A stretch of 64,000 bases of DNA from Mesostigma viride. Lineage: Eukaryota; Streptophyta; Mesostigmatophyceae; Mesostigmatales; Mesostigmataceae. The notes under the pieces were generated by a model. The model made no database searches and was not told where the DNA came from. It saw only the letters and a list, made by a program, of their open reading frames with translations. This document shows positions 1-64,000 of the stretch, piece by piece (the stretch's first letter is position 1; each line of letters opens with the position of its first letter). Position numbers and translations under genes: made by a program. The stretch covers positions 4,289,151 through 4,353,150 of the forward strand of contig RPFO01000164.1 in NCBI GenBank assembly GCA_009746045.1, in the 5' to 3' direction.

Positions 1-165
1 CTTGTTCCTGGTTGTGGGAAACATGTTCCTGGTTGTGGGAAACACGTTCCTGGTTGTGGGAAACACGTTCCTGGTTGTGGGAAACACGTTCCTGGTTGTG
101 GGAAACACGTTCCTGGTTGTGGGAAACACGTTCCTGGTTGTGGGAAACACGTTCCTGGTTGTGGG
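1..165. repeat. 21-bp minisatellite array, left arm
   Basis: About eight head-to-tail units of a 21-bp sequence with core TTCCTGGTTGTGGGA. The array runs off the left edge of the window. The same unit in opposite orientation makes the long array at about 3858-5385, and a short array in this orientation lies at 2108-2272. It forms the outer part of the left arm of a large inverted repeat. Confidence 0.9.
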
Positions 166-840
166 ATAGTTGAGCAAAGTTGTGGGATGTGTTCCTGGTC
201 CAAATATAAAGGGGCACGGGAATTAGCGATAGCAGAGGGGGCTCGGGAATAACGTTAGCAGAGGGGCACGGGCACTAACGTTAGTGAAGGGGCACGGGCA
301 CTAACGTTAGCAGAGGGGGCTGGGCACTAACGTTAGTAAAGGGGCACGGGCACTAACGTTAGCAGAGGGGGCTGGGCACTATCGTTAGTTAGTAAAGGGG
401 CACGGGCACTAACGATAGGAGAGGGGGCTGGGCACTAACGTTAGTAAAGGGGCACGGGCACTGACGTTAGCAGAGGGGGCTGGGCACTAACGTTAGTAAA
501 GGGGCATGGGCACTAACGATAGCAGAGGGGGTGTGGGAATTAAAGTTTATTAGCATAGGGGGGAAATAATTATAGTAGAGGGGGGGGCACTAACGTTAGC
601 AGAGGGGCACGAGCACTAACGTTAGTAAAGGGGCGCGGGCACTAACGTTAACTAGCAGAGGGGGCTAGGGAATAACGTTAGTGAAGGGGGGTGGGCATTA
701 ACGATAGCAGGGGGGGGGAGGGCACTTACGTTAGCAGAGGGGTGTGGGAACTAATGTTAGCAAAGGAGGGGGGGCACTAACGTTAGCAGAGGGGGCTGGG
801 CACTAACGTTAGCATAGGGGGTGTGGGAATTAACGTTAGG
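166..840. repeat. AACGTTAG-bearing degenerate tandem repeat, left arm of inverted repeat
   Basis: Alternating units of roughly 30 bp, of the form GGGGCACGGGCACTAACGTTAG and AGAGGGGGCTGGGCACTAACG, each centred on the palindrome AACGTT. A marker stretch with TAAAGTTTATTAG and AATAATTATAGTAG (about 540-580) reappears reverse-complemented near 3540-3575. This identifies 166-660 as the inverted partner of about 3465-3880. No coding sequence is seen. Confidence 0.85.
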
Positions 841-1195
841 GCCACGCACTGCCGGCAGTTACCACTCCCTGTGATGATTGCATGGATGGCTTGTGGGTTC
901 TGGCATGGGGTAGCACTGCCGGCAGTTACCACTCCTTGTGATGACTGCATGTCCCCGGCTTGGTTGTTCTTGCATGGGGTGGCACTGCCGGCAGTTACCA
1001 CTCCTTGTGATGACTGCATGTCCCCTTGACGCAAGGACGGCTTGTGTGTTCTTGCATGGCGTGGCACTGCCGGCAGTCACCACTCCTTGTGATGACTGCA
1101 TGTCCCCGGCTTGTGTGTTCTTGAATGGGGTGGCACTGCCGGCAGTTACCACTCCTTGTGATGACTGCATGTCCCCTTGACGCAAGGACGGCTTG
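841..1195. repeat. About 69-bp tandem repeat with palindromic GCACTGCCGGCAGT core
   Basis: Five units spaced about 67-82 bp apart, each holding GCACTGCCGGCAGT followed by TACCACTCCTTGTGATGACT and CATGTCCCC. Two further units lie at about 2000-2105, next to the 21-bp array. The palindromic core could form a cruciform. The open frames across it are repeat by-products. Confidence 0.85.
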
Positions 1196-1990
1196 TGGTG
1201 TCACGTCCGTGATCATTTACGTCCGTGCACTCAAGAAGTTACGCGGTTGCCGTAATCGGAATCGTTACCGACGTTTGGTTGGTTCCGATTCAGTAGGCCG
1301 CAGGCTTTGTTCCTTGGGCCGGTGTGGAGCGCCGCGCCGGAAAGGCCTGAATTTCTAGAGTGACAGTCTTAGGTGACCTGACTTAGGTTCAGGCGCAAGA
1401 CTTTGGGGCGCAAAGCCTTGGTGGCTTGCGCAATATTCCGGTGCGTGACATTTGGCAGTTATGAATCTTTTGTATTGTTCAGACGGAATGATGTTCAGTC
1501 CATCTGACAAAGCTAGATACGCAGATCGTAGTGTGCGGTGTGCTGGCTCGCACGTGGTTGTCGAACAGACTTGCTCTGCATTTTGCTGGCAGTCTAACTG
1601 CACGTCAGGCGGCTTGCTGGCAAATGCGACAGCGCATGGATGCCGGGATTTTTGGAGGTATTTAGGAGCAGCGCAGCGGCCATGGTGGTCGTTGTTCGCT
1701 CGTTTCTCTCCCTCACAACTAGTTTGTTGTCTTCATGGGGTTAAACTTCTCGAACAGCCCGGAGCAGCCCCCGTGAGTGGTTGCATGTCGTTGCCATGAC
1801 GATGGTTGATAGGATTGACAGTGGTTTGATCCGGTTGGGATGTTGTTGGCATTGTGGACGAGAAACGTTCTGCTGACCCGGGAACAGTCCCGGGAAAGGG
1901 CAATATAGTGGATCACACACACGAGTACTCTATTGCTATGGATATGCCTTCCAAGTGATAGGCTAGGATATAATGGCACGTAAACGCGAC
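1196..1990. other. Unannotated spacer
   Basis: About 800 bases inside the core of the large inverted repeat. Short frames exist on both strands (for example 1452-1799 +), but none shows a recognisable domain, splice-linked continuation or the GC3-rich codon pattern of the real genes in this window. I see no feature that can be supported. Confidence 0.5.
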
Positions 1991-2272
1991 AGTGGGGTCT
2001 TGCATGGCGTGGCACTGCCGGCAGTCACCACTCCTTGTGATGACTGCATGTCCCCTTTATGCAAGGACGGCTTGTGGGGTCTTGCATGGGGTGGCACTGC
2101 CGGCAGAGGATACTTGTTCCTGGTTGTGGGATACACGTTCCTAGTTGTGGGATAGTCGTTCCTGGTTGTGGGATACTTGTTCGTGGTGGTGGGAAACACA
2201 TTCCTGCTTGTGGGATACTCGTTCCTGGTTGTGGGATGCACGTTCCTGGTTGTGGGATACTTGTTCCTTGAC
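1991..2272. repeat. Mixed block of 69-bp and 21-bp repeats
   Basis: Two copies of the GCACTGCCGGCAGT unit (about 2005-2105) run directly into about eight copies of the 21-bp unit TTCCTGGTTGTGGGA plus spacer (about 2108-2272). This joins the two repeat families physically and suggests that they spread together as one composite array. Confidence 0.8.
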
Positions 2273-2385
2273 ATGTTCGCCGTTATTCCTCCATGCAGTT
2301 ATTCCTACACGCACATCAAGATAGAGCTATTAAATATTTCCTTGTACATCCAATGATGCTACGTCTTGGCTATTCTGATCAGACA

Positions 2386-2585
2386 CTCCGCAAAGGTGAA
2401 AACCATTTGCGGTCAGTGCCGGGCCGCGGAAAACGCGGAAAAACGCGATCTGCAAATGAATCTGACCGGAATCGAACTGGGGACCTCTCGCACCAATTTT
2501 GCTGACTATAGGACGGACGTCTCCGGTTACCATGGCATCGCCAACTTACACCTACAGTCATCCGCAAAAGTTCTCTCTCGGCTAT
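2386..2585 (-). mobile_element. tRNA-related SINE copy
   Basis: Reverse-strand copy of the element found in tandem at 54406-55390 and degenerate at about 56216-56500. Read on the minus strand it contains GGTGCGAGAGGTCCC followed by AGTTCGATTCC. The second part fits an RNA polymerase III B box (GGTTCGANTCC type). The first resembles the 3' half of tRNA-Pro. The 5' half does not fold as a tRNA, so this is read as a tRNA-derived SINE and not a tRNA gene. Confidence 0.6.
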
Positions 2586-2689
2586 GCTCACATTACTTGC
2601 CCACGCTCCTTGTTATGATAAGCTCACATGGGTCTCATTGCACCCACTGATCTTGTGCACAGGATCGTTTAGCGTGTCCGATTGCAGCT

Positions 2690-2885
2690 GTGGCATTAAT
2701 TAATTAATTAATTAGACTCGTGCTCCCGTTTGGGAGTCACGCAAGTGTGGCATGCCTCTAGCATGAAGGAGAAAGGGGGTCTCTGACCTTCCTTCCTGTT
2801 GTGCAAACAAAGGGATGAAAGGCAGTTCGGGCTCCGTGACTCCCCAACGGGAGCATGAGTCTAATTAATTAATTAATTAATTACC
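2690..2885. mobile_element. Paired retroelement 3' ends (hairpin plus TTAA tail), head to head
   Basis: A (TTAA)n run, then the reverse complement of a GACTCCCCAACGGGAG-type hairpin (about 2715-2738), about 100 bp of spacer, then the same hairpin forward (about 2845-2866) followed by TAATTAATTAATTAA. The same hairpin plus A/T-rich tail ends LINE fragments at about 12395, 19505, 48985 and 49643. Two oppositely oriented retroelement 3' ends therefore meet here. A small element with about 45-bp terminal inverted repeats and TTAA targets is the alternative. Confidence 0.5.
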
Positions 2886-3454
2886 TACCTACCTGACCTA
2901 CCTATCAAGTTCTAACTAGCTCACTAGCTAACTAACTGACTAACTATTTTAACCAAGTAAGTACTAACTACTAACTAAACAACCCCCGTTGCTCTGCCGA
3001 ACTAAGTAGATGCCCTTCGATTAAAACGCACAAATCGCGAATGATGCAAGCTACCGTGCCGACGCACAATTGATTCTTGCCCCCCTACGCGTCTAAATCT
3101 TGTATTGTTGTCATTAAGCGCTCAACGTGCATGGGGCTAGCTGCCCCAATATGAGATTCCACGGACAACACCGAAAATGAGAAACCACAGTAGCTACCAG
3201 CAAGTTACGAACACAGGACCTCCCTAAATCTAGTATCAAGTAAAGTTATTTCCCCGTTTCCACGAACTTGGTCCATTCACATTTATAGCGGTGAATTAAC
3301 TGTCACACCTTGCTCAGGCAAAGTGCGCCAAGTCCTACCGCATGTCTCCCCATGTCATTCACTTAAATAAGGAAGGGAAATGTAAAGCCATGCATCGTGA
3401 AGCCGTATGAAAGGGCATAACCACCCGAAAAATCAAGTTGGTACGTATAGTGTC
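2886..3454. other. Unannotated spacer
   Basis: AT-richer than its surroundings, with short CTAC/CTAA-type repeats at 2883-2975. No coding frame, RNA gene or element end could be recognised. Confidence 0.5.
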
Positions 3455-3850
3455 AACCCCCTCTGCTAACGTTAGTGCCCGCGCCCCTTTACTAACGTTA
3501 GTGCTCGTGCCCCTCTGCTAACGTTAGTGCCCCCCCCTCTACTATAATTATTTCCCCCCTCTGCTAATAAACTTTAATTCCCACACCCGCTCTGCTATCG
3601 TTAGTGCCCGTGCCCCTTTACTAACGTTAGTGCCCAGCCCCCTCTGCTAATGTTAGTGCCTGTGCCCCTTTACTAACGTTAGTGCCCAGCCCCCTCTGCT
3701 AACGTTAGTGCCCGTGCCCCTTTACTAACGTTAGTGCCCAGCCCCCTCTGCTAACGTTAGTGCCCGTGCCCCTTCACTAACGTTAGTGCCCGTGCCCCTC
3801 TGCTAACGTTATTCCCGAGCCCCCTCTGCTATCGCTAATTCCCGTGCCCC
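3455..3850. repeat. AACGTTAG-bearing array, right arm of inverted repeat
   Basis: Reverse-complement partner of 166-660, keeping the same unit order: CCCTCTGCTAACGTTAGTG and CCCCTTTACTAACGTTAG units, plus the shared marker with TAATAAACTTTAA near 3565. The arms are about 2.8 kb apart. Confidence 0.85.
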
Positions 3851-5385
3851 TTTATATTTGGACCAGGAACACATCCCACAACTAGGCTCGACTATCCCAC
3901 AACCAAGAACGTGTTTCCCACAACCAGGAACGTGTATCCCACAACCAGGAACGACTATCCCACAACCAAGAACGTGTTTCCCACAACCAGGAACGTGTTT
4001 CCCACAACCAGGAACGTGTATCCCACAACCAGGAACGTGTTTCCCACAACCAGGAGCGTGTTTCCCACAACCAGGAACAAGTATCCCACAACCAGGAACG
4101 TGTATCCCACAACCAGGAACAAGTATCCTACAACCAGGAACAAGTATCCCACAACCAGGAACGTGTATCCCACAACCAGGAACGTGTTTCCCACAACCAG
4201 GAACAAGTATCCCACAACCAGGAACAAGTATCCCACAACCAGGAACGTGTTTCCCACCACCAGGAACATGTTTCCCACAACCAGGAACGTGTATCCCACA
4301 ACCAGGAACAAGTATCCTACAACCAGGAACAAGCATCCCACCACCAGGAACGTGTTTCCCACAACCAGGAACAAGTATCCCACAACCAGGAACGTGCATC
4401 CCACAACCAGGAACAAGTATCCCACAACCAGGAACAAGTATCCCACAACCAGGAACAAGTATCCCACAACCAGGAACAAGTATCCCACAACCAGGAACGT
4501 GTTTCCCACCACCAGGAACATGTTTCCCACAACCAGGAACGTGTTTCCCACAACCAGGAACGTGTATCCCACAACCAGGAACGTGTATCCCACAACCAGG
4601 AACGTGCATCCCACAACCAGGAACAAGTATCCCACAACCAGGAACGTGTTTCCCACCACCAGGAACAAGTATCCCACAACCAGGAACGACTATCCCACAA
4701 CCAGGAACGTGTTTCCCACCACCAGGAACGTGTTTCCCACAACCAGGAACAAGTATCGCACAACAAGGAACACATCCCACAACCAGGAACAAGTATCCCA
4801 CAACCAGGAACGTGTATCCCACAACCAGGAACGTGCATCCCACAACCAAGAACGTGTTTCCCACAACCAGGAGCAAGTATCGCACAACAAGGAACGTGTA
4901 TCCCACAACAAGGAACACATCCCACAACCAGGAACAAGTATCCCACAACCAGGAACGTGTTTCCCACAACCAGGAACAAGTATCCCACAACCAGGAACAA
5001 GTATCCCACAACCAGGAACGACTATCCCACAACCAGGAACGTGTTTCCCACCACTAGGAACAAGTATCCCACAACCAGGAACGACTATCCCACAACCAGG
5101 AACGTGTATCCCACAACCAGGAACGTGTATCCCACAACCAGGAACGTGTTTCCCACAACCAGGAACGTGTTTCCCACAACCAGGAACGACTATCCCACAA
5201 CCACGAACGTGTATCCCACAACCAGGAACAAGTATCGCACAACAAGGAACACATCCCACAACCAGGAACAAGTATCCCACAACCAGGAACGACTATCCCA
5301 CAACCAGGAACGTGCATCCCACAACCAGGAACAAGTATCCCACAACAAGGAACACATCCCACAACCAGGAACGTGTATCCCACAA
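3851..5385. repeat. Long 21-bp minisatellite array, right arm
   Basis: About 70 units of the 21-bp sequence with core TCCCACAACCAGGAAC. Units vary at a few fixed positions (CGTGTA, AAGTAT, GACTAT, CGTGTT), and higher-order blocks are visible. Because 21 is divisible by three, frames of 200-500 codons stay open on both strands. These are repeat by-products with a 7-residue period and are not called as genes. Confidence 0.92.
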
Positions 5386-6692
5386 CCAGTCGCGCAGTCG
5401 GTCTGAATGACTGGCATTATAACGAGCGTCATATTCGTCTCCGGCTTGGCAGTGCCGTCAGCCTGCATACAAAAAGAACATTGGAGCCAGCACTTTCCCG
5501 CGGGTTGTAGCCGATATTCCTCCATGCAGCGATATTCACCAATGCGCTATCAATAAACAAGTCGACACCATCCGGTATGTAAAAAAAGCACGCTGCTGGC
5601 CACGACGGTCACGGCGATGATGAACGACAATAACAAGAACGCCTAATAGCAGGCGTCATACAAACTAGAACAGACTGGAACAACTACTTACCCGGTCGTC
5701 TGTGATCTTGACGCAGAGCCTGGTTTACAAGGAAGCGAGGGAAACCGGCCACTATGACCACCCCTACTTAACCCACATAATGAAGGTTAGGAATCCTCCC
5801 CATCATGCTAACCGTAGACTCGGTGAAACGCCCCATGCTACAAATACGATAGCCCAGCAACGACTACTTGCGGCCATCACCTTGTCCAGTTCTGGCTGGC
5901 TGTGCGGCGGTAATTTTACCAAGTTTAAAAATGTTACGCCGCACCAGTCTGTGCTTTTTTACGTAGTACCAGTGTAGTGCAGAAATCTGCCAAAAGAGCA
6001 AACGCCCAAAGGCAAATTCCAAGACGCCCAAAGCCAAATTCCAAGACGCCCAAAGCCCAAAGGCGGGCGAGTCTGGCGCGGCGCGCCTGTCCTGGAGGCC
6101 ATTGGGCGCCGGAATAAGAAATCCCTGTAGTACAGTGTAAGCCTTACATGTATTCAAGCTTGAGCAAGCTTGCGTGCTCTTGCGTGCACGAACTGAAGTC
6201 GCCACGTGACTAGGACCTCGCGCGCATTTCGATGAGCAACGTTGACTGTGCATCAAGTTTGAAATTATTTGCCTGTATGCGCCAACACTTGTAATGCGAC
6301 GAGGGCTCCTTTGTTCTACTTGTGTCAGCCTTCCTGGTAATCCGGCTGACGCGTAAAAGCGCAACAAGAACCAGATGTGGATTAGAGAACATTATCCATC
6401 GATTCGGGACAGTGCCTCCCATACTGCTTACCCCTCGTGGGGTTCTCTGCTCCACCAGATGCGCGCAGATCCTGTGTACCTGCATAACCGTGCGAAATTG
6501 TTTCGCGTTCCACCGATACTTCTGGAAGCCCGGGGTCGTTTCCTGCGCATGCGACGTGGGGGCTTGCACATCGACCTCCGTCGCGACCTCAGAATGCACA
6601 CAGGAGCAGCACATCGCATATTCTGGAAGCTGTAGGGTAGACGCTAACGTCTCGTACAGCTATTCTTGCGGTGACATGTTTTTAAGCTCGTC
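5386..6692. other. Intergenic region upstream of the oxidoreductase
   Basis: No recognisable gene. At about 5995-6065 there are three imperfect copies of a roughly 20-bp unit containing GACGCCCAAAG. The 5' untranslated region and promoter of the oxidoreductase must lie toward the right end, but I see no convincing TATA box or other core element. Confidence 0.5.
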
Positions 6693-9600
6693 ATGGACAA
6701 TGTGATCGTGTCGCTCGCAAAATATCAGCCATCCGGCCCTCCTGCCGCGGACCTTTTCAAGGCCGAAAGGAAAGAAAAACCGAAGGTTATTCCGGCGGGG
6801 CATTTCCTGGTCCACGTGCATTATGTCTCCGTTGATCCGTACATGTCGTTCAAGGTCCGGCAAGCAGGCGGGGAGGGGGAATTCGGCGGCTTCGATCTCG
6901 GCAAACCCATGGACGGCTTCCTGTGTGGCGTCGTGGAAGAGGTCGGGAGCGGTGTCACCCTATTCAAGAAAGGTGACATCGTGTCCGGCACCGGCCCGTA
7001 CATCAAGTACCAAGTCGTCGACGAAAAGAAGGCGCATCTGAGCGTCGTCAACGGTGCGTGCAGCTGTCCTTGGTACCGTTGGCTGCCTGGGCAAGATTAT
7101 ATAGCTTACCCTCGGCATGCCACACCTTGCCGGATCGGTTGTCACTTGTCCCTGTCACACACATGCTCCATGCCATCTTGTCATCTATGGGACCTTACGA
7201 GAATATTTTATGTTCTACAACCTCTGTTTCCGTTTCTGGTCAGGGGAGGGGGCGTGGGTGGTGGGGTGCGTGGGTGGTGGTGGGGAGGGTGAGGGCGTCC
7301 AGGTTGCACGAGATTGTATTAGCAGACTTTTCGCGACCGCCCCGGAGATATCGCCCCGACCCCGGGGGGGGCCCATTGGCCCGGGGGGGCGGGGAGGGGG
7401 GTCCGAACCCCCCACCCCCTACGATTTATGAGACGGTGGGGGTGGGGGTCCGACCCCCCCCCCCTCCCCCCTCCCCCCCCCCCCCCCCCTGGGCCCCGTT
7501 ACCTTTGCCGCCCAGGTTTTCCCGCCCATGCTTTGCCGCCGAGTTTTTTCCCAAGAATGTTATATAGAAGGTCATTAACTAATTAATTAATTGATTAACA
7601 CTATACTAACACTATATATAAGGTCATTCCCATGTGCAAACCTTGGTCGACGTCGGGGGGGAGGGGGGGGGGGAAAGCCTTCTTTACCCCCCCCCCCCCC
7701 CCCCCCCCCTGGACCCCCGGGGGTGGCAACGAATTGGGGGGGGGGGGGAGGGGGGTGCTAGACACCCCCCCCCCCTCCTCGGGCGTTATCTGCGGGACTG
7801 TCGCGAATATGCTGTTAGTAAGGAGCAATCGATGAGTTCCATGAGTGAAACAGCTTCCTGGACAGGGAGAGTTTATTCCAAAAGCCTTAACTGGGATGTT
7901 AACTGCCCATAGCTAAACGGCGCGCCATTTTTTTTCTGCATGCCCCTCCATTTTCCAGGTCCCGAAGTGCAGGCAGCATTTGGCAAACTTCTCTTTAATG
8001 CCACATGCTGCCCCGGATTGGTAACCATTGGAAAGTGGTAGGAGTGCTGATGTTTGAAGGCTGACTGGTACTGCCGCGGTGCCACCACTATGGGGACCAT
8101 TGCCACCTGTCCTATCACCAAGGGTTTTCGAAGCAGCCTCGAGCAAATGAGCATGCCTGTCTATCCCTTCTACTTTCTTAGTAACTGTAGGTCACCCACC
8201 CCCACCCCCACCCCCCCTCCTCAAGAAAGAATGAGTAACATTAGCCACCTGCTCCTTTTGCATGGAGCGATCAGATGTCCTCATTGGGGCACCGTGGACC
8301 AATGTATGTGTCATGCATGCGCATCATCATCTAGGCTAACTCCACAATATCACCCTGGTGTCTGCTGATGTGGCCCTACGTTGGTCGGTTTTCACAAGGC
8401 TGTTTCCCATGCTTTGCTCCCCTCGGCTCGAGTGTCTGCAGGGTTGTGCGATGACCACCTGAGCTACCTGATCGGTGAGCGCGGTGTGGGTGGGGATGCA
8501 TCCGTTTCCCTTGTTGTTGTCCGCTCTAGCGAGCACTCGCAATTAGTAGATGGAGGTCATGGGTCCTCTCGGTGCATGGTGCCCACAGCATGGCTCTCTG
8601 CGACTGCAACATGCTAATTGCATGGTGCAAACTGTGACTTTGTAGCCAGCACATGCACACCGTAGATGGCCCCTTATGTGTTTACATGCCATCACATGCC
8701 ATCACATGCCATCACATGCCATCACATGCCATCCCATGCCATCACATGCCATCACATGCCATCCCATGCCATCACATGCCATCCCATGCCATCCCATGCC
8801 ATCCCATGCCATCCCATGCCATCACATGCCATCACATGCCATCCCATGCCATCACATGCCATCACATGCCATCACATGCCATCCCATGCCATCACATGCC
8901 ACCACATGCCACCACATGCCATCACATGTCATCCCATGCCATCACATGCCATCACATGCCATCCCATGCCATCACATGCCATCACATGCCATCACATGCC
9001 ATCACAAGCCATCACATGCCATCACATGCCATCCCATGCCATCACATGCCATCACACGCCATTACATGCCATCCCATGCCATCACATGCCACCACATGCC
9101 ATCACATGCCACCACATGCCACCACATGCCATCACATGCCATCACATGCCACCACATGCCACCACATGCCATCACATGCCATCACATGCCACCACATGCC
9201 ATCACATGCCATCCCATGCCACCACATGCCATCACATGCCATCCCATGCCACCACATGCCACCACATGCCACCACATGCCACCACATGCCACCACATGCC
9301 ATCACATGCCATCACATGCCACCACATGCCATCACATGCCATCACAAGCCATCACATGCCATCACATGCCATCCCATGCCACCACATGCCATCACATTTT
9401 TATCACGTGTCATCTCCTATCACGTCATGGCGCCACACGCGCGAGGGGGCAGATGCGTCAGATTCCCCAGTTGCCTTGTGCACGCCTTTGGCTTTTCCCC
9501 AAGGGCCCTTAGTTGAAATTAGAGCTGAGGCTGTTGCTGAGGCTGAAGAGAATGCCTGAGTGGCCACACAAAGCTTAGTGCACGTCCGTGTCATGAGAGG

Positions 9601-11900
9601 AGAGTAACGGTGAGAAAAGAACGATGCAAACACATGAACCATTTGAGTGCGTCTGACATGGCCAGTCAGCATCGTGTTCTTACGTGTAAGGTTTTGTTGT
9701 TTGTGGCACGCGTGTGACACTCCTTTACCCATCGGCCCGCGGATCATTGGCCAATTGCTTCTTAAGATTTGGCATGCAGCGGTCAGTTACGCACGTAGGT
9801 TGCGGTGAGTCACTGAGTGGACCAGCTGGTGTCCGAGTTCCCTGTCTTGTGGAAGCCTTAGTGATGCGAAGTCGGGATGGGTGGTGTCTTGAAAACATTT
9901 GGCACTATATGATTGCCCACAGAGCATTATATAAATCATTGCCCCCCATAACCCTCTATCCCATAAAAGTCTTGTTCATTCATGCCAGCATGCCTCGCAC
10001 TCACCATTGTTGGCAGTGGTGGGTGGTGCTGGGGGCTATCCTGCGGCTAGAGAATATGAGTGGTTTTGGAAACCCTCTTGTCGGCTTTCTCTTTTATCTG
10101 TTTGTTCCTATGCATCGGAAAGGATCACCCCTGTCAAGCTCTACTGGTTTTCTTCTGGTTTGTTTCTATCGCGTGGTTCTCTTGCTATTGAATGGATCTA
10201 TGGTTCTCCTAATGTTATGGTCCTCTTTGCCACTGCGGGTCCTCTTTGGACATGGGCGTCGAGCAGGCAGCAGTTGCATTTACAGCTCCCATTGCGTGCA
10301 TCTCCTTGGTGAATAATGTGAATCGCCTCCTGTGTCACTTGACCCTTATAAATATGTGTAGCGATTGCTGTGATTCCTCACGATTCTGATTTCAAGAAGC
10401 CTTCAACGCCCACGTGCTGCTAGGGACGGCAGTCGGCACATGGGACAGTCAGACTGGCCAAGGGTTGATGATCTCAGCTTTCTGCACTTGTTGACTGTGG
10501 CACACAATTCCCTGCGCTGCTGCACGAGCTCCCTCTTGCCGCCTCTGCACCCATGCATTGTGCTTCCATGCATCCAGTCATATGTATGGTCACCCATGGC
10601 GTCCACATGTTGGCGTCCACATATTTATTACAAAGTGTGGTTCATGGTCTTTGCCTGCTGATCTGAACTGCCTCCCATTCTTCGTTCCTCCCTTCAACTG
10701 CTCTGCTCCTATCTGTGCCATCTGAGCTCCTATCCGAGGCTTCTGAGACCCTACCCGAGTCTTCTGAGGTCCTGTTTGTGGCTTCTAAGCTCCTATCTGA
10801 GGCTTCTGAGCTCCTATTTGTGGCTTCTGAGCTCCTATTTGTGGCTAATGGCGCAGGCGTGCTGGGCATGCCGGGCTGCACGGCGTGGGCGGGCCTCAAG
10901 TACAAGTTGGAGGCCAAGGCAGGCCAGGTGCTGTTTGTGTCCGGGGCCGCAGGCGCGGTGGGATCCCTGGTGGGGCAGGTGGGTGATTGTGCACGCCAGA
11001 TGGGGTCTCCGTGCCCATATTTGCTAGGGATCTACTTCTTTATGAATATGCGTTCGTGATGCATGGTCCAATCGTAGTGTATTCCTTTGTCCGGTTTCCG
11101 TTGCCCTACTCGCTCTGCACAGCTGGCCAAAAAAGGTGTCATGTTTGTTTTGCTCTTGGACCTTGGTTTTGCTTCCTACTCCTCGTGAGGGTGGACCAAA
11201 GAGTAATTTTTAGCCTTCCTGCCCCAGATTAGGGCATGGCAGCCAAAGTTGGGGTTTCCAGCCGACCCCCCTTCAACATGGCGACCCGTGCCCTCCCTAT
11301 TCCATCACCACCCTCAAGAGTCCCGCCATCTGCCTTTGCCCCTCACTGAATGCATGCCCCTTCCCGATTCAGTTGGCCAAGCTGCAAGGGCTCCAGGTGA
11401 TCGGCAGTGCAGGCTCTGCCGACAAGTGCGCCAAGCTGGTCAAGGAGTACGGCTTGGATTATGCGTTCAACTACAAGGACTGCCAGTCGCGGGCCGATGT
11501 GGCCGCAAAGCTCCGCGAGGGCAGTCCCGATGGCATCGACCTTTTTTTTGACAACGTGGGTGGGATCTTGCTCCAGGGTGCACTCGATGCGCTCAAGGAG
11601 CATGGCCGCATTGCCCTGTGCGGCCAGATCTCCAGGTACTCTGCCCCTGACATGGTGGAAATGGTGCCGGACCCTGCACCCACGTTGCTGCTCAAGCAGG
11701 CGCGCATGGAGGGCTTCATCGTGTTCGAGTTCCTCATGAAACCTGATGTCGTCCAGCGGTGGCACGAGGAGGTGGGCGGGTACCTCAAGGAGGGCAAGCT
11801 CAAGGTGGATGAGACACACTTTGACGTGGACCGCATCGGGGAGGGGCTGCAGGCGCTGTTCCAGGGGGGCAATGTCGGCAAGGTTGTAGTCAAGATGTGA
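6693..11900 (+). CDS. NADP-dependent medium-chain oxidoreductase (PTGR1 / 2-alkenal reductase type)
   Basis: Exons 6693-7053, 10857-10978 and 11373-11900 join in phase to 336 codons, close to the usual 330-345 of the zinc-independent MDR family. These enzymes use NADPH to reduce the C=C bond of reactive enals and enones, or of eicosanoid ketones. Seen: GMPGCTAWAGL (residues 124-134), the dinucleotide-binding loop SGAAGAVGS (149-157), and FFDNVGG followed by GRIALCGQIS, all typical of the family. No zinc-ligand cysteine cluster is visible. The start ATG at 6693 gives MDNVIVS and fits family N-termini. The splice sites are GT-AG. Oddities: intron 1 is 3.8 kb of repeats, and the junction N120-G121 lacks about 10-15 residues normally present before the GMPG motif, so a microexon may be hidden in intron 1. 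The exact substrate cannot be told. Confidence 0.85.
7240..7800. repeat. G/C homopolymer-rich block in oxidoreductase intron 1
   Basis: Many runs of 6-20 consecutive G or C on either strand (for example 7458-7490, 7687-7710 and 7737-7755), with a short ATTAATTAATT interlude near 7580. G-quadruplex and sequencing-slippage potential is high, so local length may be unreliable. Frames here encode only poly-Pro/Gly and are rejected. Confidence 0.7.
8684..9398. repeat. 10-bp tandem array (ATGCCATCAC)n in intron 1
   Basis: About 71 head-to-tail copies of a 10-bp unit, ATGCCATCAC, with variants CCC, CAC and CAA at the last positions. Three long overlapping frames rich in His, Met, Pro and Cys result purely from the repeat. 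It lies inside intron 1 of the oxidoreductase. Confidence 0.93.
9399..10704. other. Intron 1 remainder of the oxidoreductase
   Basis: Moderately complex intronic DNA with no recognised element. A frame at 9714-10316 (+) has no identifiable domain and lies wholly between two well-supported exons. I see nothing else to annotate. Confidence 0.45.
10705..10856. repeat. Short tandem repeat abutting the exon 2 acceptor
   Basis: About six imperfect units of roughly 21 bp with core TTCTGAGCTCCTAT fill the end of intron 1 and run directly into the AG at 10855-10856. The array therefore supplies the pyrimidine-rich region of the 3' splice site. Confidence 0.7.
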
Positions 11901-12374
11901 ACGGCTTGGATTGTAGATCGATGCATGCAGTACTTTGGCCGCTGTACAGCTCAATAATCCATGAGTACATATCATAAATTGACTTGTTGTGCCAGCTACC
12001 TATTTGGATATACATAGTAGTTCGAGTAACCTCCACCTGCAGACATCTACCCTGCATTCTACCAAGGGGCTGCGGGGCCCGTGGGGAGAAAACAGGAGCA
12101 TGCCCCACAGGAAGGTGCTTATCGCAGATGCCCGTTTCTCATTGTCTATCATGCGGGACGGATAATCCCAGAAGCCCTGCATCCTCAAGAAATAGGTCCG
12201 GGTCGCGCCGCGTCAGTTCGGGGCTTGCGCAAGTTTGCCAGTGGGTAATTGCGACGCCCGGACAAGGGTTCCCTGCCAAAGGAGGAGGTGTCTACCTGGT
12301 TGGCCAGTCCTATAAGCCCTCCCGCAGGGCCCCGGCACATCGGTATTCACCTGGTCTGTGAGGGCAAGATGGCC
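11901..12374 (-). mobile_element. Oxidoreductase 3' flank with LINE 3'-end remnant
   Basis: The minus strand at about 12190-12000 encodes fragments (SRMIDNEK, GMLLFSPHGPR) matching the C-terminal region of the retroelement at about 14150-14345 (+), where ARMIDKEKW and GYAPIFSRP are read in frame. It is a decayed reverse-strand relative. The 3' untranslated region of the oxidoreductase occupies the left part. No polyadenylation signal was confidently placed. Confidence 0.45.
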
Positions 12375-12460
12375 GGCAAATTAATTAATTAACTAATTAG
12401 ACTCGTGCTCCCGTTGGGGAGTCACGGAGCATTAACCCCGATGGATGGATGGGTGGGTGC
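12375..12460 (-). mobile_element. LINE 3' end: hairpin and TTAA-rich tail
   Basis: Minus-strand 3' terminus made of a GACTCCCCAACGGGAG-type hairpin followed by a TTAA-rich tail at about 12380-12400. It sits in the right place and orientation to be the end of the LINE coding remnants at 12545-13278 and 14692-14890. Confidence 0.6.
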
Positions 12461-12544
12461 AAACAGACCTACCGGTCTAAGCTATCTACATCAGCTACCT
12501 ACGACATCTATCTAACAGCATTACTAACTACAACATCTATCTAT

Positions 12545-13278
12545 ACAGCACTGGCGTGCCTCCCACGGGCTTGCACACGCGGGCGCTTCCCCACAGGGGG
12601 GGGCTCGTTGTCCTCTATGACCTGGGCCCACTTGGCCTTGTCCATCATCCTCTTCCAAATCACGGAGAGGCATAGGCCCCCCATGTCCTCTACTAGCTGT
12701 TCTTTGAAGGTGCAGGCCTTGCGGCGTCTAAAATCGCTGGGCCCGGCCCACGCCAGGAGACCTGTGCCGACCAGGCTGAGCTGGTCGCAGTCCCGCGGGG
12801 GGGCCACGTGAGGTGTCTACGTACTGGTTGGTGCGATCTAGGTGCCCTACTAGCTGCATGGCCAGCAAAGAGGAGGCGGTGGTGTCGGATGGTATGGGTG
12901 ACAAGAGGGAGCTCGCAGTAGAGCTCGGCCCGGGTGCAGAGCTCTAGGTAGCGGACGCCGAGGATGTGACGGAGCATTCGAGTGACTGTGCCGTCAAGCT
13001 GCTTGCTCAGGGCCTGGTCCAGGGTCCACGCCTCGCAGCCGTAAAGGAAGATGCCAGCGCTGAGAACAAGCTGGCCAGCCTTGAACAGAATTAATGCGCT
13101 TGCGCTGCTCACTCAGGTAGCGACATGTCCAGAACCTGTGGAGGCGGCGGAGGGCCGCCCCGCCTGGTGAATGTGGGTGTTGATGTCGTCGGCCACGTGG
13201 AGGGGAGCGATGAGCTGCCAAGGAGCTAGCTTAATAGGGAGTCACTGGGGGGACGGGGCTGCTGTCCAGCAGGAGGCC
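12545..13278 (-). pseudogene. LINE reverse transcriptase C-terminal region, frameshifted
   Basis: On the minus strand, LYGCEAWTLDQALSKQLDG and TRMLRHILGV, then RHHRLLFAGHA, are the characteristic region after the polymerase domain of non-LTR retrotransposon reverse transcriptases. Upstream, in another frame, is HVADDINTHIHQAG with RLHRFW. Downstream, in a third frame, are TFKEQLVEDMGGLCLSVIW and KRMMDKAKWAQVI. At least two frameshifts show that it is dead. It continues across an inserted element to the YADD-bearing piece at 14692-14890. Confidence 0.75.
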
Positions 13279-14691
<1,413 letters not shown>

Positions 14692-14890
14692 GGTCGGGGT
14701 ACGTGGTCCCAGCGGGGAAGCCGATGGACATGACCTCCATTTTCTTATAGCTGGTCGATCATAATCCCCAGGCCGCCCGCGCTTCTAGTGACAAGCTATC
14801 TAGCCAGAGTTGGGCAGACTGCCGGCGGGGTCTCCACGAGCGTCGTGTCATCAGCGTAGATCAGATCGCTCAGTCGGATGCAATCATACT
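14692..14890 (-). pseudogene. LINE reverse transcriptase palm fragment with YADD motif
   Basis: Read on the minus strand, RLSDLIYADDTTLVE carries the catalytic YADD box of reverse transcriptases (codons at 14847-14858), followed in a shifted frame by KKMEVMSIGFPAGTTYP. The sequence resumes past the nested insert at 13278. Stops and frameshifts show an inactive copy. Confidence 0.75.
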
Positions 14891-15099
14891 AGCTTGTCTA
14901 TTCTATCTATGGGATGCATGGAATGGATGATGCTATCTAGTTCCTAGTTACAGGCTGGCCGTTGTGGGCACCACGTACGGCCCGAATCGGTATGAATGCC
15001 AAAGTGGGTCCGCATGCACGTGGCCGGAGCCCCCACTGACTTGGGGGTGGTCTCCTTCATCACTATAGTTGCCGGCCGCTGGAGGTTGTAGCTCAGAAT

Positions 15100-15500
15100 G
15101 TATTAATTATAAACCATATGCCCCTTCTCCGGCCTGGGGATACATGTTACATATCAAGGACAACCAGCGCAGGCCAGAAATCGGGAGAATCCGGACTATG
15201 ATAGCTCACCTCTCGGGGAGGGCCACACCTCACGTCCGGCCCCTCCGCAGGCCGGACTGCGACCAGCTCAGCCTGGCAGGCACCTCCTCACGTGGGCCAG
15301 GCCCAGCAATGCTAGACGCCGCAAAGGCCCGCACTTTCAAAGAACAGCTAGTTGAGGACATGGGGGGGGCTAGGCCTCTCCAAGATTTTGAACAAGATGA
15401 TGGACAAGGCCAAATGGGCTCAGTCAGGTCATAGCGGACGTACAACAACCCCCCTCCCGTGGGGCAGCATCCGCGTGTGTTCAAACGCGGGAAGAATGCT
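15100..15500 (+). pseudogene. LINE C-terminal remnant
   Basis: The plus strand encodes ARTFKEQLVEDMGG and an upstream DCDQLSLAGT, matching the minus-strand LINE end at 12545-12810. It is frameshifted after VEDMGG. This is a second, inverted fragment of the same LINE family. Confidence 0.6.
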
Positions 15501-15567
15501 AGACAAGACCCCGGCCCAGCCGGGTCGAGGGCACCAAAGATATAGAGTAGGATTACGACTTTGTAGA

Positions 15568-18500
15568 TACCGTAGTGGCTGAAATCACATTGCGAATAAA
15601 TAATTTTTCAAGGGTTTTTTTGCATGGTTTTGACACTTTACGGGGAAAGTTCAGCCCGGGTTAGGTAGACTTTGAGCCCGGGAGCTTGTTTATATTAGGG
15701 CACCTAGTTCAGTGTCTGACTTGGATTCTAACCTATCAAGTTGATTAATTACCCACCAAGCGCAGTTCCTATCTGACAACTAAGTGAGTACCAGTATGAC
15801 ATAAGGCCCTAATCAGTGCTAACAGGGCCCCTAATTGAACACATCACCTAAAAACGGCCTTTTTTGTTACATGGGGTCATATCTCCCACACATATAGTCA
15901 GATCGGGGTGCCTTTCTGGACTTAAGGTCCCCCTAGGACCCTGTTCACATCACATAAATTGGGGGGCCAACTGACCTATTTTTAGCATCAAACCGTGACG
16001 TGGAAAAGTGCAAAAAACGATGTTTTCCAGGCATAAGGAGGCATAGCAGCCACACACAAGTAGTAAATGTAGTCCAATTCAGCTGGAAATGGTCATGCTT
16101 ATTAATTTATATCCAAATACAAAAACCACCCTTAAGTATGCAATGTAGGACCAAACTATGTGCTATAATTCTGGCATACATGAGCCAAAACACCGTTTTA
16201 GTGCATTATTTTCAAACTTATGAAGCCCCTGCCAGCACATATGCGGCCCAATCATGCCAGAATTCGTCACATTAATAGCACAATACTTGAATTTACACTA
16301 GAACACAAGTTGGACATATTAGGACCACTGCCGGCCCACTAAAAGTGACGGATGCAAGCAGAAATAGAGCGATTTTTGCAAAAATACTCCATATTCTGCG
16401 CCATTGTCTTGGAAAACTTTGCATTCTTCACTCAATTATCGTCATGGCTGTCATGGGATTCATATACATGCCACTGGGGCTGGATACATTAGCCAACACA
16501 GACTAAAAAAGCGATCATCAAGGGACAAAATCACCATCAATCACAGTAGATGCTGGCATTCGGAACAAGCACCATAGTGCCTACAAGCCTCAAGAAGGGG
16601 AGCTTGGCTGACCAGTCGTGCCTGTCGGCTGACCAGTCTCTTTTCTAAACGGGCCCCGCTCGGCAGCACACACAATCTCCTTTGCAGTACTTGGCCCACT
16701 CTGCTGGGCACCCCTGCTGTGCGTGTCTTATAGCAGCTAATCCAAATATATATCTGCCAGGTGCCTCTCTGCTACATGGAAATACAAAGCGCAATCAAGG
16801 ACAGCAGTGGCTTGGGCTGCTATTCAATTGAGCTCAGCACCTAGCTGCTGTACAACATAATTCTGCATCAGTGCCTGTCCTAATTGCGCCCCCCCGCCCC
16901 CTTGCCATCATCGTCATGCTCATCATAGTCTTTGGAACGTGCACTGAACTCCAACCCTTGGACAGTCCATAGGTCATTAAGAATCTGTGCATGTAATGCT
17001 AGCTCTTCTCAGTTGAACTCATCTACCACCCTCTCATGGTCGTGTCATCTCTCATGTAATCCACCTAGGTTTATCGTGGCCACTGATCTTTCAGCCCCTC
17101 CTGACATCAAAATCTGGGCAAACACACTGTTGACATCGCCCTTCCGTTTTAGCCTGCATGGCTCCTCATGTTTACCCTTATCTCATCCCTCAACACACCT
17201 ATAACTGTCTATTCATCCCCCTTGCATAGGCGGTGCATAACTGCGGCATGATGGGGGATTGCCAAAAATAGGTGTAAAATGCATGGGATGGCACGGGGAG
17301 GCTCACACTCATCGGTTTACAATCACACTCATGTGCTAACAATGTCCCTCTCTGCTTTTGACACTGCATGCACATGCATTTCCTACCGGCTATATCAAGC
17401 CTTTAGTGTGGTTTGGTGCATCAAGAGAAATGGCAGGTCAGCTGAGTGCATCAGACCACATTTGTGTTAAGTGTACGCTTGCAACGCTGTTTGCCCACCG
17501 CATGGAGCTCCCCTTTCGGACAGTGGCGCAAGTAGCACTTACACCTTACTCCCAGCCGCTCACCCTGCCCATGCTAGCAACAAGAACAAATGCATGGTCC
17601 CCATCCCAACGTAAGGTGCATCACATGGATGGCCCTGCCATCACCTAGCAGTGTGCCACCCCTCTCCACCTCAACCTACTCTGAAATGCCAGGGCCCCAA
17701 CAAACCTTTCAAGACATGGCACTCCTCAAAGAAGGCAACCCCTCAAAGAAGGCGAGGCAGTTTAGGTCTAGGGGGGCTTTGGGTAAGTTAAAAGATGATA
17801 GAGTTCACTAACACAGGCCACGGCAACGACAACCTGCCTCACCCGCTGCATCCATACATCACAAGCCATAAACTGCACAGCCTGGCATGATTGCCTAAGG
17901 GTCACGTGATCCAAGGTGCCCTTCAGGCTCACCCCAGCACACCGGCCCATCCTCACCACCCCACTGGTCATAGTCATCTACAGTGGCATCAAACTCCTCT
18001 AGGACAGAGTGCAGTAAAGGCAACATAGACGTCCTGACACAATTGAATAAGAACGTGGCTGCTACCTACTGCCCTTAATAAAAAATGTCCATGGCTTGCA
18101 CAAATACGCATTCAATTCTTCAAGCAAGCATGCTAACACCTTCACAGCACATCCCAAGGTTTATATCCATCGAGCTTTGTCAACAAGCATGACTTCCTGA
18201 TGCAAACTTAGCTGTCAAGCTAGGAGGAGGAAAGCTAGGTAAAGAGGTGAGATAGACCCCCCCACAGCACCTTCCTGCACCAAAACCATGACAATATCAT
18301 CCAGAGCTTGCTAAATACGTACAGCTAACCGGTAGCGGGCGACCTTGCAGTCCAGGTTCAGCGCGAACATCTCGTGTCAGCACCCGGCGGAGATGGCGGA
18401 CGCGAACCCACAATGCTATAAAAGCGAGTCATAAGACTATTTCGGGGAGCGGTGAACGGCTTGGAACACCGAAGGTATGCCGCGACAAAAGCCTGAAGTT

Positions 18501-19444
18501 TTTCTCGGAAATACACGCCTGGATGTGGATTAGGGCACCGTTGTCGTGCTTGTGCTTGCGTTGCGAGCAGGCAACCAGTGTTTCTTGCAGTGTCGAGCAG
18601 TAACAGATGGTGGCGCGAGAGCAATATGTGACTTTTAAATCATGGCTACACAGCTTACACCTCCGCAGGCATGTTGGAACAAGCCCCGCCATGCCGTGAG
18701 CCGAAAAAAAGGAAGAAACGCATCAAGCAAGGACGGTCGTAAACGTCACTGAAAACAGCAAAATCTGACCTGCCGGCAGGTAATGCGACAGCCTGGAAAA
18801 TGTGATTCGTTTCTCGAAAAACTGATTAGCGCTCGTGAAAGTAGACTTGAAGCCCATTCGGATTCCACCTTTTGGGAATTGTGAGCTTCCAACAAAAAAG
18901 TTTCCCCCACAATTAATAAACATGCATTTTCGCTGCCAATTCCAGATCTGGCCGACACAAAAAATCAGCGTCTCAGTTTGCGAATTATTTTGACGCATGA
19001 ACATACGCGAATAATATCTACCATGCATCATCGCAAAGCAGGAGAGTTTACGCGTCGTTTGCATCCATCGCAGCGACTTAACATGCATAATTGACTTTTG
19101 ACTGATATTCCGGCGGACATAGGGTCGACAGCCATGCGAGGTGGAATTTTTCTGGTCCCGTCGTCCTCAACGCGACGCGTTCGCGCCAAAATTCCCAGGA
19201 TCTCATGTAACCGGACGGACCGATTTTAGGTGATGTGAACGCGTTCTCAATCTGGCGCGACGCGGCGCGGCGCGGCAAGCGCGGCGCTCCACTTCATCTA
19301 GCTGCGCCGCGGCCTGCAGCCAGAAACAGGTGTAGCGTCTCCCGGTTTTCATACTTTACGGGGTAAATTGAAGTATTATTTTAGCACTTTTCGGGGGGTC
19401 ATTCGAAAAGATTTATTCGCAATGTGATTTCAGCCACTACGGTA
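15568..19444. mobile_element. Outer inverted-repeat element interrupted by the 3.4-kb element
   Basis: TACCGTAGTGGCTGAAATCA (from 15568, identity continuing to 15601) reappears reverse-complemented at 19411-19444. Without the 3.4-kb insert the outer unit would be about 480 bp, a size usual for a MITE. No convincing target duplication was found. Confidence 0.5.
15840..19237. mobile_element. 3.4-kb terminal-inverted-repeat element, copy 1
   Basis: It starts CACATCACCTAAAA and ends TTTTAGGTGATGTG. The terminal inverted repeats extend imperfectly to about 35 bp and include GTTACATG. The full element is repeated almost unchanged, in opposite orientation, at 51054-55439. Only short frames occur (the longest about 121 codons on the minus strand, 18723-19088), with no recognisable transposase, so it is judged non-autonomous. 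Superfamily is unassigned. The CACAT end recalls CACTA-type elements, but no 3-bp target duplication is seen. Confidence 0.75.
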
Positions 19445-20054
19445 GATTAGACCGGTATGATTGCGTGTACCCACGATCCATCCATCCATCAGGGCTCATT
19501 AATGCTCCGTGACTCCCCTACAGGAGCACGAGTTTAATAAATTGATTAATTAAATGGTAGCTCAAGCCTGTTTTACATATTGTCCCCATGGAGATATGTT
19601 CTTAATTATTTATTAATACTTGCACAAGTACCCGAACTGCATAAATTCGGCATTTTTGCACATAATATTTGTCTCACTGAACAACCTACCTGGGAGAGAC
19701 ATGCCGCTCAATACAAAATACTTTTCAGTACTTCCTGCACACGTCAGGATACTAGATCAAATCCTGTCCAGAAAGAAATGATTACTCAATTTATGCTCCC
19801 AGCAAATCCCGCTATGCACTCGGCCTTGACCACGTGTCGCAAAACGCCCGTTTCGCCAGATCGTCCCACGCCAGATGGTTACCTTATTTTGGCCGGCGCT
19901 CTCCCTCTAGGCTGTGACGCACCCCTCTGGGCGCAAGGTAATGAATAGATACACGGTTGACCACACAGTCAACACGGACCTACACGGTTAACCATGCCCG
20001 TGGCAACCCAATCCAATGCTTCGCGAGTTTTAAGATCACTCTGAAAAGGAGTCA
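19445..20054 (+). mobile_element. Retroelement 3'-end fragment and DPE2 3' flank
   Basis: About 19470-19555 (+) holds CCATCCATCCATCAGGGC, then GTGACTCCCCTACAGGAGCA and an AT-rich tail, the same 3' end seen reverse-oriented near 12395-12455. The rest, toward 20054, is the 3' flank and probable 3' untranslated region of the minus-strand gene. No polyadenylation signal could be assigned. Confidence 0.5.
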
Positions 20055-23000
20055 TCACCGACCCGTCAGCCCCGCCTTGAAGATCTTGGGCAGCTCGTTG
20101 GCCTTGCATCGCCCGGACGCCAGCAGCATGTTCTGCATCTCCCCCACCAACAGCGTGTCGGCCTGCAGGTTCTCAATGTACTCGTGCAGGCCTGCAGAGG
20201 AGAGGAACGGGGGGGGGGGGGGGGGGAATGACACAGGTGGCATGTGGCACGGGAAGGAGGCAGCGAGTCAGCCAGCAGAATAGCGGGCACATGAGCATGG
20301 CACGACGCATCAGGGATGCCAAGGATTTGTCCTTGCAAATCGTGCAGTTATCTGGTGGCCCAGAGGCAAGCCATTGAAGGTCAATGACACAACCAGCGAA
20401 GTGAAGGTTCAAGTTGTCTCACTTAGTATTCTAAACTTCGAGATGAACGAGTCAGATTGGAAGAGACTTCCGCATCACAACCAGCGACACCGGGTGGGAG
20501 TATCACGTACGGAAGCGCCAGTAGTGCTTTGGGTTGGTCGGGTCGTTGATCGTCTCCTCAGTGGCAGGCCGCGTTGTGTATGTGTCACGCAGTGCCATCA
20601 GGTCCTGCACATCCCACGTAAGGCATGAGCGCCCCCCCCCCCCCGAACGAGGGATTTGATGGAATGAGAATTTTGTTCACAGGATTATAGTCAGGTGAGG
20701 ATGTGAGCATGATGGAATGAAATGTTTCGCCATGTGGTCAGATATGGGACCGCACATAAAAAGTCAGCAAACAAAAAAATAATAAAGACAAGATGTAAAA
20801 GTCATTACAGTACAGTTGGTGGGCAGTAAAAGAGGCCCCGCCCTACCTTGCGAAAACGAGGCGGTCACATTTCGTTAAAAGCTACACTATCTACAAAGCA
20901 GGAGTTAACACGAGACGACAGGATGAGGCATGACCCAGTCTACTGCCGTCACTTGGGCCAACTCCGGCAGAAGTCCAACTACATATCTGTGGCATGTCAG
21001 TTCACCCCACAGGAATGGCCACGCTCACTGCTACCCACGCACAGGTCGTTCCCTGCAGCAGTCCAACTCGACTGGCAGGAAAATGGCCCATCCACCGCCC
21101 GCCCCACCATTGCCCCGCTGATACCCCATCACCATTGCTGCACTCGTACCAGCTAATACATCGTGGCCCGCAGCCTACCTGCAGCAGGAAGATGGCCCAG
21201 CCACCGCACTTCACCATATCACCCAGCTTATACTCAACAAGGCAGCACACCCGCCCACACCGCACGCTGCACCAGGAAGATGGCCCATCCACCACGCCCC
21301 ACATGTCGGCATGCCACTACGGTAAGATGCACACCCGCCCACACCGCACGCTGCATCGGGAAGATGGCCCATCCACCACGCCCCACATGTCGGCATGCCA
21401 CTACGGTAAGATGCACACCCGCCCACACCGCACCTGCATCGGGAAGATGGCCCAGCAGCTAGGGGAGCGCAGGTGCTGGTCGATGATGGCGTGCACGATA
21501 CGGGGCTCACAGCGCGTGGGCGCGGGGCCGTCCAGCCCCAGCACGGTCGTGTAGAACCGCTGGGCGCGCTCCGGGTCGTCCTCATACCACGCGCGCGTGG
21601 TGGTCGTGTCGTGGCAGGAGGGAGCGCACACCTGGAGGGCGCCAGGGGGCAGGGGGCAAGGATCCATGAGAATCGAAGTATGATTATCCATCACCCTTCA
21701 CGTCACGTGCTTTTCACTCATTGATTAATTCTTGTTTATCCGTGCAAACCCCATGAACCATCCCGCATCTTCATGGGGTGATTCATGTGGGTGCGTAATC
21801 CGGCACAACAAAGCATGTGGGGGAGCTCCACAACGTCGAGCTCGTATCCACCATGATAGCGGGCTCGTGCGCATGACAGCCGCCAGCATGCTTGTCTGTC
21901 CTTGGTCTGAAAAGGTATGGAAACCCTGCCAACCATCATGGACTAAAGAGGTTAAGTACGCTCACCGTCATGAGCTTAAGAGTAGGCGAGCCGCCGAGCT
22001 TACTGCCATATAGAGGAGGTTCACAGATGTCCAACCAAGAGAAAGGGGCGCACCGTCATGTACTGGAGGAGGTTCACAGATGTCCAACCAAGAGAAAGGG
22101 GCGCACCGTCATGTACTGGAGGAGGTTCACAGATGTCCAACCAAGAGAAAGGAGTGCACCGTCATGTACTGGAGGAGGTTCACAGATGTCCAACCAAGAG
22201 AAAGGGGCGCACCGTCATGTACTGGAGGAGGTTCACTGATGTCCAACCAAGAGAAAGGAGCGTACCGTCATGTACTGGAGGTTTTGAGATATCTAAACAA
22301 GGAAAGGAGCTCACCGTCATGTACTCGTACTCCTCCGGGATGCCGAACTCCTGCAGGTGCGTGTTGGGCATGCGCTGGATGCGCAGGCCCAGCAGGCACA
22401 GGTCCTTGAGCACCTGTCGGGTTCAAGGCAGGCAGAGCCACAGGAGGGATGACATGTGCCAGCGCGAGTACCGAGCCAAGTGTGCAAAAGTGAGTAACAG
22501 AGTGTACCAATGCAACAAAAGTAACAAGAGTGACTGGCTTGACGTGGAGAGGTCCGTGTGGATGCGTAGGCACGGGCGTTGCCTTGTCACCTGCATCGTA
22601 CCAGACAGGCTGCACAATAGGTGCACAATAGGTGCACAAGAGGAGTCAAGAAGTGGTCCGCCGGTACAAGGTCAACTTTCATATTTGATGACAAGATCTC
22701 ACGAACAACGTGGCAAGGGGCCATAGGCACAATGCAGCCCCCGGCAGCCCCCGGCAGCCCCCGGTCTAAGCCCCCTTTTCTTCCTGGAATGAGACCGCAT
22801 GAAGCCAGTTACTGCCACCGCACACAAAACCACGACCACACATCACCATTCGTACCACCCCCCCCCTTAAGTCTCTCAGGTGGAATCCTTCACCCTCTTC
22901 ACCCATACGCCCGAACCCACCCCCCCATCCTCACCGAAGCCCCCGCCGCAGCCACCCACCGCCACACAGGTCACTTACTGGCGGCACGCATTCGGGGATC

Positions 23001-26000
23001 ATGCCCAGGTCCTCCCCGCACACGAGCATGTCGGTGGAGCGCATGAGCACGGGCAGCGTCTTGAGCGCGTTGGTGCGCCAGCAGTCGTCCTGCCGTTTGA
23101 AGAAGTAGTCGTGGTATAGGTTGTTCAGCGTCTCCTTGCTGGTGTGGTTAGGGGGGGGGGGGAGGGGGCAGTGGAGACAAGGAGATGGGAGGGGAGGTAC
23201 AGGTACAAACTGTTCAGCGCCTCCTTGCTGGTGTAGTGAGGGGGGTGAGGGGTATTACACAAGAGGGAAGGGGGTGGTATAAGCAGAGGTACGGGTACAG
23301 GTACGCCTCCTTGCTGGCGTAGGCGACAAAATGGTGCAAGGGACAAAGGGGAAGGGGGGACCAACAAATTCAGTGACGAGTAGAGGTACAAATACAGGTT
23401 GCTTGAGTGTCTCCTCACCGGTGTTGGGGGTGTGTGGGTGTGTGGGGGGGGGCGGGGGAGAGTAGGGACAAGAGGGTAGGAGGGGAGGTGTATAAAAGGC
23501 TTGTTGAGCACGTTCTTGCGGCGGTGAACGACAACAAGGGGTCCGAGACACGAGCAAAGCCAGCCATTGGGTGGTATGGTTAGGCAAGCAGGTACAGGTT
23601 GTTGCTGGGTGGGTGGATGGCAGAGGGGGCAAGGGCAACCGTCAAGTGTGAGAGACAAGAGAAGCTAAGCAAGTGCCTCTGCCTCGGGAAGTAAGATCAA
23701 ACTGTCCTGTTCCGCCACTTTAACCGTGCTTTTAACCGTGCATCTTCCTCCCCTCCTTGCGCTGTTGCCACACCCCAATCCTTATGCCCATCCCTCACCC
23801 AAACCTCACGGCTCGTTTGCCCCTCTTCATGGCACCATTTTGCCCCCCTTGAGCCTCCATATTGCCCTCATTCCCCCCCTCTCCTTCCTTTGCCTTAATT
23901 GCGCACCCGCCCCCCCGCCCCCCTTCCCACCTCTGCTCGTCAAGCTCCTCAAAGCTCTCGTTCTTCATGATGTCGATGCGTGGGTAGAGGTACTTGGGGT
24001 CGTCCAGGTCACGCAGCAGCAGCACGTTCTGGTGGACGGCACAGGGACAAAGAGACCAGGGCAATACGTGTGGGCCAAAGTGGCAGGGGGGGCACAGGGA
24101 CACACAGGGCACGAGACAGGGCATCAGATGGGGATGCACGTGCACAGTGCAAAGGAGCATCAGGGAATGCACACAACACACACAAACACACATGCAGGCA
24201 GGGCATAAGAATGGAAAGGACCAAACACACACAGAGCACAGGGAAAAGGGGGACATGGATGGAGGGGGACGCACACACACAGAGGCAGACAGGGCAGGGC
24301 AACCGCCCACAAGGCACAATGATAACTTGGCGCGAGTCAGCAAACTGCTCTCACCTGGATGAGCTTGAGCAGGCAGTTCTTGGTGTGCAGCGTCTCCTTG
24401 ACGAGCCACTCGGGCGAGCCGTCGCGCAGCTTGAGGTGCGCGCAGATGTCCTTCTCTGTCGACACCTCGGGGCGCAGCTGGGGACGGGAGGCAGCAACAG
24501 GGGCCAAGCAGGGACAGGGAGGTCCACAACAGGGGCAGGCAGAGACAAGGAGGTTCAGTAACAGGGGCTTTTAGTGACAGGTAAGTTCAGGGGCATTGAA
24601 AGGCATGGGCACATAGATAGAAGACACAAATAAAAATAAAAATAAAAATAAAAGAGGAGTTGTAATAATAATAATAATAATATTAATAATAATAATGACA
24701 ACAATCAGGCAGGGCACAATTCCAAGAATTTGGGAAGCCCATCTAGTTGGAGAGGTGCGCGAGTTGGTTGGCGAGGAGGGGGAGGGAAGGTGAGCGATTT
24801 TACTGGACACGACTAATGCTACGGTAGATGTTTGCCTAAAGGTTTTGCATCTGCGGCTCTTATGGTGTGGCCAAGAATCATTTGTCAGGTTTCTGGAAAA
24901 ATTCTACATTTGCGTCAACCATCCACCGAATTCGTTGCAAGCGGCTGGTAGACCATCCATCGAATTTGCAGCAAACGGCTCGTATGCTTTCGTTGCGCCT
25001 GCCGAAACGTCAGTCAGACACAAGCAGTTGTTCCTGCGCCGGTGCCGAAATGTGCTCCACTGCAAGTGTTCTAAACGCCACGTGTCCAACACACGCATTT
25101 CTTGATCGTAATAACAACGACCACGGTGACAAAGACAGCAGCAACAACGACGATATTAACAAAAGGCGAGCATGTCCCACCCTTTCACCCTTATGTGGAC
25201 TGCTACCCCACACCCTACTTCAACCCAGGCGCCCTACCTCGAACGTGTCTGGGCTGACTTCGTTGAAGTAGTGCAGCGCGATGTCGCGCCATTCATCCCC
25301 AAAGTACTCCTGTTGGACGCCACATGGGGGAAGGGGGGGGGAGGCCGGGGCACCATGACAGCACCGCACGCGTGACGTTGTCACAGGGTCAGCGTGATGT
25401 CGGTCGCATGGCGACCTGTGGCGAATGCCAGCCGTCACAGTCCATCACCATCACCAGACCAAGAGAGGTGTGTGCTAAGCATGGCAGCGAGACCATTGCA
25501 AAACGGCGACGCCTAATTTCACATGACCTGCATGGAAGCGCAATTGCCTGAAGGCTTCTCTAGGACACACGAGAAATGATAGACCCGAATGCACCCACAT
25601 AACGCTCCTGTGTTCCTTGAGTTGCAACCGGATCACCCCTGCCCCCATAACAACCACCATCCCACCCTCGTTGCTAGACCCAATATACTACAACCTCTCC
25701 CATGAACCCACAGCCACATCCTAAACACCCCATCGACAATTGGGGCAAACACGCGACCCACCGCCACATGCAAAAAAACACTTAACCCAGAACCACAGCG
25801 TTTACCCCTCCCACAGGCACGGGCCTCACCCTTGAGCCAAGCCCGCCCCCTACAAGGGCGGCTCTCAGTTTGTCTATCAGCCTCGCCCCTCACCTTGAGC
25901 AGGTGCGTGCGCACGTAGGGCTTGGTCAGCCGGTCCAGGTCCCACAGCCCGTGGCTCTCCAGCTCGTGCGTGGTGAGGGGCACCGAGGGCCGGAAGTGGC

Positions 26001-29000
26001 CCAGCAGGCCCGTGACGCCGTGCGCGGGGATCTCCCAGATGCGGAAGAAGCCCAGGATGTGGTCGATGCGGTACGCGGTGAAGTACTTGGCCATCTGGCT
26101 CAGACTGGCGAAGGAGAAGGGTGGGGAGGGGGGTGGGGGTGACGACACAGAATGCAGTGTTTCAAGGTGTCGCAGTATGCATGAGGTTCAGTGTGTGAAG
26201 TACTTGGTAACCCGGCCCAGGCTGGTAAGTGGGAGAGGGGGGAGGGGGAGGGGGAGGGGGGGGACGGGCACGTCTTGTCTGGGTATATTAAAGACAGAAA
26301 ATATGTAGCAGAATGTCAGGTCTTCAGGCTGTTAAGTACTTGGCCATCTGGTTCAGACTGGTGAAGGGGGGATGGGGTAAAGGGGGGATGGGGGCGAGGG
26401 GGATGGGGGCGAGGGGATGGGGTGGGGGCGGGGATGACAAAGAACGGAAGGCTTCACAGTGTAGCAGAAAACAAGGTCTAAAGTTGCCAGGCATGGGGTG
26501 TGCAGGCGTAGCAGAATGGGAGGCGCAAGGAGTAAGGGGGGGAGGGGGGCGGTGAAAGGCGCCGGGCGTTGGGCTGGAGTAGGGTCAAAAACACAGGATA
26601 TAGGGGTGACGGGTACATGGCTTCCATACGCCTTGGCAACATGCCTTGACACGGTCCACTGGCTAACTGGCCGGTTTCCACCCTCTCTCTTTTCCTCATC
26701 ATCTCACTTCAGGAGGGATACATCGCCTTTGCTAAGCCCCCTGTTTGCATCAACGCCATGAACAGCTGGCATCCTTTGCGCAAAGGACACGCGGGCGCAT
26801 GGACCCCATTCTAGCTTGGATGCCCAACTCCCCTAATCCCCGATCCCGTTACGCGTATCCTACCCTGCGCCCTGGTCCTGGCAGAGCCACATGGCCATGA
26901 TTCGTGACCATTCATGACAAGTCATGGCAATTCGTGGCAATTCATGACAAACCATGACAAGTCAAGAACACTCGAGAGACGAGTCACCCGCTCACCGGCT
27001 GCGCCACCATGCATAGTTGTCGTGCGCCATCTCCTCCCAGTTGTACGTGGGGAAGCCCCAGTTCTGGCCCTTGGCGTCAAAGTAGTCTGGCGGCGCCCCC
27101 GTGGACATGTGCATGCGAAAGAGTTTGGGGAACATCCACGTGTCCACGCTCGCACGGTCCACGCCGATGGGCAGGTCGCCCTTGAGCACGACGCGCTTGC
27201 TGCGCGCGTGCGCCGACGCGGCCAGCAGCTGCTTGTGCAGGTGGAACTGGAGGAAGTAGCGGAACGCGATGCTGTCGTAGTAGTCCGTGTCCTTGCGGCA
27301 CAGACGGTCCAGCTGGATAGGGAGAGGGACAAGGAGACCGATTGAAAAGATGGGTCAGCATATCCCCACACTAGGACCTAAACACATAAAACAAAGAGGG
27401 ATTAGGGAATGGGGTAGGGGGGAGGAAGCAGGGGTTGGAGGGGAGAGGTGGGTAGGAGGACGGGAGGGAAAGAAGGGTGGGGTGGGGTGGGGGGGGGGGG
27501 GTTAAGACAGGCACCAGGGGAGGATGAAGCTTGCCGGCATGGCATCTGTGATGACGACAGAACGGAGGGAAAGACGAGGCATGCAGCCAACGACGCGTGC
27601 ACAGACAATGGGTGCAATATTCAGATGATGACAGGCTACCCTTAGGGGTGGCAAAGAAAGCCCGATAGGCATGTATTCGAGAAACCCTGCCCCGGTTGAA
27701 AAGAGAGAAAAGGCAATCAAGGAGACAGGGATGCAAGGCGGGGTGTGCCAAAAGGTCACCCCTGCGCATCCATGCCGCGTTATGGAACCACATTATGGCT
27801 TTGTAATCTGGCATCGCTATATGGCATCACATCACGTCACCGCATTACGACATTACGTCATGCATGGCGTTACGGCATCCATCGCACGTTGACCCGCTCA
27901 CCAGCTCGTTGTTGACGCGCGAGAAGAGGCCCCACTTCCAGTGCTCGGCGGTGCCAAACAGGTTCTTGAGGAAGCAGAAGCACGCGTACGGGCGCAGCCA
28001 GCCCTGGGGAAGGAAACCGCATGGTCCCAAGCGCAGAGTCTCGTAAGCATCATAGAAGAGCATGGTTCCAACTGCATCGTTCAAATGCATGCTGCACGAG
28101 CATGCTTTGACAGCATACTGTCTAAGTGCATGGTTCAAGACTTGATGGTTTGAACATGTGGTTTATGAGCACCGTTTAGAGCATCGTGGTCCCGGCGCGC
28201 GTCGCAAGCTGGGGTTTGAGACTAGGAGCGAAGCCCAGCAAAGAACCCACACTGTAAAACTCACATGGTATTGAAGAAGGGGAGATACATCATATATAAA
28301 AAAAACAAAGATGCTAACAATGTTCGACAAAAAACGAATCGGGCCATTGCTAGCGTGCTGGACACCTCAGGAGCATAAATTCGTGACACAGTGACCGCCA
28401 CTGATGACACAGTGACCGCCACAGGCTCAGCATGTTCTCAACCACCACATAAGTCTCACCATGTTCTCCTCGTAGAAGCGCTGGAACTCGACCGAGCCCA
28501 GCACCTCTGTCTTGTCGATGTCATACACCTTGCGCGCGATGGACAGCTTCACCTCCATCGTGCGGTCGTAGTCCACCGCCTGGGGGTAGAGGGGGGTGAG
28601 GGCAATAGAATAGGGGGTAGGGGTAGGGTAGGGAAAGGGATAGGGGCGCATGACACGCATCACGCTTGAACAAGAGCCTTTTTTTGAACAAGGTGAGGGC
28701 AATAGAATAGGGGGTAGGGGTAGGGTAGGGAAAGGGATAGGGGCGCATGACAAGCATCACGCTTGAATAGGCGGTAGGGGTAGGGTAGGGAAAGGGATAG
28801 GGGCGCATGACACGCATCACGCTTGAATAGGGGGTAGGGGTAGGGTAGGGAAAGGGATAGGGGCGCATGACAAGCATCACGCTTGAATAGGGGGTAGGGG
28901 TAGGGTAGGGAAAGGGATAGGGGCGCATGACACGCATCACGCTTGAATAGGCGGTAGGGGTAGGGTAGGGAAAGGGATAGGGGCGCATGACAAGCATCAC

Positions 29001-32000
29001 GCTTGAATAGGGGGTAGGGGTAGGGTAAGGAAAGGGATAGGGGCGCATGACACGCATCACGCTTGAATAGGGGGTAGGGGTAGGGTAGGGAAAGGGATAG
29101 GGGCGCATGACAAGCATCACGCTTGAATAGGGGGTAGGGGTAGGGTAGGGAAAGGGATAGGGGCGCATGACAAGCATCACGCTTGAATAGGGGGTAGGGG
29201 TAGGGTAGGGAAAGGGATAGGGGCGCATGACACGCATCACGCTTGAATAGGGGGTAGGGGTAGGGTAGGGAAAGGGATAGGGGCGCATGACAAGCATCAC
29301 GCTTGAACAAGAGCCTAGAGCAGATAAGTCCACCCAAAGCTTCGGCAAGCGTACTCTAATGGATTAAAAACAAGTCCGCGCATTGCATGTGCTCGAAGTT
29401 GTTTGAGGGAAATATTGGGCACCTGCTGGCGACTGCCAATGAGTCCGCACAAGGCCATTTGAAGCGTGCCCCAACACCTACTTGTTGGTGCTTCCAAAAA
29501 AAAAAAAAGAGAAAGCCTTTGACATAACACGGATGCCTACATAATAATGCTGGACAGAATACCATTTGCTCGACCACCCTAACAGATGACCTTGGCTTCT
29601 CCTCCCTGCACAATGCATTGGCATTCCATGTTGGTTTGGTTTGGTGTGTGTGTGTGTGTGTGTTTCCTTTCTTTCTCCCCGGCATCCCGTACACACGCCA
29701 GAAACGACTGCACCGGCCCACGTGCTGAACTTCTCACCCCCCCGCCCACGTACAGGTAGATCAAGCTCCTGCCGTGCCGCCTCGATCTCCTCCTGCACGA
29801 ACATGCAGGAGATACATGACAGGACAGGCAGGCAAAGGGGCGCAGGGCAGGGCAGGGGAGGAGTGCAGGGCACGGCAGTGGCGGCGTTGAGAACAACGGC
29901 TAACAGTCGTGGGGAGCTTGCGGGAAGTAGGGCGTGAAAGGATTGTGATCCTAGTTCAAACACAGAATAATGCAGATCAGAAGATGTTGAGAAAAACATT
30001 CACAAGCACTACACAACCACCTGGCCCTCGATACACAATCTTTCCGCTAAATGTGACAGCATGCAACACCTGGGGAGGAGGGGAAGGGCTGCCTGCCAGC
30101 AATCCCTCTCCTTTTGAACAGAGCTCAGAGCATCTGAACCAATGACTTAGCTGTCTTGTCAACCTTCTACGTGTCCATCCACACCAGAAAATTGTCAACA
30201 GAAAGACTCAACCCACTCACCATGCCACGCACCACACAAGCACACCAGCTCTTCAACTCTGGTTCCTCCTAAAGAAGAGCTCATCTCTAGTACGATTGGC
30301 CGACAAGGCACGCCCCCTCCCTCCCCGCCCATGTGTTGCGCTGAATGATGCAAGCTGCTCACTCATGAACCCAGTCAGTCAAACACGCCCACGCCCACAA
30401 CTCACCTCAATCTCCCGTGGCAGCCGGTCCGACAGCGCTTGCAGCCGCAGGTAAAGCGGGTGCAGCGCAAAAACCGAGAGTGAGCTGAGGAACGCAGGGG
30501 ATGCCAGGGGGCAGGCAGGGGGGTGGAGGCAGGCAAACATGTGCGGATCGGAGGTCACCGACACGCAGCAGGCATGCACAACAGGTATGCGAGAACAGGT
30601 GAGGCAACAGACGTCTTGGAGCATACATTTTCTTTCTTTCTTTAAAAAAGCGCCGGGGCGGGATTGGGATCGTGGGTGGGTGGGTGGGTGGGTGGGTGGG
30701 TGGGTGGGTGGGTGGGTGGGTGGGTGGGTGGGTGGGTGGGTGGGTGGGTGGGTGGGTGGGTGGGTGGGTGGGTGGGTGGGTGGGTGGGTGGGTGGGTGGG
30801 TGGGTGGGTGGGTGGGTGGGTGGGTGGGTGGGTGGGGGCGGGCGGGCGGGCGGGCGGGCGGGCGGGCGGGTGGGTGGCTACGAAACACGCAGGGACACAA
30901 GGGCTGGCTCGATGGGCGTGAACGAGCCAGGGAATGCCCTTCAGGACGGGGATGGCGGCAAGGTGGAGGATATGGATCATGCAGGGCGATGCTGCTTGAT
31001 GTCTGTTTAACGTCGCAAGATATCTTACCAAGACGAATGAGAAAAAAGGCCTAGTTATTCTGGACCGCAAAAGCCTGGCCGACCCGCCCATGTTTGCACC
31101 GCATCCATGTCAAATGCTTGCCAGAGCCATCCCACGGATCCATAAGCCTGATGCCCGGCCATGACATCCCTTGGTCTCGTGATCATGAGTTATCCATGGT
31201 AATGAGATCCCTGCATCTGCATACACTTGATTACCATGCGCCCACACGGGTTCCACGCACCTGTATGGGTACGAGTCCCACCACATGCCGTGCACGCATG
31301 TGTCGTTGACGGGCAGGATCTGAACAAGCCGGAACCCGGCCGAGGCGGCCAAGTCGATGACCTTTGTGAGGTCGAGGAACTCCCCCGCGCCCACGCTCTC
31401 GCGGCTGCGGATGGAGAAGACAGGGACCGCCACGCCTGCAAGCCGCCACGGCTTGACCTGGTGGTGCATGGGGCAGGGGGGGGGAAGGTGGACACACATG
31501 CACGTGTTTATGTTTGTGTGTGTGTGTGAGCGTGAGCGCGTGTGTGTGCATGAGCGTGAGCGAGAGAGACAGAGACAGCGGATGTCTATTTTGGATCTTT
31601 CTGTGTAGTGCATGTGTGCGCGATGATGCTAAGAAAACGGCAGCAGGTGCGCACATGCAAGAGCTCCTCCCCTGCCCAACTCATGGGCACAGCCTAAACC
31701 CAGGCACGACGCTTGAACCAACCACCAGATCGACGACGTGCATCAGTTGGGCAGTAGCATAGGAATTCACAGTGCGTGCTCATACCTAATGTGCTCCCTG
31801 ATCACCCCCCCCCCGGCCTCCACCCCATGTCTCATTCCCCAATGTCCCCATACCCCCCCGCCCCCCCCACGGAACACACCCGGAAGAAGAAGTCGTCCAC
31901 ATGCATACGCGTGCAGGGCCGCGTCGCGCCCTCGTCCACCCACAGCTCGTGGCACGCGCCAAGCTCGGGCGTCAGGTTGTCGAACGCGTCCTTGATCACA

Positions 32001-35000
32001 TACTGGTACGTGGACGGCGAGAGATTTTATCCAGCCCAACACGCGCCCAAAGGGCCAACACATATGCCCGCCCACACAGCCAACACCCAAACCACCCAGA
32101 ACGACAAAACGCTCCCACATAGCAAACAAATGCCCGCCCACAGAGACGATTCATGCCCACCCACAGAGCCAAGGGGAGCAGGACACAAGGCCCCCCACAG
32201 TGCAAAGCCACAGAGACAGCGCCCGCAAACTTTGGCAGATGCAAGTCCCTAACGCACAAACTCACGCAACCCGTTCCACGTGCATGGCCCAACCACAGCA
32301 GCGGACAGGTGCCGGGCCGCACGCAAGCATGCCCTTAGGTTTCATGCCCCCCGTCAGCATACCAGCCACCCGTACCAGCCATTCATACCAGAAGGCCAGA
32401 GGCACCACACACACGCACACACAACCAATGAGCTCCACGAGCACAATCAAGCCACAGTCATTTCATCAAGCCACAGCCACCAACGACCACAGCACGTGCC
32501 GAGGAAGAGCCACGTGGCGCCCATATGCCCACCGATTCAAAATTTCGCGATCTACAAATCTCCAACGATGTTGAAGTAAAACAGACAGGAGGTTAGTCAG
32601 AGTTTCCCTGTTAAGGAAGTCGCAGCACAGAGCCCAGAGGGGAGCTATAAGAACACGATAAGAAGACTATAAGAACAACATGAAAACATTATAAGCACAG
32701 ACATGGGAGCCGGACGCAACCAATAGACACATTGAAACACAGGAACATGCCCAGGGCCACCAGGGGGGCACTGGGGCAGTGTCCGCTAAGCCCCATGGGG
32801 ACTGGGCCACATCCAGCAGGACCATGCCTTGCCCCACAAGCCTTCCAGAAAAACAAGCCCAGAAAGCCTTGCCCAACAAGCCTTCCATTAAAACAAGCCC
32901 AGACAGCCTTGCCCGACAAGCCTTCCATTGAAACAAGCCCAGAAAGCCTTGCCCGACAAGCCTTCCATTAGAACAAGCCCAGAAAGCCTTGCCCAAGAAG
33001 CCACATGCTTTCCCATCACAAGGCATGGACTCACTACAGTGGTCGGCTTCACATTTTATGGCACGGATGCCCGACACTGCCGCAGAAAAGAACATGAGCG
33101 AGACAGGAAGACGCAACAGGATATTACCTGATCCACATCACTCTGGCTAAGCTAGGCACGCGTCGCCGATGATCCCTGCACATGCCATGGCGGGATGGCT
33201 CGCAAGCTGCCCTCAGAGACGTCCCAGGTCTCTCATCTCCTTCACTGAACTACCCCCACCCATGCGACTATGGAAGCCTCTGGTCTCCTTACAACACAGG
33301 CGGATGGTAACCACCATACCAGCGATACATGACAACTACAAATTCCACTGCACTCCAGCCTGACCACAGCCCCACTGAGGCTTGGCAAGGATATTTGACG
33401 GGGAAGTCGGCGTATGGAATGGCGACCTCCACGGCCCAGGTGCCGTCCTTGGATCGGAACATGGGCACCGACGCGTCCATTTCGTCGGCGCCCAGAGCGG
33501 TGGAGGAGCCCACCACATGCACCTGAGCCCAGAAGAGAGGGGGGGGTGGGGGGTGGGGTGGGGGTGGGGCAAAGAGCGTGGCACAGTATAGGGTTGTATC
33601 GAATACACCGCCCGCATTAGTAGTTTTAATGCATCCCCAACTTCTGCCCTCTGCGAATTTTGAATTACCCTGGATCGATTGTTGGGAGCCAAGTAGGGGC
33701 CCCGGCTTTTCTTTATTTAAAATTCTTTGTCTGTTTTTCGTCGTGCAGCCGTTCAAGGCAGTCGGGTACTCATTAACTACGGTAAGATCCCTGATTTTCT
33801 GTTGTTTCAGCTTGCTGTTCCCCCCAGAGTAACCCCCCAGGGCCGCCAAGATTAACTAATTAATTCACTTTGTTTCATTTGGGATCTGCTGATACTCATT
33901 CCCCATTTTACATCTCTGGTCGAATATTGGATACTAAATATACCCACTTACCCGAAAATTTACTTTGTTTGTTGCTAGTTTATCTCTCATGCAAATCCAA
34001 AGCCCAGGGACTTAGTTAATTAAAATTTCCTTGTTTGTTTTAACGTTTTCAGGCGGAAAGTTTTCAAACAATTCTTTACTTCATTAAACTACCAATACGG
34101 GCGGTGTACCTTTTTTTACTTCCGTATCGAATTTTCGGTTTCAATGGGTCCGCCGTATCTGCTTCGAATATATTCGGTTTCTGCAAGGGTGCCCCGTATT
34201 CGAATCCGAATATATACTTTGACGCCTGACCGTACCGAATACCGAGCAAAGCTGGTCAATTCCAAATACCGGATCGAACATGTCTAGTGCTAGTACATAC
34301 TAGTAGTGCATGCTAGTAGACGTAATAGACAAGTAGGCCATCCATAGCGCGCCGCGCCAGGCGGCAGGCACTGTCGCGCCCTGCCCCAGTCTCTGCTGCT
34401 GCAAGGCTTTCAATAGGCAACGTGAGCTGTCAAGTGCCACCGAGGCACCATCCGGCCACCGTCAATAAGCCAGGCGATAAGCCCCAAGGCCCTTGGCGAA
34501 CATCGGACAGCCAAGCTAGTACTAGATTTCGGCAATACAGAATGTATTCGTCGAATAGTAGGCCCTGCCGTATTCGAATCCAGTATATTCGGTTCAACGA
34601 GGTGTCAGCCTTATTCGAATACTACTAATAGTAGTATATTCGGAATTCGATTTGGTATTCGGGTGATAATCGGTAATCGGTCCAGTCTTCGATACAACCC
34701 TAGCGCAGTATCGTCACAGCAACCACACAGAGACTAGGGCTAGAAAGTAACAAGGCAAAAATATGGTGGCAGTAGCCACCAGTTTGTAAGGCAGGCCCTA
34801 CGTGGTTGGCATCCAATTTTCCAATCTCGATTTCCCATTTTCTCGAGCATGGCTCTTGCTGACCTGGCTTGTGCTCACGTTACCAATATGTAGTGTACCG
34901 ATTCAATCACGCTTCTAGTGTTGGTAATTGAACTTGGACAACGGCTCCGACACCCATATGCATCTGCCTACTCGTTCAGTTGCATCATAAAAAAAGGGTT

Positions 35001-36565
35001 GCCATGGGAAGCCGCTGCGCATGAGCAGGCGTAGGCAGGGAGCCACTTTCGATATCTAGCCGTGCAAGCGACGGAATGGGCGCCACATGTACCTTTTCCC
35101 CTGGCTCGGTGCGCGGGCATTTGACCACCATTGTGACCACCACCATCCCTGCAATCAGGACCAGGGCCACCCGGTGGACAGAGATGGTGAGCCAAGGAAA
35201 CAAATAAACCAATCAACATTTGAAGGTGCTGTCAGCCTTGTCAGGGTACTGGAACACGTGTTTCCATGACAACCGTGCCATATTGTGCAACCCCTTTCAC
35301 ACTTGCATCTCAACAACAAACCGTTTGATTACAAGCCCTCTGCCAAAAGGCCTTTTGCACAGAAGCCCTCTGCTTGATGGCTTGGGTTTGCAAGCAAAGG
35401 CGGGTGCTGCCAATCGCGATGGGCTTGACAGCACGCATGCCAACGGAAAGAACGCCATGGGTGGCCATTCTTTGAGTCAGTGCAATAAATCCTTACAGCT
35501 CCTGTCTCGTGTATAAGATGTTTAGAGAGGGCCAACAGAGGGCCAACAAAGGACACAACCAGAGTCCAGAGACCTTGTGGGCCAGCACAGAGTTTGCTCA
35601 TGTGCAGGTGCAATGGTATAATAGGCGACGGACACACTGGCAAGATCTATGCCAACCTAGCCGCATAGGCAAACAGCACTTATATTTGGGCATCTATTCT
35701 TGTCAGAGAGCCCTAGAAGACAACATAATCTAGGGACAAGACTCGTGATGACCAGGTGGACTACGGCAGGTGTAATTTTGTACTACACACACACACACAC
35801 AAAGCAAATCGGAAAATGGGAATGCTGGGAAGAAATAGGCTCGAAAGCATTAATCCATCTGCAAGATTACAAAAGTACTGAAATTGCACAGAGTATGGGG
35901 GTTGCTTGTTCTAACAGCACTACAGCTTAGAATGCATAGGTTAGCGTACCTGGCGTGGAGTCCCGTTTAATGCGTGGCATGACCTCCTCGTCGACAATTT
36001 CAGGATGAGCAAAAATCACATCCTTGTATGCGGCCTTGGTGAGAAGGTTCTCGTAAGCCGATTGATCCTGGTCCAAAACAACAGCCATTGCGAACCCGCG
36101 CCGTAGACCCCAAAGTTAGAACTTCGATGTGAACAGACCGTGCATTTCAACTAGACCCGTTTACAAAATGCCAACGCCCACGCCTTCGTCAACACGCCAG
36201 CTTACCTGCCAGGTGTCGAGAATGTTCACGACATCCCCGCCTTTAAGGTTATTTAACAAGGTCACCACGCGCGCCGGGCTGCCCTCCCACTTAAGGACCT
36301 TAAGACGCTCGTCGACAACGACGTACTGATACTCCAAGTTCGTTCCTAGGGGAAATGACAGCGTCGCCTGCCAGTAGAGGTCGTCACCACGATGCAATGG
36401 GGTCATCCATACTCCCTGCTTTACGTTCCAGCTTCCGAAAAGGTGGCCTGGGCCTGAAATCATCAAATTTTCGCCCCATACGGTCATATACTTCACTCTG
36501 AAATGCACCGTGACACATTTTGGAGCCAGGCGCTGCAATACAACTCCTTCCCCACCAGATTCCAT
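20055..36565 (-). CDS. DPE2: 4-alpha-glucanotransferase, DPE2 type (CBM20-CBM20-GH77)
   Basis: Twenty exons on the minus strand join without frame error to 945 codons (plant DPE2 about 955): 36565-36206, 36067-35950, 35148-35093, 33522-33395, 32009-31880, 31457-31261, 30484-30406, 29792-29754, 28579-28460, 28003-27902, 27312-26996, 26104-25894, 25309-25238, 24477-24355, 24028-23931, 23138-22979, 22413-22315, 21631-21434, 20604-20511, 20191-20055. DPE2 transfers glucose from maltose to cytosolic heteroglycan during night-time starch breakdown. Seen: two starch-binding CBM20 domains (about 10-125 and 160-270), then GH77 split by the DPE2-type insert (about 600-720). The catalytic set is complete: D563 in YRIDH (nucleophile), E759 in GEDLG (acid/base) and D811 in SCHD. 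There is no transit peptide, consistent with the cytosol. The start is MESGGEGV. All introns read GT-AG except intron 4. Confidence 0.93.
20204..20226. repeat. Poly-G run in the last DPE2 intron
   Basis: About 17 consecutive G on the plus strand (poly-C on the coding strand), within 20-40 bases of the exon 20 acceptor. It acts as part of the pyrimidine tract and is a likely source of length variation. Confidence 0.6.
21060..21434 (-). repeat. 84-bp repeats copying the DPE2 exon 18 / donor junction
   Basis: The end of exon 18 reads, on the plus strand, CTGCATCGGGAAGATGGCCC. In the intron this segment plus the donor recurs at about 21350 (84-bp spacing) and 21266, with more degenerate copies near 21181 and 21070. 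Two units are nearly identical over 84 bp. Because 84 is divisible by three, use of a decoy donor could stay in frame. Confidence 0.8.
22016..22314 (-). repeat. 53-bp repeats copying the DPE2 exon 17 / donor junction
   Basis: About five units at 53-bp spacing (22021, 22074, 22127, 22180, 22233) plus a shorter one. Each carries CACCGTCATGTACT, the plus-strand image of exon end AGTACATGACG followed by donor GTG. All keep the GT of the 5' splice site. The array sits directly behind the true donor at 22314. Confidence 0.88.
23139..23540 (-). repeat. Degenerate copies of the DPE2 exon 16 acceptor and start
   Basis: Exon 16 begins, on the plus strand, with GTTCAGCGTCTCCTTGCTGG (ending in its acceptor). 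Diverged versions recur at about 23207, 23300, 23400 and 23500, each followed by a G-rich stretch like the one behind the true acceptor. Spacing is about 90-105 bp. Confidence 0.7.
26185..26370 (-). repeat. Copies of the DPE2 exon 12 acceptor and start
   Basis: The exon 12 start reads, on the plus strand, GAAGTACTTGGCCATCTGGC then TCAGACTGG. It recurs with changes at about 26188-26228 (GAAGTACTTGGTAACCCGGC) and 26330-26365 (TAAGTACTTGGCCATCTGGT), each followed by a G-rich tract like the real acceptor region. Confidence 0.75.
28590..29310. repeat. 60-bp G-rich tandem array in DPE2 intron 8
   Basis: About twelve units of 60 bp containing AGGGGTAGGGTAGGGAAAGG and CGCATGACACGCATCACGC, beginning about 15 bases behind the exon 9 acceptor. 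The G-rich strand is the template for DPE2, so the transcript carries C-rich tracts. Several runs of three or more G per unit suggest G-quadruplex potential. The divisible-by-three unit keeps long false frames open. Confidence 0.9.
30674..30870. repeat. (TGGG)n / (CGGG)n microsatellite in DPE2 intron 6
   Basis: About 41 TGGG units followed by eight CGGG units. Long GWVG/THPP frames across it are artefacts. It lies in the intron between exons 6 and 7. Confidence 0.92.
32010..33394 (-). other. Probable U12-type AT-AC intron (DPE2 intron 4)
   Basis: On the minus strand the intron opens ATATCCTTG at 33394, matching the U12 AT-AC 5' splice site (ATATCCTT), and ends CCAC at 32010. This joins GTC AA to G TAC, giving FPVKYQYVIKD, the expected CBM20 strand. 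A GT-AG alternative is in frame but deletes VKYQ and needs a weak GTCAAA donor. No strong TTCCTTAAC branch site is visible near the 3' end, which is the main weakness. The intron also contains about five copies of a roughly 39-bp repeat with CAAGCCCAGAAAGCCTTGCC (32820-33000). Confidence 0.75.
33581..34710. mobile_element. hAT-like non-autonomous DNA element in DPE2 intron 3
   Basis: The element at 33589-34702 has terminal inverted repeats TAGGGTTGTATCGAA, and is flanked by GCACAGTA (33581-33588) and GCGCAGTA (34703-34710), an 8-bp target duplication with one mismatch. T/CAGGG-type ends and an 8-bp duplication are diagnostic of hAT elements. It is about 1.1 kb with no transposase frame, and the interior carries repeated TATTCGAATCCGAATAT-like motifs. 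Confidence 0.75.
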
Positions 36566-36754
36566 GACGGCGTAGCTGATGCCGCCACGAGCTTGAATTC
36601 AGGCGAGCGCGGAAGCTACAGCATTGGCGAAAGCTGGAAAATTCCCATTTGGCTCAAGTTTGGCTAATCAATTTTTATCAAGATGCCGAAGAGGGCCGAG
36701 CTATATTACTTTCTGGCGACCTTTGAAGCAAGAATCGCCATCTTTTATCGCACG

Positions 36755-36763
36755 AGATATATA
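36755..36763 (-). promoter_or_regulatory. Possible TATA box of DPE2
   Basis: Minus-strand TTATATATC lies about 190 bases upstream of the DPE2 ATG, in a GC-rich context. This would leave a 5' untranslated region of about 160 bases. Only position and sequence support it. Confidence 0.25.
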
Positions 36764-37256
36764 AGTCGGCCCTTCGAACGCCTTTTTGTCGGGCCTCGGC
36801 GACCGGGCGGAGGGCTTGCTCGCACGCTTGGCACTGCACGCTTGGCAGTTGGCGGAGGCAAATCACCGTCCCGGGGCCGGGCGCAACAACGGTTTCCGTA
36901 GGTTCCTGCCGTGCAGCTCGCTGAACTCACCTATTTGACCGCTCGCCTGGGTGCGCCTTGTGCATATTGTGTAAGGTCTCACCAAGGTCTACAATTCTGC
37001 TCTGAGCTCAAAACCATGAATTTGGGGAGCTGGGGTGGCGACTTGCTATTCATTCCTATACCGGCTATACGGCGTGCATGTATCGACAGCCGTAAACTTA
37101 TGTCATCTGTCGAGACTCGAGGGCCGGCTGCCCAGTGAGGCAGTGCTCCTGGCTCCACCGACCAGGCGACCACCAAACTGGGGTCAGTACGGTTGACGAA
37201 ATCACAGATATTGCCAGGCTCTCTCCGGATAATGGATATACTAAGCTTAAGCAGAT

Positions 37257-37590
37257 CTGTTGTTGTTGTTGTTGTTGCCCACGCCGCATTAAGCATATCT
37301 ACAATTCTTCACTATTAGCTGCATATCGTTGATTAGGTAGTATTCTACTTGCCACATTTTGGCAGCTCTGTTTTGCCTTGCTTGGCACTAATTGGCAGTC
37401 GCAACTTGCAGCCTGATGTTCAGTTCAGTTTAGTTGGTTCCCAGTTTCCACGCTGCACATGGGCCGCAGATAGTTCCACCGATAGTAAATTTTGCCCTCG
37501 GCCAGTATAGATTCTCTTCTGCCCATGTGCGGCGTGGGACACAACAACAACAACATGGGCCGCAGAGAGTCTGTAGTGGCCGAGGGCCTT
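37257..37590. mobile_element. Hairpin elements with short CAA/GTT tails
   Basis: At 37490-37590 an imperfect palindrome has arms CCCTCGGCCAGTATAGATTC and rightward ...GTAGTGGCCGAGGG, separated by a core GTGCGGCGTGGGACA and (CAA)4. A partial arm (CATGGGCCGCAGATAG) precedes it at about 37460. At 37257-37290 a (GTT)n run is followed by CCCACGCCGCAT. The same core borders the giant GTT array at 59225-59264. Confidence 0.6.
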
Positions 37591-38281
37591 ATATAGTATA
37601 GCAGCCTGATGTAGGCAAAACCTGGCAAAACCTTCCACCTTGCCTGGCGTAAGTTACGTACTCGGGACTACAGTATACGAGTTACAGTGAAAAACTTTTG
37701 GTACGATACAGTATACGTATGTTGTGTCACACTACGTACTGTTGTTGCTACAGCAGCCCGCCAGCCGTCCCGCCAGCCGTCGAAAACAAAGTGGATTCCA
37801 GTATCGGCCTATCTTGATTCTCTGTGTCCGTTATCATTGTCCCTGAACGACATCACCCTGCTCGACCCTACTTGACCCTCTGCCTCTAAGATCCTCGCAG
37901 CACGAACACAGCTATGCGCACCATACAGTAGCACGAAACAGACAAGGATCGTCATCGCCTGCTTTAATACGGATCCACTGTTGTGTGGCAGGACCTCTAT
38001 CGACGAAGGTTTTCGAGGTTGATATGTAATGCAAAGGGTTCAACTCGAAATCGCGATATGTTGGTAGAACTGCGACAGTGAGGGCGAGCTCGGTCTGTAT
38101 TCGAGGTATACGGGCCTAGCCTCCCAACATGAAACGGAGATGAGGTTGCGTGCAAGATGTTGCCCAGAACGACGCCTTGATTTCCAAGCAGCCTCGTCGC
38201 CGAGGCCCAAGTGACATGGCTTCTGGGAGTTAAAGCCAAGATTCTCAACCTTACATCGAAAGACTTTTCAGCGTTTGATAA

Positions 38282-38565
38282 GTGCCGACAAAGCCACGGA
38301 TAATGGCGATGGCTTGCATTGACCAAGTGCAAGGTACTAGCCGTATTTTCTTGCTTCTTTTGCATTTTCTTCCTGTGTTAGCCGTGTTTAGATCGCGAGC
38401 AATGCATGGCGCGCTCTTTGTAACTTTCATCTTCTCTCCGTCGATGAATGCTGTACTGCGCTCCATTCAGATGCCCTCCGGATTGGACCACACCTACCAA
38501 GGACTGACAGGGCTTTATGTGGGGGGACCAAGTGCATATCGGACGAAGAAGTTGCTCGGCTTCAG
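38282..38565 (+). other. Candidate 5' exon for CHUP1 (hydrophobic segment)
   Basis: An open frame with a strongly hydrophobic stretch (IFLLLLHFLPVLAVF) ends at CTTCAG followed by a near-ideal donor GTAAAG at 38566. CHUP1 proteins normally begin with a hydrophobic outer-envelope anchor that the assembled model lacks. Splicing from here to the first confirmed exon is not demonstrated, and the join phase is unknown. Confidence 0.2.
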
Positions 38566-39162
38566 GTAAAGAGTCATCATTATGTTAGCATCTTGTGCTC
38601 GAGGATCGGAGAAACGCGGAGTTTTGTAACTGTTGGGCTGTTCTTTACGTTAAGTATATGACGTAATATCATGTATTATGTCGCTTCGCTTTCCTACTGG
38701 GGTTTAATGAACACGGTAGCACTCGATTTACCTCTTGGTTTAAGACACTAGTTAGATTTCGATGTTACGTTGAAAATACGTGGCCTAGGTTGTATCTGTG
38801 ATGTGTGGACTGCAGGCCATGGCAAAAATGCATGGGTTTTCCATCGTTTATGTAATATGTATGTATGTGACCTTAGGTGTTGCCGCCTTAATCTTAATGT
38901 TAACGTAGTGAAATGTGGCATGCGTTTCTTTCATGGGCAGTCTCATTTCTTAGATATAATTTGCTAAGCTCATGGCCATGGGATTGGTGTTTGCCTACAT
39001 CGGCCGCTTTTCCAGGTCGTGCTGTTGCCGTACTGTGGATTGAGCTTAATGTGAATGTTCTCTTTCTCAGCTTGTGAAGGTTGATTCCTTTCTTTACCAG
39101 AAATGGCCTAGGTTGGCTTCATGCTCATGGCCTGGTTGTCTGTTAGCCTGGTTCTTAACCTG

Positions 39163-39500
39163 CGGCCGACCGACGGACCAACCGACCGACCGACGGACCG
39201 ACCGACCGACCGACGGACCGACGGACCGACCGACCGACCGACCGACCGACCGACCGACCGACCGACCGACCGACCGACCGACCGACCGACCGACCGACCG
39301 ACCGACCGACCGACCGACCGACCGACCGACCGACCGACCGACCGACCGACCGACCGACCGACCGACCGACCGACCGACCGACCGACCGACCGACCGACCG
39401 ACCGACCGACCGACCGACCGACCGACCGACCGACCGACCGACTGACCGACCGACCGACCGACCGACCGACCGACCGACCGACCGATTGACCGACCGACCC
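39163..39500. repeat. (GACC)n tetranucleotide array
   Basis: About 80 GACC/CCGA units with a few GACG and GACT variants, ending about 35 bases before the CHUP1 ATG at 39534. It would lie in the 5' untranslated region or a leader intron. Long PTDR or VGRS frames are artefacts. Confidence 0.9.
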
Positions 39501-39533
39501 AACGACCCAACGACCCAACGACATGGCCGCGCG

Positions 39534-42500
39534 ATGTCGCAGGAGCTGATTCAGGGCTTGTGTCGCGATCTGTCCCAGCATCAGCAGCGGCAGCGGCAAC
39601 TTGGATGCAACGACTACCCGCTTGCCCAGCACGCGCCAGAGCCCACCCCTGGCATCCCGCCCAGGGCGTTGGCGCACCTACCGCAACTTCCCATCATCTC
39701 CCAGAGTGACGCAGACAAGGCCCCTGAGTGCACGGCGCTGATCAACCTGAGTGGCCAGCATGACCTCAGCAATCACGGCGTGCGGAGCCACGCTGGCTCT
39801 GGTGGGTCCGGTCGAGGGGGCGGTGTCCGCTTTGCCATCGGGGGCGGGTCCGGGGGCTCCAACCGGCCGTCCTCTGGCGGGGGTAGCAAGTCGGGTGGTG
39901 GGAGCTCCGGCGCCTCTGGGGCTGATGGCGGGGATGATGATGAGGAAGGGGGTGATGAGGATGACGATGACGAGGAGGATGAGGATGAGGACGAGGAGGA
40001 CGAGGAGGGCGGTGACGGCGGCGGCGGGCGGCGCAAGTCAGGCCCGCGGCTGGTCCGCGTGAGCAGCCGCTCGGCGAAGCAGCGGGAGCGCCACACGGTG
40101 GAGCGCATGACGATGGTCAAGGAGATGGAGCGTCTGCAGAACACGATCTCGCACATGAAGAAGAAGGAGGAGGAGCTGCAGGAGGAGAACCGGCAGCTCA
40201 AGAAGCTCGAGGTGGAGATGCACCAGGTGAGGGGGGAGGTGCCGTAGCAGGAGGGGGGAAGGGGGAGGTTCACCCGGTGAGGGGGAGATGCAGCAGGAGA
40301 AGAAAGGGGAGGGGGGAAGGGGGAGGTTCACGCGGTGAGGGGGAGATGCATCAGGAGAAGAAAGGGGAGGAGGGAAGGGGGAGGTTCACGCGTTGAGGGG
40401 AGATGCAGCAGGAGAAGAAAGGGGAGGGGGGAAGGGGGAGGTTCACGCGGTGAGGGGGAGATGCAGCAGGAGAAGACAGGGGAGGGGGGAAGGGAGAGGT
40501 TCACGCGGTGAGGGGGAGATGCAGCAGGAAAAGAAAGGGGAGGGGGGAAGGGGGAGGTTCACGCGGTGAGGGGGAGATGCAGCAGGAGAAGAAAGGGGAG
40601 GGGGGAAGGGGGAGGTTCACGCGGTGAGGGGGAGATGCAGCAGGAGAAGAAAGGGGAGGGGGAAAGGGGGAGGTTCACGCGGTGAGGGGGAGATGCAGCA
40701 GGAGAAGAAACGGGAGGGGGGAAGGGGGAGGTTCACGCGGTGAGGAGGAGATGCAGCAGAGAAGAAAGGGGAGGGGGGAAGGGGGAGGTTCACGCGGTGA
40801 GGGGGAGATGCAGCAGGAGAAGAAAGGGGAGGGGGGAGGGGGAGGTTCACGCGGTGAGGGGGAGATGCAGCAGGAGAAGAAAGGGGAAGGGGGAAGGGGG
40901 AGGTTCACGCGGTGAGGGGGGAGGTGGCTTTGGTGAAGGGAGTGGTGCCCCAGATGAAGAAGGGGGGGGGGGGGGGGGGGGGGTAAGGGTATCGTAGTGG
41001 AAAGATCTTCCAGGTGAGGGGAGACTTAGGACTATGGAATCCGACCCCCTGGGTGAGGTTGCCCGTAGGCTTTGGACTAGGTGATGATGAGTAGTGCAGC
41101 TGGTGAGGGTGGGGAGGAGAGGTGAAGGACCAGGTGTGCGTTCGAGGCTGACACTTTCTCAGAGCAAATGGATTGTCAGAACCAGTTTAAGGGGGAGAGG
41201 CATGGAGTTGCACCAGTTGAGGGGGGAGAATTAGCAGGTGAGGGGGGGATGAAAGCACCAGGTGAAGGGTATGGGGGGGGAGTGAACAAATGGCGAGGCT
41301 GGGGGGGAGGATGTTTCCTGTGAGGGGGAATGGGAGGCATGTGGGGGGGGGGGGGGGGTGCCCTGCGCAGCCGTAGTGCACGGATTCGGGCAGGGGGTCA
41401 AATATCGTTTGCCCAAATTCCTCTCCCTTCCAGCTGCTAAGCTGCACTGTTGGGAGAGGGGGACGCGATGGTGGGATGGGAGCTGGGCATGGGGGTCACG
41501 GAGGCAGGGGGGTGACTGTGGGGAATCCTTCATTGTAGCCAGTGTAGAGCCCAGAGCAGCTGTCAAATGGTATTAGACAAGGCAACTGTCAGAACCAAGG
41601 GGGCAATGGCTCCATCGCATCCATTTTAGGTGGGCCAGTTTTTAGACAAGCCATGCCTGCGTGCACAGCATCGTAACAGTCGTGCAACGTGCCTGCCAAT
41701 TTCCCCTTGCATGTGCCCCGGCCGCGCTTGTACCTGTGCACGTGTACCTGTGGTGCATGCCTTGCTGAGCCTCTTTCTTTTGGTCGTTGCTCCGCCTTCC
41801 CCCCTCTTGTTGTGTGCGCCAGCTCAAGCGCACCAACCTGGAGCTGACGATGGAGAAGCGGCACAGCCACGTGAAGCTGCAGGAGGTGGAGGAGAAGAAG
41901 CACAACCTGGACGAGAGCATGATGACGCGCACGACGTACCGCGAGATGGAGGCCAAGATCAACACGCTCACCGAGGAGATCGACAACCTCAAGAAGCAGG
42001 TAAATAAATAATAAACAAGTGAAAGCTTGTTAGAGGGCTCGCACAAGAAGTAGGTAAGAGGAGGGGTGGGGGGGAGGGAATGCACCAGGGCAAGGAGCTC
42101 GATATCCTGAAGCAGGTGGGAGGGCAAACCTCGCCTTGAGTGGGCAAAGCGCAAGGAGCAGGTTAGGAACTGCAGGAGGTCAAGCGTATAACGGCAAGGA
42201 GATGGACACCCTCAACAAGTAGGTACATGGGCAAAGCGCAAGGAGCAGGGTAGGAACGGCAGGAGGTCAAGCGTGTAACGGCAAGGAGATGGACACCCTC
42301 AACAAGTTGGTACATGGGCAAAGCTCAAGGAGCAGGGGGGAGGGTGAGCACGCGGAGGAGTTGAGAGGATTGGAGGGGGTACAGAAAGAGGGAACAGGAG
42401 GGTTAGAGATCAACAACCTGAAGAAGCAGGTAAAATGAACAAGCGAGGGTTGGTGAGAGGGTGCGCACGGGAAGCAGGTGAGAGGAGGGGAGAGGCAAGC

Positions 42501-45500
42501 AGAGAGGGAGGAGATGGACAACTTTAAGAGGGCAAACCTTAAGGAGGGGCAGCTAAGGGAACAAGCCTTGATGAGCAGGTGAGAGTGTGGGAGGAGGAGA
42601 CGGAAGGTAATTGCCAAGCAAGCGGAGGGAGGTTGCCAGGTACGAACCAGAATCAGCGCTGTGCTGCATCCCTGGCCATACCATTCATGGCCATTCTGTT
42701 CCGAGCGTGCTCCAAATTTTCGTAAATTTCCGTCACATTGCCGACTTACTGCTCGCAAACTGCTGCGTGTGCCGCCCTTCCCCCCCGCCCACCACCACCA
42801 CACACACACACACACACTTTTGCCCACACTTGGCCACACACTTGGCCCCTGCCTCCTCCCTGTTCCTTACGTGTGTTTGTGCCCAATATCCCGGCGCTCG
42901 GCAGAACGAGAGCCTCCAGCAGGCGCGCTTCACAGAGCTGGAGGAGGTCGTCTACCTGCGCTGGGTGAACGCGTGCCTCCGCTACGAGTGCCGCAACGTG
43001 CGCCGTGTGCCCGGGAAGTACACCGCGCTCGACCTCAACAACTCCAAGTCCCCCCGCTCGCAGCAGCTCGCGAAACACCTCATGGCGCTCTACAGCAAGC
43101 AGGACATGGGCGGCGAGGGCGGCGACCTGCTGCCAGATGGCGCCGCCGGTTTCGATCCCAATGTTCCCAGCTTTGGCGGGCTGGCCAATCTCATCCCGGG
43201 CGGGCGCACGCTCGCGGCACCTCCTGGCAAGCCCAAGAAGGGCAAGATGGGTGCGGGCGCGGCCGCGTCGGGTCTCTCGGGCGCGTTCGATGAAGACGAC
43301 TCGGACAACGAGCTCGACGACAAGGCCGAGGTGCTGCAGACCTTTGGCAAGGGCGGGGACCCAGGCGCCGCGGTGTCCAAGCAGAGCCTCATCGCCGCGC
43401 GCAAGGCGCTCAGTAAGACTGCGAGTGGCATCCCCAAGAGCCGCCCCCCCGGTGCCGGTGGCGAGGACGACGACGACGATGATGACGACGACGATGACGA
43501 CGAAGGCGGCGTGGTCTCGGCTGCGGGCGATGCGGATCTCCGGCGCGCGGTCGCAGCTGCCAGTGGCGGCAGCAAGAAGAAGGACGAGAAGAAGAAAGAG
43601 GCCAAGAAGAGCAACGTGAGCACGGCGGGCCTCCCGCCCAAGCAGGCCCGCAAGGCGCTACCGCCGCCCGTCTCGGGGGATGATGGAGGGGAAGACGCGC
43701 CATCGGGAGGCGGGGGTGGGCCGCCGCGCCCTCCCGGGCCGCCTCCCCCGCCGGGTGGTCCCCCGCGCCCCCCTGGTGCGCCCCCTCCCCCGCCCCCCCC
43801 CGGCGGCCTCAAGAAGATGGCGACCAAAAAAGGTGGCGTCCAGCGCGCGCCGGACGTCATCCAGCTGTACCAGAAGCTCTTCAAGCGCGACGGCTCGTCC
43901 AAGCTGGCGGCCAAGAAGGACGACGAGGGCGGCCACGATGCGCGCAGCGAGATGGTGAACGAGATCGAGGGGCGGTCGACCTATCACATGGAGGTGGGTG
44001 GCGGGTGGCTGCTTTGACCGATCACATGGAGGTGGGTGGCGGGTGGCTGCTTTGACCGATCACATGGAGGTGGGTGGCGGGTGGCTGCTTTGACCGATCA
44101 CATGGAGGTGGGTGGCAGGTGGCTGCTTTGACCGATCACATGGAGGTGGGTGGCGGGTGGCTGCTTTGACCGATCACATGGAGGTGGGTGGCGGGTGGCT
44201 GCTTTGACCGATCACATGGAGGTGGGTGGGGGGTGGCTGCTTTGACCGATCACATGAGGGCAGCCAAGTGATGGGCGGGTCAATGCATCACGAGGGTGAC
44301 CCCCCACCTCCATATGATGAGGGTGTCTGAGGTCACTTTGCAATCCAACAAAGCTGAGGTCACTTTGCAATCCAACAAAGCTGTTGGGTGGTACATGAAT
44401 CTCGTGGGTGGGTATCCGATGGATAAGGTGTAGTGCAGGTCGTGGGCGGCTCCGTGGGGTGGTGGATGGGCTGCACTCGCTGGTGGGTGTATGCATGTGA
44501 TAGCGACGACGGCAATGTACTAGTCCATTGGGCATGAGTTGACAAGGCCATGGGGCATGAATTGAATAGTCCAACGGGCATGATCCAGGGACGCTTGTAC
44601 TTGGTGGTACTTGGTGGGGGGGCGGGGTTCGGGTGAGCGTTGGCTGGATGGGCGGGTTCATGTGCGTGGGAGGGGTTATTAACGTGCTAGCCAGGGCTAA
44701 GAATATATGGCATATTTTCGATCTGTCCTTCCATGTCATGCTGGGGACAATCCAACCGATCCAGCCAACTCTTCACCAACACCCAACAACCGCTCGATCA
44801 TTCCCCCACCGGCCACCACCCACCCTATCATCCATCCCTATGCCCCGGAAAACACGCGTGCCAACGACAGGTCAAGCAAGACGTGGAGGTGCAGGGCGAG
44901 TTCATCAACTACCTGGCTTCCGAGGTGGCGTCGCTCAAGATCCGCAACATGGACAAGGTCGTCCTCTTCGTGGAGTGGCTGGACAACGAGCTGTCGTACC
45001 TTGTCGACGAGCGCGCGGTGCTCAAGCACTTCCCGGACTGGCCCGAGGGGAAGACGGACGCGCTGCGCGAGGCCGTCGCCGAATACAACGATCTCAAGAA
45101 GCTTGAGCAGAAGATCCTGAACACGCAGTGCGACGACAAGGTGCCCGTCGATGGCGCGTGCAAGATGATCTTCAAGGAGATGGACCGGTGAGTTGGTGTG
45201 CGATGGACTGGGGAGTGGGTCTGGGAGCTGGGGAATGAGGCCCCTTCAGCAAGGAGTTACCCCTGCGATGCCTAGGATTCGGGATGGACTGGCGAGTGGG
45301 TGTGGAATGACTGGGGAGTGGGTGTGCGATGGACCGGTGAGTGGGTGTGCGATGGACCGGTGAGTGGGTGTGCGATGGACCGGTGAGTGGGTGCGCGATG
45401 GACCGGTGAGTGGGTGCGCGATGGACCGGTGAGTTGGCCGGAAGTATAGAACCTGATCCCTTCGTCGTGGGGTTTCCCTTGTGAAGCCTAGGAGTGATGC

Positions 45501-47416
45501 GCGAGTAAACATGGGATAGGCTGGTGAGCGGGAGTGCTGCCTTGTGCTCGAGCTCGGTTACTGCCCCACTACCAAGAGGCCAGCGAGTGGGTGCCCCCGA
45601 TACCTATGGGGATACATAAGGGGACAAGGTCAAGCGACACATGGGGCGTGACGGCTGCTAGGTGATCCAGGCCGATTGGGCGTGTAGATAACCACCCCCT
45701 GTGAATTGGTCTCCATCGCCTTCCGCACCTGCTGGCTGCTTGTGATTCCTCTGGTTTTGCCAGCTGGTTGCCTGACCCTGTCTCCTTTCCTGGCTTACCC
45801 TGCGCACCCTCTGGCACACGCTTGCCCATGCGTGTCTGTCTGCTGGCACACACCCATCTGCTGGCCCACGCAGCGTGGAGGACAAGGTGATGCAGATCCT
45901 GCGCACGCGCGACGCGAACCAGAAGAAGTACAAGGCGTTCGACATCCCGTCTGACTGGCTCAACGACAACGGCATGATTGGCAAGGTGAGCGCCGATAGT
46001 TTCGTGGCGCTTAAGAATAAAACAGCCTTCTAAAACAAGGGTTCCCAGGGTAGCCCTCGGCAGTCCCCCCTGGTTGGCCGAGGCATGGCTGGTGCCAAAC
46101 ATGTTTGTGGTGGTCCATGCTTGGGTGCATGCAAGTGCTTGTTTGCAGTCCTGGGTTTCTGGGAGTTCCTGTTGGCTGGCAAAGCCCAGCATCAGCGTGC
46201 AGGGTCTCCTGTTCATAGTATGGCATCTTATGGAAAGATAAATGTGAATGAAACGAAAAGTGGTTGCCTTGTGATGATGGGTGACGGAATGGAGGATGGT
46301 ATGCAGTGAGTCTATCCCCGTCTTATAATGCTAAAACTCTCTGCCCTTGTGCTCATGTCTCTTATCACAGACGATCATTAGGGTATCCCTGTACTCCTCC
46401 ACGGTAGCTCATCTGCTTCTGTCCTCTTTCCCGCCGCCCTCCCTGTGCCCCCCCCCCCGCCCCCCCCCCCCCCCCTTACTCCCCCTCCTCTCAAACACCC
46501 CAGGTCAAGGTGGCCTCCGTGTCACTCGCGAAGAAGCTGATGCAGCGTGTGGCCAAGGAGCTCAAGCGGCTCACGGGCGACGCCAACGAGCCGATCCGCG
46601 AGTACCTGCTGCTGCAGGCCGTGCGCTTTGCTTTCAAGGTCCACCAGGTAGGGCGCCTCGCGGTGCATACTCCACTAGGTACCATGCCCCGCACTTCTGT
46701 GGCCCACCGTGGAAACTGCTGCGCTTTGTGCGATCCACCAGGGCAAGTGCTTTGCGTTTCATGGTCCACCATCTAGGATGCCGCACATCTTCATGGGCCA
46801 CCAGTACATCCGTCACTGCACGTGATCTGTCGGTGCGTCTACCTCGTGCTGTTGGGTGGGGTGTATTGTGTCTTTGGCCGCATGGGTGCCCATGTGATCA
46901 GGGTTGCTGGTATTACGTAGCCACGGGAGGCATAGGCCGCGCAGCCACATCGGGTGCACCTCAATAGAGCTGCAATCAATGCCGGACTTAAATGCCGAAT
47001 CCCTCACATGACAGAGCCCAGTTTGTTCTCACAAAGACTTAACTCACAGTCGGACAATGTAGACCGCATCCCGAGCATGTGCTATCATGTACCGGTGCCA
47101 AAAAATTTCTTCCTCCTGTGCAGTTTGCCTGTTTGGAACTGGCATCAATCGATGACACCTGCTGCTCCCCATCATAATACGCCCTGTTGCACTCCCCCCC
47201 CCCCCCCCCCTGTTGGCCCCGCCCTGCCCCAAAACGCCCTGTCATACTGGCCCCCCTTGCCCCCTCCCTGCGCAGTTTGCGGGCGGTTTCGACGAGGAAG
47301 CCATGCGCGTGTTCGAGGTTCTGCGTGCGATCGCGATGGAGAGGGAGGAGGAGATGCGCGCCGCGGGGGTGGTTAACGACGACGGAGGGGAGGGGGAGAT
47401 CCCGGTCGAGGCATAG
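39534..47416 (+). CDS. CHUP1: CHUP1-like chloroplast unusual positioning protein
   Basis: Exons 39534-40226, 41823-41999, 42905-43993, 44871-45187, 45874-45985, 46504-46647 and 47276-47416 join in phase to 890 codons (Arabidopsis about 1000). CHUP1 sits on the chloroplast outer envelope and drives light-dependent movement through short actin filaments. Seen: an Asp/Glu-rich tract (about 135-165), a long coiled coil (about 180-305), the hallmark VYLRWVNACLRYE (306-318), a second acidic tract, a profilin/actin-type polyproline segment (about 562-592), then the conserved C-terminal domain with LVDERAVLKHF, DWPEGKTDALREA, LLLQAVRFAFKVHQ and FAGGFDEEAM. All splice sites are GT-AG. The ATG at 39534 gives MSQELIQG, with no hydrophobic anchor, so an upstream exon may be missing. 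The protein lies divergent from DPE2. Confidence 0.9.
40227..40925 (+). repeat. 58-bp repeats copying the CHUP1 exon 1 / donor junction
   Basis: About twelve units of 58 bp fill the start of the first confirmed intron. Each contains GGTGAGGGGGAGATGCAGCA, resembling the exon end GTGGAGATGCACCAG plus donor GTGAGGGGG. Each unit holds at least one plausible GTGAGG donor. Confidence 0.85.
40926..41822 (+). other. Rest of CHUP1 intron 1
   Basis: G-rich intron with poly-G runs at about 40962-40982 and 41343-41358, and several CAGGTGAGGG-like decoy donors. No other element was recognised. The acceptor AG is at 41821-41822. Confidence 0.5.
42000..42535 (+). repeat. Dispersed copies of the CHUP1 exon 2 / donor junction
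   Basis: The exon 2 end, GAGATCGACAACCTCAAGAA then GCAG|GTAAAT, is echoed at about 42098, 42202, 42285, 42405 and 42512. The 42405 copy (GAGATCAACAACCTGAAGAA, GCAG, GTAAAATGAACAAG) also retains the first bases of the intron. The copies are 80-120 bp apart and diverged. Confidence 0.8.
43994..44270 (+). repeat. 38-bp repeats copying the CHUP1 exon 3 / donor junction
   Basis: Six to seven nearly perfect 38-bp units, each with GATCACATGGAGGTGGGTGG. This reproduces exon end TATCACATGGAG plus donor GTGGGTGG. The true junction at 43993/43994 is the first unit. Confidence 0.9.
45188..45440 (+). repeat. 23-bp repeats copying the CHUP1 exon 4 / donor junction
   Basis: The exon end ATGGACCG plus donor GTGAGT is repeated as GCGATGGACCGGTGAGTGGG. 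Five clean units at 23-bp spacing (45328, 45351, 45374, 45397, 45420) follow several degenerate ones. Every clean unit keeps a strong GTGAGT donor. Confidence 0.9.
46648..46815 (+). repeat. Degenerate copies of the CHUP1 exon 6 / donor junction
   Basis: The exon 6 end GCGCTTTGCTTTCAAGGTCC then ACCAG is echoed at about 46710-46745 (GCGCTTTGTGCGATCCACCA) and 46746-46772 (TTTGCGTTTCATGGTCCACC), and by a GGCCACCAG near 46797. Divergence is high. Confidence 0.55.
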
Positions 47417-48764
47417 ACGCAGATGCCACAAAGGAAGGGGCTGGAAGGGTTGGGGGTGGCTCTTTGTGTCAGGGCCATTGGTCGTATGCGTCGTATCGGC
47501 CATTGGTCCTGATGAGGCCGGCATCCCATCGTTGCGGTCACATGCTCTGGCACTCGCTCATGGAAATGACTGTACGGGGAAGGTGTGCTGCGGAGCAGGT
47601 ACAGCGATGCCGTGCAGATGTACCCACAAAGGTGCCCCTGGCCATCCCAACTGGGTGGGGGGCTTCCAATTGCATGCGTATCTTCGTCTCCTTGGTTGCG
47701 GCAGGGACATGGGGGACCCTGGCATTTTGGGTGGCCTCCTTGCGCCATGGAGAGGGGAAGGTGGGATCCGCCGGGGGCGGAAAGAGGGACGGGCATCAGA
47801 TTTCAGGGTTGTGAAGCTATTTGGCCATGGATGTGCGGCCATGTGGCCACACGTGGGTGTGGATGCCATGGGCATAATGACCTGGGGGGTTGGTTCCTAT
47901 GATGGCCGCATCTTTTAAGCAGTGTGGGGCTCTATGGCCTTGATCATATTGGCCGCTTTTGCCAGGCAGTTCCGCGACATTTCTTCCTGCATGGTCAGGT
48001 CCTTGCTTGGTTATATATTTTGACGACGTTACGGTCTGTGCCGTTGTCCGTGGTCACTGGGCATGCTGGCAGATGTGGGATCGTCAAAGAATAGGTGAAG
48101 AAACCATTGACTGGGCTTACCTTACTGGGCTCGCCACAGTGAATTGCTGCGACCCATGGTGTCTCGCCATGAGGCAGGCATACCTCGGGTAGTCATAGCC
48201 CGAGTACAGTGTGTGCGAGGGGGCTGGTAGCTGGTTGCTATGGCCTACAGCTGGCATTTTCGCATCCCCGTGCTTTCAGGTTGTGGGGAAGACGGGACGA
48301 TCCAGTGCAGGCAAGAAATGGCTGTGAACGCGTGTGCTGGCATAGGGTTTTAGCCACATGTTCATCGTTGGGTGTGGGCTTCTGCAATCTAAAAGGCCAA
48401 AACGTCGGTATCTTATTTGGAGGGGGGTTCACATCCTGTGTCCTGTTGACTGTTACATGTATTTTTTGTGTGGCTTTCTGGTGGTTCGCGAGGAAATTTC
48501 TTAGCAAATTCATGCGTCGGCACTGAAGGACCGAATGCCCAGCATCATTCTGGCAGAGGCGTCTCTGGGGATGTGCTGTCCTTACAGGGTAAAGGGAGCC
48601 AGCCACCATTGCTACAGATAACTACATCCAATGATCTTTTCGATAGTTAATAGTTTAAATGTACAAGTCAGTGGCAGTGATGTTATGACGTATGGCCTCA
48701 CTTAACGAACACTTTTCGGCGTCATAGCCTATTTTCCAATGTTAATGAATGTGACAAAAATGGA
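47417..48764. other. CHUP1 3' flank
   Basis: The CHUP1 3' untranslated region begins here. The remaining 1.3 kb shows no recognisable gene, repeat family or element end. Short frames on both strands are not supported by motifs. Confidence 0.45.
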
Positions 48765-49025
48765 TCTAAAGCACATCGCTGCATATTTCCACCTCCATTC
48801 AATTCCATCATCCGAACGACTCGACAAACGCGCGGATCGATGTAAGATAACATCAGGCTCGAGCTACCATGGTCCAGATCCTCCAGATCGGCAGCTAGTA
48901 GCTGGCCAGCACTGGTTGCATGTCTCATATATGAAGCACTTGAGACAACTATGCCTGTTCATTCGTGCCCTTATGTGTTACATAAGCTCCCAACGGAGTT
49001 ATGTTCTTAATTAATTAATTAATCC
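48765..49025 (+). mobile_element. Retroposon with hairpin end and TTAA tail
   Basis: The segment with CAGGCTCGAGCTACCATGGT and CCATTCAATTCCATCATC matches about 14020-14105, and ends CTCCCAACGGAGTTATGTT plus a (TTAA)n tail at 49007-49022. This is the same 3' end as the LINE fragments here. Confidence 0.55.
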
Positions 49026-49100
49026 TGTCTTAAAATAATCGTTTTCCCCGTCTTTGTCCTTATCGTGTCGATTTCATCAAGACTCTGGTTAATTGAACTC

Positions 49101-49696
49101 TTTCATCGTTGTTCGGGTTTTCCACGCATAGGCATCTAGAATCTTTGTACCAGGGCATGCCTCACATTTCGGACGAGATTCGACAGCGTAGGATAGCATT
49201 CGTAGGACATCTTGCTCGCACCAGACAGGTAGACACCGCCCTCGGTCTGGCCGGCCCCGGCCCAGCGGCTTGGCCAGCAAGGACGGCATATCCTGACCTG
49301 GCCTGGCCCCAAGGACATTCCTGAGAAGGTAGGCAAACATGTCATGACCTACCCACAGCAGTTGATGGCTGACCTAGTGGTCCCAGCGCAGTTTGAAAAT
49401 CGCATTCACTCCCTCTCTCTTGCTTGGACTGCTATGCAGGACAAGAGGAGGTGGAAGACCATTGTCCAGGCTCATACGCCCGCCCCTGTGGGCAAGCCCC
49501 CTCCCCCCAAGCGGAAGGGGCGCTTTGTTGAGTAGAATAGGTAGGGTTTTCTAGATTAGATTAGCTTAGAGTTAGATTAGTTCGGTTTCGCGGCTTTGTC
49601 CCCCCCTCCATCCATCCACGGGAATATGTGCTACATGATCTCCCAACGGAGTCATGTTATAATTTCATTTAATTTAATTTAATTTTCATCGTTGTT
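49101..49696 (+). mobile_element. 5'-truncated LINE with 13-bp target duplication
   Basis: TTTCATCGTTGTT occurs at 49101-49113 and 49684-49696, flanking the insert. Inside, PHISDEIRQRRIAFVGHLAR is the post-polymerase region of a LINE reverse transcriptase, followed after frame breaks by LMADLVVPAQFENRIHSLSL ending in VGKPPPPKRKGRFVE and TAG at 49535. It ends with CTCCCAACGGAGTCATGTT and a (TTTAA)n tail. Confidence 0.75.
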
Positions 49697-50036
49697 GGTG
49701 GGCCTGAATGGTGAGATCGAGCTGGTCGCCCACCGCCTTCCCCGCGCGCGGGGTATGGCTGGGGCGCCCCCGCTCCTTCTCACCTTTCAGAACCCGGCGG
49801 ACAAGATCTCTTTCCTCAGACGCCGCAAGCGGCTCGAGAAGACTCACTTCACCCTTGACGACGACCTGACCCTGGCGCAGCAACAACGGCGACGGGAGCT
49901 ATGGCGCGACCTACCTCCAGCTCCGGCAGACCAAGGCGGGGCAGCCGGTGTACTGGAAGGGGGCGGCCATCTACGTCGGCCACAAGCCATGGCCGGCAAC
50001 CCCCGCGGCCCCACCGACTCCAGACGCCCCAGCTTA
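49690..50036 (+). pseudogene. LINE ORF1-like fragment, frameshifted
   Basis: Plus-strand GEIELVAHRLPRARG, PPLLLTFQNPADKISFLRRR and TLDDDLTLAQQQRRRELW resemble the RNA-binding C-terminal region of L1-type ORF1 proteins. After a +1 shift it continues TYLQLRQTKAGQPVYWKGAA to a stop near 50035. It is dead, and partly interrupted by the LINE insertion to its left. Confidence 0.5.
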
Positions 50037-50799
50037 GCCCATAGTCCGGAAACGGGGCGATATATCGCCCCATTTGACCCCCGGTGGCGCGGCGCTCGAT
50101 TCCCTGAGCGCCGCGCCACCTGTGACGGATGTCAGTGGTCCGGTGGGTCTGGGAACACTTAATTAAGGACGAAGGTGATGCATAGGTTTGGGGGTAATAT
50201 TCGCCATAGCCTGGTAAATACAACGTGTATTGAGACAGTATCACGTGACTTTGGCGGGAAATTTTCACTCGCGCGCGCGCGTAATGAGATATGGGCATAT
50301 GGCTGCTAGCGTGCCGTTATCAAGGAAATTTTGCGTCTCGCGGCTTGTTTACAATGGTTCAGAATGTTGCTCAGAATGATCAATGCGTGATTTTCGTAGG
50401 TCAGGGGTGGCCAGATGTATAGCATTGGTAAAATACAGGTAGGACATTACTGCTTTCTTGGTCGTCAGTACCAGATGCCGGAGTAATGGCATGCCATATT
50501 TCGATTTTCTTCTTATGGCCCGGCAGTCTGCGCCAGCCCGAGCACCCAGTTTTGGTACGGGACATCCGCAGCAGCGTCCCTGTGAATTCGGATGCGTTTA
50601 TAGGTCATCTTTGCACAGAACATCAACCTGGTAATCATGTCGGATGCATGCATTATGCGGCTATGGCGGCCTATGCCTGGAAAGCATTAGCCAGTGTGAG
50701 ATATGAGGGTCCCGGCCAGCAGAACCCGGAAAGGTCGTGATCAAGCCAGGTACGGCAACGTGTTTGCATGTCGTTTGCACGGGAATCGGTCGTTTATCT
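50037..50799. other. Unannotated region
   Basis: No gene or element recognised. A short alternating GC run (CGCGCGCGCGCG) lies near 50270. Confidence 0.45.
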
Positions 50800-50992
50800 G
50801 GCGGAGCCAATTTTCGGAAGAACCGTTAGGTTCGCCAGAATTGGCGAAGCTTATAAGGCCGTACACGTGAGAAAACATAGGAATAGGGGATGAAAATCCG
50901 TCAATCCATCCATCCATACATACATACATCCACCGAATTTGTCCCGAATTTGCAAGCATAAGGGTGAGGTTCTTCCGAAAATTGGCTCCGCC
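50800..50992. mobile_element. Foldback element
   Basis: A perfect 25-bp inverted repeat (left arm 50800-50824 beginning GGCGGAGCCAATTTTCGG, right arm 50968-50992) encloses about 143 bp, including CATCCATCCATACATACATA. Weaker symmetry with ACGTG/TTTGCA motifs continues outward to about 50757 and 51030. Probably a small MITE. It sits just left of the second 3.4-kb element. Confidence 0.6.
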
Positions 50993-51053
50993 GTAGAGTT
51001 TCAACGGGCAAGTTGCAAACACGCACGTTACTTGATACATCCATTTTACACGA

Positions 51054-54000
51054 CACATCACCTAAAATCGGTCCGTCCGGTTACATGAGATCCTGGGAAT
51101 TTTGGCGCGAACGCGTCGCGTTGAGGACGACGGGACCAGAAAAATTCCACCTCGCATGGCTGTCGACCCTATGTCCGCCGGAATATCAGTCAAAAGTCAA
51201 TTATGCATGTTAAGTCGCTGCGATGGATGCAAACGACGCGTAAACTCTCCTGCTTTGCGATGATGCATGGTAGATATTATTCGCGTATGTTCATGCGTCA
51301 AAATAATTCGCAAACTGAGACGCTGATTTTTTGTGTCGGCCAGATCTGGAATTGGCAGCGAAAATGCATGTTTATTAATTGTGGGGGAAACTTTTTTGTT
51401 GGAAGCTCACAATTCCCAAAAGGTGGAATCCGAATGGGCTTCAAGTCTACTTTCACGAGCGCTAATCAGTTTTTCGAGAAACGAATCACATTTTCCAGGC
51501 TGTCGCATTACCTGCCGGCAGGTCAGATTTTGCTGTTTTCAGTGACGTTTACGACCGTCCTTGCTTGATGCGTTTCTTCCTTTTTTTCGGCTCACGGCAT
51601 GGCGGGGCTTGTTCCAACATGCCTGCGGAGGTGTAAGCTGTGTAGCCATGATTTAAAAGTCACATATTGCTCTCGCGCCACCATCTGTTACTGCTCGACA
51701 CTGCAAGAAACACTGGTTGCCTGCTCGCAACGCAAGCACAAGCACGACAACGGTGCCCTAATCCACATCCAGGCGTGTATTTCCGAGAAAAACTTCAGGC
51801 TTTTGTCGCGGCATACCTTCGGTGTTCCAAGCCGTTCACCGCTCCCCGAAATAGTCTTATGACTCGCTTTTATAGCATTGTGGGTTCGCGTCCGCCATCT
51901 CCGCCGGGTGCTGACACGAGATGTTCGCGCTGAACCTGGACTGCAAGGTCGCCCGCTACCGGCTAGCTGTACGTATTTAGCAAGCTCTGGATGATATTGT
52001 CATGGTTTTGGTGCAGGAAGGTGCTGTGGGGGGGTCTATCTCACCTCTTTACCTAGCTTTCCTCCTCCTAGCTTGACAGCTAAGTTTGCATCAGGAAGTC
52101 ATGCTTGTTGACAAAGCTCGATGGATATAAACCTTGGGATGTGCTGTGAAGGTGTTAGCATGCTTGCTTGAAGAATTGAATGCGTATTTGTGCAAGCCAT
52201 GGACATTTTTTATTAAGGGCAGTAGGTAGCAGCCACGTTCTTATTCAATTGTGTCAGGACGTCTATGTTGCCTTTACTGCACTCTGTCCTAGAGGAGTTT
52301 GATGCCACTGTAGATGACTATGACCAGTGGGGTGGTGAGGATGGGCCGGTGTGCTGCTGGGGTGAGCCTGAAGGGCACCTTGGATCACGTGACCCTTAGG
52401 CAATCATGCGAGGCTGTGCAGTTTATGGCTTGTGATGTATGGATGCAGCGGGTGAGGCAGGTTGTCGTTGCCGTGGCCTGTGTTAGTGAACTCTATCATC
52501 TTTTAACTTACCCAAAGCCCCCCTAGACCTAAACTGCCTCGCCTTCTTTGAGGGGTTGCCTTCTTTGAGGAGTGCCATGTCTTGAAAGGTTTGTTGGGGC
52601 CCTGGCATTTCAGAGTAGGTTGAGGTGGAGAGGGGTGGCACACTGCTAGGTGATGGCAGGGCCATCCATGTGATGCACCTTACGTTGGGATGGGGACCAT
52701 GCATTTGTTCTTGTTGCTAGCATGGGCAGGGTGAGCGGCTGGGAGTAAGGTGTAAGTGCTACTTGCGCCACTGTCCGAAAGGGGAGCTCCATGCGGTGGG
52801 CAAACAGCGTTGCAAGCGTACACTTAACACAAATGTGGTCTGATGCACTCAGCTGACCTGCCATTTCTCTTGATGCACCAAACCACACTAAAGGCTTGAT
52901 ATAGCCGGTAGGAAATGCATGTGCATGCAGTGTCAAAAGCAGAGAGGGACACTGTTAGCACATGAGTGTGATTGTAAACCGATGAGTGTGAGCCTCCCCG
53001 TGCCATCCCATGCATTTTACACCTATTTTTGGCAAGCCCCCATCATGCCGCAGTTATGCACCGCCTATGCAAGGGGGATGAATAGACAGTTATAGGTGTG
53101 TTGAGGGATGAGATAAGGGTAAACATGAGGAGCCATGCAGGCTAAAACGGAAGGGCGATGTCAACAGTGTGTTTGCCCAGATTTTGATGTCAGGAGGGGC
53201 TGAAAGATCAGTGGCCACGATAAACCTAGGTGGATTACATGAGAGATGACACGACCATGAGAGGGTGGTAGATGAGTTCAACTGAGAAGAGCTAGCATTA
53301 CATGCACAGATTCTTAATGACCTATGGACTGTCCAAGGGTTGGAGTTCAGTGCACGTTCCAAAGACTATGATGAGCATGACGATGATGGCAAGGGGGCGG
53401 GGGGGCGCAATTAGGACAGGCACTGATGCAGAATTATGTTGTACAGCAGCTAGGTGCTGAGCTCAATTGAATAGCAGCCCAAGCCACTGCTGTCCTTGAT
53501 TGCGCTTTGTATTTCCATGTAGCAGAGAGGCACCTGGCAGATATATATTTGGATTAGCTGCTATAAGACACGCACAGCAGGGGTGCCCAGCAGAGTGGGC
53601 CAAGTACTGCAAAGGAGATTGTGTGTGCTGCCGAGCGGGGCCCGTTTAGAAAAGAGACTGGTCAGCCGACAGGCACGACTGGTCAGCCAAGCTCCCCTTC
53701 TTGAGGCTTGTAGGCACTATGGTGCTTGTTCCGAATGCCAGCATCTACTGTGATTGATGGTGATTTTATCCCTTGATGATCGCTTTTTTAGTCTGTGTTG
53801 GCTAATGTATCCAGCCCCAGTGGCATGTATATGAATCCCATGACAGCCATGACGATAATTGAGTGAAGAATGCAAAGTTTTCCAAGACAATGGCGCAGAA
53901 TATGGAGTATTTTTGCAAAAATCGCTCTATTTCTGCTTGCATCCGTCACTTTTAGTGGGCCGGCAGTGGTCCTAATATGTCCAACTTGTGTTCTAGTGTA

Positions 54001-55439
54001 AATTCAAGTATTGTGCTATTAATGTGACGAATTCTGGCATGGTTGGGCCGCATATGTGCTGGCAGGGGCTTCATAAGTTTGAAAATAATGCACTAAAACG
54101 GTGTTTTGGCTCATGTATGCCAGAATTATAGCACATAGTTTGGTCCTACATTGCATACTTAAGGGCGGTTTTTGTCTTTGGATATAAATTAATAAGCATG
54201 ACCATTTCCAGCTGAATTGGACTACATTTACTACTTGTGTGTGGCTGCTATGCCTCCTTATGCCTGGAAAACATCGTTTTTTGCACTTTTCCACGTCACG
54301 GTTTGATGCTAAAAATAGGTCAGTTGGCCCCCCAATTAATGTGATGTGAACAGGGTCCTAGGGGGACCTTAAGTCCAGAAAGGCACCCCGATCTGACTAT
54401 ATGTGTAGGTGTAAGTTGGCGATGCCATGGTAACCGGAGACGTCCGTCCTATAGTCAGCAAAATTGGTGCGAGAGGTCCCCAGTTCGATTCCGGTCGGAT
54501 TCATTTGCAGATCGCGTTTTTCCGCGTTTTCCGCGGCCCGGTACTGAACGCAAATGGTTTTCACCTTTGCGGAGTGCCTGATCAAATATACGCTTGGCTG
54601 ATTTCGATAGTACCGGCTACGCCCCCTTCTACTAAAAAGAAGGATTCAGCCGTGTTCAGCCCGTCTCACGGTGCGAGACTGAACAAGTCTCGCGTGCAGA
54701 CACGTGTGTAGTACTCCTACACACAGATCTCGAGTGATTTATCTAGTACCAAATCCGAAAGGCTTGCATCACTCCCCGGACAGGAGAACTTTTGCGGATG
54801 ACTGTAGGTGTAAGTTGGCGATGCCATGGTAACCGGAGACGTCCGTCCTATAGTCAGCAAAATTGGTGCGAGAGGTCCCCAGTTCGATTCCGGTCGGATT
54901 CATTTGCAGATCGCGTTTTTCCGCGTTTTCCGCGGCCCGGTACTGAACGCAAATGGTTTTCACCTTTGCGGAGTGCCTGATCAAATATACGCTTGGCTGA
55001 TTTCGATAGTACCGGCTACGCCCCCTTCTACTAAAAAGAAGGATTCAGCCGTGTTCAGCCCGTCTCACGGTGCGAGACTGAACAAGTCTCGCGTGCAGAC
55101 ACGTGTGTAGTACTCCTACACACAGATCTCGAGTGATTTATCTAGTACCAAATCCGAAAGGCTTGCATCACTCCCCGGACAGGAGAACTTTTGCGGATGA
55201 CTGTAGGTGTAAGTTGGCGATGCCATGGTAACCGGAGACGTCCGTCCTATAGTCAGCAAAATTGGTGCGAGAGGTCCCCAGTTCGATTCCGGTCGGATTC
55301 ATTTGCAGATCGCGTTTTTCCGCGTTTTCCGCGGCCCGGTACTGAACGCAAATGGTTTTCACCTTTGCGGAGTGCCTGATCAAATATGTGTGGGAGATAT
55401 GACCCCATGTAACAAAAAAGGCCGTTTTTAGGTGATGTG
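51054..55439. mobile_element. 3.4-kb terminal-inverted-repeat element, copy 2 (inverted)
   Basis: Reverse-complement of 15840-19237, with the same CACATCACCTAAAA / TTTTAGGTGATGTG ends and only scattered single-base differences visible by eye. It is interrupted by a SINE array (54406-55390). Flanking DNA is unrelated to that of copy 1, so the pair arose by transposition, not by segmental duplication. No transposase frame. Confidence 0.8.
54406..55390 (+). mobile_element. Tandem tRNA-related SINE array inserted in copy 2
   Basis: Units begin at 54406, 54805 and 55204 (399-bp period, apparently identical); the third is truncated. Each has TGGTGCGAGAGGTCCCC and the B-box-like AGTTCGATTCC. The linker carries ACTCCTACACACAGATCTCG. 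The insert is bounded by ATATGTG at 54399-54405 and 55384-55390, and copy 1 shows the uninterrupted sequence, confirming a 7-bp target duplication. Confidence 0.8.
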
Positions 55440-56215
55440 AGTGTATCAGTGCCTCTTGCAGCAGGTTTCCATGCCTGCTGTATGAGTGCTATTAGCCCCA
55501 AATCTGCTCAGTTTGTGGTGTTTCTTTGGAGGATGCCATTCCGTTAGTGCTGGTTTAGCACTTCTTTGTTTCCCAGCACTTTTTACAGTCCTATGTGGCT
55601 GTATACAATGCATAAGTGTGTGGCATTTCATGGATGGCTGCTTACGCGCGCGTAACCCACACACGTAAGTGAGCGCATTACATAGGTCAGATGGGCTATC
55701 CGTGCGGTCTGACCCAAGGAAAGCATGGTGGCACTATCTATTGACATTATCCAACCCCAAAATAATTTTTTAGAACCCTCCCTGCAGGGGTAAACTACTA
55801 AGGGGATTTCCCTTGCCTGAAAATGATCGTCTTTTGTCCAACTTTGGCAGTAAATATCTTGCAAGATTCCCGATTTCTGGCCTGCGCTGGTTGTCTCCTT
55901 GATCTTGCAAAGCACTGAATGGACTCGGGATATTATTGCATTTTCTGAAAGCCCTTGAAGTGTAGATACTCCTAGCACCTTGGTTGGGGGTATTTGGAGT
56001 TGTGGCCTATGAGTTATGATTTTTTCCATTTTCAGGGGTCTAAAAATGCCCAAAACCCATTCCCGGACTATGGGTTAGGGGAATACCGGCAGTAGTAGTG
56101 TAGAATAGATAGACCGTGGCCATGTACATGTACGCCTCCTACATGCAGGATACCAGCTGATTCACGAGCATTACTTAGCCTGATCAAATTAGTGCCTGAT
56201 CAAATTACTTAGCCA
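55440..56215. other. Unannotated region
   Basis: No gene recognised. About 55867-55902 (GATTTCTGGCCTGCGCTGG) matches the retroelement near 14105, so at least one retroelement fragment lies here. Confidence 0.4.
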
Positions 56216-56500
56216 TAAGTACTCCTACACACACAGATCTCGAATGATTTAAATCTAGTGCCAAATCCGAATGGCTTGCATCACTCCCCGGAAAGGAGAA
56301 CTTTTGCGGTTGGACTGTAGGTGTCAGCTGGCGATGCCTTGGGATCCGAGGAGACGTCGATCCGTCCTATACTTCAGCAAAAGTTGGTGCGAGAGGTCCC
56401 CAGTTCGATTCCGGCCTGGATTCATTTGCAGATCGCGTTTTCCGCGGACCGGCACTGAACGCAAATGGTTTTCACCTTTGCGGCGTGCCAAATCAGATCT
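56216..56500 (+). mobile_element. Degenerate SINE copy
   Basis: It contains CTCCTACACACACAGATCTC, the linker with GAGAACTTTTGCGG, and GTTGGTGCGAGAGGTCCCC followed by AGTTCGATTCC. It corresponds to one 399-bp-type unit with several insertions and deletions, so it is older than the array at 54406. Confidence 0.65.
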
Positions 56501-56754
56501 TTAGCCATGTACATGAGTGCCTACGATGTGCCACACCCCAGATGATGCCTAGCTTTATTTAGTTAAGCTGTGCCCATGCAGAGAGCTGCTCTCTGCTGAG
56601 ATGCCATGCTCTAGCTTTTGTATAGCTATGATGATCTTCCCCCCCATGACAGGCTCCCCCTCAGCTGGGCATAGCTTGATAGATCACGGGGGTGCCTAGG
56701 TGCCCTGGTGCGCACCTAGAGCACGGGTCGTTTACATTCCCACCCTTCAGCAGG

Positions 56755-57190
56755 AAGTAGCTTAGAATGTATTATAGGCCATATGCCCCCTCTCAAGGGC
56801 TATGTGCTACATATACTCCCAACGGAGTTATGTCCCCATCTAGTGCTTAACGGTTGGGGGATGATGCAGACGATATTTGAAACTTTTGTGTAATTATTTC
56901 CCTAATGAGATTAGCATAGTACTCCGTGGCATGCCTTTGCGCATGACACACAAGTACTTACTTACTTACTCCTAATTAAGTAATTAATTAATCGTTGTTG
57001 GTCAAAGACTACGACCGATACATTAAATGATGCTCCTTAAAGCCCAGTGTTTATTGCAACGTCATCCACATCTGTTCGGTGCTGCCCCTTGGCACCTGTA
57101 CATGCAAGCTCTACAAACAGCTAGGTCAGTCGTGGACTGGCTGCCGGATCGCGTACGTAGTCCGAGCATATCTGCATGAACCCTCTGATG
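56755..57190 (+). mobile_element. Degraded relative of the TTAC-tailed retroelement
   Basis: 56755-56970 repeats the 3' region of 14400-14560 (GTGCTTAACGGTTGGGGGAT, GTGGCATGCCTTTGCGCATG) and ends in a short ACTT run. 57000-57190 repeats the segment encoding LVKDYDRAI at about 13427-13580, with frameshifts. The order is permuted relative to the intact copy. Confidence 0.6.
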
Positions 57191-57697
57191 ATCTGCCAGA
57201 AGGAGGGGGGACATCCAGCCAAAACAGCACACTCACTCGTGTGTCCGGCGCGGCACCTCCGGACGTGGAGCGGCCGGACTCCCAAAACGGGAAAAAATGT
57301 GTCCGGCGGAAGAATTTTGGCGACGGAGTGTTACTACACCTGTCGAAATGTTTAGGGCGGCGTGAAGAAAAATTTTGAGGAGCTAACTCCTCCCGCCTGT
57401 CCGGCGCCTGGTTTTAGGAAAGGAGTGCGCTCTGGTGACCCCGCTAGCGATCGGTCAGGCGTTTGATTTTAAGTGCAGGAGTCCGCTTTGGCCCTGCTGT
57501 ACTTACTTAACTGACGCTGAGAACTTACCAAGTATTGGTTGATTCTTTCGAGGAAGACGTATCAACTTTCAGGCAGGCGTCAGGTTGTTGTTGATTCTGA
57601 CACCCGGGACCTGCCGTCAGGCAATAGGAAGCGAATCCGCCCGCTTGACGTCATTCTTGCAAGTTTCCGCCATTGCACCAACAACCAGCCTGAAGCC
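57191..57697. other. Unannotated region left of the GTT array
   Basis: No gene supported. CCAGAAGGAGGGGGGACATC and GTGTCCGGCGCGGCACCTCC-like GC-rich text occurs, without recognised motifs. Confidence 0.4.
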
Positions 57698-59277
<1,580 letters not shown>

Positions 59278-59690
59278 ACAAAATGTTTAATCATCATTGA
59301 ACTGCTTCTACTGGAAGACTATGATTGTACTATCGCTTACTATAAGAGCTTCTACTAAGAGATGCCGTACCGCAATAAGTGCCACGTGTCGTACAACCAA
59401 CGTAGCACGTAGCACACTCCCAAAGTTGTCGTTTTCGATCCGGCGCAGCCTTTTGGCTGACAAAGCGCACCGACTCAGCCATTTTTCACTTTGGCTGGCG
59501 CCGGGCGGCGCGGTAGGCCAAACCCGGGAGTACGCTCATGTACGATTTTAGGGGGGATATCCCCCCTCCTATGCCAGATGTGAGGGGATTCATAAGTGTT
59601 TGCTCAATTTCATAAATTTTACTCAATTTTTCCACATGTGATTAAATCCTTATATTTGTCAATAAAGCAGGGGTCATCCAGCCTTCAGAC

Positions 59691-61600
59691 CATGAAAATA
59701 GACCACCCACAAAAATTGGGCTCATTCTGAGCTCAAATGGTGACATGTGACAGCATACATGTGCAGTTTTTCGTCATTTTCCCCCTTTTCTTACATGAAA
59801 CAAATATGAATAGTGAACAAATGAACTCATATCAGGCTGGATTCTTGCAGGCAGCATTTATACCATGAAAATAGACCACCCACAAAAATTGGGCTCATTC
59901 TGAGCTCAAATGGTGACATGTGACAGCATACATGTGCAGTTTTTCGTCATTTCCCCCCTTTTCTTACATGAAACAAATATGAACAGTGAACAAATGAACT
60001 CGTATCAGGCTGGGTTCTTGCAGGCAGCATCTATACCATGAAAATAGACCACCCACAAAAATTGGGCTCATTCTGAGCTCAAATGGTGACATGTGACCGC
60101 ATACATGTGCAGTTTTTCGTCATTTTCCCCCTTTTCTTACATGCAACAAATATGAATAGTGAACAAATGAACTCATATCAGGCTGGATTCTTGCAGGCAG
60201 CATCTAGACCATGAAAATAGACCACCCACAAAAATTGGGCTCATTCTGAGCTCAAATGGTGACATGTGACAGCATACATGTGCAGTTTTTCGTCATTTTC
60301 CCCCTTTTCTTACATGAAACAAATATGAACAGTGAACAAATGAACTCATATCAGGCTGGGTTCTTGCAGGCAGCATCTAGACCATGAAAATAGACCTCCC
60401 TCAAAAATTGGGCTCATTCTGAGCTCAAATGGTGACATTTGACCGCATACATGTGCAGTTTTTCGTCATTTTCCCCCTTTTCTTACATGAAACAAATATG
60501 AATAGTGAACAAATGAACTCATATCAGGCTGGATTCTTGCAGGCAGCATCTAGACCATGAAAATAGACCACCCACAAAAATTGGGCTCATTCTGAGCTCA
60601 AATGGTGACATGTGACAGCATACATGTGCAGTTTTTCGTCATTTTCCCCCTTTTCTTACATGAAACAAATATGAACAGTGAACAAATGAACTCATATCAG
60701 GCTGGGTTCTTGCAGGCAGCATCTAGACCATGAAAATAGACCACCCACAAAAATTGGGCTCATTCTGAGCTCAAATGGTGACATTTGACCGCATACATGT
60801 GCAGTTTTTCGTCATTTTCCCCCTTTTCTTACATGAAACAAATATGAATAGTGGACAAATGAACTCATATCAGGCTGGATTCTTGCAGGCAGCATGTAGA
60901 CCATGAAAATAGACCACCCACAAAAATTGGGCTCATTCTGAGCTCAAATGGTGACATGTGACAGCATACATGTGCAGTTTTTCGTCATTTTCCCCCTTTT
61001 CTTACATGCAACAAATATGAATAGTGGACAAATGAACTCATTTCAGGCTGGATTCTTGCAGGCAGCATTTATACCATGAAAATAGACCACCCACGAAAAT
61101 TGGGCTCATTCTGAGCTCAAATGGTGACATGTGACAGCATACATGTGCAGTTTTTCGTCATTTTCCCCCTTTTCTTACATGAAACAAATATGAATAGTGA
61201 ACAAATGAACTCATATCAGGCTGGATTCTTGCAGGCAGCATTTATACCATGAAAATAGACCACCCACGAAAATTGGGCTCATTTTGAGCTCAAATGGTGA
61301 CATGTGACAGCATACATGTGCAGTTTTTCGTCATTTTCCCCCTTTTCTTACATGAAACAAATATGAATAGTGAACAAATGAACTCATTTCAGGCTGGATT
61401 CTTGCAGGCAGCATCTAGACCATGAAAATAGACCACCCACAAAAATTGGGCTCATTCTGAGCTCAAATGGTGACATGTGACAGCATACATTTGCAGTTTT
61501 TCGTCATTTTCTCGGTTAACTTACATGAAACAAATATGAATAGTGAACAAATGAACTCATATCAAGTTGGATTCTTGCAGGCAGCATTTAGAAAATGCAC
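59691..61600. repeat. 173-bp satellite array
   Basis: Eleven units begin CATGAAAATAGACC at 59691, 59864, 60037, 60210, 60383, 60556, 60729, 60902 and about every 173 bases to 61421. The AT-rich monomer includes GGTGACATGTGACAGCATAC and TTTTCGTCATTTTCCCCC. Variants alternate partly in pairs, suggesting a higher-order unit. The last copy decays at about 61600. Confidence 0.95.
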
Positions 61601-61847
61601 ATTGCCAGCTTTTACGTCATATCCCATTGAAAAAAAATAGATGAGCCATGAGCCATGAAACCTGTTCACCCAAATATGGTTTTATCCCATTTGATATATG
61701 TTCTACCAATTGTAAGGACATGTAATAAACCTATGAACCAAGGTCATAAGACACGGAATGTGTTGATCACAAGGCTGCTAGCCGCAAAGCATGCACCGAG
61801 AAGGTAGGGCAGCCATGAAAAATTAAAAGCCACATGCGGCAAGGCTA

Positions 61848-62280
61848 GTCATCAGAGTCTGAATCAGGAATGATGGGAGGCCGGCGCTTGTGGCGCGGGG
61901 TGGCCTTGGCTTGCTTCATTGCCGTGGAACGCTGGGCGACCTGCTTGCGAATGCACTCAGTAATGTCCGCCTTCCCTCGCGCAATGCTCGCAGGTGGAAG
62001 ATTTGGCAACTGCACACCGGGGCATGCGCAAAGCGCAGCCTGCACCTCATCAAATCCCACTATTTCATCGTCGCCATCGGAGTATAGCAGATGGGCCATG
62101 TCGTGCTCCTTACTAAAGGCCGTCACGAGCGATTATTCTAGCTCCGCAAAATTATTGCAATCAGCCAATTTGATCGAATTCACCATCGTCTCGCTCGGGG
62201 TTGGCACGCCTCTCCCAATGATGCCTCTCCTGCCTCTTTTGTGGCTCGATCTTCCACCGACTCAGCGCGGCGTATGAAAG
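61848..62280 (-). pseudogene. Broken reading frame with acidic C-terminus
   Basis: On the minus strand one frame reads SHKRGRRGIIGRG, then SETMVNSIKLADCNNFAELE, an in-frame TAA near 62145, then SLVTAFSKEHDMAHLLYSDG and DDEIVGFDEVQAALC, ending RRPPIIPDSDSDD and TAG at 61848-61850. Coherent composition on both sides of the TAA suggests one protein broken by a stop. The family is not recognised. It could be the last exon of a retroelement or a host gene. Confidence 0.35.
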
Positions 62281-62286
62281 TTCCAT

Positions 62287-62950
62287 TCATGCAGAATTCA
62301 TTCACCGACCCCCAACACTGACCGTACAGCCAGAACATACGAAAAGGTCTTGCATTCTCAATGAAAATGGGCTGTAACGGCATTCCATTGAGAATTCCAT
62401 TCAGAACTCATTCACCGACCCCCAACACTGACCGTACAGCCTGAATTGGGCTGAACATGCGAAAAGGACTTGCATTCTCAATGAAAATGGGCTGTTGCGG
62501 CATTCCATTGAGAATTCCATTGAGAACTCATTCACCGACCCCCAACACTGACCGTACAGCCTGAACTGGGCTGAACATGCGAAAAGGACTTGCATTCTCA
62601 ATGAAAATGGGCTGTTGCGGCATTCCATTGAGAATTCCATTGAGAACTCATTCAACGACCCCCAACACTGACCGTACAGCCTGAACTGGGCTGAACATGC
62701 AAAAAGGTCTTGCATTCTCAATGAAAATGGGCTGTTGCGGCATTCCATTGAGAATTCCATTGAGAACCCATTCACCGACCCCCAACACTGACCGTACAGC
62801 CTGAACTGGGCTGAACATGCGAAAAGGACTTGCATTCTCAATGAAAATGGGCTGTTGCGGCATTCCATTGAGAATTCCATTGAGAACCCATGCACCGACC
62901 CCCAACACTGACCGTACAACCTGAACTGGGCTGAACATGCGAGAAACGAA
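62287..62950. repeat. 120-bp tandem repeat (40-codon period)
   Basis: Five and a half units spaced at 120 bp (110 for the first), with core ACCCCCAACACTGACCGTAC and CAATGAAAATGGGCTGTTGC. As 120 is divisible by three, a minus-strand frame of 186 codons repeats a block with CSAQFRLYGQCWGSV and MECRNSPFSLRMQ. No signal, splice context or known family supports translation. Confidence 0.85.
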
Positions 62951-63179
62951 GGACCATCCAAAAGTGAAAAAATTCTGATTCAAACAGTCCGCGGTGTTGT
63001 CCGAGCCTCGCATGCAAATGGCATTTGAATGAACAAAGCACAGTGACCGTCGTCTTTGCGCGCGCGCGGCTGCAGGTGCGTACAGCCTGCCAAGCACTAC
63101 CGGTAATTACTTTGTGCGCGCACGAACAAAACCAACGTCGCCGGCGATTGTTTACCAAAACGTGCCTGCATAATATGAT

Positions 63180-63824
63180 ATGGCAATGAGTGAAACTGAG
63201 AACCAGAGGGCAAAACGCCTGTGTTATGCAAATACTTTAGGTGTTTGCGTGTTAGATCATGAAGATGGGGCAGATAACCAATGTCAGGGGAGATTGACGT
63301 GCAGGTGCTTTGTGTACGTCGAAAATATTGTTCATGAACGGATTTTGGCAACGGTGAAGAAATTCTGGAAGCTACGTAGATGGCATGATAGGTCAGTATG
63401 CTGTTCGGTTTTACAATTTCTTTTTCCGCCCAGTAGCTGCGGATATCGCGAGTATGGGTTATGGTACGCTTCTGGGCTAATGGGCGACCCGGGCAACAGA
63501 GGGACCTGGGCAGTTAGATGGGTCAAAGAGTCTCCATTTTTTCGTCGTGATATCGCAGTCACGCCTGGCGAAAACCACGGCGAGCGCGAGCCATATTTTA
63601 CTTTTGCCGCAAGGCTGGGTGCTTCCCGGGCGTCACCGTCCTTTAATATATATTTCTTGAGCTGTTCCGCGCAGCTGGCGGCCTGGGCGCACGTCAAGAA
63701 CAAGGTTCCGGATGTCATCCGCAACCGCGTCGTTCTAAATAAGCGTGTCAAGAGTATCGTAGCTTATAACTCCCGCAGACTTTATGATTCCGGTTCTTTT
63801 CGATGCCCAACGTCGTGGTTGTGA
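63180..63824 (+). CDS. Hypothetical open frame, 214 codons
   Basis: An uninterrupted ATG-started frame, longer than chance frames nearby, begins MAMSETENQRAKRLCY and ends in CPTSWL at TGA. It lacks recognisable domains, and its codon use is less GC3-rich than that of the three real genes. A 139-codon minus-strand frame (63332-63751) overlaps it, so which strand, if either, is coding is unclear. I do not recognise the product. Confidence 0.2.
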   Translation: MAMSETENQRAKRLCYANTLGVCVLDHEDGADNQCQGRLTCRCFVYVENIVHERILATVKKFWKLRRWHDRSVCCSVLQFLFPPSSCGYREYGLWYASGLMGDPGNRGTWAVRWVKESPFFRRDIAVTPGENHGEREPYFTFAARLGASRASPSFNIYFLSCSAQLAAWAHVKNKVPDVIRNRVVLNKRVKSIVAYNSRRLYDSGSFRCPTSWL

Positions 63825-64000
63825 TTACGCCTATGTCCGGGGAACTTAAAGGAAGTTTGCTGGGTAATGCTTTCTTTTCCCGTGTTGTCACTGAAAAGGT
63901 AAACGGCCTTGTGTCGTCAAAACAGCAGCAAGCAGAAGTCACTGTGCTTAGAATTGCAATGTGGTAGTTTGATTTAAAACATATACTGCCTTGTTGCTGA
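63825..64000. other. Right end of window
   Basis: No supportable feature. Confidence 0.4.

Follow-up and report, generated by a model that had tools for sequence, protein, structure and literature searches.

Mirage-like minisatellites at exon-intron junctions in genes of the streptophyte alga Mesostigma viride

Introduction

Mesostigma viride is a green alga near the root of the land-plant lineage. We analysed a window of its genome, a stretch of 64,000 nucleotides (contig RPFO01000164.1, positions 4,289,151 to 4,353,150), in which introns of DPE2 and CHUP1 contain copies of the adjacent exon edge together with its splice site. Are splice junctions the seeds of these repeats, as a sequence-only reading had proposed, or places where ordinary tandem duplications survive? 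As described below, junction copies in introns are real and frequent in the M. viride genes examined.

Results

Gene models and splice junctions

In-frame models were built in the window for DPE2 (20 exons), CHUP1 (7 exons) and a PTGR-like gene (4 exons). The first two are as follows.

20055..36565, minus strand: DPE2 (4-alpha-glucanotransferase), in-frame model running from 36565 to 20055, 20 exons, 19 introns, 945 aa
39534..47416, plus strand: CHUP1, in-frame model, 7 exons, 6 introns, 890 aa

The DPE2 product has PF02446 and CBM_20 domains and, over 72% of its length, matches a Mesvir1 model at 100% identity; CHUP1 has five homologues, three of which are named CHUP1. The homologue check of junctions covered those of DPE2 and CHUP1. 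Nearly all junctions of the two genes were covered by homologue alignment, where CHUP1 rows P0122-P0125 were unaligned at some junctions and the Mesvir1 DPE2 model P0001 was without exons 4 and 5. Our own spliced aligner recovered 18/19 DPE2 introns with one Klebsormidium DPE2 as the query, the missed one being an AT-AC intron, and 6/6 CHUP1 introns with one Riccia CHUP1. Wherever a homologue decides, the true sites are the 5′-most donor and the 3′-most acceptor, and both Mesvir1 DPE2 models concur in the outer splice sites of DPE2 exons 12 and 16-19.

Copies of exon edges in DPE2 and CHUP1 introns

Exon-edge copies were scored intron by intron, with 300 dinucleotide shuffles of the intron as background, and array periods were taken from Tandem Repeats Finder (TRF). 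At all nine junctions named in the sequence-only reading, the neighbouring intron contained exon-edge copies, and the TRF periods (53, 84, 58, 38, 23 and 87) bear out its statement that unit lengths differ between introns. The copies are listed below, with the numbers above threshold.

22013..22325, minus strand: 53-bp array (TRF) across the DPE2 exon 17 donor (exon end 22315); 6 donor copies, the sixth (21960-21972) outside the array
21245..21454, minus strand: 84-bp array (TRF) across the DPE2 exon 18 donor; 3 donor copies; an extra copy at 21177-21198
40250..40920, plus strand: array of 58-bp units (TRF and edge copies) with similarity to the CHUP1 exon 1 donor; 2 donor copies, just one unit of the array clearing the threshold by itself; a decayed copy at 41197-41226
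42141..42434, plus strand: CHUP1 exon 2 donor edge in decayed copies, partly in tandem with an 87-bp period (TRF and edge copies); 3 donor copies
43978..44256, plus strand: 38-bp array (TRF) across the CHUP1 exon 3 donor (exon end 43993); 6 donor copies
45283..45437, plus strand: 23-bp array (TRF) of the CHUP1 exon 4 donor edge; 5 donor copies
46752..46782, plus strand: CHUP1 exon 6 donor edge, copied once in decayed form without its GT (edge-copy scoring)
26200..26365, minus strand: two decayed copies (26336-26365 and 26200-26225) of the DPE2 exon 12 acceptor edge (edge-copy scoring)
23211..23424, minus strand: DPE2 exon 16 acceptor edge, copied three times in decayed form (edge-copy scoring)

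The DPE2 exon 9 donor and the CHUP1 exon 7 acceptor were marginal additional cases. When exon-only terminal 24-mers were used, significant copies in the gene's own intron were found for 6/28 donors in the window, and when the same test was moved into the exon by 12, 24 and 36 nt the counts were 1/27, 0/26 and 1/25, respectively. CHUP1 exon 4 fell outside the six (P 0.23) because only about 9 exon nucleotides were copied.

As had been read from the sequence, the copies grade from exact to badly decayed and contain decoy splice sites. GT was kept in 24/26 donor copies (24/27 including the marginal DPE2 exon 9 copy) and AG in 4/5 DPE2 acceptor copies. A mechanical reading of the use of the copied sites, in which copies that had lost GT or AG were included, gave an early stop in 29/31 cases; DPE2 exon 17 at +102 and CHUP1 exon 6 at +125 were without one.

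Junction copies outside the window

An independent set of genes that were not picked for the feature consisted of 13 HSP70 loci (23 introns) and CarB (16 introns). The HSP70 set was 13 stretches, mostly multi-exon loci, of 44 matches, taken before any intron was seen; the matches on C2011, C1535, C612, C446, C2178 and C1 and one on C1580 were left out. Six doubtful introns (2 and 3 of L021, 2 and 3 of L024, 3 and 4 of L029) were removed from 29 before counting. Copies were found at 6/39 donors and 5/39 acceptors, compared with 3/578 exon-interior 30-mers; the feature thus recurs outside the window, in both HSP70 and CarB. In CarB introns 6 and 10 the arrays overlap the junction, and intron 10 has an exact two-copy 41-bp duplication of 27 exon and 14 intron nucleotides, which looks like a recent event.

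By gene, junction copies numbered 5/12 in CHUP1, 5/38 in DPE2, 0/6 in PTGR and 8/32 in CarB; one HSP70 locus (L020) had 3/6 and the twelve others 0/40. Clustering by gene was not significant in a permutation test (P 0.14), and the genes with junction copies sit on three contigs. A tuned ab initio gene finder, trained and scored on the same window (23/31 exons exact, 44/46 predicted junctions right), gave two genes in the 100 kb upstream, a CS-domain gene with donor copies in two of its 7 introns and a gene judged by eye to be Ran-binding-like, with no copies in its 5 introns. Both were excluded from the junction counts.

Copy rates at junctions, in introns and in exons

We pooled the 67 introns of DPE2, CHUP1, PTGR, the 13 HSP70 loci and CarB. 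Copied 30-mers were found at 21/134 junctions, 10 of them from the window that had been picked for the feature and 11/78 outside it, and at 87/670 intron-interior positions (P 0.41). In contrast, exon-interior 30-mers were copied in only 3/822 cases (window 0/244, HSP70 1/352, CarB 2/226), and none was copied at fixed exon places 60-90 nt off the junction (0/123; 134 were placed and the 11 that lay beyond short exons were dropped). Junctions are about level with intron interiors, and exon interiors hardly ever have copies.

Donor copies were found in 14/67 introns and acceptor copies in 7/67 (P 0.15); in the window, duplication was rarer near acceptors than near donors. The frequency of copied 24-mers by distance into window introns showed no peak at the donor, with 12/56 at 0-24 nt, 0.17-0.26 at 24-312 nt and 0.14-0.36 out to 600 nt. 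Going into the exon, it was 6/55, then 1/51, then 0/25. Similar rates at junctions and intron interiors, with nearly none in exon interiors, are predicted by uniform tandem duplication combined with selection on exons. Moreover, a tandem duplication that carries exon sequence into an intron has to span the junction, and anchoring at the junction is thus expected without seeding.

Placement of tandem arrays

Strong arrays were defined by a unit of at least 20 bp and a score of at least 100. In the window, 6/10 strong arrays contained the donor junction by homology, where uniform placement predicts 0.49 (P 1.8e-6). Across the full set of thresholds used, P values lay between 1.8e-6 and 5.9e-5 for arrays, and reached 4.9e-4 when each intron contributed a single array. 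When only physical overlap with the donor junction was counted, the result ranged from 3/10 (P 0.01) to 3/40 (P 0.085). In the independent set, the donor junction was contained in 2/5 strong arrays compared with 0.28 expected (P 0.026), and in 2/23 arrays at the loosest threshold (P 0.16). None of the TRF arrays contained the acceptor junction by homology, despite the decayed acceptor edge copies, all of which lie outside TRF arrays. Uniform placement does not account for the array counts, and this speaks against the explanation that we prefer below.

Discussion

The arrays are likely to be mirage-type minisatellites, that is, tandem duplications that survive neutrally across junctions, grow, decay and lengthen introns. 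The underlying events are probably ordinary tandem duplications that survive because splicing removes the surplus copies. Duplications with units of about 20-160 bp would arise all over the genes of this alga; those within coding exons would be purged, and those within introns or across a junction would be tolerated, because the outermost original splice-site pair still yields the same mRNA. Two copies may then become arrays by unequal exchange or slippage, and later point mutations would decay the arrays while the intron lengthens. Their persistence is presumably neutral, with the outermost splice sites presumably used in vivo. A modest added tendency at donors is possible. It seems rather improbable that tandem duplication has mutational hot spots at the donor junctions of M. 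viride, so that a large share of its long introns would consist of accumulated, decaying remains of the introns' own 5′ splice junctions.

The alternative closest to the original proposal is that some feature of the donor, for example the G-rich intron start, polymerase pausing or an R-loop, causes breaks or slippage from which arrays begin. The excess of donor-containing arrays (6/10 in the window, 2/5 in the independent set) argues for such seeding, as do the preponderance of donor over acceptor copies (P 0.15) and the skew of G over C, which is highest within the intron next to the donor (+0.34 at +6 to +26) and flips before acceptors (-0.44 at -26 to -6). However, the skew at the donor was equal (+0.35) in the 21 introns without donor arrays, copies are found at acceptors too, and junction 30-mers were not significantly above intron-interior ones, whether all junctions (P 0.41), donors alone (14/67 vs 87/670, P 0.09) or the independent set (11/78 vs 34/390, P 0.14) were compared. 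The seeding proposal thus has partial support from array placement and is not established by the copy rates; we regard seeding as unlikely, if worth keeping in mind. Birth of the introns themselves, in which a tandemly duplicated exonic AGGT segment supplies donor and acceptor from one repeat (the Rogers model), has been reported in other organisms (PMC3087553; potato RdRp, PMC4974935), and the units here include GT or AG. Nevertheless it is very unlikely: donors scored on average 7.75 against their own acceptors and 7.36 against others (SD 1.8), the maximum of 12 for an own pair is the 99th percentile of the others, and donor arrays stop well short of the acceptor. On these similarity scores we rejected placement of donor and acceptor in copies of one unit.

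Tandem arrays are difficult to assemble, but an assembly or polishing artefact is scarcely credible when periods differ, many copies are decayed and genes on three contigs are affected; in addition, the published 441.8-Mb assembly, which we infer to be the 439.9-Mb assembly searched here, is described as using PacBio reads and an optical map (PMC6947507). It is equally hard to believe that selection maintains the decoy sites for a function, such as helping donor recognition by offering further binding sites for U1. GT is kept in 24/26 donor copies, and the copies of CHUP1 exons 3 and 4 fit the U1 consensus no worse than the true site does (11/11). Yet copies decay (CHUP1 exon 6, DPE2 exons 12 and 16) and the majority of introns are without them.

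Because homology marks the outer sites as right, the junction copies offer a natural system for probing how the splicing machinery picks one donor or acceptor where several are equal. Such decoys should also be anticipated in gene finding and repeat masking.

Comparison with known systems

Introner elements are mobile introns with near-identical sequence common to introns of different genes. When donor regions were compared between introns, in the window only, the maximum local score was 18 over 60-mers. Rogers proposed in 1989 that introns are gained by tandem genomic duplication, and a potato RdRp case is described (PMC4974935). Both that process and the one in M. viride, as far as this account goes, copy splice sites by tandem duplication, but here existing introns seem to lengthen, and donor and acceptor are without a common unit. 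In the human gene IFI6 (6-16), a minisatellite at the donor contains several splice donors (Turri 1995, as described in PMC4526556). A minisatellite at the donor is shared with M. viride; in the IFI6 description units can act as donors and downstream units are alternative donors, whereas the M. viride copies are predicted sites.

The sequence-only reading knew of no named system, but mirages are of this described kind. They are amphioxus minisatellites that span exon-intron boundaries, at 5′ or 3′ junctions, with varied unit length and with AG/GT kept in many repeats; regular splicing is described as undisturbed, and length, for which amphioxus Adh3 is a reported case, as unstable between haplotypes or somatically (PMC3087553, PMC3902484). 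The M. viride tandem copies likewise span 5′ or 3′ junctions, have varied units and often keep AG/GT. Arrays lie over the boundary at DPE2 exons 17 and 18, CHUP1 exon 3 and CarB introns 6 and 10; both boundaries are affected (donors in 14/67 introns, acceptors in 7/67); and many but not all repeats keep the site (24/26 GT, 4/5 AG). Two Mesvir1 models are consistent with undisturbed splicing at DPE2 exons 12 and 16-19. The host differs, being a streptophyte alga rather than a cephalochordate, and the arrays are known here from the genome. Mirages are reported in these papers from a handful of amphioxus genes; of the 19 M. viride gene loci inspected, two being ab initio predictions only, 5 had junction copies. 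With copies at 21/134 junctions in a deep streptophyte lineage, junction-spanning tandem duplication is a plausible general route to longer introns.

Gene models of the window

Three genes of the window (contig C1402, positions 4289151-4353150, of the 439.9-Mb assembly that was searched) could be modelled in frame, with 28 introns in total.

6693-11900, + strand, PTGR-like gene, in-frame model
36565-20055, - strand, DPE2 gene, in-frame model
39534-47416, + strand, CHUP1 gene, in-frame model

DPE2 and PTGR had Pfam support. The CHUP1 model fell below every Pfam-A cut-off; three of the five homologues found bear the name CHUP1. None of these five is a protein from Mesvir1 (the Mesostigma viride gene models) that corresponds to this CHUP1; a distant relative, Mv06862, was the sole candidate. 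Alignment comparison with homologues backed the junctions of DPE2 and CHUP1, of which our own protein-to-genome aligner recovered 18/19 and 6/6 introns, respectively, and those of PTGR were placed by frame, splice signals and domain only. Mesvir1/7132 was 100% identical to the predicted DPE2 model over 72% of the model length and lacked exons 4 and 5.

These two exons (31880-33522) are skipped by the Mesvir1 model P0001, and a second model, P0002, appears to overrun the AT-AC boundary in another frame. DPE2 intron 4 (33394-32010, minus strand) starts with ATATCCTTGCC and ends with CCAC, and the reading KYQYVIKD across it aligns with homologues. It is probably a U12-type AT-AC intron, judged by the consensus of that class; inspection by eye found no match to the U12 branch point. 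On the acceptor side of DPE2 intron 8 lies a 60-bp array of ten units (28705-29307) with no junction inside. Inverted 3.35-kb copies (15888-19237 and 51054-54406, 99.6% identity) stand on either side of the DPE2-CHUP1 segment, and a run of about 505 consecutive GTT copies occupies 57709-59224. When the 28 introns were pooled, GC skew reversed along them, from +0.34 directly past donors to -0.44 directly ahead of acceptors.

Copies of splice junctions in introns

Every intron was searched for its own two edges, a donor edge with 20 nt of exon and 10 nt of intron and an acceptor edge with 8 nt of intron and 22 nt of exon; 300 dinucleotide-shuffled versions of the same intron set the copy threshold. 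Donor copies were found in 8/28 window introns and acceptor copies in 3/28, or in 7/28 and 2/28 without two marginal matches. The sequence-only reading had listed DPE2 and CHUP1 introns containing copies of their own exon-intron boundary, and this search recovered all nine cases. It is the edge of the exon that the introns resemble: 24-mers made up solely of the last exon bases had copies at 6/28 donors, and 24-mers moved inward by 12, 24 and 36 nt were copied in 1/27, 0/26 and 1/25 cases.

To avoid the selection of the window, we used E. coli proteins to find genes outside it and took their splicing from the alignments. In HSP70 (13 loci, 23/29 introns retained), donor copies occurred in 2/23 introns and acceptor copies in 1/23, all three in one locus (L020, contig C1801); the twelve remaining loci had neither. 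The carbamoyl-phosphate synthase large subunit gene, CarB (contig C1735; 17 exons, 58% identity, 1067/1073 residues aligned), had donor copies in 4/16 introns and acceptor copies in 4/16. Its intron 6 opens with a 47-bp array of its own donor (4.2 units). In intron 10, an exact 41-bp two-copy duplication spans the donor, and the acceptor is present as three decayed copies; this duplication, the sole clean recent case inspected, showed by eye no clear microhomology at its breakpoints. Exon-interior 30-mers were copied in 3/578 cases in HSP70 and CarB. The junction copies are thus real and recur in other genes of this genome, and 13 of the 17 counted loci (PTGR and twelve HSP70) had none.

Are junctions preferred?

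Base-level and array-level measures disagree on whether junctions are special. Among the ten window arrays (Tandem Repeats Finder, unit at least 20 bp, score at least 100), six held a donor junction by homology, where uniform placement would give 0.49 (P = 1.8e-6), and three physically overlapped one (P = 0.01). The same homology criterion gave 0/40 for acceptors and 1/390 for exon-interior 30-mers. Because the window had been picked for this very feature, the independent set (the HSP70 and CarB introns) is the only fair test, and a modest donor excess is therefore only possible: depending on the threshold, 2/5 (P = 0.026), 2/8 (P = 0.05), 2/10 (P = 0.06) or 2/23 (P = 0.16) independent arrays held a donor junction.

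At the base level, where P values are rough because windows inside one intron are not mutually independent, junction 30-mers of all 67 introns were copied in 21/134 cases versus 87/670 for intron-interior 30-mers (P = 0.41). Donors alone gave 14/67 (P = 0.09) and acceptors alone 7/67 (P = 0.70); in the independent set the comparison was 11/78 versus 34/390 (P = 0.14). Exon-interior 30-mers were copied in 3/822 cases overall. Across the window, the copied 24-mer share showed no donor peak and fell inside the exon; in the final 300 nt ahead of acceptors it was 0.06-0.19, below that in the first 300 past donors. This pattern is the expectation of duplication at random places combined with selection against altered exons, and any tandem duplication that brings exon sequence into an intron must start at the junction, whatever its cause. 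The copies can be explained without the new junction-seeded process proposed earlier, which they support only weakly.

Discussion

We suggest that tandem duplication is widespread in this genome. Duplications inside a coding exon would change the protein and be lost; those in an intron or across a junction would still allow the old mRNA to be made from the outermost original splice sites, and the copies would subsequently decay where they stand. Duplication, distribution and decay are shown by the data; neutrality, splice choice and the mode of array growth are what we infer.

Copied splice sites, if used, would mostly be harmful, with an early stop predicted in 29/31 cases. GT was kept in 24/26 donor copies, and 25/26 matched the U1 consensus no better than the true site. 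Copied sites are thus often intact, and where they equal the true site, as at CHUP1 exons 3 and 4, position must decide.

The junction copies belong to a known kind, the minisatellites spanning exon-intron boundaries named mirages in amphioxus. In Ebner et al. (2010; PMC3087553), mirages are described at both 5′ and 3′ boundaries of globin genes, an Adh3 case is cited and RT-PCR suggests that regular splicing is left undisturbed. Excerpts of other papers add PGBD5 and troponin C (PMC3902484) and a minisatellite with several donors in human IFI6 (PMC4526556). For the Mesostigma genome, one paper puts the share of repeats in intron space at 30.1% and the mean intron length at 1141.9 bp (PMC6947507), and a term search of a second genome paper matched neither 'intron' nor 'splice' (PMC7027972). 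Among the matches listed in the open-licence literature, none reports mirages in algae or plants. The Mesostigma junction copies are a new occurrence of mirages, and apparently a frequent one.
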